Of a stretch of 64,000 nucleotides of DNA, positions 1-64,000 are shown piece after piece. This DNA comes from Argyresthia goedartella (Eukaryota > Arthropoda > Insecta > Lepidoptera > Argyresthiidae), in NCBI GenBank assembly GCA_949825045.1, contig OX463816.1, positions 18,301,243 through 18,365,242 of the forward strand, in the 5' to 3' direction. Position 1 is the first letter of the stretch; each line of letters starts with the position of its first letter. The notes under the pieces were generated by a model. That model made no database searches and was not told the DNA's origin. It worked only from the letters and a program-made list of their open reading frames with translations. The translations under genes and the position numbers were made by a program.

Positions 1-1853
1 GGAGACAGTACAGAGCTTTCGCCACGACAACTGACTGCATCTAAACACATTCAGTATTGGTTCAGCACTGGCTTGCCTCGAAGTCTGAGTCAGATACTTC
101 CCTGCCTAAACCAGCCTTTATGTTTTCCTGACCGCTAGGTGAGGAAAACATCCCTCCCACACCGCCCCCTTCTTCAGTAACCCAAATCATCCGAAAACTA
201 TGGAAATGTGGCAGTTTTCTTATAGACTAAACGGCAATTTAACTCCCCCAGTTTCCGAAAGAGTTGTCAAATGTAACAAGCGATTAATCGATAATTAATT
301 CAAAATAGCGGCATGTCATTGGCTGAAATGCGTTTGACAAGTTGTCACAGCTAATTTTCCTTTCAGAAACCGGAGTGTGTTGAATTTAACGTGGATTTGA
401 GTAACATAATAAAAGCTTGTAAGTTATTGCATAGCTTGTAACCTACAATGCCATCTCGTATGAAACTTTCAGAGTTTATCGACACTTATTTTATTCTAAA
501 CAAGTAGTTTTTTGTCTTGTTAGCTGGTTAATAAATTGTAATAGTGTACACTGTACACTGTCCTTTTTTCTGTGAAAATAAAAGACGGATTTTAACACAT
601 TCCTATAATTAATTTAGTAAATTAAAAATAACTTTGTGACTTTGGACTGTTCTAAAGCGCTAATATGGTAAGTACCTACCTATTTTGGCAATAAACCGCT
701 GAGCTACACACCGTAATAAATATTCGAGAATATCTCTAGTTCACAAAAATTTAAGTAAGTAAGTACATACAAAGTGATATGAAATACATGATATACAAAA
801 TAATACATATATTTTATCTTATAAATTACGAATTTTATTTCTAATAGGTAACTCTTATCACAAATGTTTCTATCAAACAAATGTGTGAGTGCCGTAGTCA
901 ACACATTATTCAATCTTGACAAAATTGTAATAAACGCATACCTAATACTGAGCACACTAATTATTGAGTGCTATATTATATAGCAGTAATTATCACAACG
1001 CGTATAGTTTATTTATAGGCCTAAGGTAATAGCAAATAACTTGTATTAATCTCACTGGCATACTTCTTGTATATGACTAATTTACAACAGCCTGCATTGT
1101 TGATAGCACCGACAGTAGCACACAACATGATTCTCACGTTCCTACGTATTCAAAACGTAACGCCTTATCGCATTAGTATATTTATTATGCAAATAAATTA
1201 CCAGGTGCCGGCAAATAAAGCAAAGCGAGGCACCTACGGAGATTTGTCACAATATTTGAACAGCTGATGCGGATGACTCAATGGCACATCCGCTGTCTCA
1301 TTAAACATGTGATCTCATAGTTATTAGATGTAACCTAAGCTTTTTTATACAATTCGTTATTTAGTTAGATATCACCTAACCACCACCAATGAAATTGTAT
1401 TAGGAACAGAAGGCGTATACGGCGATACGTTCACAACCAACCTCGATCACAGCGGGAGCACGAATATTTGACAGATTGAAGAAGTATTCGAGTCCACATG
1501 AAATGAAACCCTCAGACATTGTACATTCGTTCGTGCTACCCACACTGAATTAACTTACTATAGCCCATAGCTCTGAAATTATGAGTAGGTTCCCGAGGTA
1601 TTGGAGCGGTGCGTGGGGGCTGATGTTACATACTAAGCCGACGCGAGGCCTCCCACTGAACTGTCGCGACGTCCCGGAAATACACTACATACCGCAGGAA
1701 CCTCTTCAGTTGTGCGGTGTCATACTTTCTAGCGGGACAAGACGTAGAACAAGATTAAGTCTTATGTTTAAAAAATGTACGGAAAATGTACGTACGTCAT
1801 GTCACCGCTAGAAAGTACGACACGGTATGCGCTAAGCCTGTACAGAGATCGAA
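1..1853. other. Sequence downstream of the channel gene; no gene seen
   Basis: No convincing coding region on either strand. The stretch follows the stop codon of the minus-strand channel gene, so its right end should hold that gene's 3' UTR. An imperfect inverted repeat pairs about 1717-1740 with about 1799-1826, enclosing a ~60-bp loop, and may be a small foldback element. 1581-1700 is locally GC-richer but carries no recognisable protein. Confidence 0.6.
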
Positions 1854-2126
1854 TCACAAGCAATACACGAAGGTCCAATAGATGATGTTGAAGAATACAA
1901 ACGCGAGCGGGAAGCAGAATCTCGCGCGTTTGTCGATCCAGATGGCTATCTCTTGCGGGGTCATCGTGGTCCAGGTGTGGTGCTTGCGCGGGGGAGGGTC
2001 GGAGTCCTCGCGGTCGCCGCCGCCGCTGCTGCCGCCACCAGGAGGACCGTTGGCACCCGGGGACGCGATGAGCTCGTCGTAACTCTGCGTCGTGATGGTC
2101 GGCAAGTTCAGGGCGGATGGGAAACT
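1854..2126 (-). CDS. Cys-loop chloride channel, last exon (end of intracellular loop, TM4, stop)
   Basis: Terminal exon of the host channel gene (90 codons plus stop). It starts after a pyrimidine-rich acceptor (CCCCCAG) in phase 0, matching the phase-0 donor of the exon at 3050-3251. The first half is the variable intracellular loop, with a Gly/Pro/Asp-rich stretch (PPGGGSSGGGDRED). It is followed by TPQEIAIWIDKRARFCFPLAFVF and a hydrophobic TM4, and the protein ends four residues later (VYCL-stop). The Ile-Asp-Arg/Lys segment before a Cys-Phe-Pro-containing TM4 is typical of insect anion-selective Cys-loop receptors. The short tail after TM4 is normal for the superfamily. The product is a plasma- or endomembrane pentameric chloride channel subunit. 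Confidence 0.9.
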   Translation of the reverse strand, partial: SFPSALNLPTITTQSYDELIASPGANGPPGGGSSGGGDREDSDPPPRKHHTWTTMTPQEIAIWIDKRARFCFPLAFVFFNIIYWTFVYCL

Positions 2127-3049
2127 CTGGGGGTGGACCAGTCGAAGTTTGATTAGAAGTTCAGGGGTTCCATGATAAACCGGCTATGAGTCGGCCGCGG
2201 ATTGCAGCTGACTTCGTAGAGATATGTAGCTAGTCTAGGCAAACCTTTGTCACAAGCCAACTTATGCTTGACTGTGTACAGGTGGTATAGGTACCGGCAT
2301 TTCAGATAATTTCAAAATGTAACATAATAAACAATGGAATTCGGACTGTTGGTTCAACAGTGCTATCGTTCCGAAAGATACTAGTGTAATTGCGTGGAAA
2401 GCGAATCAACAAGTGTCACCAAACACATAGCTTAGTTGGGTCAACAAGGGATAAGACCGCATAAATTCGTGAGATAAGTGACGTCAGAGTACACTAGATA
2501 GTTTTAGTATCACGGGATGGTGTATCATCATAGTAATTCATTGTTTTGTGTGCGTGCGTGCTTGAGGTTGATACACCGAGTAAATACATCCATGACGTGG
2601 CAATTTTTTTACTTTGGTGCTAATATCGGCATCGCCCTGTAAATCCGACATCCCATGTAGATCCAATATATACCCTCCTGTAGATCTCTCTGACCACACG
2701 TGACCAGTTAACAGAGTGGTATTCCCAAGTCATTATCTTTCAAGACCTGGGGGAGGTTACCACAACCTTTATAGCGATTCATGAACGCATGAAGAAGCAA
2801 AGACGCAATAAACGACAGCTCGTGTTAATCATCGTGTTGTGACTAACCAAATTTTGAACAGCGATTGAAATTCCTAGATGCATGTTAGAATTGCAGCATT
2901 AGGCTATAGTTTAGGTTCCTGAACTGAATCGGCATACGTTGTAGTAGCCGCCCCTGCTCCCTCCGCCGAAAACCCAAGAGTGTTATTCGGTGTGCCAACC
3001 TCCAGTAGCGGATAGGTACTTTAAGAAGATGATAGGGTTGTAAACTCAC
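2127..3049 (-). other. Intron of the channel gene
   Basis: Intron with a GTGAGT donor at 3049 and a CAG acceptor at 2127. No repeat family or coding signal was recognised inside. Confidence 0.8.
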
Positions 3050-3251
3050 ATGCACAGTAAGATAGTTGTTGAACCCGGGCCCGGCGGGGTCGCTGCTCGC
3101 CTCTTGTTGCAAGGACGAGCAAGAGCGACTCTTGGTCAGCTGCGGTGAGGTCTGCTGCAACTCCTTCTGCATCTCCTTGCGAGCCAGCCGCGGGGTCAGT
3201 GTGCCCTTCAGGATGTACATGCTGTTGACCTTTTTGAGGTTCACTACCTTC
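3050..3251 (-). CDS. Cys-loop chloride channel, exon for the start of the intracellular loop
   Basis: 202-bp exon. The acceptor AACAG precedes it and it enters in phase 2; it leaves in phase 0 at CAT|GTGAGT. It encodes the basic segment just after TM3 (VVNLKKVNSMYILKGTLTPR) and a Gln/Ser-rich cytoplasmic loop (about residues 20-67 of the exon). The LKKVNSxYxLKxTLTP pattern is what I recall from the insect pHCl-2/Hodor-like group; that assignment is from memory. Serines and basic residues in the loop could be phosphorylation or trafficking sites, but no single motif is decisive. Confidence 0.85.
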
Positions 3252-4350
3252 CTGTTGAATGGGAAAGGTTGGGAATCAGAAAATGATACACATGTTCTAT
3301 TCTATCTATTGTATTCTCAAAAACATACTAAGCAACTGTTAGGTATTTCAACTCTTCTTGGTGCCCAACAAGGCTCTATTATTGGGAGAATGTATGATGC
3401 CATTTGACCCTTGTATCAGGCCTTTGCGCGCAGAATGCGAGGCCTGACATTACTTAAATCTGCAAAGTTTCAAGCTCACGCCCACAAGCACCGCAGTTTG
3501 CCATTAGAGCTATCAGCTATACCTAATGATAAATAGTATAAATTAATATATTTGTATCTGTGCCTATTTATGGGATTAGTTAAAATCGTACGGTAGGGCT
3601 CTTTCTATCTTATATATGGGAGGTAAAAGACACAAAAATCCTAATTACGCTCGAATCTTAATCAAATAATTCATCGACATCTTACATACCGGCAATAGGG
3701 ACCAAGGTGAGATTGTAGAGCATTGTCAATGTTTAATTGACCGAATTAACGTAGCGAGAGCTGCAACCTTCGCTGAGCGACGACGTCGCTAAATGAGTGA
3801 GTTACTGATGATCCATCATAAGGAAGACGTTTTAGAAGGCCGAGTTACAAGTAAACGGACTCATTGATCTTCCTTCTCTTAATTGGACAAAATTGAGGTC
3901 AAATTCCTCTCAAATGTCTTCATTTCACCCTTGATTAAAAAGTCCGTTAACATCTTGCAATTTATCTATGAATGGTTCGGATCGTGGAGATTTAGATTTT
4001 GAACAGATTTCAGCGCTCGTCTTATTTCCACCATAATGGCATGTACAAAGCAGTATCGAGTAAATTAGATAGAAGAGATATTTCTTACACAGAGCTCGCC
4101 ATTGCATTGTATCATTATTTTCATCTCCCAATCTGTTTATTGTGAGTACAAAAATTATAATCAAAATAATGCAACAAGGCAGCGAAATCGCATCAAGATC
4201 CTGGCGTATTACATACTGAGCCTCGATAAATATTTGTCGGGTCGAAAAAGTAAGCGAGTTCGGAAGAAATCCAGCTATTGTTCCTAAGAATCACTGACAT
4301 TTAAAATCGGTTAATTTTTCGATGCTTAATTATGAATAGTATCCACTTAC
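3252..4350 (-). other. Intron of the channel gene
   Basis: Donor GTAAGT at 4350, acceptor CAG at 3252. No coding region or recognised mobile element. Short reading frames inside have no family signature. Confidence 0.75.
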
Positions 4351-4516
4351 TTCCTTCTCCAGATAGTGTTGACAAACGCGAACTCCACCAGAGCCGAGAA
4401 GATGAAGCCTGTGCAGGCCAGGAACCAGATTTCGCTGGCTTTGATGTAGGACACCTTGGGTAATGTCTTCGCTTGTGATGACGCGAGGGTGATGAAAGAC
4501 AACATTGTGCTGGTGC
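4351..4516 (-). CDS. Cys-loop chloride channel, TM2-TM3 exon
   Basis: 166-bp exon entered in phase 1 (acceptor TTCCAG) and left in phase 2 at AGGAA|GTAAGT. It encodes TM2 (TSTMLSFITLASSQAKTLPK), the TM2-TM3 linker (VSYIKASEIW), which couples ligand binding to gating in this superfamily, and TM3 (FLACTGFIFSALVEFAFVNT), ending WRRK. TM2 lines the pore. The sequence VSYIKASEIW is characteristic of anion-selective invertebrate subunits. Splice phases agree with the flanking exons, so the exon is intact. Confidence 0.92.
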
Positions 4517-4749
4517 CTGGAATCGGTGGGAAGGAAACGTAATAAAATATTGCATAATCAGTACTGAACTCTCTATAGGTATCTCTATAGATGCAGTGAT
4601 GGGGCAAAATGGAGTTTTGAATAACTGTTTAAACGTGGGCACAACTGTGCCTCTGAAACTACGTACGGAAATCGGCGTGATGCCATATGTATGGTTGTTG
4701 TATCTACAATACTGGATACAAACAAAGTAAAGTGTGTCGTGTGCCTTAG

Positions 4750-4975
4750 CAGAGCAAGAGCACTTAGAAGGTTAGAAGCATGCTGGTCAGTGAATTCTTC
4801 TACTACAATGAGATACCTCTGGAGATTTTGAAATTGCAATTTGAGCAATTGAAAAATGGTGTAGAGAATACTTTGTCTAAAAAGCGATATTACAACGTCC
4901 AAGATTACAGAAATGACAAGACTGTTTGGGGTTAATTTAACTCAACAGAGAACTCGCTGTTAATATTTTTTGTAA
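4750..4975 (+). mobile_element. LINE 3' fragment (end of reverse transcriptase ORF)
   Basis: On the plus strand, one frame gives a decayed tail of the type FYYNEIPLEILK...LKN, then NDKTVWG and a stop. It is clearly similar to the LINE tail near 56700-56890 (shared 'gagattttgaaattg' and 'atttgagcaatt' stretches). Heavily mutated and 5'-truncated, it sits in the intron between the TM1 and TM2-TM3 exons. Confidence 0.6.
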
Positions 4976-5536
4976 TTGATCGGGCGAGCGAAGCGTCCAG
5001 TTTCGACAATGACCAAAAATGCCTATGTCCGTCTGTCAGTTCTCGCTCCACGTTGCATTTTTTTACCGATTTTGACGAAAAGTGGCATACAAGGTCTTTA
5101 TTTTTTATTTTTTGTCGATCGCGGTTTTTGTTTTGGGGGAAAATAGGAGGAGAAAGGAGGGAAGTTTTCTGTAGTGTTATTTAACGACGGATTTCAATCA
5201 AATTTGAGAGGCATCCAAAAGGGGGGCGTAGAGGGGGGGGGGGGGGCACCTCGGGGTATTTTCGACCCCCCCTGTAACTATGTAAGATAAAGCTAGACAC
5301 CTGAATTTTCTGTGACTACTAGGCCACAATTTAAATAGGCAAATTCCCAAAATTCTGTCAATTTGAACCAATAGATTGGAAACCACAGCCGTTTAAAGTT
5401 CCGACATTTTCTGACTGACTCATCCACATCCATCACAATTCTAATAGCAGATCTTCAAGCTTGAAATTCTAAACAAGCGAGGTCTACTGTTCTCACAGAA
5501 CTACTAGTGATTTATTCCGGCATATTATTTGTAATA
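4976..5536. other. Intronic repeat-derived sequence with a poly-G run
   Basis: 4981-5160 resembles a common lepidopteran interspersed repeat (GCGAGCGAAGCGTCC start, later TTTTTACCGATTTTGACG). A poly-G tract of about 15 occurs near 5230. No coding potential was recognised. Confidence 0.45.
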
Positions 5537-5769
5537 CACTGACGAGCAATGAAAAAGTTCCAGTGACTTAGCACGAAATTACTCCTAAACGGGAAAGGCT
5601 AGCTTAATGACGCCGCCGTCTGCAATATTGAAGTACAATTAACAGCGCATCAGAATATTACCAATTTAAAACGTAAATATTGTAAACGTAATATTGGTTC
5701 TATGTCTTAGGAGATATTAAGGTGTCTGTCGGCATTTTGTGGGTGGAACTTTTACATTGCTCGTCAGTG
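5537..5769. mobile_element. TA-flanked MITE (Tc1/mariner-type)
   Basis: Both ends carry the inverted repeat CACTGACGAGCAATG followed by near-identical AAAAGTTCCA (about 26 bp in all, one or two mismatches). The left end is preceded by TA and the right end followed by TA, the hallmark of Tc1/mariner insertion. The 233-bp interior has no ORF, so it is non-autonomous. No autonomous partner with these termini is in the window. Confidence 0.8.
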
Positions 5770-5799
5770 TAATTAATGTTGTAATATTTGTTAGTTACA

Positions 5800-7125
5800 T
5801 AAAAAACGAAGTCACGGAAAAGATTCAAAAATTTCAAAGATTCAAAAAAAAATATGGAAAATCATTAACAGAATATGTGGAAAAATAACAAAATCAATTG
5901 ATGAAACTATTTTAAAATCATTTAAATTACCAAAAGAAACCCTTGCCAACAATTTTGCAAAAGAATTTCAGTCGAATGTTAAAATATTACAATTACTTGC
6001 GACACCCCTATATTAAATCCAAATAGCTATCTACGAAAGAAACCCTGATATTGCAATGCGACTAAAACTTGCTACAAATGAGGTAATACACAAAATATTA
6101 CAACATCTAAATCACAACAAAAGTCCGGGTTTTGACGGGATTCGGGCAAGTGATCTCAAATACATAAATAATGACATAACCCCCGTTATAACCCACTTCA
6201 TTAACAGGTGCATTGCTGAGTCAGTTTAACCAGATAAGCTCAAAATCGGAATCATCCGGCCAATCTATAAAAAAGGGTCGCATAGTGTGTATAATAATTA
6301 TAGGCCTATAACTATTTCATCTTGTATTGATAAGATAGTTGAGAGGTATTTCGGTTATGAAATATCACGTTATCTCGAGAAAAATAAAGTCATAAACAAA
6401 TACCAATTCGGCTTTCAATGGAACCGAAGTACCTCTCAGCTGTTATGTCAATTCACTAATGAAATAAATAAGCATTTAAACCATAAGAATCATACTGTGG
6501 TTATATTTATAGATTTTAGTAAGGCGTTTGATACCCTACGGTATAAAACGTTATTTACAAAGCTCCAGCAGAATGGTATTCAGGGCCCTTTACTTTACTG
6601 GCTTATGGATTATCACTTCAATAGAAATACAATGGTCAAGATAGCTGATAGCTATAGTGACAAAAAACCTACTGATGTGGGCACTGCCCAAGGGTCAATT
6701 TTTAGGACCAACTAAATATTTATTATATGTAAATGATATGATCAATGTTATCAAAGATGGATCTATTTATCAATTTGCTGACGACACCTGTATTGTTGTA
6801 TCACATAAGAACTTATCTACGGCTGAATACATGACGCAGAATAATTTTAACTTACTGTGTAAATGGGCACACGATGTGGGACTAGTCATTAACGCGGATA
6901 AAACAAAAGCAATGCACATTCACTCTTCGCATAACAAAACCTCATATGTACCCACCATCGTCGCTCACGAGCATACGTGCCTGCATCTAAACAACATACG
7001 GTGCCAATGTAAAAACATAGATTTTGTACACCAACATATGTATATAGGTCTTATAATTGACCATAGGCTCAATTGGGGACCTCATATTAACTATATTTGT
7101 GATAAACTTTGCTCATTTGCAAGCT
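5800..7125 (+). mobile_element. LINE 1, first part: jockey-like reverse transcriptase remnant
   Basis: Plus-strand RT pieces: YRPITISSCIDKIVERYF (about 6301), FGFQWNRSTSQL, VIFIDFSKAFDTL (palm motif A) and, after a frameshift near 6690, LLYVNDM and YQFADDT (motif C), then LNWGPHINYICDKL. An internal stop occurs in the upstream part (around 6228). The reading is cut off near 7125 in the thumb region. It resumes at about 10995, so later insertions split the element. Start is approximate. Confidence 0.8.
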
Positions 7126-9705
7126 CAAAAAAAAAAAACTCAAAACGTTTATTCTGTAAATAGGCCACAAGGGCACTTTCACATGTCATTTCATTTCATT
7201 TTTTACAGAACATTTGGTATTATTATTTGTATCATATTATCAGAAAAAAAAGTACTTAATTATTGTTTCTGAGAGATGTAAAGAGTCTCAAATGTCATAA
7301 TAAAATAATTAAAATATAAATAACAGAGATGTATAGTCTCTTTAGTGAATAATACAATGATGATAGGAGATGTAAATGGTCCCCACAGTCAAGAGTTGTA
7401 TAATTAAATTAATCTTTGGAGGTGTAAAAGGCCTCCAAGTGTCCAGTAAAAGAAACTCTGGCAGTGAGGATGCTCACAATTAATTAGAACAATTCAGTCC
7501 CAAGCATTTTTATCGTCTATGTACTCTTTAATACTGTAGTAAGCTTTAGAAATAAGCCTTTGCTTGATGTATTTCTTGAACTTATTAATTGATAGATCTG
7601 TCAAAGTGCTTGGGAGTTTATTGTAAAATCTTACACAATTACCCTTGAACGAGTTTTTTATTTTATGGAGCCGAGTAGTGGGCACTGCAAGTTTGTCCTT
7701 GTTTCTAGTATTAAAGTTATGTATATCACAGTTTCTTCGAAAGTTAACAATGTTCTTATGGACATACATAATATTCTCGTAAATATATTGACTATGGACT
7801 GTCAATATATTTACTTCTTTAAACTTATTTCTAAGAGAATCTCTATTATTCATTTTATAAATCGCACGAACAGCCCGCTTCTGCAGCACAAAAATAGTAT
7901 TTATGTCAGCAGCACTGCCCCAGAGCAGAATACCGTAGGACATAATACTATGAAAATAACTAAAATAAACTAATCTGACTGTTTTTAAATCTGTCAAGTG
8001 ACGGATTTTCCTGCATGCAAAAGCTGCAGAGCTCAGTCTGTTCGATAGCTTATCAATATGTGGACCCCATTGGAGTTTGGAATCCAACGTTATACCTAGA
8101 AACACTGTGCTGGTTACCAATTCCAATTCCTCATTTTTAATTGTTATACATGTCTGATTATTTTTAACGTTAGTAGTAAGAAACTTAACACATTTAGTCT
8201 TTTTCTCATTTAATAGCAAATTATTAACATTAAACCAATTTACCACTCTTGATATGGCATTGTTCACGTGATCATCATTAGCGTGTTGGTTTCGGTTTGT
8301 TTTAAAAATAAGTGAGGTGTCATCAGCGAACAGTACCATATCATGACAGTCCCTTCCTAGATAGGGTAAGTCGTTTATATAGATGAGGAAAAGGAAGGGT
8401 CCCAATATTGAGCCCTGTGGCACGCCCAAAGAAACCAATGATCCTGGTGATCGTTCTCCGTTTACGTCTACCCTTTGTATTCTTCCGTTCAGATAAGATT
8501 TTAACAAATTCAATGACGTGTCTCTAACTCCATAATGGTGTAATTTCCTGATCAATGTTTCATGACAAACGCAATCAAAAGCCTTAGATAAGTCACAAAA
8601 AATGCCTAGGGCATCTTGTGACTCTTCCCAGGCATCAAAAATACTTTCAATGAACTGAATTCCGGCATCTGTTGTTGAACGACCGCGAGTGAATCCAAAC
8701 TGTTTGTTATGCATTAGCTTATTTGATTCAAAATGATGTAATAGCTGTGATAAGATTAATTTCTCAAAAATTTTACTAAAAGTTGGTAGTATTGATATAG
8801 GTCTGAAATTGGTGGGGTCTTGAGTACTACCTGCTTTGAAGAGGGGAATTATCTTACTTTGTTTCATTAAATCAGGAAATTCACCGCAGTCTATACAATT
8901 GTTGAAAATGACCGCTAGGTCAGGTGCAATTAATTCGATCAGGGATTTAACGACGTGAACAGAGAGTCCCCAAAGATCATTCGTTTTCTTAACATTTATC
9001 AATTTAAATGCCTTTACGACATCTGAACTTGTGACGTGCTTAAAATTCAAGTATGAAGCACACTCTGAGACATTATCTTTTAATATTGCAACAGCAGACA
9101 AAGGTGACGAATTTAAATACTTAGTCGTGGAAGCCGGTGCATTAGTAAAAAACGATTCAAATTCAGTTGCAACTTCTAAGCTAGAACTCGTAAGCTGTCC
9201 ATTGATTTTTAGTTCGTAATCGTGACTCGCTTTTTTACTACGACCGGCCTCCTCATTAATTATTTTCCAAGTCCAAGTAGTTCCTGGGCTAAAGAGTATC
9301 TCATTCTTTCTAACCGGTCAGCAGTTATTGGCACAAACGAAATTTTCTTTTTAATGACAGGTTCTCTAATAGAATCAAATTGAAATAATTGACCTAAATG
9401 ATCTGAATCCAATTCACTGATAACACTTTTACTGATTGGAATAACATCGGTAAAAATGTTGTCAATGCATGTAGCACTAGTAGCAGTCACTCTTGTTGGC
9501 TCCATAAATAAATGGCTAAGCCTAAATGATGAGAAAAGATTTATCAATCTAACGCTGAGAGTAGTTCTTTCTAACAGATTAACATTAAAGTCACCACATA
9601 TAATTAATCGTTTCGTACTGTGTGATGAAATAGTTAGGACGGATTCCATTATTTTCTCGTACATTTCAAAGTCGCTCAAGGGTGGCCTATAGACACAGAT
9701 TAGCT
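7126..9705 (-). mobile_element. LINE 2: jockey-like element with endonuclease and reverse transcriptase
   Basis: Minus strand. The endonuclease tail (RLIICGDFNVNLLERT; TCIDNIFTD; SDH, 9260-9700) is followed by a frameshift near 9270. A long open RT ORF (stop at 7494) then carries FRPISILPTFSKIFEKL, FGFTRGRSTTDA, GIFCDLSKAFDCV, GVPQGSILGPFLFLIYINDL and VLFADDTSL. The 3' UTR runs to a poly-A-like tail, seen as A/T-rich sequence at about 7125-7150. It is 5'-truncated at about 9705, where LINE 3 abuts it. Non-autonomous as it stands because of the frameshift and truncation. Confidence 0.85.
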
Positions 9706-10990
9706 ATTTTATTTTATTATATTTTATTAACATTGGAAAACCAACAGCTATCTTTAAATTAACAATAGGAATCTTATATAAAAACAAAAAAGCCAATTAT
9801 AGGTTTTCGCCGACAAAAAGACACAATAAACAAATAAAACAGTTAAAGCACTCTTAAATAACAGAATTAGTTCGCATTATGCATAGCCCTATACGTTGTA
9901 ACATGACATGCAGTAACAAGTCACGTTAAAAAAGAAAAAAAAATAATAATAAATAACAGAAAGTCGAAATACTTAGCTATTCTAGTCATAGAAAAAGTCT
10001 CGGTACAGTGATCTCTTCGCTGGATTAACACCAGTGCTAAACAGGTCAAGATCAATATCTCCACGCAGATTGTTGAATCTCTGACAAGCACGCCAGAGGA
10101 ACGTATTTTGTCTGTAGTTAGTGTTTGACTTAGGGAGCGAGAATAGCGCATTATGACGCAATAGCCTACGGGGCGCTGTAAATGATAATTGAGCAAGTAA
10201 ATCAGAGCAATCAATGACATTAGAGGTAATTTTGAGAAGGAATACCAAATCTGCAACCTCGCGTCTTAGTTGAAGAGGAGCCAGATGATGTTTTCTACAA
10301 ATATCGAGGTAAGAATCTGAATTGTATTTAAATTTAGTCCGATAACAGAGATAACGCATAAATTTACGCTGAATATTTTCAATCCGGTTAATATGAATAT
10401 TGTAGCGAGGACTCCAAACCTGTGAAGCGTACTCAAGATTACTTCTAACGTACGTACAATAAAGAATTTTCAAAGTTTTAGCTTTTTTGAAGTCTCTTGA
10501 GGAACGCATCACAAAACCCAGAGCCCTCGAGGCTCTAGTTATAATACTATCAACATGGGCATTAAATGTCAGTTTAGCATCATGGATGACTCCCAAATCC
10601 TTAACGACTGCATCCCTTTTTATTGTCTCACCCTTCACAATATAATTAAAGAAAAGTGGATTCTTTTTACGAGAGAAGGAGACAATACTACATTTGGAAG
10701 GATTTAGGTCAAGCCGATTGACATCGCAGTAGTGTTCTAAACGGAACAGATCTGCTTGCATAGCTTCAGCATCGGCATTTGAGCTTATGTTGGCAGAAAT
10801 CTTCATGTCGTCAGCGAAGGACAACAACCTAGCAAAGTTAAAGCACAAGTCAATGTCGTTCACAAATAACACAAAAAGTAACGGACCCAACAAGGACCCC
10901 TGTGGCACACCGCTAGGAACATTAACCCAACTAGACATATAATTATTAATAACAACAGCCTGTGAGCGATTGTCAATATAGGAAGCAAAC
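9706..10990 (-). mobile_element. LINE 3: 5'-truncated jockey-clade reverse transcriptase
   Basis: A minus-strand ORF, open from about 10990 to the stop at 9982, encodes the C-terminal half of RT: SGVPQGSLLGPLLFVLFVND, LLSFADDMKI (catalytic ADD), LDLNPSKCSIV, and the thumb/C-terminal region ending YRDFFYD. The 3' end has an A-rich tail, seen as TTTTATT repeats at 9701-9727. The ORF is uninterrupted, so it inserted more recently than LINE 1. Its 5' boundary carries a small foldback (10966-11006). Confidence 0.85.
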
Positions 10991-10994
10991 CTAT

Positions 10995-11540
10995 ATTGAC
11001 AATCGCTCGCTATACTAAAATATAAACTAACTTATTCTATATTAAGAACACTTTACCTTGCTCTTGCTGATAGTATAATTAGTTACGGATTAAGTAGTTA
11101 TGGAAGAACCTATAAAACTTATCTTATTAATATATGTAAATTACAACTAAAATTGTTAAAAACTATTGTACCAAAAAAAACTAAAATTTTGTATGAAAAT
11201 AATGAAATTGGATTATTTCAACATAGTAACATTCTACATATTAACCAAAAAGTAAAGATTGCTATTCTTAAGGAAGAGTTTAACCGTATTAGCATATTAA
11301 ATCCTAAGATTCGCTATAAATCCCTAAGAAAATTAAGTTGCACTAAAAATACATGTTACCCAAGTTTAATAATGTGTATGGAAGAAGAACTAGTGAGTAT
11401 CTTCTCCCAAATATAGTAAATGATATGGATGATGATATCACACAAACATACCTAAAAGAAAAAAACTTCATGTCATATCTCAAAAACATTTTGCTAATAG
11501 TGGTGACTGTGAGTATATATTATAAATAAGTTTATGAGGT
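10995..11540 (+). mobile_element. LINE 1, second part: reverse transcriptase C-terminus
   Basis: The plus-strand reading ...ILRTLYLALADSIISYGLSSYGR... continues through 11416. It is the RT thumb segment expected immediately downstream of the piece ending at 7125. The two parts have the same strand, a similar AT-rich codon style and complementary coverage of one RT, so LINE 2 and LINE 3 are nested in LINE 1. Confidence 0.7.
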
Positions 11541-11924
11541 ATTTGTTTTTTCTTGTATGTGCTCATCGATAGATACCACTACTACCAAACGCTTGATGCA
11601 AGCTTGTTATTGTTTTTGTCTCTGTTGTTATGAATTATCAATTATTGTTAACTGAAAATATCAACCTACGAAGTAAGTAGGTACTCAATTTTACTCCTTT
11701 TCTTGTATATGTGGATCGCGGGCGGCCCTCACATGTGGGCGCGCGGGCAGGCGGGAGCGTGTTGTGTGTGCGGACCGACCACGAACACCACCTAATTTTA
11801 GGAATCTTTATGGATATGGGCAGCTTACTTGCCTGGCATGATTACTGAAATAAAAATTATATAAGTTCCGAACTCCCAATCACTGATAAATCCTGAGGGT
11901 TTTTGTGATTGTTGCATGAATGTA

Positions 11925-12112
11925 ATTAAGTTAAGCTTATGACAATAAAAATACAAAAAAAAAAAAAAACAATTTTTAAGAGATCTAAATATCAATCTGG
12001 GACAGTTCCTTTGCCCCTCTTCTCCCACAGTGGTCCAAAGTAGAGAAGAGGCAACAATGACGTTTACTTTGTAAATATCTACAGTAATAAAGAAATTTTT
12101 ACTTTGACTGAC
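11925..12112 (+). repeat. Dispersed LINE-tail-like repeat
   Basis: Shares blocks with 57120-57290 and about 41530-41585, including CACAGTGGTCCAA and the terminal TAAATATCTAC...GTAATAAA...ACTTTGACTTTGAC. Such shared 3' ends are expected of 5'-truncated LINE copies. The 57-kb copy follows an RT ORF, which supports that origin. Confidence 0.6.
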
Positions 12113-12319
12113 TCTCCTAAAATCTATAAAAGAGTTAATAACCGAAATCTTTTAATTCTGATAAGCGTCAAGTTTTGAGCAACTGATGGTTTCCACTGTT
12201 TTGTCCCTAACACTCCTCAATTTCCAAGAGTTGGGTCATTATGTGGCATTATACCGGAGCTCTGATGTAGGTAAGGACCTAATAGTACGTTGAATTAAAA
12301 AAAAAAAACATTTATATAT

Positions 12320-12500
12320 CTACAGCCATATTTGCTTCAGTCCCCACACTAGGATACCTCGTGTCGTGGGAACCGGAAACGGCGACGTCACACACATAAA
12401 CATCCAATGCTTGAGGTTATTTTCCTCCCTCCCCAGTCGTGATTCGAAACCAGGATCTCCCGCTCGGGAGACACAGCCAGGCAGATTTTGTAACAAGATT
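12320..12500 (-). repeat. Degenerate tRNA-derived SINE
   Basis: The reverse complement has a B-box-like GGTTTCGAATCACG in a tRNA-like head and a tail containing CCCACACTAGGATACC, parallel in layout to the clearer SINE at 24987-25245 inside the Polinton. Decayed. Confidence 0.5.
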
Positions 12501-12780
12501 CTGGGAACTACCCCAGCGGAACTACTTTTCAAATGTTGAAAAAACGCTCTTCACCGATCTAAGAACTAACAGAACAGAGCAACATACCTAACTTAATATA
12601 TTTTTATATCGATTAACTTCTCAAAGCTCGAGGTTTTTTTGAGGCATTGCGATTTCGAACCTTGTGCCATGATAATAAAATTCAAAACCTATTACGGAGA
12701 ATTGGCATCATGATGCCTGGGGGTCTTGAGGGGATAGATAAAAAATACATATATTCAAATCCGGTGCGAAATTGCTTTTT

Positions 12781-13190
12781 AGGGTTCCGTACCCGAAGGG
12801 TTCCAAACGGGACCCTATTACTAAGACTTCGCTGTCCGTCCGTCCGTCCGTCCGTCTGTCACCAGGCTGTATCTCAAGAACCTAGCTAGCTAGAGAGTTG
12901 AAATTTTCACAGATTATGTATTTCTGTTGCCGCTATAACAACAAATACTAAAAAACAGGATAAAAGAAATATTTAAGGGGGCTCCCATACAACAATTCTT
13001 ACAATACCACATACAAACTTATGGATGCACCTGGTTACGTACATGGAGTGTGAAAGTAACCGCACCAATAACTTTGTAAACAATATTTTGCTGTGTAAAA
13101 TCCAAACTATTCACTCCACACCATCGCTTCCATTGAACGGTGGTACGGAACCCTTCGTGCGCGATTTAGACTCGCACTTGGCCGGTTTTT
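12781..13190 (+). repeat. Interspersed repeat family R1, full copy
   Basis: A ~400-bp unit starting AGGGTTCCGTACCCGAAGG and ending CGCACTTGGCCGGTTTTTT. It carries internal (CCGT)n, AGAGTTGAAATTTTCACAG and TTTCTGTTGCCGCTATAAC blocks. Same family at 15795-16165, 16443-16846, 36160-36573, 36651-37051 and 37129-37529. Short reading frames recur in it but have no coding signature. This repeat is widespread in moth and butterfly genomes and is part of the basis for the taxon call. Confidence 0.85.
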
Positions 13191-13253
13191 TAAATAGATT
13201 CTGTGATAACTGCGGGAGACTTTGCTATTGAGCAATAATAATCAAATTATTTT

Positions 13254-13466
13254 TTAGGGTTTCGTACCCGAAGGGTGCCAAACGGGACCCTATTACTAAG
13301 CCTCAATGCTTGAATAAAGTCCTACCTGGATTTTAATATTTTATTATTAAAATATAAATAGGTATATATACTCGTACAAGACTGTCGTTTTACGTTTTTC
13401 CGTGTACAATGGTATGGAACCCTACGTGTGCGGGTCCGATGTCCTGCTCGCACTTGACCGGTTTTA
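13254..13466 (+). repeat. R1 repeat, internally replaced copy
   Basis: It has the R1 head (AGGGTTTCGTACCCGAAGG...CCTATTACTAAG) and tail (CTCGCACTTGACCGGTTTT), but the middle is unrelated AT-rich sequence. It lies 63 bp downstream of a full copy. Confidence 0.7.
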
Positions 13467-13630
13467 TTTACGGTCACGAATCTTTGCACACTCATGATCA
13501 ACAACCTACAAACATACTAGCTAGAATGTATCTATATACATACAAGCTTCTTGAATTGCTTTAAAACTCGTATTTTGCGGTACCTATCTTGAGATTTACT
13601 TGCGATTTATTTAATTGGCTTGTCCCTTAC

Positions 13631-13786
13631 CCAGCGTGATCCTTGGCGCGGAGGCATCAGCCTGCAGCCAAAAGGTGACCCACGACATAGCCACGATCAT
13701 CATCGAGGGTATGAAGTAGTCCATCAGGTAATATCCCACCTCGCGGCCCAGTTGGAAAGTGAACTTGAGGGCGCTGAAGTTACCCG
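13631..13786 (-). CDS. Cys-loop chloride channel, loop C to TM1 exon
   Basis: 156-bp exon (acceptor TTACAG; donor CTGG|GTAAGG; phase 1 in and out). It encodes the end of the ligand-binding domain (GNFSALKFTFQLGREVGYY), TM1 (LMDYFIPSMMIVAMSWVTFW) and the TM1-TM2 linker, ending at TM2 entry with SAPRITL. The linker sets ion selectivity. The usual Pro-Ala-Arg of anion channels is replaced here by Ala-Pro-Arg, with the critical arginine kept, so chloride selectivity is still expected. Confidence 0.92.
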
Positions 13787-14652
13787 CTGTAACAAACAAA
13801 CAAAAATGGCGTCACGCTTTTCCCATAAGGGGTGGTAGAAGCGCAGTTGCACTAACGTTTATTCAATGCCAGTTATTCAATGCTCAATTTTTGTTCACAG
13901 GGGGTCTACTATGACATGGCGTGAAGGTCAACAAACAAATCATATTCACTAAAATGAAATTGTTCAGCTGTTTAGCCTATTAATGCCCTCATCAATGTGC
14001 ACAGACAGAGTTACTTGGATTTGGTATAAATGGAGTAATATTCTGCAATGGCTTATGTTTAAACGATCACCAAAAAAGCACCTATTTTACTACCAATAAA
14101 TTCGAAACGAGCGCCAGAATTAGTAAACGGCCACCAAATTGTGTTTGGATAAATTATCATCAAACTTCTTTTTATGTTTTGAGTACTTAAGTTTATGTAT
14201 TAATTATTTTTTGTTGTTCTTACATGTTCAACCTGACACGAAGGATAAAGGGGGCTTCGCTTCGCTCACCCCCTTTACCCTTCACCTAAGCTACCGCAGT
14301 ATTTTGCCCTGATATTTTCTGCAACTTTTGGTGATCATTTACCCATTTAGGTAGCATTTACCAATTTTGGATAAAAATATTTTGGTTGTCATTTAAATTT
14401 TTCTCTTCTACAATGATGTCTCAGTGCGGTTTGGTGGCCGACCAATCTGTCAACTAATCACAATAACAGATTCGCTTTAAGACAACTACGAGTACCACTG
14501 ACTACCCCTATCCTACAACGCTGAATGATGATGATCTCACTGCTTATCCAGCGCAATGGTTACCTCTGGAAATAGACACCTTGACAATGATGAGTTGGAT
14601 CTTTTGACTGCTCCTACAGAAGGAGAATGAAGGGCCGGCCTGCATACTAAAC
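13787..14652. other. Intron with a dispersed hairpin-bearing repeat
   Basis: About 14160-14340 matches, in reverse orientation, about 38326-38420 (GCTACCGCAGTxTTTTGCCCT and a GGGGGCTTCGCTTCGCTC hairpin). No coding sequence seen. Confidence 0.5.
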
Positions 14653-14850
14653 TATAGCTTGTCAAATTCGTACGTAGCACTCCCATGGTCTGCGGGCGAC
14701 GGGGACGAAAGATACGGGGGCGGGAAAGAAGACCGCGGGCAGTCTCCACTACGCGCCCCGCCGCCCGCGCCTTCTTTCCCGCCCTCACAGCTCCTGCATC
14801 TTTCGTCCCGTCGCCGGCAGACCATGGGAGTGCGAATTTAACAAGCTATA
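14653..14850. mobile_element. GC-rich foldback MITE
   Basis: About 198 bp, nearly a complete inverted repeat. Ends TATAGCTTGTCAAATTCG / CGAATTTAACAAGCTATA; arms continue through ACTCCCATGGTCTGC and a GACGGGACGAAAGAT segment into a GC-rich loop. It contrasts sharply with the AT-rich surroundings and lies 54 bp from the exon at 14904. Reading frames in it are by-products of the palindrome. Confidence 0.8.
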
Positions 14851-14903
14851 CCTATAAGTACTATGCAGAAGCTCGTCCCAGCAGATTTCGATTGTTAGTG
14901 TAC

Positions 14904-15056
14904 CTCCAAGCCGCATATTCTCGATGTCTCCCCTCACGACGGACTCGTTGGTCCAGTAGTTGAGCAGCGAGTACTCAGTGAGGTGGAGCTCCGTGGACAG
15001 CCTCACTGGGTCCTGTTGCTCCCACATCAGCCGGAGTTGGGACGCGTTGTACTTCC
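14904..15056 (-). CDS. Cys-loop chloride channel, exon after the Cys-loop
   Basis: 153-bp exon (acceptor CACCCAG; donor GGAG|GTACAC; phase 1 in and out). Spliced to the exon at 33716 it rebuilds ES-W-KYNASQLRLMWEQQDPV, the Trp codon being split across the junction. It continues LRLSTELHLTEYSLLNYWTN (loop F/beta-8 region). This exon lies 2.3 kb outside the left end of the Polinton that occupies the upstream intron. Confidence 0.9.
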
Positions 15057-15794
15057 CTGGGTGGTGGACAGACGGAATTGTGTAACACACAGATGGATGC
15101 TATAGACGGACAAGTGTGATCGTATCATCATCTTCATCATCGTCCTAATGCTGGGCAAAGGCTTCTTGTCTGTAGCGCCAATCTTTACGGTCCTATGCCA
15201 ACCTGGGCTAGGGGATCGCCGTATAACAGTTCCTTTTTAACCGACTTCAAAACATGAGGTGGTTCTCAATTCAGTTGCATTTTTTTTTACCTCAAACTGG
15301 TATTATTTATGAACCGATTTCGAAAAAATCTCCTTTTATTTGCAAAGGTGACGCTATTTCGTTTTCTAAATCAAAAGCCTGGACATATGATGTCATCTAT
15401 GTAAACGAAATTGCTTATTATGATGAATTCTGGCTATGAGTATGTTAGTTTATGACGTGTAATTTATTTTTATTTTTAGATTAATTTATTTACTGGCTGA
15501 TGCCCGCAACTTCATTAGCGTGTTCGTGAGATAACTTTACCCTTCTTCTGGTGCAGTCGCATAAAAAGTATCCTTTATGTTAATTTAGCTCATAAACTTT
15601 ATCTATATATATCTCTGTGCTAAATTTTAATCAAATCCGTTCAGCCGTTTTAGCGTGATTGAAGCACAAACATTCAAAGACCCAAACATCCAAACATCTA
15701 AACATCGCTACTTAAACATTATTTGTTGGATTCAATTAACAATTTGTATGGACTTGGCTATCATACATAACACTGATTTTGTCGCCTCGTTGTC
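15057..15794. other. Intron with LINE/SINE-like debris
   Basis: 15235-15320 (AACCGACTTCAAAACATGAGG...) and 15490-15720 (ending TTCAGCCGTTTTAGCGTGAT plus an ACATCCAAACATC repeat) resemble 3' ends of RTE/LINE-type repeats common in Lepidoptera. Family names are inferred from memory. Confidence 0.4.
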
Positions 15795-16165
15795 CGGGTT
15801 CCGTAACCGAAGGGTGCCAAACGGGACTATTACTAAGCCTCCGCTGTCCGTCCGTCCGTCTGTCATGAGCATGTATCTCATGAACCGTGATATTTAGACA
15901 GATTAAATCTTTACCGATGATGTATTTCTGTTGCCGCTATAACAAGAAATACTAAAAATGGAGTAAAATAAATATTTAAGGGGGCTCCCATACAACAATT
16001 CTTTCAACACCACATACAAAGTTAAGAATGCACCTGGTTACGTACATGGAACATTTTGCTATGTAAAATCCAAACTATTCACTCCACACCATCCATCCCT
16101 ACCATTGTACGGTGGCACGGAACTCTTCGTGCGCGAGTTCGTCTTGCGCTTGACCGGTTTTTTAT
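15795..16165 (+). repeat. R1 repeat, diverged copy
   Basis: Begins with a mutated GGGTTCCGTAACCGAAGGG and ends GCGCTTGACCGGTTTTTT, with small deletions relative to the copies at 16443 and 36160. Confidence 0.8.
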
Positions 16166-16275
16166 GTATACTGGGATATTTTCGGACTCCTAGCTAAAAG
16201 TAAATATGATTTATGAATAGAAAATAAATTGGTGAAAAAAAAACACTTCATTGTTTATCCGCATTTAACGCCACA

Positions 16276-16331
16276 TTGTAAATCCTTTAAAGGATTTACA
16301 AAGCACTAAACGCCGAAATATTTCGGCGTTT
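16276..16331. repeat. Two adjacent perfect palindromes
   Basis: 16276-16301 is a perfect 26-bp palindrome centred on TTTAAA. 16308-16331 is a perfect 24-bp palindrome centred on ATAT (arms AAACGCCGAAAT). Six bases separate them. Either could extrude as a cruciform or fold as a hairpin. Confidence 0.9.
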
Positions 16332-16442
16332 GGTCACCATTGCGATCAACGCACAACGTGCCATGAGCAACCGATAATAATAATAATAATGGACGGTCCG
16401 CCCGTTTGGTGTTACGACAAAATTTAAATATATATCGTTTTT

Positions 16443-16846
16443 AGGGTTCCGTACCCGAAGGGTTCCAAACGGGACCCTATTACTAAGACTTCGCTGTCCG
16501 TCCGTCCGTCCGTCCGTCTGTCACCAGGCTGTATCTCAAGAACCTAGCTAGCTAGAGAGTTGAAATTTTCACAGATTATGTATTTCTGTTGCCGCTATAA
16601 CAACAAATACTAAAAAACAGGATAAAATAAATATTTAAGGGGGCTCCCATACAACAATACCACATACAAACTTATGGATGCACCTGGTTACGTACATGGA
16701 GTGTGAAAGTAACCGCACCAATAACTTTGTAAACAATATTTTGCTGTGTAAAATCCAAACTATTCACTCCACACCATCGCTTCCATTGAACGGTGGTACG
16801 GAACCCTTCGTGCGCGATTTAGACTCGCACTTGACCGGTTTTTTTT
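16443..16846 (+). repeat. R1 repeat, full copy
   Basis: Almost identical to the 12781 copy, including (CCGT)4 and the terminal TTGACCGGTTTTTT, but lacks the short CTTA segment after ACAACAAT. Confidence 0.85.
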
Positions 16847-17394
16847 ATTTCATGAATTGCCTGCAATAGTTCAAATCTGAAATAATTTGGCTAGGAGTTC
16901 AAAAATAACCCTGTTTAGACAAGATTCGCATCCCGACGGGTAAGGACGATGGCTTGAGTTTTTTAAAGTTTTTATCGTGGTTATTACTGAAAGACTGAAT
17001 CAGGAAATAATCTCTCTTATGTCATTCTTAAATTATAAGATATTGTGCTTTATAGGTATGTAAGTGTGTATAAGGCAGTATTGGATTGTGTTTTCCCACT
17101 ACTCTCCTACATAAGTAAGTATAATACTGAACTTAACCACGACATAAATATTAATAAGTCATCATATATAAGTATACAGTGCTGAGAAAATAGAGAAAAT
17201 CCGAGACAGCACTTAAAATAATTACTTGTAACTCACACTACAATTAGTAATTACTGATATGATAAACCACTATTAGTTCTGATGAGCATATCGATTGCTG
17301 TACGGCTGTTTTGGCGCGAAACAATAGATATGTTTTCTGCTAAACATAAATTGCAAAATTTATGATTAACTAGAGTCCTCTAGATCACTTTTAT
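16847..17394. other. Host intron left of the Polinton
   Basis: No gene or recognised repeat. It ends in the 6-bp target duplication GACATC (17395-17400). Confidence 0.6.
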
Positions 17395-17400
17395 GACATC

Positions 17401-17615
17401 AGTAGGTAGATAATGACAGTTTAAATTCACTTCACGATCGTTCGGGCCTACGGGCTCGACAGATGGATCGAAAAACCTATCGACAGATGGATCGAAAAAC
17501 CTATTGACAGTTCAAATTCATTTCACGATCGTTCGGGCCTACGGGCTCGACAGATGGATCGAAAACCTATCGACAGATGGATCGAAAAACCTATTGACAG
17601 TTCAAATTCATTTCA
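17401..17615 (+). repeat. Polinton left terminal inverted repeat
   Basis: 215 bp. After the unique 31-bp tip come two tandem units, each starting CACGATCGTTCGGGCCTACG. Each unit includes the doublet GACAGATGGATCGAAAAACC and ends TTCAAATTCATTT. The right copy has three units, so the two ends differ in repeat number. Confidence 0.95.
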
Positions 17616-17837
17616 ATATAATTTCGGAAACTTATAATCACTCATTTGGTCCGTCTTCCGGCTAATACAATGTAGTACTCATTTTACGTACTACACTTGC
17701 ATCCAGACAAGTAATTTTAGTTTTCAATATAATTTCGGAAACCTATAATCACTCATTTGGTCCGTCTTCCGGCTAATACAATGTGGTACTCATTTTACGT
17801 ACTACACTTGCATCCAGACAAGTAATTTTAGATTTTC
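17616..17837 (+). repeat. 111-bp direct duplication next to the left TIR
   Basis: Two copies at a spacing of 111 bp (for example TCCGTCTTCCGGCTAATAC at 17650 and 17761) differ at only a few positions. Each contains one hairpin module of the array described at 17648-19608. Confidence 0.9.
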
Positions 17838-19608
17838 AATATAATATCCTATTTTTAACTTACCATTTTTCTGCTCAGCTACACAAATGACTCTACACTT
17901 TCACTTTGACAATGTAAATATATACTAAATAACAACTGAAAGGAAGCTGAAACATAAGATGTTTGTTTAGTCCGTCTTCCGGCTTATACCAGGTAGTTCT
18001 CCTTTCATGAACTACCCTAGTATCTAAACAACTACACCATTAGTTTTCAGCAACACAGAGACCATCAATGCGTATTAATCCAAGAAATATGTTCGTTTTG
18101 TACTTATCCCAACCAGATCTGCTTTGTCTTTCTTGAAAGCCTGGTTCTTCAGGGAGTTTTGTAATCAAGGTGATCATAATTTAAAGGATTAACAACACAC
18201 GATGTGTCCACTAACTTCACTTCACATAAATAAATTTAAAATCTATTATTTAAAGTAAAATTTGGTGTTACCATCTTCTAAATGTTCCTTAACTGTTGCA
18301 ACTTTTATCGAAATGAGACTATACAAAAACAAAACTTTAATGTTAAAGTGAGTTTGTAACGTTAACTGCACCAACTAGCACGCTGCAAGTATCAAATATA
18401 CTTCGCATGGTAAAGCGAGTCATTGAATCGTATAATATCCATGGTAAGTACAACGTATGTAAGTAAAGTACGTAATGTAACATATCATTAATGATTATAG
18501 CTTTTACACGACACATTTTATGTGATGTTAGACGTAGGTATGATAGGGCTAGCTCATCGCCACAGTTACCAATGCCGGTTTTAATAAATTGTATCTGGTA
18601 ACCCTAGTGTGATTTGCTTTCGTATAACAATGCAATCGATGACGGATGCCGGTCTCACGTTACCCGCTGGCGGTATTGTTTGTCATCACATTTAATTGAT
18701 TTTATTTTACCTCTATTATTTTTTGCATAGTCGCAAGTGTGCAAATTTATACAGGGTGTAAATGAGTATTATGTTGTAAATATAATTGAGTTTATTTTTG
18801 CTAACAGCATAGGTTGTTGTTACTAGGTTAGGTATTTATTCTGAACAAGATTTCTGAAGGTATAACTGATAACGTAAATGAGTTATTTTATTTTTTATTT
18901 TTTTTCTTGTCCTATGAGTTGATTACTTATATCAAACGTAAGGAGTAAAACGTAAGTAATTAACTATTCTTATGATTATTTGTTCATTACACCGCAGTGA
19001 AGTTTTGTAAATATACATACCAGGAAAATATATTTATAGTTAAAATTAAAATGTTATGCATAGATAATGCTAATAAAACTTTCTCATGAATCTAGTTTTT
19101 CACGCCACTGAATAGGTATCGACAAACAATGACTTCATTATTACACCCTGTAAATTACTTGCATGCTCATCATTTATTTCCAATAAAACTGCCAAAATCG
19201 AAAGAAAAATTATCAATTACTTTTGTACCATTGTTGGTAGTAACACCAAGCTACAGACGTTCACGCTAGTGCTCGCGCTCCAGGTCCACCGCGCCCCGTC
19301 TTCATATCCCTGCTGCAAGCTGCGTATCCACTGCGTTACAATCATGTCAGTAAGTTTTTTAAGTTATTTTTATAGACATAGTTCTTGACTAATTGTATGT
19401 TTTTTGTTTTGCATAGATGGTGTACAAAGCTTATAACTATTTGTTTGGATACTAGGGTAGTTCATAAAAGGAGAACTACCTGGTATAAGCCGGAAGACGG
19501 ACCAAATAAGTAGTTATAACTTATTCGAAAAGCTTTATAACCTGTTTGAATGCAAGTGTAGTACGTAAAATGGGTACTACATTGTATTAGCCGGTAGACG
19601 GATCAAAT
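17648..19608. repeat. Mirrored array of five hairpin modules
   Basis: Modules H1 17648-17720, H2 17759-17831 and H3 17969-18033 read on plus; H4 19441-19503 and H5 19546-19608 read on minus. Each has the shared head TCCGTCTTCCGGCT, which can form a short CCG/CGG stem, then ATAC and a second hairpin. In H3/H4 the second stem is GGTAGTTC/GAACTACC with outer ATAC/GTAT; in H1/H5 it is GTAGTAC/GTACTAC. H2 has GTGGTAC, which still pairs through a G-U. H3 mirrors H4, and H1/H2 mirror H5. H4 and H5 fall in the proposed first intron of the spliced gene at 19344. Function unknown. Confidence 0.8.
18034..19343. other. Polinton noncoding region, probable promoter of the plus-strand block
   Basis: No ORF with protein-like composition. 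It is very AT-rich with T-runs (about 18890-18905), then turns GC-richer at 19260-19335 just before the first candidate exon. Position between the hairpin modules and the plus-strand genes suggests a regulatory or origin role (inference). Confidence 0.4.
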
Positions 19609-21145
19609 GGGTTATAATAATCGAATATACCTATACCATGTAATTATTTGATATCTTACTAGTCTTTCCATGTCTTACGTTTTTACATTGTAACTAATTA
19701 ATCTTAGGTACTGCAAGAGTGTTGGTAAGCTATATTCTAGTTTTATTTTCTCATTTACCTACATATGTACTTATTTTTATTTTTAGGTCGGACACTGAGT
19801 ACTACACGAAGAAGGCTGCGACTAATGAGAAGCGGAACTCGTTTGAAACGGACGACGAGGCTGCTTTCTTATGGTAAATATCATTATACCAGCTATACGT
19901 ATATCTTTATTATGCTCTCATAATATTACGTCACCCTGGTACTCACATAGACTATCATATTTTATTGTTAACAGCAACAAAAAGAAAGCCGCTACAAAGT
20001 CAACAAAGCGTGTAGTCGAATCGGACGAGGAATCGGAGATTGTGAGGTAATTAACTTATTATTTTGAACTATAGATTTTGATAAATAACATTTTACAAAA
20101 TTGAAATATGCTACAGTGATGTTTATGTTTTCAGGAACAAAAGGAAGGTTCCCGCTAAGCCGACGGCATCAAAGCGTGTAGCCGAATCGGATGAGGAATC
20201 GGAGATTGTGAGGTAATTAAGTTTTTATTTTCAACGATAGATTTTGATAATTACATTCTACACAATTGCAATATGCTACAGTGATGTTTATGTTTTCAGG
20301 AACAAAAGGAAGGTTCCCGCTAAGCCGACGGCATCAAAGCGTGTAGCTGAATCGGATGAGGAATCGGAGATTGTGAGGTAATTAAGTTTTTATTTTCAAC
20401 GATAGATTTTGATAATTACATTCTACACAATTGCAATATGCTACAGTGATGTTTATGTTTTCAGGAACAAAAGGAAGGTTCCCGCTAAGCAGACATCATC
20501 GAAGCGTGCCGCCGAATCTGACGACGATACAGTACAAAGGTGAATATTTTTTGTGACTTTTAATACATGAATCCTAGTTCGAACCGAGCAGCAAGTATGA
20601 ATAAAATAAGGCTATGTCACGACATATTATGTGTTTAGTTTTAACAGGGATTCTAAAATCTCTCTTTCTATATTTTTCTGTCAATATTTAGGTATCTAGA
20701 CGTCCAGTAAATAACTTTTGTTTTGTTTCACAGACGCAAACCGCAAAAGGACCTGAAGCCTCCAGCCAAACGCAAGGTGCAGCAGAGCGTTGTTACTAAG
20801 AAGCCTGAAGAGAGTTGGCGCGCTTTGGATTCCGAAAGCGAGGACGAGGTGATCTGTAAGAAACCAGAGCTGAGGTCTTCATACTCGAAGCGGGTTGCCG
20901 ACGGCGTCGTGCGGCGAAGTATTAAACTGGAGGGTGACCTCTACTTGGACCTGAAACTCTACCAGGTGGCGGATATCAAAGACGTGGAACCTCGCAAACG
21001 CTACGAGAAGGCGGTGCTGGCATTGAAGTATCAAGCTGACTTCAATTCACCACAACTGGGACTCCTGCGAGAGCTCTTAAAACTCTGCAAGACGTCTTTT
21101 ACTGAAGAGGGATTTTTCTTCGGTGATAAGAAAAACTTAGATTAG
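19344..21145 (+). CDS. Spliced Polinton gene with tandemly duplicated exons, unknown basic/acidic nuclear-type protein
   Basis: Exons: possible first exon ending 19349 (ATG TCA|GTAAGT), 19787-19873, 19975-20046, 20135-20212, 20300-20377, 20465-20539 and 20734-21145 (stop TAG). Every internal junction has GT/AG and the same phase (2), so the frame is unbroken from exon 2 to the stop. Exons 3-6 each encode a ~25-residue unit: basic NKRKVPAK followed by acidic ESDEESE. The last exon carries another basic/acidic linker and a ~90-residue predicted globular part (SYSKRVADGVVRRSIKLEGD ... LKLCKTSFTEEGFFFG). Alternating basic patches suggest nuclear localisation or DNA binding. I do not recognise the family. 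The first exon is uncertain: joining it to 19787 gives a stop, whereas an alternative acceptor ending at 19799 (...CTGAG|TAC) keeps frame. Confidence 0.7.
20047..20541 (+). repeat. 165-bp tandem exon-plus-intron duplication
   Basis: Units with exon starts at 20135, 20300 and 20465 repeat every 165 bp. They include the intron (GTAATTAAGTTTTTATTTTC ... TTTATGTTTTCAG). The first two are almost identical through exon and intron; the third diverges only in the exon's 3' half. Exon 3 (19975) is an older member of the series. Confidence 0.92.
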
Positions 21146-21431
21146 ATTTATTGGTTAATAAAATTTATTTAATAAGTTTACTATGTTTACTTTATAATTT
21201 ATTAGGTAGGCAGGCATCCTTTATTGTAGGCCCCACGAAAGGTAGGTAGGTAGTAAAAATTAGGTGTAACTTAGGTACAGTCTTCACAAAATAAAAGGCT
21301 CGGTGACAGCGTCCGTGTCACTGACGTAATAAGGTTAAATTTAGTTTGGGCTACCGACCCTTTTATATTGTGGAGACTTTAGATAGGTTTTATTTATCAT
21401 TTCTTAGGTTTTGTCCTTACATATAATTAAG

Positions 21432-24400
21432 ATGTCTAATAATAGATTAGTATATTGTACATCCTGTGATGTCTCTGTAAAAAGTAAAAGTTTGTCAGCT
21501 CATTTGCGCAGCACTGTACACAAAAATAATAATGCTGTTATTAAGGGTGAGGGTCTTGAGAAGATATCCAGTGCTTTCCGCAGTCGAATCGCAACGTACA
21601 GACTAAGCAACGTGGACTCGGGGGCGGCGGCGGGCGGCGCGGGCTCTAATGCTTGCCCTCCGAACATCTATCTGCGCTCGCTGCGGTCACGCGTACGTGA
21701 GCTGATAGAGGCGCGGATCGGCTCCTTTAACAGCGTTAAGGTAAATTTTGAACTGTATGCTGAGTTCTCCTTACCTAAGAATGATGAACGGGAGATTAAA
21801 TCGTTCGCCACGCCCAATAAAGTGATTCACAAACATTATGATTTTGAAGATATTTACAAAAACGCTGTAAATTTGATTGTTGCAAAAATCGATGAATTTC
21901 AGGAGAGAGACAGTGGTTGGAGTTTTGTAGCAAATTCGTATCTGGAAGTCAATATCAACAAATATAATCCACTAAGAGGTTCAAGGTTTATCGATCTTCC
22001 TAGACCTATTAAATTAAAACGAGCGTGTGTCAATATTCAGAACTCAGATAATTTCTGTTTTCTATGGTGCATAATGGCCGCTTTATTTCCTGCACAACAA
22101 AATTCACACCGAACGAGTTCATATCCTCATTTCGATACTGTGCTTAACACAAAAAACATGAAGTTTCCAGCAGGTTTCAGGGATGTAAAGATTTTTGAAA
22201 AGAATAACGATAACATAAGTATTAATATTTATGGTCTCAGTGAAAAGTCTGTTGTTGTAGGACCTTTATACAAATCTGTTCACAAGGGGCGGAAGCATCG
22301 TATAAATTTATTGTTTTTGGAATCGGGTGCGCTAACACATTATTGTCTTATTAAGGATTTGAGTAGGCTTGTAAGGTCTCAGATAACTAAACATGATGGT
22401 AGAATATTTTTTTGTGATGATTGCTTGTTATTTTTTTCTAATGATAAAAAGCGTAATGAGCATGTGTGCAGTGGTGTTAAAACGTCATTGCCTGATAAAG
22501 GGACATTGATACAGTTCAAACATTTCGAACGCATGCATGATATGCCATTTGTCATTTACGCAGATTTTGAGTCTATGTTACAACCCTGTTCGGAGAAAAA
22601 CTCGAATTTTACGGAGTCGATTCAAAAACACGTTCCAGTAGCGTTCGGATATTATATTGTTTGCTCCTACGATGCGTCTTTAAATCGATATCAATCATAC
22701 CGAGGTCCGGACTGTATTCAACAGTTTTTAAAAATATTAGGCGAAGACGTTGAAACGATAAGTAAAATACTAAACGATCCTATCGACATGTTACCCCTTA
22801 ATGAAAATGAGCTGAAAAACTTTTTAGAGTCGAAAAATTGTTACCTCTGTAATAAGTTAATGTTTGAAGGAAAGGTTAAAGATCATTGTCATTTGACTGG
22901 ACGCTACCGCGGGGCAGCTCATGATTATTGTAACCTTCGATTTAAGCTCCCTAAATCTTTCGTCCCAATTTTTTTCCACAACCTGTCAGGCTATGACAGT
23001 CATTTGTTTATACGAGAGCTAGGTGAAATGCACGGAAACATAAATGTTATCGCAAGAACAAAAGAAAATTATGTGTCTTTTACAAAGTTCTTTCCTGTTA
23101 ACAATAATGACTATATGGCTGTTCGTTTTGTTGACTCATTCGCATTTTTAGGTACTAGTTTAGAAAAAGTTGCAGAAAATTTAGTAATCGAAGATTTTAT
23201 CCACCTCTCTCGTTGCTACCCCGATAAACAGCAATTCGACTTATTGAGACGTAAAGGTATTTATCCTTACGAGTACATGAATAAATGGAAACGTTATGAT
23301 GAAAATAAATTACCTCCGCGTGAGTGTTTCTACAGCAGTTTAACTGATGAGGTTATTTCAGAGTCAGATTATGCTCACGCACAGTGTGTGTGGCGCTTAT
23401 TCCATTTGTCAAACCTTGGTCAATATACCGATCTATACTTAAAATCAGATGTAATGCTGTTGACGGATATTTTTGAGAGTTTTAGAAAGACGTGTAAAAC
23501 TAATTATAGGTTAGACCCAGCCTTTTACATAACGGCTCCCAGCTTAAGCTTCGATGCAATGCTGTTAAAAACAGAAGTAAAATTAGAATTAATAGATGAT
23601 CTGGAAATTATCAGAATGATACAAAAAGGTATTCGTGGAGGTGTTTGTTTATGTTCTACTCGCTATGCCAGTGCTAATAATAAGTACCTCTCGAACTACA
23701 ACCCCTCGAATCCTGATAATTACTTATTGTATATAGATTGTAATAATTTGTACGGATTTGCTATGTGTAGTTATTTACCACACTCTGATTTCGAATTGAT
23801 CGAAAATCCTGTGTTTCAAGTTTCTGACATTCTCTGTTTACAAGACAATTCAGATGTAGGTTACATTTTTGATCTCGATCTAGAATATCCTGAATCTCTA
23901 CATGATCATCATAACGATTTACCTTTCTGCCCACAAAAATTTGTACCGCCTGGATCTAAAACGAGTAAACTGATACCGAATTTGTATGACAAATATAATT
24001 ATGTTATGCACTATATTCATTTGAAAACGTGTCTGAAACATGGACTTAAATTAAAAAGCATACACAGAGTTATTAAATTTAAACAAGGTCCATATTTGAA
24101 ACAATATATTGATTTAAATACGGAATTGAGGCAAAAAGCTAAATCTCAATTTGAACAAGACTTTTTTAAATTATTAAACAATAGCATTTTTGGTAAAACC
24201 CTTGAGGATACGGAAAAAAGGTTAAATGTTAAATTAGTAAATCAGTGGTCTGATAAACATAACAAAACGAAAAAACATTTAGGCGCAGAGCAACTAATAG
24301 CTCGACCTAATAACCATAGCTCAACTATTTTTACTGAAAATTTTGTAGCGGTCCAGATGAATTCTGAAAAAATTACTCTCGATAAACCAATTTACATTGG

Positions 24401-24971
24401 TTTTTCTGTTTTGGAAATATCTAAGAGTCATATGTACGACTTTCACTATTCTGTTATGAAACCTTTTTATGGCCCTAATATAAAAATGTGTTACACAGAT
24501 ACTGACAGTTTTCTGTATTCCATAACAACGAAAGATGTCTACAAAGACATAAAATACCATTTCCCTCAATACTTCGACACTAGCAACTACGCGTGTAATA
24601 ATATGTATGGTATAAGGAGGCATAATAAAAAAGTGCCTGGGTTATTTAAAGATGAGCTAGGAGGTCAGCTTATAGTCGAATTTGTAGGCCTACGGTCTAA
24701 ACTTTATTCCATAAAAACTGAAGATACTGAATTAAAAAAAGCTAAAGGAACCAAAAAATCTGTTGTGAAAACATTGAGTTTTAAGGACTATAAAGGTGTT
24801 TTATTAGATAATAATTTAGTTAGGAAAAAAAATATGGTATTCAGGTCATTAAAACATGAAATTTTTACACAGTCGCTTAATAAAATAGCTCTCTCAAGTA
24901 ATGATGATAAGCGCATCATTCTAAAAAATAAAATATCAACTCTTTCATGGGGTCATGAATCAGCATTTTGA
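21432..24971 (+). CDS. polB: Protein-primed DNA polymerase B (Polinton pPolB)
   Basis: 1179 aa from the ATG at 21432 (the frame is open slightly upstream, where a TTCTTAG splice-acceptor-like site suggests a spliced leader). N-terminus: C2H2-like finger CTSCDVSVKSKSLSAHLRST. Exonuclease: Exo I IYADFES (D378/E380), Exo II NLSGYDSHLF (D522), Exo III YLKSDVMLL (D673). Between Exo I and II is a Cys/His cluster (C470xxC...DHCHLTGRYRGAAHDYC) resembling an endonuclease VII-type treble clef. Polymerase: motif A YIDCNNLYG (D769), motif B NNSIFGKT (about 917), motif C YTDTDS (D1023/D1025). All catalytic residues are present. It would replicate the element with proofreading, probably primed by a terminal protein, as known for the family. 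Upstream is the spliced gene; downstream lies a SINE. Confidence 0.97.
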   Translation: MSNNRLVYCTSCDVSVKSKSLSAHLRSTVHKNNNAVIKGEGLEKISSAFRSRIATYRLSNVDSGAAAGGAGSNACPPNIYLRSLRSRVRELIEARIGSFNSVKVNFELYAEFSLPKNDEREIKSFATPNKVIHKHYDFEDIYKNAVNLIVAKIDEFQERDSGWSFVANSYLEVNINKYNPLRGSRFIDLPRPIKLKRACVNIQNSDNFCFLWCIMAALFPAQQNSHRTSSYPHFDTVLNTKNMKFPAGFRDVKIFEKNNDNISINIYGLSEKSVVVGPLYKSVHKGRKHRINLLFLESGALTHYCLIKDLSRLVRSQITKHDGRIFFCDDCLLFFSNDKKRNEHVCSGVKTSLPDKGTLIQFKHFERMHDMPFVIYADFESMLQPCSEKNSNFTESIQKHVPVAFGYYIVCSYDASLNRYQSYRGPDCIQQFLKILGEDVETISKILNDPIDMLPLNENELKNFLESKNCYLCNKLMFEGKVKDHCHLTGRYRGAAHDYCNLRFKLPKSFVPIFFHNLSGYDSHLFIRELGEMHGNINVIARTKENYVSFTKFFPVNNNDYMAVRFVDSFAFLGTSLEKVAENLVIEDFIHLSRCYPDKQQFDLLRRKGIYPYEYMNKWKRYDENKLPPRECFYSSLTDEVISESDYAHAQCVWRLFHLSNLGQYTDLYLKSDVMLLTDIFESFRKTCKTNYRLDPAFYITAPSLSFDAMLLKTEVKLELIDDLEIIRMIQKGIRGGVCLCSTRYASANNKYLSNYNPSNPDNYLLYIDCNNLYGFAMCSYLPHSDFELIENPVFQVSDILCLQDNSDVGYIFDLDLEYPESLHDHHNDLPFCPQKFVPPGSKTSKLIPNLYDKYNYVMHYIHLKTCLKHGLKLKSIHRVIKFKQGPYLKQYIDLNTELRQKAKSQFEQDFFKLLNNSIFGKTLEDTEKRLNVKLVNQWSDKHNKTKKHLGAEQLIARPNNHSSTIFTENFVAVQMNSEKITLDKPIYIGFSVLEISKSHMYDFHYSVMKPFYGPNIKMCYTDTDSFLYSITTKDVYKDIKYHFPQYFDTSNYACNNMYGIRRHNKKVPGLFKDELGGQLIVEFVGLRSKLYSIKTEDTELKKAKGTKKSVVKTLSFKDYKGVLLDNNLVRKKNMVFRSLKHEIFTQSLNKIALSSNDDKRIILKNKISTLSWGHESAF

Positions 24972-24986
24972 GCTGTATATGTATGA

Positions 24987-25245
24987 ATAATAATAATAAT
25001 AATACCTTGGACACTATTTACACACATTGATCTAGCCCCAAACTAGGATTCCCTGTATCTTGGGTACTAGACAACGATACACATACTTATATAGATAAAT
25101 ATTATACTTAGATAGATAAACAACCATGACTAGGGTACAAACATCCGTTCTCATCAAACAAATATTTGCCCCCACCGGGACTCGAACCCGGGACCCTTGG
25201 CTTCGTAGGCAGGGTCACTGCCGACTCGGCTATTCGGGTCGTCAG
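24987..25245 (-). mobile_element. tRNA-derived SINE inserted in the Polinton
   Basis: Read on minus: a tRNA-like head (25160-25243) with A-box-like AGCCGAGTCGGCAGTG and a perfect B-box GGTTCGAGTCC (25177-25190). A body follows with GGGAATCCTAGTTTGGGGCT, and an (ATT)n tail seen as AATAATAAT at 24987-25004. It lies 15 bp after the polymerase stop, interrupts no gene, and must be younger than the Polinton insertion or part of the circulating element. Confidence 0.85.
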
Positions 25246-25259
25246 TCATATAACTTGTC

Positions 25260-25400
25260 TCTAAACTATAGCTTGTAAGTGAATATTGTTTTAAAAATAA
25301 AATATCGTGCTTAGTGAATATTGTTTTAAAAATAAAATATGAATCAACATAGACTCTAAACTATAGCTTTTAAGTGAATATTGTTATATTAAAATAAAAA
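25260..25400 (+). repeat. AT-rich tandem repeats after the polymerase gene
   Basis: GTGAATATTGTTTTAAAAAT appears twice and a diverged form once, with CTAAACTATAGCTT heads at two of them. AATAAA-like signals inside may serve as polyadenylation sites for pPolB. Confidence 0.6.
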
Positions 25401-25873
25401 ATGTGTTCTCGGATTATGTTTCGTGTTTCTTTTTAAGCTTAATGTTACAACATACCCTACTTAATGTCAGATATCAGCCGGAGTGGACTTGTATGTAGAG
25501 GTTAGGTACTTTAGAATGGTTTTCTAAAAGATGGAACATATCGCTTGAAAGCGATAACGTTGAAATGATTATGATGACTAATCGCAACGTGAATATTGCA
25601 CGTGTTGCGTTCAATGAACTCAATTTGAAAAATATAACAATATGTGCATATTAACGTAAGCAAAATTTTATTAAGAAATGCAAGATTAGGTGATTTGTTT
25701 TATTACAACGTGATAATGACCATTTCTAAAGAAGGTAGCTTAAGAAGAGGACGCGGTTCATTACTCCAAGATTATGTCTATATTAAACGAGGTAAAACAT
25801 ACTGTTTATTTTTGGATGATTATTATAAAGTTTATTTTCGCAGTAAACTACATCATGTTTTTTGTTTTACAGT

Positions 25874-26232
25874 CAATGGATCCCTCTGACTTGTGGTTCC
25901 AACACGCTCAGCCTCAAAATTATGACGACGTTCTGCAAGATTCTACACCCAGTCAAGACACCAAAGAAAAGAAAAAGAAGAAAAAGATGAGATTGGACAG
26001 AAATAAATTAAATCCGACAGTGTTGTCATCATACGTAATAACAAAGGCCCCGAAAAGACCTCTTCGTTTGATTAAGATAGAAATTTACGACTTAAATGGA
26101 CCTCAGACTTGTACAGATGATAGTGTTGTAAGCGTACAGTACGTACAATCGGAAGTAGTAGATGAAATAATGGACTTGTCAGAGAATTTAGTGAATAAAA
26201 TTTGTAAAAAAATATGCAATGATTCTATTTAA
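25874..26232 (+). CDS. Small Lys-rich Polinton protein, unknown
   Basis: 118 aa starting MDPSDLWFQHAQPQ. The ATG lies 3 bases after a strong acceptor (TTTTGTTTTACAG, ends 25870) and a good donor (AAC|GTAAGC) lies at 25656, so the leader is probably spliced. Residues about 33-45 are a run of Lys/Arg (KEKKKKKKMR), a likely nuclear signal. The rest has TKAPKRPLRLIKIEIYDLN and a helical C-terminus (VVDEIMDLSENLVNKICKK). No family recognised. It is last in the plus-strand block, convergent with the capsid block. The open stretch 25644-25870 in another frame lacks an ATG start and is probably intron. Confidence 0.6.
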
Positions 26233-26414
26233 ATAAATAAAATTCACTATTAATTTATTTTGATGTTTTATTTATGTACTTTAAGTCTTTAACCCTTGTG
26301 TAGTTTAAAGGGATGCTGAAATAAAATCAATAATTTAGGTAAACAAACATTTATTATTAATCATTTTTTAAACTAATCGATAACACATACACTCATAAAA
26401 CAAAAGTAAAATAA
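26233..26414. terminator. Convergent polyadenylation spacer
   Basis: AATAAAATT at about 26234-26242 serves the plus block. A/T-rich sequence with reverse-strand AATAAT/AATAAA-like motifs around 26340-26365 would serve the minus block. This is where the two Polinton transcription blocks meet. Confidence 0.5.
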
Positions 26415-26903
26415 TTACATAGTTATTTGTTTATCTTTAAACCATTTTTTAATACATAATACGTTTCTTAGAGCACAATTGGATTTGTGAGTTATACAAC
26501 TGAAATCATTGAGATGTGATTTAAACATCTCAAACAACTGTTTTAAATTTGGACATCCTTTTTCTTCTATGTTTATTATTGCACAGTTCTCACACAATTC
26601 TTTCAACCATTTTACCTTTTCTAAACCTTTAACTATTAAAAGTTTGTTCTCTAGATATGGTTTGATAATACTTTTGAACTGCAGAAAATCAACGTGTCCC
26701 TCACCCCATCTGTACCCGAGATTGTTTTCAATCCATTGTACACGTTTCTTTTCCACTTCTGATAAATATCGATAAGGATACGGAGGCTTGATGAGAAATA
26801 CTTGAGTGTATTCGGCTGTAGCCAACGCAAGTTCTTTAACAATGAAATCATTCTCAGCATTTTTAAAACCTTGTACGTCTACAAATAAAGTTTTTGTATT
26901 CAT
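26415..26903 (-). CDS. Polinton protein with RNase H-like/DEDD exonuclease-like features
   Basis: 162 aa. The start MNTKTLFVDVQGFKNAENDF resembles an ExoI-type D-x-(E/Q)-G strand and is followed by FIVKELALATAEY. Middle: KLLIVKGLEKVKWLKELCEN; end: a Cys/His-containing NCALRNVLCIKKWF. I recall similar stand-alone proteins in insect Polintons, but the nuclease assignment is inference from fold-like pattern. Its ATG overlaps the capsid stop as ATGA (26900-26903), suggesting coupled expression. It is last in the minus block. Confidence 0.55.
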   Translation of the reverse strand: MNTKTLFVDVQGFKNAENDFIVKELALATAEYTQVFLIKPPYPYRYLSEVEKKRVQWIENNLGYRWGEGHVDFLQFKSIIKPYLENKLLIVKGLEKVKWLKELCENCAIINIEEKGCPNLKQLFEMFKSHLNDFSCITHKSNCALRNVLCIKKWFKDKQITM

Positions 26904-28117
26904 GATAATTTTCTTACAATATTACTTAATGGTTTATATTCAATTAAACATTCATTCAGAATAAGACAATACGCCGACGTTTGATCAGGTATTTCTACTT
27001 CACTCTCGAGCTCTAGGCGTACATTAACCACCGGTCCAGATTTCAGATTATCGCTTTGTCTTGAACAGTCTATAACAAAAAGAGGAGCCAACTCTTTGAA
27101 CTCTTTTGCACTCAACAATGGCTCAGTTCTTCTGCCGTAATAAGACTGCTGAAATCTAACGTATTGCTCGTATAATATAGCAATATTGTCGTTAGTAAAA
27201 CTTACGTTCATATTGTCGTACGGAAAGTAGGTTGAGTTTAGATATACTTTTACATCACGCAAATTACAATGATCGAATTGTGACATGTCTTTGTGAGCGT
27301 CGTTTTTGCGATTGGTCTGCAACCCTAGTATAACATATCGTGGTTTTTCAATCTGGGAAGATGTTTTGATTGACCATGTATGCTTTGTAGTTCTTGGCAG
27401 CAAGGGATATTCATACAAATCCCAATTTCTAAATGGTACTTGGATAGATCTATCCTTTTCCAACAATCGTAGAAGATTGATTCTTTCCGCGTCACTCACT
27501 TTTACATGTGGAACTCGCCATATAATTTTATGAATTTTTACGTCTTCTACGACTTCACCGGTATTTAATTTTAGAGCATTCAGGTTTGTGTTACTGCGAA
27601 GAAGAACAAGTTCATGTTTGCAGTTGATTATAACTTTCTTATAATCTTCTGCAAATCCTAGGATGTTACACAGAGGTATCGACGCTGAAAATTTTCCTGA
27701 TTGCACGTTTTTCGTGCCATTGATATCCCAACCCCACGCTTTAGACATCTTTGACTCACTATCATTCATAGACAACAGTGACTTCATTGTAGTAGTAATT
27801 CCAGCGTTTTTAACCTTATCTACTTCAACTCCATTCAATTCATAACGAATATCTTGAAAAAAGTATAACAGCGGATTATTTGTAAACTGCACACTAGCAA
27901 CCGTTTCCTTTGCAGCGTTCTTCGAAACATTGACGACACCTTCCAAATATAACGTGCTTGCCGATGGGAGTATGTACAGATCTTGTTGATTAATCGGTAT
28001 ACGAATTTCATCATTACGATTGAATGTAGTGACATAAGGTTTATACGAATGAATCTCAATACCATCAATGCTATTATCATAGACAGGCGCACTCAAAATA
28101 TCTAGAATGTTACTCAT
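26900..28117 (-). CDS. MCP: Major capsid protein (double jelly-roll type)
   Basis: 405 aa, MSNILDILSAPVYDNSIDGI to LSNIVRKLS. Position between penton and downstream genes, size, and a beta-rich body with few helices fit the Polinton double jelly-roll major capsid protein. Supporting patches: IRIPINQQDLYILPSASTLY near the N-terminus, NPLLYFFQDIRYELNGVEVD, GFAEDYKKVIINCKHELVLL, and YLNSTYFPYDN. It would form hexon-like trimers of an icosahedral capsid. The start codon overlaps the stop of the 47-aa ORF (ATGA at 28117-28114). No stop or frameshift. Confidence 0.85.
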   Translation of the reverse strand: MSNILDILSAPVYDNSIDGIEIHSYKPYVTTFNRNDEIRIPINQQDLYILPSASTLYLEGVVNVSKNAAKETVASVQFTNNPLLYFFQDIRYELNGVEVDKVKNAGITTTMKSLLSMNDSESKMSKAWGWDINGTKNVQSGKFSASIPLCNILGFAEDYKKVIINCKHELVLLRSNTNLNALKLNTGEVVEDVKIHKIIWRVPHVKVSDAERINLLRLLEKDRSIQVPFRNWDLYEYPLLPRTTKHTWSIKTSSQIEKPRYVILGLQTNRKNDAHKDMSQFDHCNLRDVKVYLNSTYFPYDNMNVSFTNDNIAILYEQYVRFQQSYYGRRTEPLLSAKEFKELAPLFVIDCSRQSDNLKSGPVVNVRLELESEVEIPDQTSAYCLILNECLIEYKPLSNIVRKLS

Positions 28118-28257
28118 GATAAAAGTCCAATTTGTTTAAGGAATTTTATATTTTTTGCAGTTAGTTTCTTCTTCTTCCAAGTCCTTTCCTTGTGAGAGAT
28201 TGAAGTGTGACTAATCGTTTTTGGTAGTCGTGATAAGTTTTTATTAAAATCAATCAT
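28114..28257 (-). CDS. 47-aa basic protein between penton and capsid genes
   Basis: ATG at 28257 overlaps the penton stop (ATGA 28257-28254), and its own TGA (28116-28114) overlaps the capsid ATG (ATGA 28117-28114). The product begins MIDFNKNLSRLPKTISH, has RTWKKKKLTAKNIKFLKQ, and is strongly basic, which would suit a nucleic-acid-binding or capsid-associated role (inference). It is too short for standard gene calling. The exact fit between two ATGA overlaps argues that it is real. Confidence 0.7.
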   Translation of the reverse strand: MIDFNKNLSRLPKTISHTSISHKERTWKKKKLTAKNIKFLKQIGLLS

Positions 28258-28955
28258 TTTTTCTTAAGGTGTAAATACAGTTGAACTTCTTCACCACGTA
28301 AATTAATTAAATTATTCTTAATGTCCAATATCCTTACAGTTATGGTGCTTATGTTATTTTGGTTTACGGGAAAATAAATAACGTTCTTTGGTATTTCTAT
28401 TAACCTATAACCTGGTGGAACGTTAGGAGCAAACTCATGTATAATGTGACTTGATATGCCATTTATATATGATCCACTCACTATATCACATTCTATTCTC
28501 ACCACAGTTGTTGAAAGCATATTAACAGGATATTGTGATTCGTGTAATATATTAGCTTCAAGCGGTTGATTACCAAATCCTAACAAATTTCCTAGACTAT
28601 TTTCTTTCTCAAAATGAATAGCTTTGTTGCTGATAATGTACGTTTTCAATGTATTATTGTTGCATGATAAATTAAAGTTGATGTCTTGCAATTTTCCTTT
28701 CAGGTAGTCGTTTATATCTTGCAATTCGTATGTTCCTTCAGGAATTTCAATAACATCATTTTCACCGTAATAAAACTTGTTATTTGTACTATCAACGTTT
28801 GGAATTGAATTAAAGGTAGATAGGTATAGCAGAGCGCACTCATATTCTCCCTCTAGTTGTAATGTAGGAGAATAATTCGTAATTAAAAGCGACGTATTGC
28901 CTGTTATTGATAGGGTGAATGACATTTTAACAATGGTGAAAATAAACGCTAACAT
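28254..28955 (-). CDS. Minor capsid (penton) protein
   Basis: 233 aa from the ATG at 28955, which overlaps the protease stop (TGATG). An internal ATG at 28925 (MSFTLSITGNTSLL, 223 aa) is an equally good start and closer to family N-termini. Features: LEGEYECALLYLSTFNSIPN, YYGENDVIEIPEGTYELQDI and the C-terminal PPGYRLIEIPKNVIYFPVNQ, a pattern found in Polinton penton-like single jelly-roll proteins. It would occupy capsid vertices. Confidence 0.82.
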   Translation of the reverse strand: MLAFIFTIVKMSFTLSITGNTSLLITNYSPTLQLEGEYECALLYLSTFNSIPNVDSTNNKFYYGENDVIEIPEGTYELQDINDYLKGKLQDINFNLSCNNNTLKTYIISNKAIHFEKENSLGNLLGFGNQPLEANILHESQYPVNMLSTTVVRIECDIVSGSYINGISSHIIHEFAPNVPPGYRLIEIPKNVIYFPVNQNNISTITVRILDIKNNLINLRGEEVQLYLHLKKK

Positions 28956-29334
28956 CAATACTTTATATGTTTATTCCAAAAATCTTGCAAGTACTTTAAA
29001 CATAAATGTCCACAGTTCACACTTTCATAAGTCTGATATCGAGTATAATTGTAATACAAATTAGGAGTATTGAGATATTTCACAACTTCTACCGGCGGCT
29101 TCAAGTTTCCAAAGCTGTCAAAATATTCATAATAGTCTTTCAGTTTTATGTAGGCTACCCAGTGTGTTCCGGCATTGTGCGAATCGTCTAAATTTATAAT
29201 ACCACATTCTATACTTCTTGGTTTTCGTGGTAAAGCATCTTTCATGTAAACTCCACGAAAATATGGTATTTCTCTAGCATATTCGATGATATCTAAATTG
29301 GTCAGAGCACGCTTAGGCAGCCTGTTTATTAGTT
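28955..29334 (-). CDS. Adenain-like cysteine protease (possibly expressed by -1 frameshift)
   Basis: The catalytic region from the first ATG (29245, 96 aa) has His in GTHWVAYIKL, Asp in YEYFDSFGNL and Cys in NCGHLCLKYL, the His-Asp/Glu-Cys order of adenovirus-type proteases that mature capsids. Conserved sequence continues upstream of that ATG (LTNLDIIEYAREIPYFRGVY), yet the frame has no Met back to the in-frame TAA near 29342. The open frame starts exactly at a slippery site overlapping the end of the PLA2 ORF (29332-29338). Options: -1 frameshift fusion, non-AUG initiation, or use of the internal ATG with loss of the N-terminal strand. Confidence 0.85.
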
Positions 29335-30060
29335 TTTTGATTTAATAAACAAGCCACTACCTTTTTTGTAAGGTTTGATGTATAAGCCTCGACCCACTGA
29401 AATTGATTCCATCTTTTGATTGTGACGTTTTGATTCTCGCAAACTTTCTTGAGCAGCTTTATAATCATTAACACTTTTTGCTATTCCAGCTGCCCCTCCA
29501 GCAAGACTTCCTAAAGCAGACAACCCAGCAAAGATAGGTATTAAAGGAAGAAATCCTCCACTTTTAGGGAGAGGAATAATTCGTGGTATCCTTATGTTGT
29601 GTTTGGTATCTACATCAATTAACTTTTTGGCGACCGCATAAGCAACTTTAATAGCACTATTACTATTTTTTGGTTTTAATTTCTGAAGATGACCTTTTAT
29701 TTTAGATACCATATCTTTAAAACGTCGTACCCCAGACCCGGTTTTAAGTTTTGTCTTCATGACTTTATTAACCAACCAAGAAGCTATCTTTTCACCACGC
29801 TTAGCGTCTTTTGATCGTAGTCTCTGTTTTGTCATATTCAGTAAATCCAAATCAGCTTTATGTCGGTTTTCTAAATCAGAGAATTTCGTATACGCTATGT
29901 CGTGATGCATACATGCGTTGTCCAATAGATTGATGCCCTTATCTCCACGTGCTAGACGCTTCACCAGCTTTGTTCCAGGACCACAATAATTATAGCCAGG
30001 TAGATGTAGCTCGATCGGTAAATTATTGATAAAACTGTTAATAAGACCTCCGCCATGCAT
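29329..30060 (-). CDS. PLA2-domain virion-type protein
   Basis: 243 aa. Residues about 17-70 form a parvovirus VP1-type phospholipase A2 domain: LPGYNYCGPGTKL (calcium loop), GDKGINLLDNACMHHDIAY (catalytic His-Asp) and KADLDLL. After a basic linker (KTKLKTGSGVRRFKDMVSK) comes a Gly/Ala-rich hydrophobic segment (LIPIFAGLSALGSLAGGAAG), possibly membrane-active, and a short C-terminus ending in SKN. In parvoviruses such a domain breaches endosomes; that role here is inference. Catalytic residues are present. The stop coincides with the slippery site for the protease. Confidence 0.85.
   Translation of the reverse strand: MHGGGLINSFINNLPIELHLPGYNYCGPGTKLVKRLARGDKGINLLDNACMHHDIAYTKFSDLENRHKADLDLLNMTKQRLRSKDAKRGEKIASWLVNKVMKTKLKTGSGVRRFKDMVSKIKGHLQKLKPKNSNSAIKVAYAVAKKLIDVDTKHNIRIPRIIPLPKSGGFLPLIPIFAGLSALGSLAGGAAGIAKSVNDYKAAQESLRESKRHNQKMESISVGRGLYIKPYKKGSGLFIKSKN
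29332..29338 (-). promoter_or_regulatory. Candidate -1 ribosomal frameshift heptamer A_AAA_AAC
   Basis: On minus, the PLA2 frame reads TCA AAA AAC TAA; bases 29338-29332 are the classic slippery A AAA AAC in the right register. A -1 slip reads AAA AAA CTA and continues open to the protease stop, 29 codons before the first protease ATG. A weak stem (AGGC/GCCT) follows; no strong pseudoknot was seen by eye. Confidence 0.55.
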
Positions 30061-30086
30061 TACTGATAATAGACTAAGGTTATAGT

Positions 30087-31016
30087 TTATACCATTGCCT
30101 TTTTATCGATCCAACTATTTTGAGTTTCATCTAAACCTAACCATTTTACAAACAACTTATTCCCTTTTTTTCTTATGACTTTTTCAATTAAATATACATC
30201 AGGATATTTGGTCTTCTGGAGTTCTTGATCATAAAAACTTCCTAAAATCGGTTGACGACGACTATCTTCAATCAAATAAGTAACAGGAATCGTGTTGTTT
30301 ACCTTCTTGATAAGAAATATTTCTGTCGACCAATTAGGCGTATAGCCTTTTTTAAAACAGCTTTTGTATTTACTTATTCTTACGTTATCGCCAACACAAA
30401 ATTTAGGTTTCTTAACGTGATTAGTTTTACTCTGGAACTTTTTGATATTGTCTAATACTTTGCTTGCATTTAACTTTGTTACTTTTGCAGGCTCCTCTTG
30501 CGTAACACGATGTTTTGTATGATTGTAAGAATGAACTACACTTTCTAATGGTTTACCTAGCCACTTGTAACTACCTTTAAAAGAAAAATTCTTATAGAGA
30601 TGTGCTTTTAATGTTCTGATTAATCTTTCCACTATGGATGCTTTTTTAACTGAATATGTAGAATAGTGATTTATTTTGTAGGTTTTCATTAGTCTTTTGA
30701 ATTCATCGTTGTAGAATTCAGTTCCCATATCTGTTTGTAGATTATTTGGTTGTCTTCTACTTTTCTGCAAGATGCTTTCGAAGACTTGACACATTTCTTG
30801 TTTAGATTTAGTTTTAAGAGGTACAGCCCACGCATATTTTGAGAAGCAATCAATAACGACAAGAATAAACTTATAACCTTTATTATAAATTTTCAATGAA
30901 ATAACATCTATCAAATCTGCCTGCCACAAATCATCAATTCCTTTGAGAAGCACTGATCGACGAGAAAAATTTTTTCTTGCATTTTTATGTATTTCGTTTA
31001 CCACCTGCTGCTTCAT
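30087..31016 (-). CDS. int: Retroviral-type integrase with chromodomain
   Basis: 309 aa. Catalytic core: WQADLIDV (first Asp), LQTDMGTEFYN (second Asp), KASIVERLIRTLK (Glu). After an SH3-like region (VGDNVRISKYKSCFKKGYTP) the C-terminus is a chromodomain: VYLIEKVIRKKGNKLFVKWL, then WIDKKAMV. The integrase would insert element DNA and generate the 6-bp duplication seen at the ends. The ORF starts abruptly at KQQVVNEIHKNARKNF with an in-frame stop just upstream, so the N-terminal zinc-binding domain present in many relatives appears absent or reduced. Overlaps the upstream fibre-like ORF by 32 bp. Confidence 0.93.
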   Translation of the reverse strand: MKQQVVNEIHKNARKNFSRRSVLLKGIDDLWQADLIDVISLKIYNKGYKFILVVIDCFSKYAWAVPLKTKSKQEMCQVFESILQKSRRQPNNLQTDMGTEFYNDEFKRLMKTYKINHYSTYSVKKASIVERLIRTLKAHLYKNFSFKGSYKWLGKPLESVVHSYNHTKHRVTQEEPAKVTKLNASKVLDNIKKFQSKTNHVKKPKFCVGDNVRISKYKSCFKKGYTPNWSTEIFLIKKVNNTIPVTYLIEDSRRQPILGSFYDQELQKTKYPDVYLIEKVIRKKGNKLFVKWLGLDETQNSWIDKKAMV

Positions 31017-31341
31017 CTTTGTTCAACGATTTAATGATATTATCTAATTCACTCCTCGTATAAACATCCTTTATAAAGTTATTCAGCACTCCTTGTATAT
31101 CTTTAATTGCTTCGTTCAGTAGAAATTGACAATCTTCCCGTAAATCTTTACTCTTCATATCAACGTACTCCTTGTTTACGGCGTCGTCTGACTCTTGTGG
31201 TGCCTTTAAACCTTTTAATCGTGACGACTGAAGATCAAAAAGTCCTTCTTCGTTTTTGGTCAACGCATTGTCAGTAAAATCAAACAATTCAGATAAACGT
31301 AAACGTTTATGAACATGGTGACCGAATTTATCAATATTCAT
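30985..31341 (-). CDS. Polinton fibre-like/coiled-coil protein
   Basis: 118 aa, MNIDKFGHHVHKRLRLSELF at the N-terminus. Then FDLQSSRLKGLKAPQESDDA and VNKEYVD, the 'L-x-N/G-L-x-x-P-x-x-x-x-D-A-V-x-K-x-Y-V-D' signature common in phage tail-fibre/virion-attachment stalks, followed by a helical, probably coiled-coil segment (LLNEAIKDIQGVLNNF). A trimeric stalk or virion-anchoring role is inferred. The C-terminus overlaps the integrase start. Confidence 0.6.
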   Translation of the reverse strand: MNIDKFGHHVHKRLRLSELFDFTDNALTKNEEGLFDLQSSRLKGLKAPQESDDAVNKEYVDMKSKDLREDCQFLLNEAIKDIQGVLNNFIKDVYTRSELDNIIKSLNKDEAAGGKRNT

Positions 31342-31422
31342 AGTACTGAGGTAGATTACCCTAGTTATTTGTAGAGAGTTGAAGATGAAGTGCTCAAAAT
31401 AATTTAAGTATGATTATTTATT

Positions 31423-32397
31423 CTAACCAAGCAAACCACTTTCTTTGAGTTCTTCTATGATGGATATTATTTCATTATCAAGTCCAGTGTTTCCAGCGTC
31501 ACGAGATGCTATAAGTAGTTTTAACCTATCCACTAGCTCATTTGGATCATCCCAGTAGACATAGTCTATATTTTTCTTCCATTTTTTTAGTACAGGTAAA
31601 CCTGAACCTTGAACCTGATTGCTTTCACTATTGTCATGTTTATTAAATAGCGGTTTAATAATGTTTAAGTATTTTATTCCTTTGTTGCTTTTTACTGGTT
31701 TATTTGAGTCGTAATCTCGCCTATGTGCATTTGTCTCCAACAGCATTAACTTGTAATTTGCCAAGTCTTCCTTTGTTATATCTGCCAAGTCCGGTAATTT
31801 TTTGGTTAGCAATTCCATCAAGCCTCGAGTCTTATTGTAATCAGATGTTCCTATTGTAATGGTTTTATCGGTGATATTTACATTCGCTGAGCCCATCAAA
31901 AGTTTTCCTCTTTCGACTCTTACTCCAAAAGGAGTATTCTTTAAATACTCCGATGTAAGCGACCATGATGAACAATTTTGGTTCTGAGTGTTTGCATCAG
32001 ACTCAATCGAATTTTGAGATATATCAGATTCTTGTCCTTCATTAAAGTCGTTGTCAGAATCTTCGCCTTCCATTTCCGCTGCACGATCTAAGCTATGAGT
32101 AGGTGTCATAAATTGATCAGAACGTCTTATATTTCGTAAAGTGTCATCGGCTGCACTCCGGTCAATGGAATCGTCGATTTCATTTTCAAATTTCGTCTCT
32201 CCATTTTTGATAGGACATGTTGTTTCTTTGCTCTCTGTTTGCCTCATAGCATCAGTAATTTTATTAAGGGGGCTAAGAACTGGTTTGAACACGTTTCCTA
32301 TAGCTCTTTCATATTCTGATTCAACGTTACGCATTTTTTTAAACTTTTTCTTTACTGCTTCGGCAGCAGTTACGATTTCCTTTAAGTTATTTTCCAT
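31423..32397 (-). CDS. DUF8207-like conserved Polinton protein
   Basis: 324 aa from the ATG at 32397 (MENNLKEIVTAAEAV); the frame is open back to the ATPase stop but only with a GTG. The N-terminal third is helical and charged, and the middle is acidic/Ser-rich (EGEDSDNDFNEGQESDISQN). The C-terminal ~170 residues match a domain repeatedly seen in insect Polintons: TPFGVRVERGKLLMGSANVN, TRGLMELLTKKLPD, then YVYWDDPNELVDRLKLLIAS and NEIISIIEELKESGLLG. Function unknown. It follows the ATPase with a short gap in the same block. Confidence 0.8.
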   Translation of the reverse strand: MENNLKEIVTAAEAVKKKFKKMRNVESEYERAIGNVFKPVLSPLNKITDAMRQTESKETTCPIKNGETKFENEIDDSIDRSAADDTLRNIRRSDQFMTPTHSLDRAAEMEGEDSDNDFNEGQESDISQNSIESDANTQNQNCSSWSLTSEYLKNTPFGVRVERGKLLMGSANVNITDKTITIGTSDYNKTRGLMELLTKKLPDLADITKEDLANYKLMLLETNAHRRDYDSNKPVKSNKGIKYLNIIKPLFNKHDNSESNQVQGSGLPVLKKWKKNIDYVYWDDPNELVDRLKLLIASRDAGNTGLDNEIISIIEELKESGLLG

Positions 32398-32481
32398 ATC
32401 TAAATAATATCTTGTATGCTCGTCCTCTTCTAAGCTAAGTGCTAAGCTATCGAATAAAACAGCATTTATATATACTTTCAC

Positions 32482-33168
32482 TCAGGTAAAAACGACGAAC
32501 GTGTCAAACTGTTTACGATAGCACCCTTTATTTTTTTCACAATCTTTGTTTATGACCAAGTAGCTATAAGAATCGTTCCATATTTTTGAACACATTTCTC
32601 GAAATTCGTTCCATGTCATATCCGTGTTAACATGTTCATCATATATATGTCGTAAATTAATGTCATCTTGTTTAAAAAGTACAAGTAGGTTTGCATTGTC
32701 TCTAACAAGTTGTTTGGGTATTTTAGTATAAGTCTGGTTTAAATAAAAACAATCAATATTTTTGTGTCTGCCCATTGCGAAATAATCACGCATGTTGTTT
32801 TGATTTTCACATGAGACATCATCAAATATAATTACTGAGTTTGATTGCGCTTCCTCCGTGCTGAGTACTTGCTGATTAGCATGGAATTTAAAGAACGATA
32901 TACTCGGAACTAAACTTAAGACCTTCTCAAGAAATTCGTATTTTGGTTGATGTAAGGTTTTTGAATAAACGTAAATATTCTGGAAGTGGAGCCCGTTTTC
33001 ATGTAATAGAAGACCGACCATCAGATTCGTTTTCCCGCAGTTTGACGGCCCGCATATCAGACATCGTATGGAATTTGGTAACAGGTTACCATGGCGAAGT
33101 ATTTTAGTTGAATCAGAAGTACATAATTTATCTAAGTGTAATGTACTTTTTTGTTTTAAAAATTTCAT
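32482..33168 (-). CDS. A32/FtsK-like genome-packaging ATPase
   Basis: 228 aa from the first ATG (33168). Walker A CGPSNCGKTNL (about residues 39-49), Walker B SVIIFDD (about 111-117), a sensor-like YLNQTYTK and RDNANLLVLFKQDD with a likely arginine finger. Poxvirus A32-type ATPases pump DNA into the capsid; this is the Polinton counterpart. First gene of the minus block, starting about 130 bp inside the right TIR, so its promoter must lie in or beside the TIR. Confidence 0.95.
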   Translation of the reverse strand: MKFLKQKSTLHLDKLCTSDSTKILRHGNLLPNSIRCLICGPSNCGKTNLMVGLLLHENGLHFQNIYVYSKTLHQPKYEFLEKVLSLVPSISFFKFHANQQVLSTEEAQSNSVIIFDDVSCENQNNMRDYFAMGRHKNIDCFYLNQTYTKIPKQLVRDNANLLVLFKQDDINLRHIYDEHVNTDMTWNEFREMCSKIWNDSYSYLVINKDCEKNKGCYRKQFDTFVVFT

Positions 33169-33300
33169 ATTGAAATCGGTATGATTCACTTGGAAATCTG
33201 CATAAGACTACAAATATTTCGAATATTAATAACATTATATTGTGTAGCAGCCTGGTTCTGGATCAAGAATCATCCGACCCCGAACTTAGGCTCTACGTCG

Positions 33301-33582
33301 TGAAATGAATTTGAACTGTCAATAGGTTTTTCGATCCATCTGTCGATAGGTTTTCGATCCATCTGTCGAGCCCGTAGGCCCGAACGATCGTGAAATGAAT
33401 TTGAACTGTCAATAGGTTTTTCGATCCATCTGTCGATAGGTTTTTCGATCCATCTGTCGAGCCCGTAGGCCCGAACGATCGTGAAATGAATTTGAACTGT
33501 CAATAGGTTTTTCGATCCATCTGTCGAGCCCGTAGGCCCGAACGATCGTGAAGTGAATTTAAACTGTCATTATCTACCTACT
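33301..33582 (-). repeat. Polinton right terminal inverted repeat
   Basis: 282 bp, the reverse complement of the left TIR but with three tandem units rather than two; the outermost unit is a shorter variant carrying only one GACAGATGGATCG block. The 6-bp target duplication follows at 33583-33588. A reading frame of repeated DRWIEKPID is a by-product of the repeats. Confidence 0.95.
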
Positions 33583-33715
33583 GACATCCTACATTTTAAG
33601 AGTATAATATCAAAAATCAACCAACAAAATAAAAAATTGCCGAATTTAAACGTGTTCAATAGGAGTGATTGTCTGTACCCAAAGATATATCAAAAGCCCG
33701 ACAGCAAATACTTAC

Positions 33716-34028
33716 AGCTTTCCAAATTCATATAGCAGATCTGCTCATCAAACGGGAACTTCTGGAGGTTCATCCAGCAGTAGAGAACCGCTTGCATGCG
33801 TCGACTGAATAGCACCTCTCCATCTGGCGCTATCGAGATGAGGACGTCTTTACTGTCGGTGCCCATCAGACTGGAGGACTGTTCGTTCGACATGTAGAGG
33901 TGGGGCACCCAGATCTTTTCTCTGAGGTCGTTTTCTCCGATGATCTTGGTGCGGTGCGGGGAGTACAGCGCATAGGCCAGACGCTCGTCCGTCCACCGCA
34001 GTTGGAGCAGGAAGTGTAGCTTGAAGTT
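33716..34028 (-). CDS. Cys-loop chloride channel, extracellular-domain exon with the Cys-loop
   Basis: 313-bp exon (acceptor CTCTTACAG; donor AGCT|GTAAGT; phase 0 in, phase 1 out). It encodes NFKLHFLLQLRWTDERLAYA (loop D), IWVPHLYMSNEQSS (loop A), ISIAPDGEVLFSRRM (loop E) and the Cys-loop, with cysteines separated by exactly 13 residues (C-WMNLQKFPFDEQI-C). The FPFD motif in the loop is diagnostic of the superfamily. It lies only 128 bp from the right target duplication of the Polinton, which fills the next intron. Confidence 0.95.
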
Positions 34029-36159
34029 CTGTAAGAGAGAAACAGCTGTATTTTCAGGCCGGTGATTAAAGAAACATGGCGTCCAGCTTTTCCCGTGAGG
34101 GTGACAGAGGCACACTTGATCCTACGTTGGACCAGTTATTCGTTGTTGTGTGACAGCGGGACAGTCCATTGTCACCGCTATGCACGAAAATAAATTACGA
34201 ATAAATGCCCAATATGTCTTATCAGGCAATGACTGAGTAGTGGTAAAGTAACTTTTGGGTTCTTTTGTTTCTTTGACATCTGGAAAGGCATGTATTGTTG
34301 AACATAACCATGCTTAATAAACCTAATAATAAAATAAATAAATAAATAATAATAAACCTTTCCAGAGCATTCAGATGTGCCTATGCCACCCGGTACGGGA
34401 AGGGCATGATGCTATCTATGTGTAAGGCTGATTTGTGATGATGTGATTAGATCATGCATGAATGTAATTCAAGAAGTAATTAAATTAATCTTGTTTGTGC
34501 TGTCCACCCACGAGATATTTTCATGAACGTGTAAATGCTCTGAAATAATTTGTGCCTGAAGGATGTGACAGCGTAAGGCTACATATTCAATTGTGACATG
34601 GCGAAGCACACTAATCGCCAATTCATCATGCATGTTAAACCAATGACCCATTGAAAAGTGTCGTTGCTAGTTCTACACCATTATACCATAGATGGAGTGC
34701 ATTTGCTGGGAAATCGCAAATGTTATTTTTTCTTGAACTTACGTAGGTACCTCTAGTAGGTAACTATTTACTAAGGCCCATTTGCACGACATTCGCAAAT
34801 CAGGTAAGCGTACTAAATATATTAAAATTTGACATATATCATACATTTTGACAAATGCTAAATATTTAATTAAGATTTAAGACGCTAAACAGTAGCTGAT
34901 ACGGGGGTGGGGGGGGAGGAGGGGTCCTTAAACTTTTAAAGAACAAACATAGTTAAAAGGGCATAATTGTATACGATATCCTTAACATGCTAAGAAATAA
35001 AGACTCTAAAGGTTTATGCTAAAATAAAAGGACTTATTTGGTAAAATATGTCCGCATTTGATGACATGAAAAAATATATTATTAAGAAAAGAAGACGCAT
35101 CTCTGTGGCGACACAAAATCGGTGAATGTACGCCTTTTCAACTAAGCAATATCTCCATCTTTTATTCTGGTAATGAAGAGAAAGAACGCGCGCGATGGGT
35201 GCATGCGTCCTTGTTACTTAGTAAATGGGTTAGTTTCAGACATAGAGTTGAGTTTGCTGGACAAACACGCCGTTTCTTCTTACTTGATTTGTTATCTCTC
35301 CCTCGGTTACACCTGCGATCAGCAGGGTGCGCGGGGAGTTACCGCACATTTTCCACGGTCAGTTACGCCGGAGTTATCGGAAGTGTCTCCGCATCGCTTC
35401 TCCCCCAAACAATATAGTTATTTATTATTTTATGACTATAAATTATTTATAAATTATAAATAATTTATTTTATTATTATTTATATAATAATAATAATAAA
35501 ATAAAATAACTCAGGAACGCAAATTACACATTACAAAACAGTTGGGGCGCTTAATGCCGGGAAATAGAAGAGAGTTCTGGCAAAAATTACTGATTACTGA
35601 TTACTGATTACTGATTACTGATTACTGATTACTAGCTCAAAAAGATGAATAAATATACTTTTATAAAAGAAAGCAATTATGAGTAGTAGATAGCTAGTTT
35701 CTGGATACAAAAGCAAAGGTCTAATTACCTAGGTAGACACTTTTTCCGATCTCAGAAGTAATATTTTGATCTCCGATTATTTTTTGATAATTATTTAGTA
35801 TTTTCTTAAGAGTATGTTATAAAAGTAATGTTATAAAATAACATATTAAAACAAGAGTTACCTTATATATATCGCAGTATTTTACCACAGCTTAGTACTT
35901 AACATTATTAGCAATGATACAAACCAAATAACAGAGCCGTTGATAAATCTATGAATATAATTAATTATGTAGGTTTTACTGAAAGCACCTGACTATGATT
36001 ATTAAAAGTACATATTTTTATTGATAGTACAAAAGCATGACTTAAAATTGTTCGATATGCCAAGAAGAGGATTTTATGTGGTTTATTTGATAGTATTTAC
36101 TCCAGAAATCAAGACTATAAAGTTATTTGTTGGCCTAGAAGAGGTTTTTATGTCTTTTT
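34029..36159. other. Intron of the channel gene, low-complexity patches
   Basis: 34360-34400 shares GTGCCTxTGCCACCCGGTA with about 40358, a dispersed repeat. 35405-35515 is an AT-rich foldback (ATAAATAATTTAT-type). 35586-35633 is a 7-bp tandem repeat (ATTACTG, about 6.5 copies). No coding signal. Confidence 0.55.
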
Positions 36160-37529
36160 AGGGTTCCGTACCCGAAGGGTTCCAAACGGGACCCTATTAC
36201 TAAGACTCCGCTGTCCGTCCGTCCGTCCGTCCGTCCGTCTGTCACCAGGCTGTATCTCAAGAACCTAGCTAGCTAGAGAGTTGAAATTTTCACAGATTAT
36301 GTATTTATGTTGCCGCTATAACAACAAATACTAAAAAACAGGATAAAAGAAATATTTAAGGGGGCTCCCATACAACAATTCTTACAATACCACATACAAA
36401 CTTATGGATGCACCTGTTTACGTACATGGAGTGTGAAAGTAACCGCACCAATAACTTTGTAAACAATATTTTGCTGTGTAAAATCCAAACTATTCACTCC
36501 ACACCATCGCTTCCATTGAACGGTGGTACGGAACCCTTCGTGCGCGATTTAGACTCGCACTTGACCGGTTTTTTTTCATTGACAATTCTTCCTAAGAAAT
36601 TAAGAGTGAAAAGTTATTTGTTACGCCTAAAAGAGGTTTTTATTGTTTTTAGGGTTCCGTACCCGAAGGGTTCCAAACGGGACCCTATTACTAAGACTCC
36701 GCTGTCCGTCCGTCCGTCTGTCACCAGACTGTATCTCACGAACCGTGATAGTTAGACAGTTGAAATTTTCACAGATGATGTATTTATGTTGCCGCTATAA
36801 CAACAAATACTAAAAAACAGGATAAAAGAAATATTTAAGGAGGCACCCATACAACAATTCTTTCAATACCACATACAAACTTATGGATGCACCTGGTTAC
36901 GTACATGGAGTGTGAAAGTAACCGCACCAATAACTTTGTAAACAATATTTTGCTGTGTAAAATCCAAACTATTCACTCCACACCATCGCTTCCATTGAAC
37001 GGTGGTACGGAACCCTTCGTGCGCGATTTAGACTCGCACTTGACCGGTTTTTTTCATTGACAATTCTTCCTAAGAAATTAAGAGTGAAAAGTTATTTGTT
37101 ACGCCTAAAAGAGGTTTTTATTGTTTTTAGGGTTCCGTACCCGAAGGGTTCCAAACGGGACCCTATTACTAAGACTCCGCTGTCCGTCCGTCCGTCTGTC
37201 ACCAGACTGTATCTCACGAACCGTGATAGTTAGACAGTTGAAATTTTCACAGATGATGTATTTATGTTGCCGCTATAACAACAAATACTAAAAAACAGGA
37301 TAAAAGAAATATTTAAGGGGGCACCCATACAACAATTCTTTCAATACCACATACAAACTTATGGATGCACCTGGTTACGTACATGGAGTGTGAAAGTTAC
37401 CGCACCAATAACTTTGTAAACAATATTTTGCTGTGTAAAATCCAAACTATTCACTCCACACCATCGCTTCCATTGAACGGTGGTACGGAACCCTTCGTGC
37501 GCGATTTAGACTCGCACTTGACCGGTTTT
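36160..37529 (+). repeat. Tandem array of three R1 repeat copies
   Basis: Units start at 36160, 36651 and 37129. The second and third starts are 478 bp apart. The spacer (CATTGACAATTCTTCCTAAG ... GAGGTTTTTATTG) after units 1 and 2 is duplicated too, so this is a segmental tandem duplication, not three independent insertions. A related spacer (CCTAGAAGAGGTTTTTATG) precedes unit 1. Confidence 0.88.
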
Positions 37530-38229
37530 TTTTTTTACTTGATAGGTCCTTCTAGAAGACTTTTATATTTTTTTACTGAAAAGTTATGTGGTTAGTATCG
37601 AATGGTTTGTGTGTTTGTTCTCTATTTGTTCTATAAATTAATATTTCACTGTGTGTCATAAACATCGTCGTTTCTTTTTTATCTCCATAACCTCATCATT
37701 GACGTTTTGACCCTAATTTCATTTTACTTTTAGTAAGAATCCACTTAGTTTTATTTAACGCTGTAAGCTAAGGTTAGGTCCATGCGTTAGTATAAAAAAA
37801 GTATTTAATTTTAAACTTTCCTCATATTAAGCCACACTTCTAAGAAGTAAAGAAGCTTTAGGAAATGGAGTATTTCATTCTTCAAATTATTGATTATTAT
37901 ATTTTACCGGGTTTCTTAAGAATTAAGCAAAATCATATTTTTCTAAGATGAACGAACGTATTGGTCCTTGCTACTTAGTAACGTGTGTAATTTTAGTATT
38001 GAATGAGCTAAGAAGAAGGGGAAAATATGGTTATATCACTTAATAATAGAAAAAATATAATTTTATTGATTGATGATGAAAGATTATGTTTATTCTCAAT
38101 TAGTTAGATTAAAAAATATACCTATATCTAACTATGTAAGCACAGCCAAGCGTTAAACAAATTAACTCTTTAAATCGTGTTTTCTGGAAATCAACTTTTG
38201 GTAGATACGTTTTTTACTCTTAGGACGGC
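37530..38229. other. Intron, nothing recognised
   Basis: AT-rich sequence with no ORF of note or familiar repeat. Confidence 0.6.
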
Positions 38230-38543
38230 AGAATTGACCATTTCATGAAATGGCCAACCATGAAATTGAATTGATTGAAAAATGATTGAATTGGAACTTT
38301 CATTGGACGAAGAAATATTTTAGGGCAAAACACTGCGGTAGCTTAGGTCAAGACTAAAGGGGGCGAGCGCATAGAAGCCCCCGAATAGTCTTCATGTTAG
38401 TTCGACATGTATTTCACAAAAAACACCAGGTAGTACTGAATAAAAATGCTTAGACATGTTTTCGTGAAATTCAACCGTTTTTGACCATTTCATTAAATGG
38501 TTAGCCAGATCATGAAATGGTTGGTTTCATGAAATGGTCAATT
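38230..38543. mobile_element. Foldback repeat with CATTTCATGAAATGG palindromes
   Basis: Starts AGAATTGACCATTTCATGAA and ends with its inverse (TTCATGAAATGGTCAATTCT). Inside are further inverted copies of the same word and a GGGGGC hairpin segment shared, reversed, with about 14225-14340. About 314 bp, no ORF; MITE-like. Confidence 0.65.
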
Positions 38544-38896
38544 CTATGGCTACGACAGATACAAATTATATGTATGTATACCTATTATAAGTATGTATAC
38601 CTGTTATAAGTATATATAACTATTACCTACATATTTTAATTGTTGAGACACCTAACACCAGACTAGCTAAATGGAAATACAAGTTCAGTTCATATATACA
38701 AATTGAATGTTGATTGCTCAATTGGTGAAGTGTGAGTTCAATAATCGAAATTGTATCCGTTTGAGTTTGAGATTGGCATGAAAGAAAAATGGTAAGGATG
38801 AAATGAATGACTTATTTTTTATTCTGTCTCGCTGTGGTAACTTTATATTTGTACTGTTGCTGTCTGGTCTTTTCCGCTAGGTAGGTACGTTGCCAA

Positions 38897-39315
38897 ATGG
38901 TTCAACCAATGAACCTAAGTCTAGAGCCAGAATATCTTTTCTGCTCTGGATGTTCTCAACTCTGCAAGGGCACATATTTCCTGCGATTAAAGCGACTATG
39001 CATATTTAAGCCACATTTCCAAAAGGTCGTTCTCAACTCTACGCCCCGCTTAAAAACAAGGCTCCGTACGTGGACAGGGGAGGAGCGTCTTTACGGGCTA
39101 CCACTCCTACTCATTCACAGGGATGTCCTGGTTGATGTGGATAAAGTTATAGATAGGTTTGCCAAAAGCGGCACAAGGCGCGTCAGTTTTATTTTGTAAA
39201 TTTATTTTCGAGGTAATAAAAACTATATTTTTTGTTAACTTGTTATTTTAACCCTAGCTCCGAACCTAACCCCCCCCCCCCCCCCACCCCAAATGAAATC
39301 CTGGATCCGCCCCTG
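38897..39315 (+). mobile_element. hAT transposon remnant (transposase C-terminus and terminal repeat)
   Basis: 38897-39199 encodes a decayed piece whose end, LRTWTGEERLYGLPLLLIHR...VIDRFA, resembles the hAT C-terminal dimerisation region. About 110 bp later the sequence ends GGATCCGCCCCTG (39303-39315), a hAT-like terminal CAGGGGCGGATCC in reverse, after a poly-C run. The 5' end was not found. Confidence 0.55.
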
Positions 39316-39598
39316 ACGCTAAACGTCGTGTGTCGTGCAAGTGCATATAACTACATATCTGTAATCTATACAGAATCTGTTCCTAACGTAAGTAAGTGAT
39401 TTGAGATGGCAGATTAGGAAAGGGTGGACATAATACAACAAACTGCAGAGTCTAGAGTTGTTTGCAACAGAGTCACTAAAGTTTAACCAACTTGTGTTGT
39501 TGGTTCGACTAATTTTCTTATGTAAAATACTTCCCCGACTGAGTATCAAAAAATATTAAAACGAATTAACAGTATAAGTGTCGAATGCCAGTACCTAC

Positions 39599-39791
39599 CA
39601 AGTCATGCGCCTCCGCTGGCTGTATGAAGTAAATGTATGCGCTTGCATGCACATACACTACACCTCCCTTCTCATATGTCGGGAGCAGCAGCCTGTCGTA
39701 CCGACACTCGTTCGCAAGTCGGTTGAGGAACTCCGACTGTGTGAAGCTGTCTCCGTTCTCCAGCGGCGGACAATCGATCTCAGAGTTCTGT
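39599..39791 (-). CDS. Cys-loop chloride channel, N-terminal extracellular exon
   Basis: 193-bp exon: acceptor CTCGTTTACAG (a second AG four bases on is possible), donor CTTG|GTAGGT, phase 0 out. It encodes NSEIDCPPLENGDSFTQSEF, LNRLANECRYDRLLLPTYEK and VVYVHASAYIYFIQPAEAHD, the N-terminal helix and first strands of the ligand-binding domain. It joins to NFKLHFLLQLRW in the next exon. The Met upstream in the same frame (39847) falls in the polypyrimidine-rich intron end and is not a credible start. The signal-peptide exon lies further upstream. Confidence 0.88.
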
Positions 39792-40916
39792 CTGTAAACG
39801 AGGGTGAGGTTACAGTGGGCATGATCAACAGTGAGAAGTGGAATCATTATAAAAACAAATAAACCGACTGCATTTTTTGCAATACCACAAACAAACGTAT
39901 TAATACACCTGGTTACGGGGTACCTACAGGGTGAATGAAAGTAGCCGCACCAATTAGGTACTTTGTAAACTACAGTTTGCGATCTAAAATCCTACAGTTT
40001 GACGTGGTGGGTGGAGGTATTGAACAATCCACTTATTTGCTCGATTCGATGCTCCAATTGAACTATTCACGACTTGGCCCGCCCCCATAACAGATCATAG
40101 ATGGGCGCTAGCTCATAACGGGTGTTACTCATTGCTCAAATTGTCAAATTTCCGGTAGGGCCAATGCCGCCCTTCTTTACACATCTTGTTAAGTTAGCCT
40201 CGTATTGACATGAAGTCGGATTGAGGTTGGGTGGAGGTGGGATATGTCCTGTTAGCCATGTGAATTTTTCCGGAGTGCCTTGCGCCGCCACTATAACAGG
40301 ATATATTAGATATTCATGAAGCGGAGAATTGAATAAATCTCAAAACGTGCGCTCAATTGTGCCTCTGCCACCCGGTATGGGAAAAATCGTGACTCTATGT
40401 TATGTATGCGGTGATGCGGTGTATGCCAGTATTCGATTTGATAGCCATGTGCAATTTACGGGGCTGCGGAAAGGGTTCTTACCGGCTACTTGCTACTCGA
40501 CTCGACGATGTTAAAGGACTTCGAACCTTTTTGTATGGAGCCTGGCATACCTAATTATCAAATAGTGAATAATCCTTTCCTATCGGCAAAACTCGGAACA
40601 ACGATAACACCCGAATGGTGCCGATGTGTCTATGAATTACTGTATTATTAAATTACGTGTAGGTATCAAATGTCAATGTCGTTGTCTCGATGGGTACTGA
40701 GTGCGAGTGAAGTAGTAAGACAAAAACGAACATTTCCGAGAAAATACGAAAGGAAAGGATTATTCACTACATCTGTACCTAAGTTACAAGTACCTAAAAT
40801 GATGATATTTTGGTGTAGACCCATGAAACACACGTCAATCGACAGGGAAGATTCACTTCCACTTCCACAAGATTTCGTGAATGATATACTTACTTACTAT
40901 AATTATATTTCATTTA
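39792..40916. other. Upstream intron or flank with repeat debris
   Basis: 39860-39990 is a decayed interior piece of the R1 repeat (CACCTGGTTACG, GTAGCCGCACCAAT, ACTTTGTAAAC). 40350-40500 holds a second dispersed repeat fragment (GTGCCTCTGCCACCCGGTA). No exon identified. Confidence 0.5.
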
Positions 40917-41055
40917 AAATATTTATTTATTATATTTGTTAAAATATTTATTTGTTATATTTGTTAAAATATTTATTTATTATATTTGTTAAAATATTTA
41001 TTTATTATATTTGTTAAAATATTTATTTATTATATTTGTTAAAATATTTATATAT
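40917..41055 (+). repeat. 25-bp AT-rich minisatellite
   Basis: The unit AAAATATTTATTTATTATAT plus TTGTT is repeated about 5.5 times with one or two substitutions. Confidence 0.95.
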
Positions 41056-41620
41056 TTATTTTAAATCTTCATACAGAAATATTTCAGAAAGTAGTTACCT
41101 ATATCATTTCCGACATTTTGTCAAAGAGTATTTGTTATTTATAATTAAGTATCTTCTCTTTCGATTTTCGTATGTTTCAGAGTTGTATTCCAAAATAGGT
41201 ACTTACCTTGCAACTTGTACCATTACCAATAATATCAGACCTAATGTTCATAGAATAAGTAATACGGCTAAGTAAACAAGCGTCAATATTTCTTGAGTTT
41301 AATAGCCCATTCTGAAATTTAAGTACCACCTACTATGGTTAAGCTGTATTTAAAGTTCTATTGTTTAGCCGTTTCTTTGAATTCACGACTTAAATATGAT
41401 GTTGGTGCAATGATGACTACTCTAATATATGAAGTCATATGCGTTGGATTGTCATCATCATCATTGATTTGAGTTTAATTGCCCGTCTTGTACAACAGTT
41501 GTCCAATGAAAAGATGCAAAAAACACGTGTACATGCTAAGCATATTTCTAAATATCTACAGTAATAATGAACTTTGACTTTAAGCTGATAAAATTACATC
41601 TGAGTCGGTCGGAAAACATT
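41056..41620. other. No gene seen
   Basis: AT-rich. 41530-41585 contains a short piece of the LINE-tail repeat (AAATATCTACAGTAATAATG, ACTTTGACTTTAAG). Confidence 0.5.
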
Positions 41621-42160
41621 TAAACAGCTTCCTTTAGAGGCAGCTTTAAGTTTGCAGCATCGAAGGTGTGGAATGACTTACCGCCTCCTCTGCAAGAGAT
41701 GATGTCTAAGTTCTCCTCTAAGACAAAACTGAGACATATCGTGCTTGACCAACAGAAAATTTCAAAGCAGTTTCATATACAATTAAAAAAAAGAAGCTTC
41801 TACAGGTCTTACCGATATGGGTAGTAATTTCTTCATAATATGAAAATTACTACCTATGGCGAAGTACATACGTTTTGCACTGCACACATACACTACATAT
41901 ACACATACACATACATGCACACACATACTTGAAGTTAATTGTTATTTTTTATATTGTTTAGTTAAGTTTAAGTAAAAAGGGCTGGTCTGAAAAACAGCGC
42001 TGTGATGATGTCACATCACCCAGCATAAGCTGAGGCCAGTCCTTTTTGCCACAAATAAATGATTAAATTGGATTAAGTTGGAACCTACCTGCCATGTTAT
42101 CTTATGTTTTAAGTAGTTTGTGGCAAATAAACGTCTTTTATTTCTTTCTTTCTTTCTGTC
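41621..42160 (+). mobile_element. LINE 3' end
   Basis: A decayed RT C-terminus (SFKFAASKVWNDLPPPLQEM, then SSKTKLRH) is followed by an untranslated tail with GCTGAGGCCAGTCCTTTTTG and a (TTTC)n end at about 42145-42160. 5'-truncated. Confidence 0.65.
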
Positions 42161-42399
42161 TCTGCTTCAAACGCGAGTCAACCAACACCTACTTATTACT
42201 AATACTGTTTATATAGCGTAAGTGTAGGTGCTACAGCCAACTAGGATTTTGTTGTCCTTACATGTTCAACATACTCCGGAAAACACGATTCTTAAAACTA
42301 CATATGAAAGGTAAAGGAACTATTGCGGTAAACTTGTCAAAAAGGTAAAAAGAGATCGTATGAAATACAACAAATAACTGTAGCGTAAAATAAAGTATA

Positions 42400-43740
42400 T
42401 AACTTATTCAATAAAGGCAAAAGTCCACCAAAAGAGCTTCTGACATTCTTGCTGGACCCTAAAGCCTCCTTGAATGAAGTAAAAAAAAATTGTAGAAGTA
42501 GGTGAAAACCTCGCGAAAAACTTTGCCTCTAAGGATAACTCAACCACATCAAGTATCGAATATCAGGAAAGAGTAGCTACCTTGTTTGTATTATTAAGCA
42601 CGGATGAAGAAGAAGTTAATTAAACGTTTGATTAGCGAACACACAGTTGGATGGGATAATATTTCAAATATCATACTAAAAGAATACAAAAGAGTTACTT
42701 ATTCCTCCATCAACATTCGTTTTTAATATGTGCTTTGAGTTTGGTGTCTTTCCCGCGGTGCTCAAGCATCACTTATTTGATCAATACATAAAGGAGGCGA
42801 CAGGGATCGTATTAGTAGTTTATGTGACTGCTACATAATGGAGGGCATTAATACTCGAGAGTGGGTTTATGAAACGAGCCGAAGGCGAGTAGTAGACTAC
42901 ATACACTAGTTTATCTACACACATATCATAAGCTCTCTTTGATGTGTTCAGGAACCGCATGTTTGACCGGCATTGTGGCTCTGCAGTTTTTTAGCTTGTT
43001 CTGTAGTACCAACTTCACGCAGGCGGGCGTCGGCGTTCGAAATTTGAATGTCAGTACCACAGATATCTGTGGTCATTACCAACTTCACAGACAAACTAGG
43101 GGCGGCAAGCAGGCGGGCGACGGCGTTCGAAATTTGAATGTCATAATATGTAGAAAAATTACACATTATGGTCATAATGTTTTTCAGATAAGAAATTAGT
43201 TTTTACCAAGTAGTTTAACATTATGCTGATCGTAACGTGCGGTTTTTGTACGCAGTAAAGAGGGTTTATGATACGTGTGTAGATAAAATTAATTATAGAC
43301 CCATATTAATTCTTCCCGCTATTTAAAAATATTATAAATAATAGGCTGGTAAAATACTTACCTCTTAGGAAATGGGCTATTATCCAACAACCAGTTTGTT
43401 TTCCGATGCGGAAAATCGACTGACGCAGCAACAATATTGCTTACAGACTATATTGCGACTTATCTCGATAATGGTAAAAAATTAATTGAAATATTTCTTG
43501 ACTTGGCGAAAGATTTTGATACGATTCCTATCCCTTCTCTGTTAGCTAAACTTAAGAAGCTTGTAATCATACAACATAAGTGACTGAACAGCTACTTATC
43601 AAACCCTTTTCAAATCGGCTCCGATCTGCCTATTTCTTACGGAGTTCCCAAAGGTAGCATTTTAAGACCAACATTGTTTCTGGTTTATTCTTTCATCATC
43701 ATTCTTATATTAATGACGATGATCTTTCGATGGCCGAATT
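42400..43740 (+). mobile_element. Decayed LINE reverse transcriptase
   Basis: Plus-strand remnants: CFEFGVFPAVLKHH (about 42730), NNQFVFRCGKSTDAATILLT (about 43390), IEIFLDLAKDFDTIPI (motif A, about 43490) and SYGVPKGSILRPTLFLVY (motif B, about 43635). Several stops. A block at 42940-43145 contains two copies of GCAGGCGGGCG(T/A)CGGCGTTC plus a 16-bp palindrome CCACAGATATCTGTGG, a later insertion or local duplication. Confidence 0.7.
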
Positions 43741-44046
43741 ATATTCCATGAAGATGATACTAACTGTCTTTCTTTTCAACCTACTACAAAAAGGAGGAGA
43801 TTTCTCCAATTCTCAATATACTTTATTGCACGGTAAATAATGAGTAAAAATACATCAACGCTTATGCACAAAGGCGAGCTTATCTCTAAAAAGATATGTT
43901 TTCCAGCAAACCTAGTCAGGATAAGAGAGTCTATTGCGAGTAAGGGAAGTCTGGTGCACAATAAATTAAGCAACCCACTAACATATAACATATAATAAGA
44001 GTAATATAGTACATTATTAATACATATATCAAAGAATATATATATA
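43741..44046. other. Spacer before the maT element, nothing recognised
   Basis: No coding sequence; it ends in the TA target preceding the transposon at 44047. Confidence 0.5.
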
Positions 44047-44054
44047 CACAGTCA

Positions 44055-44195
44055 GTGGCTCAAGCAGGAATAATTACCAGAGTGAAAAAGTGTTCGAGTT
44101 CAGATTAAATGAACCTTATGTCATTTCATATAAGAGTCACTGACAGTTCGATTCGAATACTTTTTCGACGCGTAATTATTTCTGCTTCCTACACA
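44055..44195. mobile_element. 141-bp foldback MITE inside the left TIR of maT copy 1
   Basis: Absent from copy 2, which defines its borders. It is one imperfect palindrome: AAGCAGGAATAATTAC near the left end pairs with GTAATTATTTCTGCTT near the right, and GAAAAAGTGTTCGA with TCGAATACTTTTTC. No coding capacity. Confidence 0.8.
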
Positions 44196-44330
44196 GGTCA
44201 TAAGTTCTGTCACACAATAAAAACTTTTGAATTTAGAACGCTGGCCACAAAAAAGTTTATTGAATTCGAATTTCGAATTTTTCATGAAAATAAAAATGTG
44301 TACTTTTTAGAATTTTCCTCATTTTTAAAT

Positions 44331-45371
44331 ATGGAGTGGACACTTAAAGAAGACCGTGTCGCAGTTATTGCGTTGCATCGTTGCGGTTACGCGCCAATTC
44401 AGATTTTCGACTTACTGAAAAATTTGAATATAACCAAAAGATTCGTTTATCGTACCATAAAACGATACAATGAAGACTCTAGTGTAGATGACAGGTCAAG
44501 AAGTGGTCGCCCTCGCTCTGTTAGGACTCCAGCAGTGATAAAAGCTGTGAAGGCGCGAATTCAAAGAAATCCCATACGTAAGCAGAAACTGTTGGCCCTT
44601 CAGATGGGGTTAAGCAGGACCACGGTGAAAAGGATGTTAAATGAAGACTTAGGGCTTAGGGCATATCGAAGAAAAACAGGACATCGTTTGGACGCTCGTT
44701 TAATGGACCTGAGGCTGAAGAGATGCCGCGCTTTGTTGAAGCGGTACGCGGGAAAAAAGCATCGGGAAATTCTTTTTTCGGATGAAAAAATTTTCACCCT
44801 AGAAGAGAGCTACAACAAACAAAATGATAAGGTGTATGCACACAGCAGTGAAGAAGCGAGCAACCGTATTCCGCGTGTCCAACGAGGTCATTTTCCATCC
44901 TCGCTCATGGTTTGGTTGGGAGTCTCTTATTGGGGCTTAACTGAGGTACATTTTTGTGAGAAAGGCGTAAAAACGAATGCAGTTGTGTATCAAAATACAG
45001 TCCTCAAGAACCTTGTGGAACCTGTTTCTCATACCATGTTTAATAACAGGCACTGGGTATTCCAACAAGATTCTGCGCCAGCTCATAGAGCGAAAAGCAC
45101 ACAAGACTGGCTGGCGGCGCGTGAAATCGACTTCATCCGGCACGAAGACTGGCCCTCCTCCAGTCCAGATTTGAGTCCGTTAGATTACAAGATATGGCAA
45201 CACTTGGAGGAAAAGGCCTGCTCAAAGCCAAATCCTGATTTGGAGTCACTCAAGGCATCCTTGATTAAGGCAGCCGCCGATATTGACATGGACCTCGTTC
45301 GTGCTGCGATAGACGACTGGCCGCGCAGAATAAAGGCCTGTATTCAAAATCGCGGGGGTCATTTTGAATAA
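44331..45371 (+). CDS. maT-family transposase (copy 1)
   Basis: 346 aa from MEWTLKEDRVAVIALHRCGY; the open frame upstream is in the untranslated leader. N-terminal helix-turn-helix pair (IQIFDLL...TKRFVYRTIKRY; LLALQMGLSRTTVKRM) with GRPRS, a GRPR-like linker. Catalytic Asp residues: ILFSDEKIF, VFQQDSAPAH and SPLDYKIW; 37 residues separate the second and third, giving DD37D. No stops or frameshifts, so the enzyme may be functional, although the left terminal repeat of its own element is disrupted. Confidence 0.93.
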   Translation: MEWTLKEDRVAVIALHRCGYAPIQIFDLLKNLNITKRFVYRTIKRYNEDSSVDDRSRSGRPRSVRTPAVIKAVKARIQRNPIRKQKLLALQMGLSRTTVKRMLNEDLGLRAYRRKTGHRLDARLMDLRLKRCRALLKRYAGKKHREILFSDEKIFTLEESYNKQNDKVYAHSSEEASNRIPRVQRGHFPSSLMVWLGVSYWGLTEVHFCEKGVKTNAVVYQNTVLKNLVEPVSHTMFNNRHWVFQQDSAPAHRAKSTQDWLAAREIDFIRHEDWPSSSPDLSPLDYKIWQHLEEKACSKPNPDLESLKASLIKAAADIDMDLVRAAIDDWPRRIKACIQNRGGHFE

Positions 45372-45496
45372 ACTTTATTACCATAAGAATCTATGTTTTA
45401 TTAAGTTCATTTTGCTATATAAATGTTTACATAAATAATAAACATGTCTAAATTATTTGATATTGCACATGTGACAGAACTTATGACCTGACTATG

Positions 45497-46164
45497 TATA
45501 TATAAATCCCGCAACCTATTTGGCGACCTTTTACTTTGCATTATTATGGCGTCCACCAGATAACGTTGACTTATTGAAACTTTTTGAATGTATACTGATA
45601 CATTGAACCTATCTGACGACAGTAACCATCTTTTTTTTATTATAAACTCTAAAATGTTGATATACAAATATATGTATATTGCCAATCACTATGCAACCAA
45701 TCTCAAATCCCTTCCATAATAACATCAAAAGGACATCCGCCGTATATTTTAAAATATTTTTTACATTATCGACTATATAACGTCCACGTGTTTATGCGAC
45801 GTTGCCAAACTTCCAATAACTGCAAGCATACAAATTTAAGCTTTACTACAAGAGACAACGGTCTGATTTGCTTGCAAAGCTTAGAATGCAAAAACAATCC
45901 CAGAAACATGTGTTCGACGGACAGAAACAGAATCCCATTAAAAGCACCATATCGAATGAAAGACTATGCGGGCAGTGTGGGGTGCTCTAGAAGACAGCAA
46001 GCTGGATAGATATTACGAGCCGGGTAGACGGCGTAGGCGGATGAAGGAGCCAAAACAACAAAATAATATGAAAATAACATTATTTATTGATGTTATAAGA
46101 TCACTGAACTGTTAAACCTAAACAGTGAAATAGAAAAATAAACGTAGGTATTATTTAAACAAGT
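45497..46164. other. No gene seen
   Basis: AT-rich. Contains isolated GGCGTCCACC and GGACATCCGCC words related to the satellite-like units that follow. Confidence 0.45.
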
Positions 46165-46720
46165 CCCATACATGTTTTGAAAGATTTTTGGCTCCTTTGT
46201 CCCTAAAAATTTAAAACATTTAAAAAATCTACCATATTCGGACGCAAAACCAAATACGCTGTGAAATTTTTATCCCATCTGGCATCCGTATATGTGTCTC
46301 AAAAATATGCAGCCTGGAATTAACTAACACATGTTTATTACTAAGTTAGTAACATTATTTTTATAACGGAACCACAACTAATGCGCTACAAAACAAAACA
46401 CAAAGATTATTGTTTACTGAAATATTAAAACAAACACATATATGGGCGCCAAACTAATCACGATATCTACGATTTTGATATATCTGGCGTCCGCATATAT
46501 GTATATATCTTTTAAAAAAATAGTCCTTCTAGAATTAATTAATTCACATTTGTCATAAAGTGACAGTAAGCACAACAAAAGCATAATTAGGGCGCTACAA
46601 AACATTACACAAAGGTTATTTTTTACTGAAATAACAAACCAAAAACATATATGGATGCCAAACTAAACACAGTATGAATAATTTTCAAATATCTGGCGTC
46701 CCAATATATATCTGTTGTTG
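46165..46720. repeat. Diverged ~209-bp tandem repeat, about three copies
   Basis: GCGCTACAAAACA at 46383 and 46592 and GGGCGCCAAAC/GGATGCCAAAC/GGACGCAAAAC at about 46444, 46653 and 46238 keep a spacing near 209 bp. Each unit includes a 'TCTGGCGTCC' word. Old satellite-like array. Confidence 0.65.
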
Positions 46721-47939
46721 TTTCATTCATTCTGAGTAGGCATAAAGCTTATCATCGTTTTTGTTTACTCTTGACTTCATAAGTCTTCTTTAAATTCTTG
46801 CATAGCCTTGACAAATTATTACCACTACTCATTGAAATGTGAGGGCACCGCTCGGCGACCGTACTTTAGTAGAGAATTTAGGATGTGATTCGGCTACTGT
46901 CGGATAAAATCAGAACAATTCGTGTTACAGAAAAATTGTGGTAAATTATAATATTTTTTAAATTAAAAGTGCTGTTGACTTCATCAGCAGAAGTAATACA
47001 ATGGTGTTTCTGACTCGTTCTCACCAAATTAAAGAAATACATATTACACTTTCCAAAGATAAAACGATGACTGAAATTAATTTTACCTCACAAAGAAAAC
47101 AATGATAATCCACATACCATTTTTTAATGAAAAAATGGCTTAAGAAAGCTGAGAAGAGTACGGGTGAACTATTAATTAATAATTTTATTCAGCTGACGAT
47201 CTCCCATAGATATTGAAAAATATTGTGGTCTAAAGGAGAATACAGCCCTGTCTAGTCGAAGATAGAAGAATATTGTCATAACGACAAATCTCATTACTGT
47301 GATATATTAGTTTTCCATTCCATTCCTTTTGTGCCTTTTCTATGTCTTCCACTGATCCTGGCCGAATTTGCCTGTTGCCACCATTAACAAAAATGACTTG
47401 GATTGAAATTGTTATTATGATGTTCCAATGAAACCTACTATAACGATCACAAAATGATCATTATATGTTGAGGTAACGCTTATTTTGACTTGATTCTCAA
47501 CTTTGGCTTATCTTTTCTTTTATCCGCAAAAATTGTAAACCTTAAAAAAACGGATTTTTGCGGAAAATCAAGATTTGATAGCTTAGGCATTTTTCAAAAT
47601 TTTATTTTCCAGGCTTTTATTGTGGAAGTGTGTTGATTTTAGTGTGACAATGCGCTAAGGCAGACAATTTAGTAAAAGTGAAAAGTAATGGAAGGCGAAT
47701 GAATGATGCGGATTGATTGTTCCTCGTAATTCCCTAGAGCATTGAAATGTGTGAAAGAACCTTCACATTTCAATGAGCTGTAGCAGTAGTTATGTACGAG
47801 CTTATATTTGTTTTGACATATAATTAATGCTTAAAAATATAACTGATGAAATAGATAGTAATCAAAATGTAAGCTGCACAAAACCAAACGTTTAAGAGAG
47901 CTGCAAAAGTGATATAAGCTCTCAGTATAATTTAAAACA
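46721..47939. other. No gene or recognised repeat
   Basis: AT-rich intergenic or intronic DNA. CATTGAAATGTGAGGGCACC (46830) and a reversed form near 47740-47775 make a loose inverted repeat. Confidence 0.45.
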
Positions 47940-49975
47940 AATGACATTTAATATTCGTAGCATTAACAGAAACTTTGATGATGTTATTTATCATTGCACT
48001 GAAACGAATGGATATTAATATGGACTTCATGGTATTTAACCAAATGCCATTTGAACAGTAATTCTTTTATAAGGCAAATAGAGAGTTACGTCAATTTAAC
48101 TCCACCAAATACATAAATAAAGCTGGTGAGGGACGGTAGGAATTGCTGACGTATGAACCTGACGTAAAAGATGCTAATGGCGTGGTTGTAGACATCAAAA
48201 ATGGGCCCAAGGTCATCGGGACCTATCGCACACTCTCAATATGCAACGTTGACGATAAACGTTGGCTTCATCTCATCCGTCGACATTCTACTTGAGTCGC
48301 TAAAGATAAACTCTTTCATCATATTTGCAGGGGACATAAATATCAACATAATGCCATATGAAGACGATAGCCGCGAAATATAAAACCTGTGTCGCCCAGA
48401 CGATCATGGACAGGGGCTGGAATAATCCAGCCAATACAAAACCAACTAGGATGGAAAACTGCCTCGATCACATATTTATAAGGACTAGGTATGGGGCGGA
48501 ATCCGCGATATTTATTGACCAGCATTACCAATCATGATATTGCCATGCCAATATGATATTGCATACCAAAGCATCGTGAGTATGAAATCGTCAAGAAAAA
48601 AAGTAAACTATGATGCAGTCAGAAATTACCTGGGACTGGAAGACTGGAAAGCAGTCATTAACACTGAAAGCTGTAGAGATTTTCACATCAATTCTCCAAA
48701 CATAGATGTTGCGAAAAATACTTCATAGATGAATTAGTAGATCGAAACTCTTGAGGCCTTGAATCACGCCCGGTCTCCTAAGATAAGCTGTACTTGGAAC
48801 AAATAAAGGATAGCAATAACAATTTACTCAGGGTCACTTACTAAAGGTACTAAAAACGATCTGTTACACCGACTCAAAACAACTCACGAAGCTAAAGAGC
48901 TAGAAGACAGCCAGGGCAATCCCAAACAGTTATGGAAACCTATCAGATAATATGCTTCCAAACGCCCATACAAAAGAATTCACTGGAAATGCTCGACATT
49001 AAAAATAGTGTCAAGGCCTTTCTCAACAAATACATTGCTAAAGTGGGTCAAAATCTCGACCACATGACCCTAAACAACACTCTTTCTTTACTCTACAGAT
49101 TACACAGCGGTGATCCAACTCCTGACAACTTCAATAACTTGCTCATCAAAGTCATAGCCCATAAAATAGTAAAGGCGCTCTCACAAATTTTCAACTTGAG
49201 TCTTGTGATTATTAATATGCAAATTCAAATTCTTAATAAAATTAATCCATATGATAGGATATCACAACCTAAAATATATCTTAAATAAAAAAATCCACTG
49301 GCATATTTCTGGAAGCATGGAAAATAGCCAACGTGTCACTTTTTCATAAAGGTGGATCTAAAACCGATGTGAGGCACTAAGTACCAATCTCGCTCCTGAA
49401 CACAATGTCAAAGATGCTTGAGAAGTTGATAAAAACAACCGCCTTATCGACTACCTAGAGAAGCTGAGATTACTAGCAGGTAGACAATTTGGTTTCCGCA
49501 GAAAAAAATCGACTGGAGATGCTACCACTCTACTCACTAACCTAGTAGCTTCGCATATAGACTTAGGTGAGAGATATCTTAGTATTTTCTGGCCTAGTGA
49601 AGGCGTTCAACACTATCTCCATACCAATCCTGTTACAAAAGCTAGAACGATTGGGCATTGGAGGGTTAACACTAAAATGGTTGAGGAGTTACCTAATGGA
49701 AAGAAGACAGTGTCTTAGGATCAAGCCCAGCTCAGAGACGAAGGACGCAGCATCCTGGGTCCCACGTTTTTCGTTATTTATATAAATAACCTTCTACATC
49801 TTCGCATCCTGGATGCCTAGATCTTTTGGTATGCCAATGACAAAGCCATTCTGTTCCATGGAAAATCCTGGAATAGTGTTTACAGAACAGCCGAGTCAGG
49901 GTTAAGACAGGTGGTGATAAAAAATAAAAACATGAATCTTTTGAGACACTCGGCGAACAAAATCCCACTTATTTC
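47940..49975 (+). mobile_element. Decayed full-length-like LINE (endonuclease and reverse transcriptase)
   Basis: Plus-strand remnants in order: FNIRSINRNFDD (endonuclease start), INSFIIFAGDININI (about 48310), ENCLDHIF-like (about 48455), a linker with YIAKVGQNLDHM, RT fingers RQFGFRRKKSTGDATTLLTN (about 49480), LVKAFNTISIPILLQKLERL (motif A region) and later LEKLRLL. Many frameshifts and stops; a pseudogene. The hAT element at 49999 begins just beyond. Confidence 0.72.
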
Positions 49976-50264
49976 AATTTATACTGCTTTGTGTCAAACC
50001 AGTGGCGGTTTTCCAGGGGAGGCAACTTAGGCTGCGCCTCACCTCTCACTATGCACCCTACCTACCACCTACATCAAAATACAAATACATAAATACACTT
50101 AGTGTACGGTACAATATTTTTTTATTAATTAATCTATAGTATAAAAACTAGCCTACTTCAAAATTGGATATCCTGCCGAAATTCCCGCGATCATCGCTGC
50201 ACCGAAAAGCATTGTTATTTTACCCACCCGCGGCGCGACCTTCTGTACGTAGCCCATAGCCAAG

Positions 50265-50298
50265 CCAGCCTCACGCCGCGGGCGCGGCGTGAGGCTGG
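50265..50298. repeat. Perfect GC-rich inverted repeat (16-bp arms, 2-bp spacer)
   Basis: Arm CCAGCCTCACGCCGCG, spacer GG, then the exact reverse complement. It lies in the 5' untranslated part of the hAT remnant. Confidence 0.95.
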
Positions 50299-50553
50299 AT
50301 ATTTTAAAAATTGTCTAGCGCCTCTATAGCGTTAAGCAACAGAGATTTTACAAATTTAACGGGAAGAATTAGGAGAAGGAATCAGAGTCGTTTTTTGATG
50401 AGTCCGGGTTAATCATTATGTTGGTACGAGGGGCAGAGAGGCGCCTTCAGTCCAGCATTTAAAAATGACTTAAAGAATGGTAGGAAAACGTTCGTCCGTT
50501 CATTTCAAAGCTCGTGGTATGATCGTTATATTTGGCTATGCGGAAGTACCTAA

Positions 50554-51041
50554 TTGCAAAAATTGTATTGCTGGCCGTGCATTCTTTTGAGCCGTCATAA
50601 ATCTACATTTTCATTTAATGGATATTCAAAAATGGATTTAAAAAATATATCGCGGGCTCTAAAAATTCACGATGAATCACAAGAACACTTCGAAAATTTC
50701 AAAGCGCTCAAAATGGTAGAGAAAAATGTTTCCATCTTGGATGCAATTGACATGTTACGTTTCATGAAATCGAATTATATTGACGAAGTTGACGAAATTT
50801 AACTCTCACGTTGCCGGTGACCAGTGTTTCAGTAGAACGTCATTTTTCATGCCTAAAACGAATAAAGACCTATTTGCGAAATTCTATTGGACAAGAGAGA
50901 CTTTCTGATCTAGCATTGCTATCAATAGAAAAAGAGCTTCTACGTAATTTAACAACTCAAAACGAAACTTTTTACGACCGGGTAATTAATACATTTGCAG
51001 AAAAAAAACAACGCAATATTGAATTAAAATTAAAAATCTGA
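50554..51041 (+). pseudogene. hAT transposase remnant (zinc-finger end joined to dimerisation end)
   Basis: 50554-50802 holds the N-terminal Cys/Trp-rich TTF-like region (LYCWPCILLS, FSFNGYSKMDLKNISRALKI, HDESQEHFEN). A stop and frame change at about 50803 is followed by the C-terminal dimerisation domain (SVSVERHFSCLKRIKTYLRN, ERLSDLALLSIEKELL) to 51041. The whole RNase H-like catalytic centre is missing, so the copy is a deletion derivative, closest in style to ZMYM-type hAT proteins. Confidence 0.75.
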
Positions 51042-51131
51042 AAGTTTCAATTGCAATCCACAATTATTTATCGTACTTAAGCATAGAGCAACACGGCCTT
51101 TAAGAATCTATGTTTAAAATATCTCAATTAT

Positions 51132-51860
51132 TATTTTTATTTTTTTTTTTAGAAATAGAAATACAAATATTTTTATTGGCCTCGAAGTAAAATAATTTAC
51201 AGGCAAGTCATTTACACTTTACACTTACATACTACTTAAATATTTGAAATTCCTATTCTAACTTAAATATTTCAAATTTTACATTACTTAAATATTTGAC
51301 ATTTAAATTACTGCATTTAACTTTTTACAGTGAAATGATAGTTATTTTATTTATAATTTTTCCAAGAACAAAGATTCTACAAGTTCCATTGACATATATT
51401 CTTTGACAGTATAAAATGGATTATTTTCAAAAAATATTTTTAGTTTTTGTTTGAACAAGTTAAATTTTAGAGTGGTCGGACTTTTTGGTAATTTATTATA
51501 CATCAGGATTTTGAAGTAACGACCTTGTTTCTGTACTTTAGCTAATCTTGTTTTTGGTACTATACGGGTTTCATTATTTTTTATTGTTCGTTTTTTATTA
51601 TCACGGAAAGTATAGGGTAAAGCAGTATCTTGCTTTTCCGGAATATCCCTATCTTCGTGAACCTCTAACAAACTATTGTAAATTTAAAGAGAAATAACTG
51701 TCATAATTTTATCTTTTTTAAAGTGCTCTCTTGCGTGGCTGCGTTTTTTTAAACCGTTGACATTTTAGGACTCTGTTAATTTCTGTAGCATTACCCCATA
51801 CAGTAATAGAATATCTAATAATTGAATGTATATACGCATACTCGATGATGACATGACAAC
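51132..51860 (-). mobile_element. LINE 3' fragment inserted in the hAT element
   Basis: Minus strand: HSIIRYSITVWGNATEINR (about 51830) and then 51671-51351 giving RLAKVQKQGRYFKILMYNKL and FYTVKEYMSMELVES, the RT C-terminus. The poly-A tail is seen as T-rich sequence at 51132-51151. Similar to the C-terminus of LINE 2. Confidence 0.75.
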
Positions 51861-52128
51861 ATTATCTATCATAATGACTGTGATATGAATGACAAAATGT
51901 CTGACTGAGAGATTTTTATCTAATAAGTATGTTGACTATACACTTACACATACATCGTCACTTAAGTTATTAGACGTTAAGATCGGTGAAAATAGAACGT
52001 TTATTTTTAATATCTTAAACTTTCCATAGCACGGAGCCCTATGTCCGTAAGTATGACCCGCACTTGGCCATTTTTTCTATTGGGCGGCGCGGCGCCTCAG
52101 TAAGTATTGAGGGCCAAAGCCACCACTG

Positions 52129-53776
52129 TGTCAAACATGCCTAAATAACATGCATATGTAGTGGTGTATGTTGGATCTTCACCAGGGTTAGCGCTTCACC
52201 ATCTAGCGCGACACTATCTTTCGTGTCACTGCCAAGGCATTGTATAAGTAGCTGTATTATAACTCTGCAGTGGAGGGCTTGGAAAGCCAACCTGGTTGCG
52301 AATTAAGTACGTACGGGTTGCGTAATTTATAGGCACAAAGGTACAAGTAAAATTATCTTTTTTTTCTAGAGATCTCGAACCTTCTTTCGACAACGATGAA
52401 ATAGTCCTTTTACGGCGATATTTATTTTTCTCCGTCTTCTTTTTTTCAAGTTTTCTTAGCTTCCTTGAGATAACACTTCTGTTTTCATAATCTTTTCGTT
52501 TCGGAATGGCGAAGTTTTAACTTAATTTTTAGAAATAGAAAGATGCTTGCTGAGTGATCGAAACTAAAAATGTGAATGCCGAACGACCGATGTCGGAGGC
52601 GCGGGAGGAAACGAAAAGAAAATACCAATACCCTCAAATACAGTGTTGAGTAATGACCGCTGGATGCGCTACTACATAGTATTATCTCTTACTTTAGGTT
52701 ACTCAATTCTTCAGATGGAGCTTTCGTATAATAATGATAGAACTTCACGTACGGGTACTTACCAGGACCATATTTGCACGCCGTTTCCCTGATTTTTCCT
52801 TTCCATCTACTTAACAGGATCCAAAATACCCATAATTTTGCATACAATCCCTTTCAGGAAACAAAATAAGAGTTTGAAAGAGTTTGTGTTGTCGCTGAAC
52901 TCAATTTGAAATCATTTTCTATTATTTAATTACGCATGTTTGAGCTGCAATAATTATATTACCTACTTTTTTCCCTGCCTTCTATGTACCTATATAATAA
53001 ACCGTCTTGTTTGTATAACTTTCAATGAATTATAAAGGATCCCATAGGACAGGCCCTGAGTAGTTTGGGTTCCACCATTTATTATCTAATTATAAAACAT
53101 CTTATTCATAATCAAATGTTAAGTTAAATGTTCCTAGGTTACTTAATTCTTTCACACATTAATAGTGTCTAAAGGGAGAGGCAGATGGGCCTTAAAACAC
53201 AGGTTTATTAAACTTAGTTTAAGGTTCCAATGTAGCTTTCATCTGTATATTACTTTGGTGAATAAATTTCATTTTCATTTTCATCTAGACATTGTATATA
53301 GTATCTAAACATGTATTTCTTTATGTTTTTTCACAATTACTTCCAAGGCAAATAAATTATTGTGAACGCAAACTTCGAAATCAAGGAACACTTCAATCAT
53401 ATTAAACTGTGGACTATGTAGGTACGTAACTCCACACGCTCCGATAAAAAAATCAGTATGGACGAAGTTTGGCAACGTCTCATTCTTCGAGCGGACGTCA
53501 AATGCGGCCTATCATGAAAGTGTTTCTTGCGACTCTAGCGCCACTGTAATTTGATGGGGAAAATAGCAGAACTATAGAAATGTACAGTCAAGGCATACTA
53601 AGGACAAAATGACGTCCGAGTAAAAAAAAAAAATCTTAACGTTTCTGTGATGTGCTTCAACAGTAGAAGCGATTTAGACCTATTGCCGATGTGACGTCCG
53701 TATACCGGACGCCGAAAGCAGGTGGACGCCACATCATATGCAAAAAAGGACATAGTGGACGCCAAATAGATACCAA

Positions 53777-53778
<2 letters not shown>
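52129..53778. other. No gene seen
   Basis: AT-rich. No exon with host-channel similarity and no complete repeat. GGACGT/GGACGCC words near 53500-53770 resemble those of the 46-kb array. Confidence 0.45.

Positions 53779-53812
<34 letters not shown>
53779..53812. repeat. (TA)n microsatellite
   Basis: About 16 TA dinucleotides in a row. Confidence 0.97.
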
Positions 53813-53814
<2 letters not shown>

Positions 53815-53832
53815 AACTTAAACTCAATACGG

Positions 53833-53884
53833 AAGAGAAAGGAGATGCAGTTTCAATCTTCTGAAACTGCATCTCCTTTCTCTT
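53833..53884. repeat. Perfect 23-bp hairpin with 6-base loop
   Basis: Left arm 53833-53855 (starts AAGAGAAAGGAGATGCAG), loop ATCTTC, right arm 53862-53884 exactly complementary. No mismatches. Confidence 0.97.
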
Positions 53885-54680
53885 GAAAATGAAAATGGAT
53901 TGGTCTATCGTTGAGATATCTGTGGGTCTATCCCTAATAGCGCAGGGAAATACGATCCACAGTGGAATTGCCCTTAACCGGAACGAGTGTTCATAAGCAA
54001 CAGTGTTGTGCTGAAGAGAGGAGCTGACAGAAGAGACACCGTGTGCCGTGGCAGTGCTGTGGCATTTCGTCTATTTTTTTGTGTGTTTAATATGCGATTA
54101 CTCCATCAATTGTGAACCGATTTTGATGATTCCTGTTTTGATTGGTAGGTCATACTTCAGAGGTAGTCCCATACAAATTTTATCAAAATTAATTTGGCGC
54201 TTTTTGAAAAAATCAACAAATGCAACGACCGACCGTCCGACCGGGGAGGAAGAAATAGGGCTTGAACCAAAAGTCGTTTTTTTTTTGTTTTCGACTTAGT
54301 GAATAATTTCTGCTTAATCTCTTGATATTGTACTACTTGATACGAGCTAGCTCAGAGTGGTTTGAACAGAGATAAAAAATGGTTCTACACAAACACTTTA
54401 ACGCTGAACTCTGACAAGATAAGTACCTATATGCTTCTTTCTGTACGCTAATTGCAAGTAGACAACTAGTTTAAAATTGTTCCACGGGGAAACCAATCAA
54501 AACGGTTGAAAATGTTTGTTGCTGGAATGTGTGCGAATCATCTTCTTCTTGGTATACAAGTAGACTGCAATTTATAATTTAAAGAGCACATTAAACAGCT
54601 AAATAACCGACCGAATAATTTATGTTTTCAATTACTTGAGACACGTTGTTGAACCCTTTCTTATTCCTGGTAGGTATATA
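53885..54680. other. Spacer, possible LINE debris at the right edge
   Basis: 54640-54680 (GAACCCTTTCTTATTCCTGG) looks like a damaged 'GPFLFLVY' RT segment, which would continue as INDLPF at 56001 beyond the transposon. Confidence 0.4.
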
Positions 54681-55998
54681 CAGGGTGTCCGGTGGCAGAA
54701 TCGGGATTTAAAATGGAAATTAAAAAAAAACTACAATAGATATAAATTTATATCAGTAACTATGACAAAACAGACAAATGCGGGTTTAATTTCTTAAAAA
54801 TTATATCGTCTAAATGTCGACCGTCACGTCGGACACATTCGCGGAATCTGGCCTCAGTATTCCTTGCCACTCGCTGGAGAAAAGACGCCGGGATGCCATG
54901 AACCTCGCGAGCGATATTTTCTTTTAGTGCTGAGACAGTCGCCGGGCTCGTTTCATAGACTTTACTTTTAAGGTACCCCCATAGAAAAAAGTCCATGGGT
55001 GTAAGATCCGGTGACCTGGGTGGCCAGTGGATGTCACCGAAACGGCTTATCAGCTTGTTCGGGAAGAAATCACGAAGTAACGCCATGCTCTCTCTAGCAG
55101 TGTGAGGCGTGGCGCCATCTTGCTGGAACCACGTGTGTGACGTGAAGGCAGGATGTTCTCTCATTATTGGAAAAAAGTAATCGTTCAGCATGCGCCGATA
55201 AGCAACACCGTTCACAGAAATTGCTTGCTCTTGACGATTTTCAAAAAAATAGGGTCCGATTATTTCACTGCTTGATAATGCACACCAAACCGTCACTTTA
55301 GGACTGTGAAGTGGTTGTTGGTGTTTTAAGCGTGGGTTCCGTCCTTTAGGTGAGCAATAACGGCAATTCTGCTTATTTACACTACCATTTAAATGAAAAT
55401 GGGCTTCATCACTCCAAAAGATAGTGTTTACCGTGCGAAATCGCTCCAACATTGTCTCGCAGAAATTTTTACGCATATTGTTATCATTAGGCTTAAGCGC
55501 TTGCACAATTTGAATCTTGAAAGGGTGAAATCTAAGATCCTTCTTCAATATCTCGTGCACGATAGTTTTTGGAAGCCCCAGGGCATCCGCTCTCTTGCGC
55601 ACGGACTGACGCGGATTATCGCGCAAACTGGACGCGACGAGTTCAATGTTTTCATTTGTTCTCGACGTCCGGCTGGGCCCTGGTCGTGAGTTGTTTTCGG
55701 CCGAACTTGTTGCCCGGAACCGTCGCACCCATGATCGAATCAAATCTTCACTTGGGGCATCACGTAACCGTCGAATATTATAACGTGAACAAAATCTTCG
55801 GCGAGCAATTACACACGAATCATTGGCCTTGAAATACGCTTCGATGGCGAACGCACGTTGCTCACCCGTCCACTGCGACATCGCGACTAAATAACCCGCA
55901 CTAATGACGAAGCCAACGCGGCCTCCTCTACGCTCCTCTGCTCAACGGATACGGACAAATCCAAAATTTAAATCCCGATTCTGCCACCGGACACCCGG
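54681..55998 (-). mobile_element. Tc1/mariner-superfamily transposon with D-41-D spacing
   Basis: 1318 bp. ~32-bp TIRs beginning CAGGGTGTCCGGTGGCAGAA (right copy begins CCGGG, one mismatch). TA on each side (54679-54680 and 55999-56000). Contains one intact transposase gene on minus. Confidence 0.93.
54760..55881 (-). CDS. Transposase, DUF4817-type N-terminus, D-41-D
   Basis: 373 aa, MSQWTGEQRAFAIEAYFKAN at the N-terminus (helix-turn-helix of the type labelled DUF4817 in insect transposases), second HTH SVRKRADALGLPKTIVHEIL. Catalytic residues: IFWSDEAHFHL, WFQQDGATPHTA and SPDLTPMDFFLWGYLK; by counting, 41 residues lie between the second and third Asp. Uninterrupted, so possibly active. Confidence 0.92.
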   Translation of the reverse strand: MSQWTGEQRAFAIEAYFKANDSCVIARRRFCSRYNIRRLRDAPSEDLIRSWVRRFRATSSAENNSRPGPSRTSRTNENIELVASSLRDNPRQSVRKRADALGLPKTIVHEILKKDLRFHPFKIQIVQALKPNDNNMRKNFCETMLERFRTVNTIFWSDEAHFHLNGSVNKQNCRYCSPKGRNPRLKHQQPLHSPKVTVWCALSSSEIIGPYFFENRQEQAISVNGVAYRRMLNDYFFPIMREHPAFTSHTWFQQDGATPHTARESMALLRDFFPNKLISRFGDIHWPPRSPDLTPMDFFLWGYLKSKVYETSPATVSALKENIAREVHGIPASFLQRVARNTEARFRECVRRDGRHLDDIIFKKLNPHLSVLS

Positions 55999-56000
55999 TA

Positions 56001-57290
56001 TTAACGATCTGCCTTTCATGGTGGAGAAATTGACTGACATAGTAATGTTTGCTGATGATACTTCACTGGTCTTCAAAATTTAAAGATAAAAAGAAGAATT
56101 TGGTGATGTTAATGGTGTATTGTCGTTAACCTTGAATAGGATCTCAGTTAATCATGTATTGTTAACCGCTGGTAAAACCAAGTGTATCAATTTCTCACTC
56201 CCAAATGTCAAGCAAGTTGAGACCAGTTTAGTGTTAGACAGCAATACGTAAGAATTAGTAAATGATACGAAGTTTCTTGGAATAACCACTGATAGCAAAT
56301 TGCAGTGGGGACCCCAAATAAATAAATAAACTGGTAAATTAAGTTCTGCCGCTAAATCTGTTAGGTTAGGAATATCAGACAAAGGGGCTAGTATATTTTA
56401 GTTACTTTCATAGTGCCATGTCCTATGGTATCTTATTGTGGGCGAAAGCAGAGGATATTCAAACTATTTTTATTTTACAGAAAAGGGCGTTTCGTGCAAT
56501 TTATAATTTAAAACGAACAGACTCCTAAAGTGAGCTTTTTAAAGAAATTGACATACTAACTGTAGCTAGTCAATTTATTTTCGAAAATATAACTTATGTG
56601 CGCAAGAACATTACAACATTTGCCTAACTTAGCGATAGCCGTAATGGTAACCTAAGAAATAATCACAGACTAGTTGCGCCCCGGTTTAGACTCGCGAAGG
56701 TTAGTAATTCTTTCTAGGGTCAGTGCATTCTCTACTACAATAAGATTGAGATGGAGATATTGAAATTGCCATTTGAGCAATTTAAAAAGGATCTTAAAGA
56801 GACTTTGTCGAAAAAGATTAAGGTTCAATTAACTTCAATGATGGGACTGTATGGGGTTAATCAAGCTCAACACAGTCCTTGCTGTTAATAATTTTATAAA
56901 TTAATATTGTAATATTTGTATGGGCTAGTATTTAATCGCACATCAAAAATACTAATTTTTACAGCAAAAACACTTTTTATGTTTTAAATGTTTTATGTGT
57001 ACTCAAGTTTATGTTTTAACTAATTTTTGTTGTTCTTGCCTACTTTATCTCGCAGCATTTTGCCCTGATATTTGCTGTGTAATTCAGTATTTTTGATGTG
57101 CAGTTTAATATTTCCCTTTTTCTATGAGTTAAGCACAAATAATTTTTAAAAGAGCTCTAAAAATCAATGTGTGGGAGTTTCTACGTCCTTATTCTTGCAC
57201 AGTGGTCCAACGTCCCACGGAGGCAAAAATTCCGTTTGCTAAGTATATGTAAATATCTACCGTAATAAATAAATTTAACTTTGACTTTGA
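56001..57290 (+). mobile_element. LINE RT C-terminal half and 3' UTR
   Basis: Plus strand: INDLPFMVEKLTDIVMFADD (motif C) at the very start, then KFLGITTDSKLQWGPQINK, FHSAMSYGILLWAKAEDIQT, LQKRAFRAIYNL and the tail LKETLSKK. Several frameshifts. The 3' UTR ends AATAAATTTAACTTTGACTTTGAC at about 57290. The D-41-D transposon is inserted at its left edge. Confidence 0.8.
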
Positions 57291-60200
57291 CCCCATATAA
57301 TCAAACAAATATACTATGCGCTTTGTCAGTCAATAATAACCCATTGAATATCATCTTGTGGAGGTGCATAACAACATGGTAAGATAATTTGACCCAAAAA
57401 AGCTAAACAATCGCCGAATTAATGTATTACATAGTGACATTATTTTGTCGCACACAATTTATCAATAAGTTCTTACCTTTTTTGGGTCCCTATTTGCCTA
57501 ATGAAAAGATGAGTATCTATTCAATGACGGCTTAAGAATCTCAATTACGAGGAGACTGAATATATTCAAAAAATTATAGAATAATAATAAAATATGCAAT
57601 AGAGGAATGAATTATTTTTTTACTGCCATTTAATTCTTGTCCTATAAATAATATCAGACAGCCTCTCACACACAAACACACACTACATTTGAACACACAG
57701 ATAGGAGTAAACAGTACACAATTATTTTTAAATTTTAACTTGTTTTTTGTGTAACTTATTAATAGTATAGTAATCTAAGCTTTTCTTAGATTATGATATA
57801 TCATGTGAACTACATATATAAGTAGCTAGATTTTTTATTTGTCTTTAAAATATTGGGAATTTGGGCGCTGTTTTGCTGAAATACAGGTCATACGCCTAGC
57901 TCAGCAGAAGATGATACAATGTTTTTCTTGTGGAATCTAATCTAGCCTACATTTAAACAGCATCATTTTAACTAATATGTATACTATCAAGACGTCTTTA
58001 TTGAGCCAATACGCGTTGGCTAAACCATTCAGTAAATGACTGAACGGCGACGTTCAATTAAATGGATAGGCTGTTAATTGAACAGCTGATTATTTCCATC
58101 CACTCCGGTCGTTAAAGTTGCTCTCTCCTTAAATCGGTTTTACAGTGCAACCCGTTTCTAGTGATGTCCCTAACCCAATAACTCCATATAATTTTGACAC
58201 AGCTTTGCATAATAATCACGAGTATAAACCTGCATTATAGCACATTATAGAGAGGTACAGTTGCCGGAATGTAACTTGGCCAGATATTAGACAGTTTTTT
58301 TTTTATTTTGAAATTTTGCACATGTATGATAACGTACAACAAAAAATGGTCACCGTTATCATAGAATTAGATCTAAACAATGTTTTAAAATTATTTTCAT
58401 CCCTAGAGACACTTGTCTTTTTTGAATTAATATTTTAATTTCAACATTCTAGCCAAGTTATAGTTATATTCCGGCAACTATTTATGCAGTTATTCTAATA
58501 AGCTCTATAGGATAATAATATGGGTTCGCAGGCAACCACAAGGTCACCGAGAAGCTGCCGACGACGAGAATACCAATATTTGCTGTCTGATAACTTTATG
58601 AACCAATTAGTTTCAAGATTTACTCTCAGATTAAACGCTAAGCCGCTATCTATTGTAAACTACAACATACCGTAGATAGGATAAGTACTTACCTTCAGGT
58701 AGAAGTAAGAGAGCGTTCTATAATATCCGTACCTTCATAATTGTAGCTATGCTATCGAACTTTTTCCCATCATTTGTGCAATGGTGAAAGGTCTGAGGTG
58801 AGTTCCTGGGCGCAGCAAGAGCAGTTAACCCAAGATCGGACCAAAGAAAATTGTACCATCTGTACACTGAGAATGTCTGAGAACCCTATAACCCTGCTGG
58901 GGTAACATGATGAGACGATGATGGTTGGTAGGTATTATTATTGACTTTCTAACAGATCGAAAATAACTAATATTGTACCTGTGGCCTGTATTAAACGAAA
59001 CAACCTTGCCGTGTCTTGATCATCCGATGGCTTTTAATTGCTCGAGCGCCACTACTTAATAATGATAGGCCTTACCTCTTGCCTACCTTATCTCGCAGCA
59101 TCTTCAACTATTGTTATTGAACATTATACTAACTTTCTTTGTGGTTAATGATTTGCGTCACAGGAAGGAAGGACAGTATGTAGCAGAAATTTTCGAAGCG
59201 TGCATCCTTCGGCCGTACATCTCTAAGATTGTTCGCTAGATGGCGTTAGTGGGGACATTGATTTGAAGTATTTCCGTTATACTCGTAGCCCGGAAAGGAC
59301 TGTTAAGGACTTTAAAACTTAACTGACTCTATACCCCATATAAAATTCGTCGTGCCTGCATCGTACCAGCCAGACCACAGTCATGTCACCTAACAAAATT
59401 ATCAGATTTCAATAATTAATACCTGTGATTAAAAATCTCTCGTAAACGTGCTTGTTAATTTGATATTCCTAGTGGTAAATAGGTAGAGAGTAAGTTATCT
59501 AAATGTGTTATTTATATTTGATGATGCTTTGTTGCATTAATTATACCCTACTATGTGTTATCTCTTATTACGACTACTACTGTTGTTAGTTAAATAGACA
59601 ATTAGATACATTTATCGTAATAATTCTAATCTTAAAAGATTAACTAAATTGTATGAGTGAAGCTTTAGTCAATTACATTCTGCAAAGTTACTAGACATTC
59701 AAACAAAACATCAAAATAAGTTCAGCGCTTAACTAAAAGTAAGTTATCACGAGTCAACGACTGGTTTTAATGCAAATCAATAAAAAGGAGGGGCCCATTA
59801 GCCACCTTATTGGTAACCAAAGACCAAATATTATCTGAAATGATAAAAGCAAATACCTAAGACTGACATCGACGCGACGGGTCGCATTGTAGAATTAGCG
59901 AAGAACCATGATGGCGTCAACAGCAAATAAATTAACTCATTGAAATGTCTACCTGGTACTTCTTGTATATAATGAAGTTAAAGTGAAGAAATATTGAACA
60001 GATTAGCGTATGGTGCTACACAATAATTGACATAAATTAGCCACAGAGGCTAGTATATTACGCCTAATGTGCGCCTTACCAAGACTTAGGTACCTACTAT
60101 CTACAGAGGAGGACATATTACCATTGGCCTTTGTATAACACCAACAATATACACACACCGAGACACAGGCGAGTGTTTTGTCAAAATGGGCTAATTAAAC

Positions 60201-60745
60201 TTAATTAATTTCTCCGACAATTTTAAAAAAAGTCAGTGAAAATACGAAAGTCATAAAAATGGCATTCGCAATCACCATCAGTAACGACAATATACCTATA
60301 GATTTATGTGTAGCTTCATGCTTCATAAAGCCATCCATCTTCCTTTGTTTGTGGATCTCCGCACCATCTTTGTTATCGGCGCGAGCGCAGGCGTCAAGGC
60401 AAGTAACGAGACCGCTATCAGTCGGCATCAGTATTAATTGCCGACAAGCGATACCTTCACTTTACTTTACCACCGCACGCCACGCCGCCGCGCCGCCGCC
60501 GCGCCGCTGTCTCTACCTCATCACCTTGACATTATTTGTTAGGGAAGTGGCCTGTGCTCAGCAAAAAATTATCTGGCTATTTCTTCGATGGACGGTAAAA
60601 ACCTCCATTTGGTACTTTTGTTTTGATTGTTTCAAGTAAGGAGGTGAACTTCTGTTGAAAGGTTTAGATTCATAATGAATAACGAAGTCATTCTGTTTAC
60701 TTAACGTATGGGAATAAAGTTTTGAACTTGTGTCCCATCATACAG
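57291..60745. other. No clear gene; GC-rich CpG patch near 60.5 kb
   Basis: No exon matching the channel was recognised. 57660-57960 resembles a LINE 3' tail. 60360-60520 includes CCGCCGCGCCGCCGCCGCGC, unusual for this AT-rich region and compatible with a promoter/5' UTR. A minus-strand frame just left of it (ATG at about 60322, hydrophobic GILSLLMVIANAIFMTFVFS) could be a signal peptide, but no donor of the needed phase was found. Confidence 0.35.
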
Positions 60746-60889
60746 GCATCCCAAGGTTTCTTGGCGCCGGAGCGAGGCCACCATCTCCCTCGCACATATA
60801 TGCATCTCTCTTGTTCCCATGGCTAGCCAGCCCCTCCAGGCGGCACTCAGGCGTCAAGAAACTTTGCGTCAGATGTACCTTGGGGTGTG
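60746..60889. repeat. GC-rich imperfect foldback
   Basis: GCATCCCAAGGTTTCTTGGC at the left pairs with TCAAGAAACTTTGCG and TACCTTGGGG at the right. About 144 bp, MITE-like. Overlapping reading frames on both strands are palindrome by-products. Confidence 0.55.
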
Positions 60890-60976
60890 ATGTAAAAGTC
60901 GCACAATTCTGCCCCTCCATCTGACGCTTCATGCACCCTTACCGTAAAATGAGTCCCCGTTAACGGTTTTTATATA

Positions 60977-62285
60977 CACAGTCAGGTCATAAGTTCTGTC
61001 ACACAAAAAAAACTTTTGAATTTAGAACGCTGGCCACAAAAAAGTTTATTGAATTCGAATTTCGAATTTTTCATGAAAATAAAAATGTGTACTTTTTAGA
61101 ATTTTCCTCATTTTTAAATATGGAGTGGACACTTAAAGAAGACCGTGTCGCAGTTATTGCGTTGCATCGTTGCGGTTACGCGCCAATTCAGATTTTCGAC
61201 TTACTGATTTTTTTTAATAAAACCAAAAGATTCGTTTATCGTACCATAAAACGATACAATGAAGACTCTAGTGTAGATGACAGGTCAAGAAGTGGTCGCC
61301 CTCGCTCTTTTAGGACTCAAGCAGTGATAAATGCTGTGAAGGTGCGAATTCAAAGAAATCCCATACGTATGCAGAAACTGTTGGCCCTTCAGATGGGGTT
61401 AAGCAGGACCACGGTGAGAAGGGTGTTAAATGAAGACTTAGGGCTTAGGGCACATCGAAGAAAAACAGGATATCGTTTGGACGCTTGTTTAATGGACCTG
61501 AGACTGAAGAGATGCCGCGCTTTGTTGAAGCGGTACGCGGGAAAAAAGCATCGGGAAATTATTTTTTCGGATGAAAAAATTTTCACCGTGGAAGAGAGCT
61601 ACAACAAACAAAATGATAAGGTGTACGCACACAGCAGTGAAGAAGCGAGCAACCGTATTCCGCGTGTCCAACGAGGTCATTTTCCATCCTCGCTCATGGT
61701 TTGGTTGGGAGTCTCTTATTGGGGCTTAACTGAGGTACATTTTTGTGAGAAAGGCGTAAAAACGAATGCAGTTGTGTATCAAAATACAGTCCTCAAGAAC
61801 CTTGTGGAACCTGTTTCTCATACCATGTTTAAAAACAGGCACTGGGTATTCCAACAAGATTCTGCGCCAGCTCATAGAGCGAAAAGCACACAAGACTGTC
61901 TGGCGGCGCGTGAAATCGACTTCATCCGGCACGAAGACTGGCCCTCCTCCAGTCCAGATTTGAGTCCGTTAGATTACAAGATATGGCAACACTTGGAGGA
62001 AGAGGCCTGCTCAAAGCCTCATCCTGATTTGGAGTCACTCAAGGCATCCTTGATTAAGGCAGCCGCCGATATTGACATGGACCTCGTTCGTGCTGCGACA
62101 GACGACTGGCCGCGCAGAATAAAGGCCTGTATTCAAAATCGCGGGGGTCATTTTGAATAAACTTTATTACCAAAAGAATCTATGTTTTATTAAGTTCATT
62201 TTGCTATATAAATGTTTACATAAATAATAAACATGTCTAAATTATTTCATATTGCACATGTGACAGAACTTATGACCTGACTATG
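60977..62285 (+). mobile_element. DD37D (maT-like) mariner transposon, copy 2
   Basis: 1309 bp, TA on both sides, TIR CACAGTCAGGTCATAAGTTC at the left and the same with one mismatch (CATAGTC) at the right. Both ends are complete, unlike copy 1. Confidence 0.95.
61120..62160 (+). CDS. maT-family transposase (copy 2)
   Basis: 346 aa, same length as copy 1 and differing at roughly twenty residues (for example LLIFFNKTKRF where copy 1 has LLKNLNITKRF). Catalytic Asp residues IIFSDEKIF, VFQQDSAPAH and SPLDYKIW are retained with 37-residue spacing. The substitution cluster in the first HTH could affect DNA binding. With complete terminal repeats, this is the better candidate for an autonomous element. 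Confidence 0.94.
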   Translation: MEWTLKEDRVAVIALHRCGYAPIQIFDLLIFFNKTKRFVYRTIKRYNEDSSVDDRSRSGRPRSFRTQAVINAVKVRIQRNPIRMQKLLALQMGLSRTTVRRVLNEDLGLRAHRRKTGYRLDACLMDLRLKRCRALLKRYAGKKHREIIFSDEKIFTVEESYNKQNDKVYAHSSEEASNRIPRVQRGHFPSSLMVWLGVSYWGLTEVHFCEKGVKTNAVVYQNTVLKNLVEPVSHTMFKNRHWVFQQDSAPAHRAKSTQDCLAAREIDFIRHEDWPSSSPDLSPLDYKIWQHLEEEACSKPHPDLESLKASLIKAAADIDMDLVRAATDDWPRRIKACIQNRGGHFE

Positions 62286-63089
62286 TATATGATAAAAAAG
62301 TCAAACAGCAAACAAAAAAAAACCTATAATTCTTGTCTCAATCTTTTTTTGTAAATTCAATAGGTTTAGTGTACGAGCGTCGCAAAGTCAACTTCAACAT
62401 GCCCAATAGGCCCTAATACTAAGCCTCCGCTGTCCGTCAGTCCGTCCGTACTCTCTTCCGCCAGTCTATATCAGATGAACCGTAATAGGGAGGCAGTTGA
62501 AATGTGTCTTTTGTTTTCAAATTAATATGAACCACACGCATAAAAAAATGAGGGGTCCACTACAACAGATGTGTTTTTTACTCTGGTTGTGTTTTTGGCC
62601 TGTATGTTTTAAGTATGTCAGTTCCTGGATTCCCTCGCAACTACTCAACGACTGAACCGATTTTTAGAATTGACACGTTATTAGATTTGTCTTGATAGCG
62701 CGAGTGTCACTTAAATAAAAAAAAAATAAAAAAGGCGTCCTGCGCTTACATGTACACGCTTAAAATATTTTCTAAGGATCCTTGAAATCTGTTTATTGTT
62801 TCTTTTTCTTACTTCCTAATTATAGCAATGCACCTAACTCCCAAGCTAGGGTGACCTGTGTGTCAGGAGCTAGTGCCAAATCGGAACATAGTTTTCTGTT
62901 TATAGCTACGTGGGAATGTTTATAGTTACTTAATTAGTTACCATACCAATACCAACGAATGGCTGCAAAAGTCTAGTAATTAAATATATACTAATCTTGT
63001 ACAAGTCAAATAACACACAATCGTTGTAAACTAAGCATCTAAATATTTTTCGTAATTTTGTCCTACAAAGCAAGAAACAAATAATGTAA
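62286..63089. other. Repeat debris, no gene
   Basis: 62402-62510 is a decayed R1 repeat head (CCTAATACTAAGCCTCCGCT, GTCCGTCC, GAACCGTAATAG). The rest is AT-rich. Confidence 0.5.
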
Positions 63090-63369
63090 GTAGGTAATTA
63101 AAAATACTAAAAATCCTGACTGCGGTAAAATGCCCAAAACAAGCAGATAAGACTTAACGTAATTATTGAGATTCCATAAAAGTATTATAGTAGTGTTAAA
63201 ATAATTAAATTAAAATGAAGGCGGAACAAATGAAAGAGATTGGGTTCCGCTTGCATTAAATTTTTATTAAATTTAACACTGTACTTTAATATTTTTATCG
63301 AATCTCAATGATTACGTTAAGTCTTATCTGATTGTTTTGTCGGGATTTTTAGTCTTTTTAGTTACCTAC
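63090..63369. mobile_element. 280-bp foldback MITE
   Basis: Ends GTAGGTAATTAAAAATACTA / reverse of GTAGGTAACTAAAAAGACTA, followed by AAAATCCTGAC/AAAATCCCGAC. Inner arms AGATAAGACTTAACGTAAT pair as well. No ORF. Confidence 0.8.
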
Positions 63370-64000
63370 GTTATTAATTGCATATTTTCTTGTACGCGTT
63401 TTTTTTCGTGATATAACTATAAATTTACGGTTTTCATATATTTTTTTGTTTACTGGTGCTATATGACCTTGCTTCTAATTTTTTATTCTATGGTACTGCA
63501 TACATGAGTAATTGATATCAATGTCAACTTGATACCTCCAGTTGTTCCTGAGAAAATGAGTCTAAGAGAGAAAAAAGGAAAACGGACGGACGGACGGACG
63601 GATGGACATATATTACGGTTAGGGAAAGTGAAGCGTCAGGTGCAGGGTGGGGGGGGGGGGGGGTTATCACCACATCTGTGACGTATGTTCATGTAAACCC
63701 AATATTATAAACTGCATTAATTAGTTTGTCTGAAAACATAGAATGATTCGATAAAGGGGAGAACAAAGAGTCGAACAGCCAGTTATACAACAGGGTGACT
63801 GGTAAGACGACCTACATACGTTGGGAGATGCTAGCACGGATCAAAACCAACCATTGTTACTATGAAACACCCTGCCCGAAAATTTACCGTTTTCGAGTTA
63901 GGGGCCTTTAAAGATTTTCTAGGAAAAAATCCCACATTTCAACATATTTCGCACCAATTTTCCTAAGTCCAGGTATTTTGCTGGTATTGCGTAAAAATAG
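63370..64000. other. No gene; (GGAC)n and poly-G
   Basis: 63580-63605 is a (CGGA)n tract, probably a reversed R1-type (TCCG)n. A run of about 15 G lies near 63650. Nothing coding seen. Confidence 0.5.

What the first reader, a model, noticed from the sequence alone, without database searches (positions are those of the whole stretch)
17395..33588. Intact, precisely bounded Polinton inside an intron of a ligand-gated chloride channel gene
Both ends, a perfect 6-bp target duplication and every recognised gene are intact, which is uncommon for a 16-kb Polinton in an insect genome. It lies 128 bp from the Cys-loop exon. The empty site can be predicted exactly (one GACATC). The capsid block runs on the same strand as the host gene, so host transcription passes through it in sense.
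Basis: partly seen in the sequence, partly recalled or inferred. Interest (0 to 1): 0.9.

Follow-up and report, generated by a model that had tools for sequence, protein, structure and literature searches.

The report
Young Polinton inside a channel-gene intron
A nearly complete, probably recently inserted virus-like transposon (a Polinton, also called Maverick) sits in an intron of an insect nerve-channel gene; it is a well-kept member of a known kind, with one virion gene lacking a normal start codon.

Summary
A 16,182-bp element (17401-33582) is flanked by a perfect 6-bp duplication, GACATC. Its terminal inverted repeats show 0 mismatches in 215 aligned bases and differ only in length (215 vs 285 bp). 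It carries the Polinton/adintovirus gene set: packaging ATPase, chromodomain integrase, phospholipase protein, adenain-like protease, probable penton, double-jelly-roll capsid protein and, on the other strand, one 1,179-codon PolB frame. Architecture and most gene lengths match the Sf Mavericks of a moth cell line (PMC5803895), so this is a new member of a known kind.

The host intron is confirmed: donor 33716|33715 and acceptor 15057|15056 rejoin a TGG codon after the Cys-loop. The insertion enlarged a ~2.47-kb intron to 18.66 kb.

Correction: 'every recognised gene is intact' is too strong. The protease frame is open but has no ATG until its 33rd codon. It overlaps the phospholipase gene at an in-phase A AAA AAC heptamer, so a -1 frameshift fusion is possible, but no stimulatory RNA structure supports it. 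Also found: a predicted spliced accessory gene with repeated symmetric exons, and five covarying hairpin units in the left arm. No second copy, empty allele or host genome could be searched.

The parts
17395..17400 (.). target-site duplication, left copy (GACATC)
   Evidence: read directly
33583..33588 (.). target-site duplication, right copy (GACATC)
   Evidence: read directly
17401..17615 (+). left terminal inverted repeat, 215 bp, built of 91-bp and 24-bp subrepeats
33298..33582 (-). right terminal inverted repeat, 285 bp; 0 mismatches to the left one over 215 aligned bases, 67-bp internal length difference
17632..18037 (-). three ~84-nt hairpin units (17632-17715, 17744-17826, 17954-18037), forms A A B
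19435..19620 (+). two inverted hairpin units (19435-19519, 19537-19620), forms B' A'
19787..21145 (+). predicted spliced accessory gene: exons 19787-19873, 19975-20046, 20135-20212, 20300-20377, 20465-20539, 20734-21145; four internal exons of 72, 78, 78, 75 nt in one phase; first exon not found
   Evidence: sequence, frames; exon ends set at the GT, one or two bases beyond the ends typed; exons 2-5 overlap a 165-bp tandem array
21432..24971 (+). [quoted passage not shown]
   Evidence: 35-37% identity over 1086-1236 aligned positions to three environmental relatives
25774..26232 (+). open frame of 152 aa, unknown, may not be a gene
   Evidence: no Pfam match
26415..26903 (-). 162-aa protein, unknown; by place and size the counterpart of ORF8 (158 aa) of the Sf Mavericks
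   Evidence: lengths from PMC5803895
26900..28117 (-). major capsid protein, double jelly-roll, 405 aa
   Evidence: PF21738 E 3.6e-110
28254..28925 (-). probable penton (minor capsid protein), 223 aa
   Evidence: inferred from position next to the capsid gene (rule); no useful PDB or Pfam match; model too poor
28955..29341 (-). adenain-like cysteine protease frame, 128 codons, no ATG before codon 33
   Evidence: weak matches to ASFV S273R protease E 0.018 and adenain E 0.03
29332..29338 (-). A AAA AAC heptamer in the phospholipase frame, directly before its stop, within the protease frame's 13-base overlap
29329..30060 (-). phospholipase A2-domain virion protein (CAP of Sf Maverick), 243 aa
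   Evidence: PF08398 E 5.6e-15
30087..31016 (-). integrase with C-terminal chromodomain, 309 aa, D-D-E residues present (read by eye)
   Evidence: PF00665 E 8.3e-13, PF00385 E 4e-4; retroviral integrases down to E 1.2e-5
30985..31341 (-). 118-aa open frame overlapping the integrase start, unknown
31423..32397 (-). 324-aa protein, by place the counterpart of ORF2 of the Sf Mavericks
32482..33168 (-). genome-packaging ATPase (A32 type), 228 aa
   Evidence: PF04665 E 1.3e-5
33716..34115 (-). host Cys-loop receptor exon, end with donor AGCT|GTAAGT (upstream boundary not fixed)
   Evidence: PF02931 E 3.3e-26
14788..15056 (-). next host exon, acceptor CAG|GG at 15057|15056 (downstream boundary not fixed)

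Best explanation
This is a recently integrated, nearly complete Polinton of the insect (Sf-Maverick-like) lineage. Linear element DNA, copied by its own protein-primed PolB, was joined by its integrase into a ~2.47-kb intron of a Cys-loop receptor gene, which duplicated six bases. Splicing from 33716 to 15056 should remove the element with the intron, so host coding sequence is preserved. Shown here: ends, duplication, gene frames, host splice frame. Inferred from known Polinton biology: the replication and integration mechanism, and tolerance by splicing. Not shown: present activity. The protease can only be made in full by a non-AUG start or a frameshift, or is already lost.
For: Perfect GACATC duplication and 215/215 identical aligned TIR bases; capsid, integrase, chromodomain, phospholipase and ATPase matches; PolB open for 1,179 codons and alignable to three environmental relatives over 1086-1236 positions; layout as Sf Maverick 2, and lengths near those of the Sf Mavericks: ATP 228/228, INT 309/310, capsid 405/404, ORF8 162/158, PolB 1179/1162 (here/Table 2). 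Host exons on one strand in channel order, with donor and acceptor rejoining TGG in ...NLESW.
Against: Protease frame without an early ATG and only weakly recognised. TIRs of unequal length. Lengths that agree less well: ORF2 324/305, CAP 243/258, penton 223 against ORF6 148; the 118-aa frame has no listed counterpart. PolB reaches no Pfam or PDB polymerase at E<=1, so it rests on motifs read by eye and on relatives. Penton named from position only. No second copy or empty allele seen: the genome search did not complete (14 tries).
Confidence: 0.93

Rival explanations
1. On the protease only: it is made by -1 ribosomal frameshifting as a phospholipase-protease fusion, as retroviruses make Gag-Pro. 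Ribosomes slip at A AAA AAC just before the phospholipase stop and enter the protease frame.
For: The heptamer is in the right phase, directly before the stop, in the 13-base overlap of the two frames. It is the only AAAAAAC on the minus strand between 26415 and 33168 and 1 of 12 in-phase X XXY YYZ heptamers in 2149 codons of nine frames. The protease frame has no ATG there. PMC11071296 (section 16 read) reports possible -1 shifts in adintovirus pentons and possible hexon-adenain fusions.
Against: The region downstream folds no better than shuffles (z -0.59 and -0.01). At 12 in 2149, some X XXY YYZ heptamer in the last three codons before a stop is expected in about 2% of genes, and it was noticed after the fact. 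No close relative with this junction could be read.
Confidence: 0.18
2. On the protease only: its start has been lost by mutation and the copy is defective for virion maturation, or it starts at a near-cognate codon such as the CTG at codon 8.
For: The Sf Maverick protease is listed at 133 aa, against 96 aa from the first ATG here. The other eight frames of the block, as delimited, begin with ATG.
Against: The frame is open for 128 codons to its stop, with H, D and C residues that look like the catalytic triad (assignment recalled).
Confidence: 0.75
3. The element is an old, fixed or domesticated insertion kept for host use.
For: Its place 127 bases from a splice donor could affect splicing (inference).
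Against: 0 substitutions in 215 aligned TIR bases, exact duplication, open 1,179-codon PolB.
Confidence: 0.04
4. Assembly artefact or chimera.
For: None found; reads not available.
Against: Exact duplication and TIR termini at both junctions, and a host splice frame running across the element.
Confidence: 0.02

Closest known systems
Sf Maverick 2 (and 1), Spodoptera frugiperda Sf-RVN cells, GenBank KY042018/KY042019 (PMC5803895; section 11 part 1 of 2, sections 12, 15, 16 and search passages seen)
   Same: Eight small genes in a row and PolB on the other strand (Sf Maverick 2); chromodomain integrase of 310 aa, phospholipase CAP as fourth small gene, protease, 404-aa ORF7 (equated with the capsid gene here by place and length), ORF8
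   Different: TIRs, target duplication and insertion site: 'terminal inverted repeat' and 'intron' occur 0 times in its main text. Protease listed at 133 aa. Their sequences are not held here, so identity could not be measured
Adintoviruses (definition in PMC11071296, section 16 read)
   Same: Integrase with C-terminal chromodomain, adenovirus-like virion genes; PolB N-terminal region looks OTU-like by eye
   Different: Found here as an integrated copy; Alpha/Beta class not assigned; OTU domain not confirmed by a search
Cotesia congregata bracovirus circle 31 Maverick (PMC5803895 section 11; PMC5704228 passage)
   Same: Insect Maverick described as similar to the Sf Mavericks
   Different: That copy is partial and rearranged
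L005 (IMGVR_UViG_3300028392_002905), L006 (IMGVR_UViG_3300007522_001028), L007 (GTDB contig CAISOX010000020.1)
   Same: PolB alignable over 1086-1236 positions at 35-37%; L006 has a phospholipase gene (PF08398 E 1.1e-14), L005 an integrase and ATPase match
   Different: Capsid protein not matched at E<=1 in any of the three; far relatives only

Membership tests
Polinton/Maverick | long terminal inverted repeats and 6-bp target duplication (rule recalled) | tested here: met
[quoted passage not shown]
   (motifs by eye and relatives; no Pfam polymerase match)
Polinton/Maverick | retrovirus-like DDE integrase | tested here: met
Polinton/Maverick | packaging ATPase | tested here: met
   PF04665 25.3 bits, cut-off 22.8
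Polinton/Maverick | adenain/Ulp1-like cysteine protease, expressible | tested here: inconclusive
   open frame with weak PDB matches (2 of 11 listed are viral proteases, E 0.018 and 0.03; the other 9 are integrins); no Pfam or PHROGs support; no early ATG
[quoted passage not shown]
   PF21738 E 3.6e-110
Polinton/Maverick | single jelly-roll penton | tested here: inconclusive
   position only; uninformative
Adintovirus | PolB with OTU-like N-terminal domain | tested here: inconclusive
   C and H residues at about 216-311 of P0010 read by eye; no domain match
Adintovirus | integrase with C-terminal chromodomain | tested here: met
   PF00385 E 4e-4, 20.7 bits, below the curated cut-off of 25.1
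Adintovirus | capsid and PolB recognisable by BLASTp against the reference adintoviruses | not testable with these tools
   reference sequences not held
Cys-loop receptor (host gene) | Cys-loop in the ligand-binding domain, then membrane segments | tested here: met
   M1 and M2-M3 exons found, M4 not sought
Cys-loop chloride channel (host gene) | anion selectivity | not testable with these tools
   best solved structures are glycine and GABA receptors (60 best of 187 shown)

The most novel reading that the evidence does not exclude
This Polinton makes its maturation protease only as a -1 frameshift fusion to its phospholipase protein, a Gag-Pro-like strategy in a double-stranded DNA virus lineage; and, in addition, the five covarying hairpin units of its left arm are a structured nucleic-acid family of the element, unmatched in Rfam 15.
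Probability: 0.1. Interest if true: 0.6.

Novelty: new member of a known kind. Interest (0 to 1): 0.36.

Why it matters
Young, nearly complete Polintons with both ends and an exact empty-site prediction allow a test of whether these elements still move in insects and whether a host gene tolerates a 16-kb virus-like insertion beside a splice donor. The protease junction offers a concrete, cheap test of unusual translation in Polintons. The element itself belongs to a lineage already described from moths.

Tried and rejected
Single-protein scans of viral contigs with capsid, integrase and PolB and tblastn of the capsid in phages found no relative. The integrase-motif scan gave L001 and L002, the PolB-motif scan L003 and L004; of these four, searched with ten element proteins at E<=0.01, only L004 matched. 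L004 is the same contig as L005.

I first suspected a broken integrase because a 118-aa frame overlaps its start. [quoted passage not shown] Frameshift-stimulating structure: not found. Structure predictions of penton and ORF8 from single sequences were too poor to use (mean pLDDT 31.4 and 43.0), so no fold search was run. Rfam gave no match at E<=1 for 17390-20800, and the hairpin motif has no exact match in IMG/VR. The bacterial promoter scan of the right end is not meaningful for an insect element. Weak matches that I treat as chance: penton-L006 E 0.32, ATPase-L007 E 0.27, protease-L007 E 0.81.
Full report
What was checked. The finding places an intact Polinton at 17395-33588 in an intron of a ligand-gated chloride channel gene. 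The termini were read directly. GACATC stands on both sides; inside it the element begins AGTAGGTAGATAATGACAG and ends with the reverse complement. The element is 17401-33582, 16,182 bp. The left TIR is 215 bp and the right 285 bp; over the 215 aligned bases there are no mismatches, and the difference is a 67-bp gap plus three bases at the inner edge. Both TIRs are built of 91-bp and 24-bp subrepeats, and the right one also shows a 67-bp period, so copy-number slippage explains the length difference (inference). Zero substitutions fit a recent insertion, but TIRs can also be homogenised by replication, so no date is given.

Gene content. On the minus strand, from the right end: ATPase (228 aa; PF04665 E 1.3e-5), a 324-aa protein, a 118-aa frame, integrase with chromodomain (309 aa; PF00665 E 8.3e-13; PF00385 E 4e-4, below its curated cut-off), phospholipase protein (243 aa; PF08398 E 5.6e-15), protease frame, probable penton (223 aa), major capsid protein (405 aa; PF21738 E 3.6e-110) and a 162-aa protein. 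On the plus strand lies PolB, 1,179 codons from its ATG. PolB reaches no Pfam polymerase model and no PDB chain at E<=1; its best Pfam match is Endonuclease_7 (E 1.5e-4, below cut-off), as also listed for the Sf Mavericks. It is assigned from its motifs (D-x-NNLYG, YTDTDS, exonuclease residues; motif names recalled) and from three relatives found by scans: L005, L006 and L007, at 35-37% identity over 1150, 1236 and 1086 aligned positions, E 0, 0 and 5e-174. Of the nine minus-strand frames compared with those three loci, the phospholipase protein matched L006 (E 4.6e-9) and the integrase and ATPase matched L005 (4.5e-9, 3.5e-7); the capsid matched none at E<=1, and three further matches at E 0.27-0.81 are taken as chance.

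Known relatives. PMC5803895 (section 11 part 1 of 2, sections 12, 15, 16 and passages) describes two apparently intact Maverick lineages from a Spodoptera frugiperda cell line. Sf Maverick 2 has eight small tandem genes and PolB on the opposite strand, as here. Lengths in its Table 2 (which does not say which of the two elements they come from), with those here in brackets: ATP 228 (228), ORF2 305 (324), INT 310 (309), CAP 258 (243), PRO 133 (128 open codons), ORF6 148 (223), ORF7 404 (capsid, 405), ORF8 158 (162), POLB 1162 (1179). The pairing of ORF6-8 with penton, capsid and the 162-aa protein is mine, from order and length; the 118-aa frame has no listed counterpart. Chromodomain integrase and phospholipase CAP are shared. 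A preprint (PMC11071296, section 16) lists an OTU-like PolB N-terminus and a chromodomain integrase among adintovirus traits. The element is therefore a new member of a known kind, most likely in a lepidopteran. The host is not identified; the moth assignment rests on this lineage, on a repeat type recalled as typical of moths (36104-37533), and on a mir-2780 match that lies in a repeat (second copy at 61390-61519).

Host gene. The exon ending at 33716 carries the Cys-loop (PF02931 E 3.3e-26). Its donor is AGCT|GTAAGT. On the same strand the next exon begins at 15056 after CAG; T plus GG gives TGG and the sequence ...MNLES-W-KYNASQL... (read by eye). The first membrane segment is at 13736-13629, and the second and third at 4517-4356. 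The intron is 18,659 bp; without the element and one duplication copy (16,188 bp) it would be 2,471 bp. The element lies 127 bases from the donor and its capsid block is in sense with the host gene. Chloride selectivity is inferred: the best of 187 solved structures matched are glycine and GABA receptors (60 shown).

The protease. Its open frame runs from 29341 to 28955 and has no ATG before codon 33, which lies inside the stretch that aligns with adenain (query residues 26-65, E 0.03; ASFV S273R protease E 0.018; the other 9 of 11 listed chains are integrins at E 0.47-0.85). Pfam and PHROGs do not recognise it. The other eight frames of the block, as I delimited them, begin with ATG. The protease frame overlaps the phospholipase frame by 13 bases, and these contain A AAA AAC in the phase needed for a -1 shift, directly before the phospholipase stop. 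It is the only AAAAAAC on the minus strand of the block (50 in the whole window on both strands against 38.5 expected) and 1 of 12 in-phase X XXY YYZ heptamers among 2149 codons of nine frames. Against this, the downstream RNA folds like shuffled sequence (z -0.59 for 100 nt, -0.01 for 55 nt), and the heptamer was noticed after the fact. The same preprint reports possible hexon-adenain frameshift fusions in adintoviruses, so the idea is not unheard of. A search for 'Polinton' with 'ribosomal frameshift' listed two papers; I read passages and one section of one of them and only the listing of the other. I judge a lost or non-AUG start more likely (0.75) than programmed frameshifting (0.18).

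The left arm. First, six exon-like stretches with consistent splice signals and phase (19787-21145); with ends set at the GT, one or two bases beyond those typed, the four internal ones are 72, 78, 78 and 75 nt, and a 165-bp exon-plus-intron unit is repeated in tandem. They would encode about 265 residues of basic-acidic repeats (NKRKVPAKPTASKRVAESDEESEIV) and a C-terminal region without a convincing Pfam match (zf-SAP30, E 0.021); the first exon was not found. Second, five copies of an 84-nt imperfect palindrome in the order A A B ... B' A' (17632-18037 and 19435-19620). On one strand 7 of 25 predicted pairs have changes on both sides (shuffles 2.7 +- 1.2, 0 of 500 reach it; slid versions at most 1), while the number of further pair types (10) is no higher than in shuffles (10.1; 364 of 500 reach it). 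On the other strand it is 8 of 30 pairs (no shuffle control run). Single copies fold better than shuffles: z -1.9 to -3.6 for the five units on one strand, -4.5 and -6.4 for the two units tested on the other. Five related copies in one element are a small sample, and the structure was derived from them. The symmetric arrangement suggests either a nested non-autonomous element or binding or structural sites of the Polinton; a second Polinton copy would decide.

Verdict. Observation confirmed, interpretation partly supported. The element is a young, nearly complete member of a known lineage, interesting mainly as a test case.

Noticed in passing
window 17632-19620: Five covarying ~84-nt three-way hairpin units arranged A A B ... 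B' A' around 1.4 kb without long frames; no Rfam match at E<=1. Nested inverted-repeat element or structured nucleic acid of the Polinton.
   Followed up: partly
window 19787-21145: Predicted spliced gene with four symmetric exons (72, 78, 78, 75 nt), overlapping a 165-bp exon-plus-intron tandem array that encodes basic-acidic repeats.
   Followed up: partly
window 44601-44730 and 61390-61519: The Rfam mir-2780 match at 44620-44707 lies in a sequence with a second copy 95% identical in the same window, so this 'microRNA' looks repeat-derived.
   Followed up: partly
window 36104-37533: Three tandem copies of a 478-bp unit at 96%, containing a GGGTTCCGTACCC...ACGGGACCC motif recalled as a common moth repeat.
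   Followed up: no
L007 (CAISOX010000020.1): A contig titled as part of an 'uncultured Alphaproteobacteria' genome encodes a Polinton-type PolB over 1086 aligned positions: probably a eukaryotic virus contig misbinned in a bacterial MAG.
   Followed up: no
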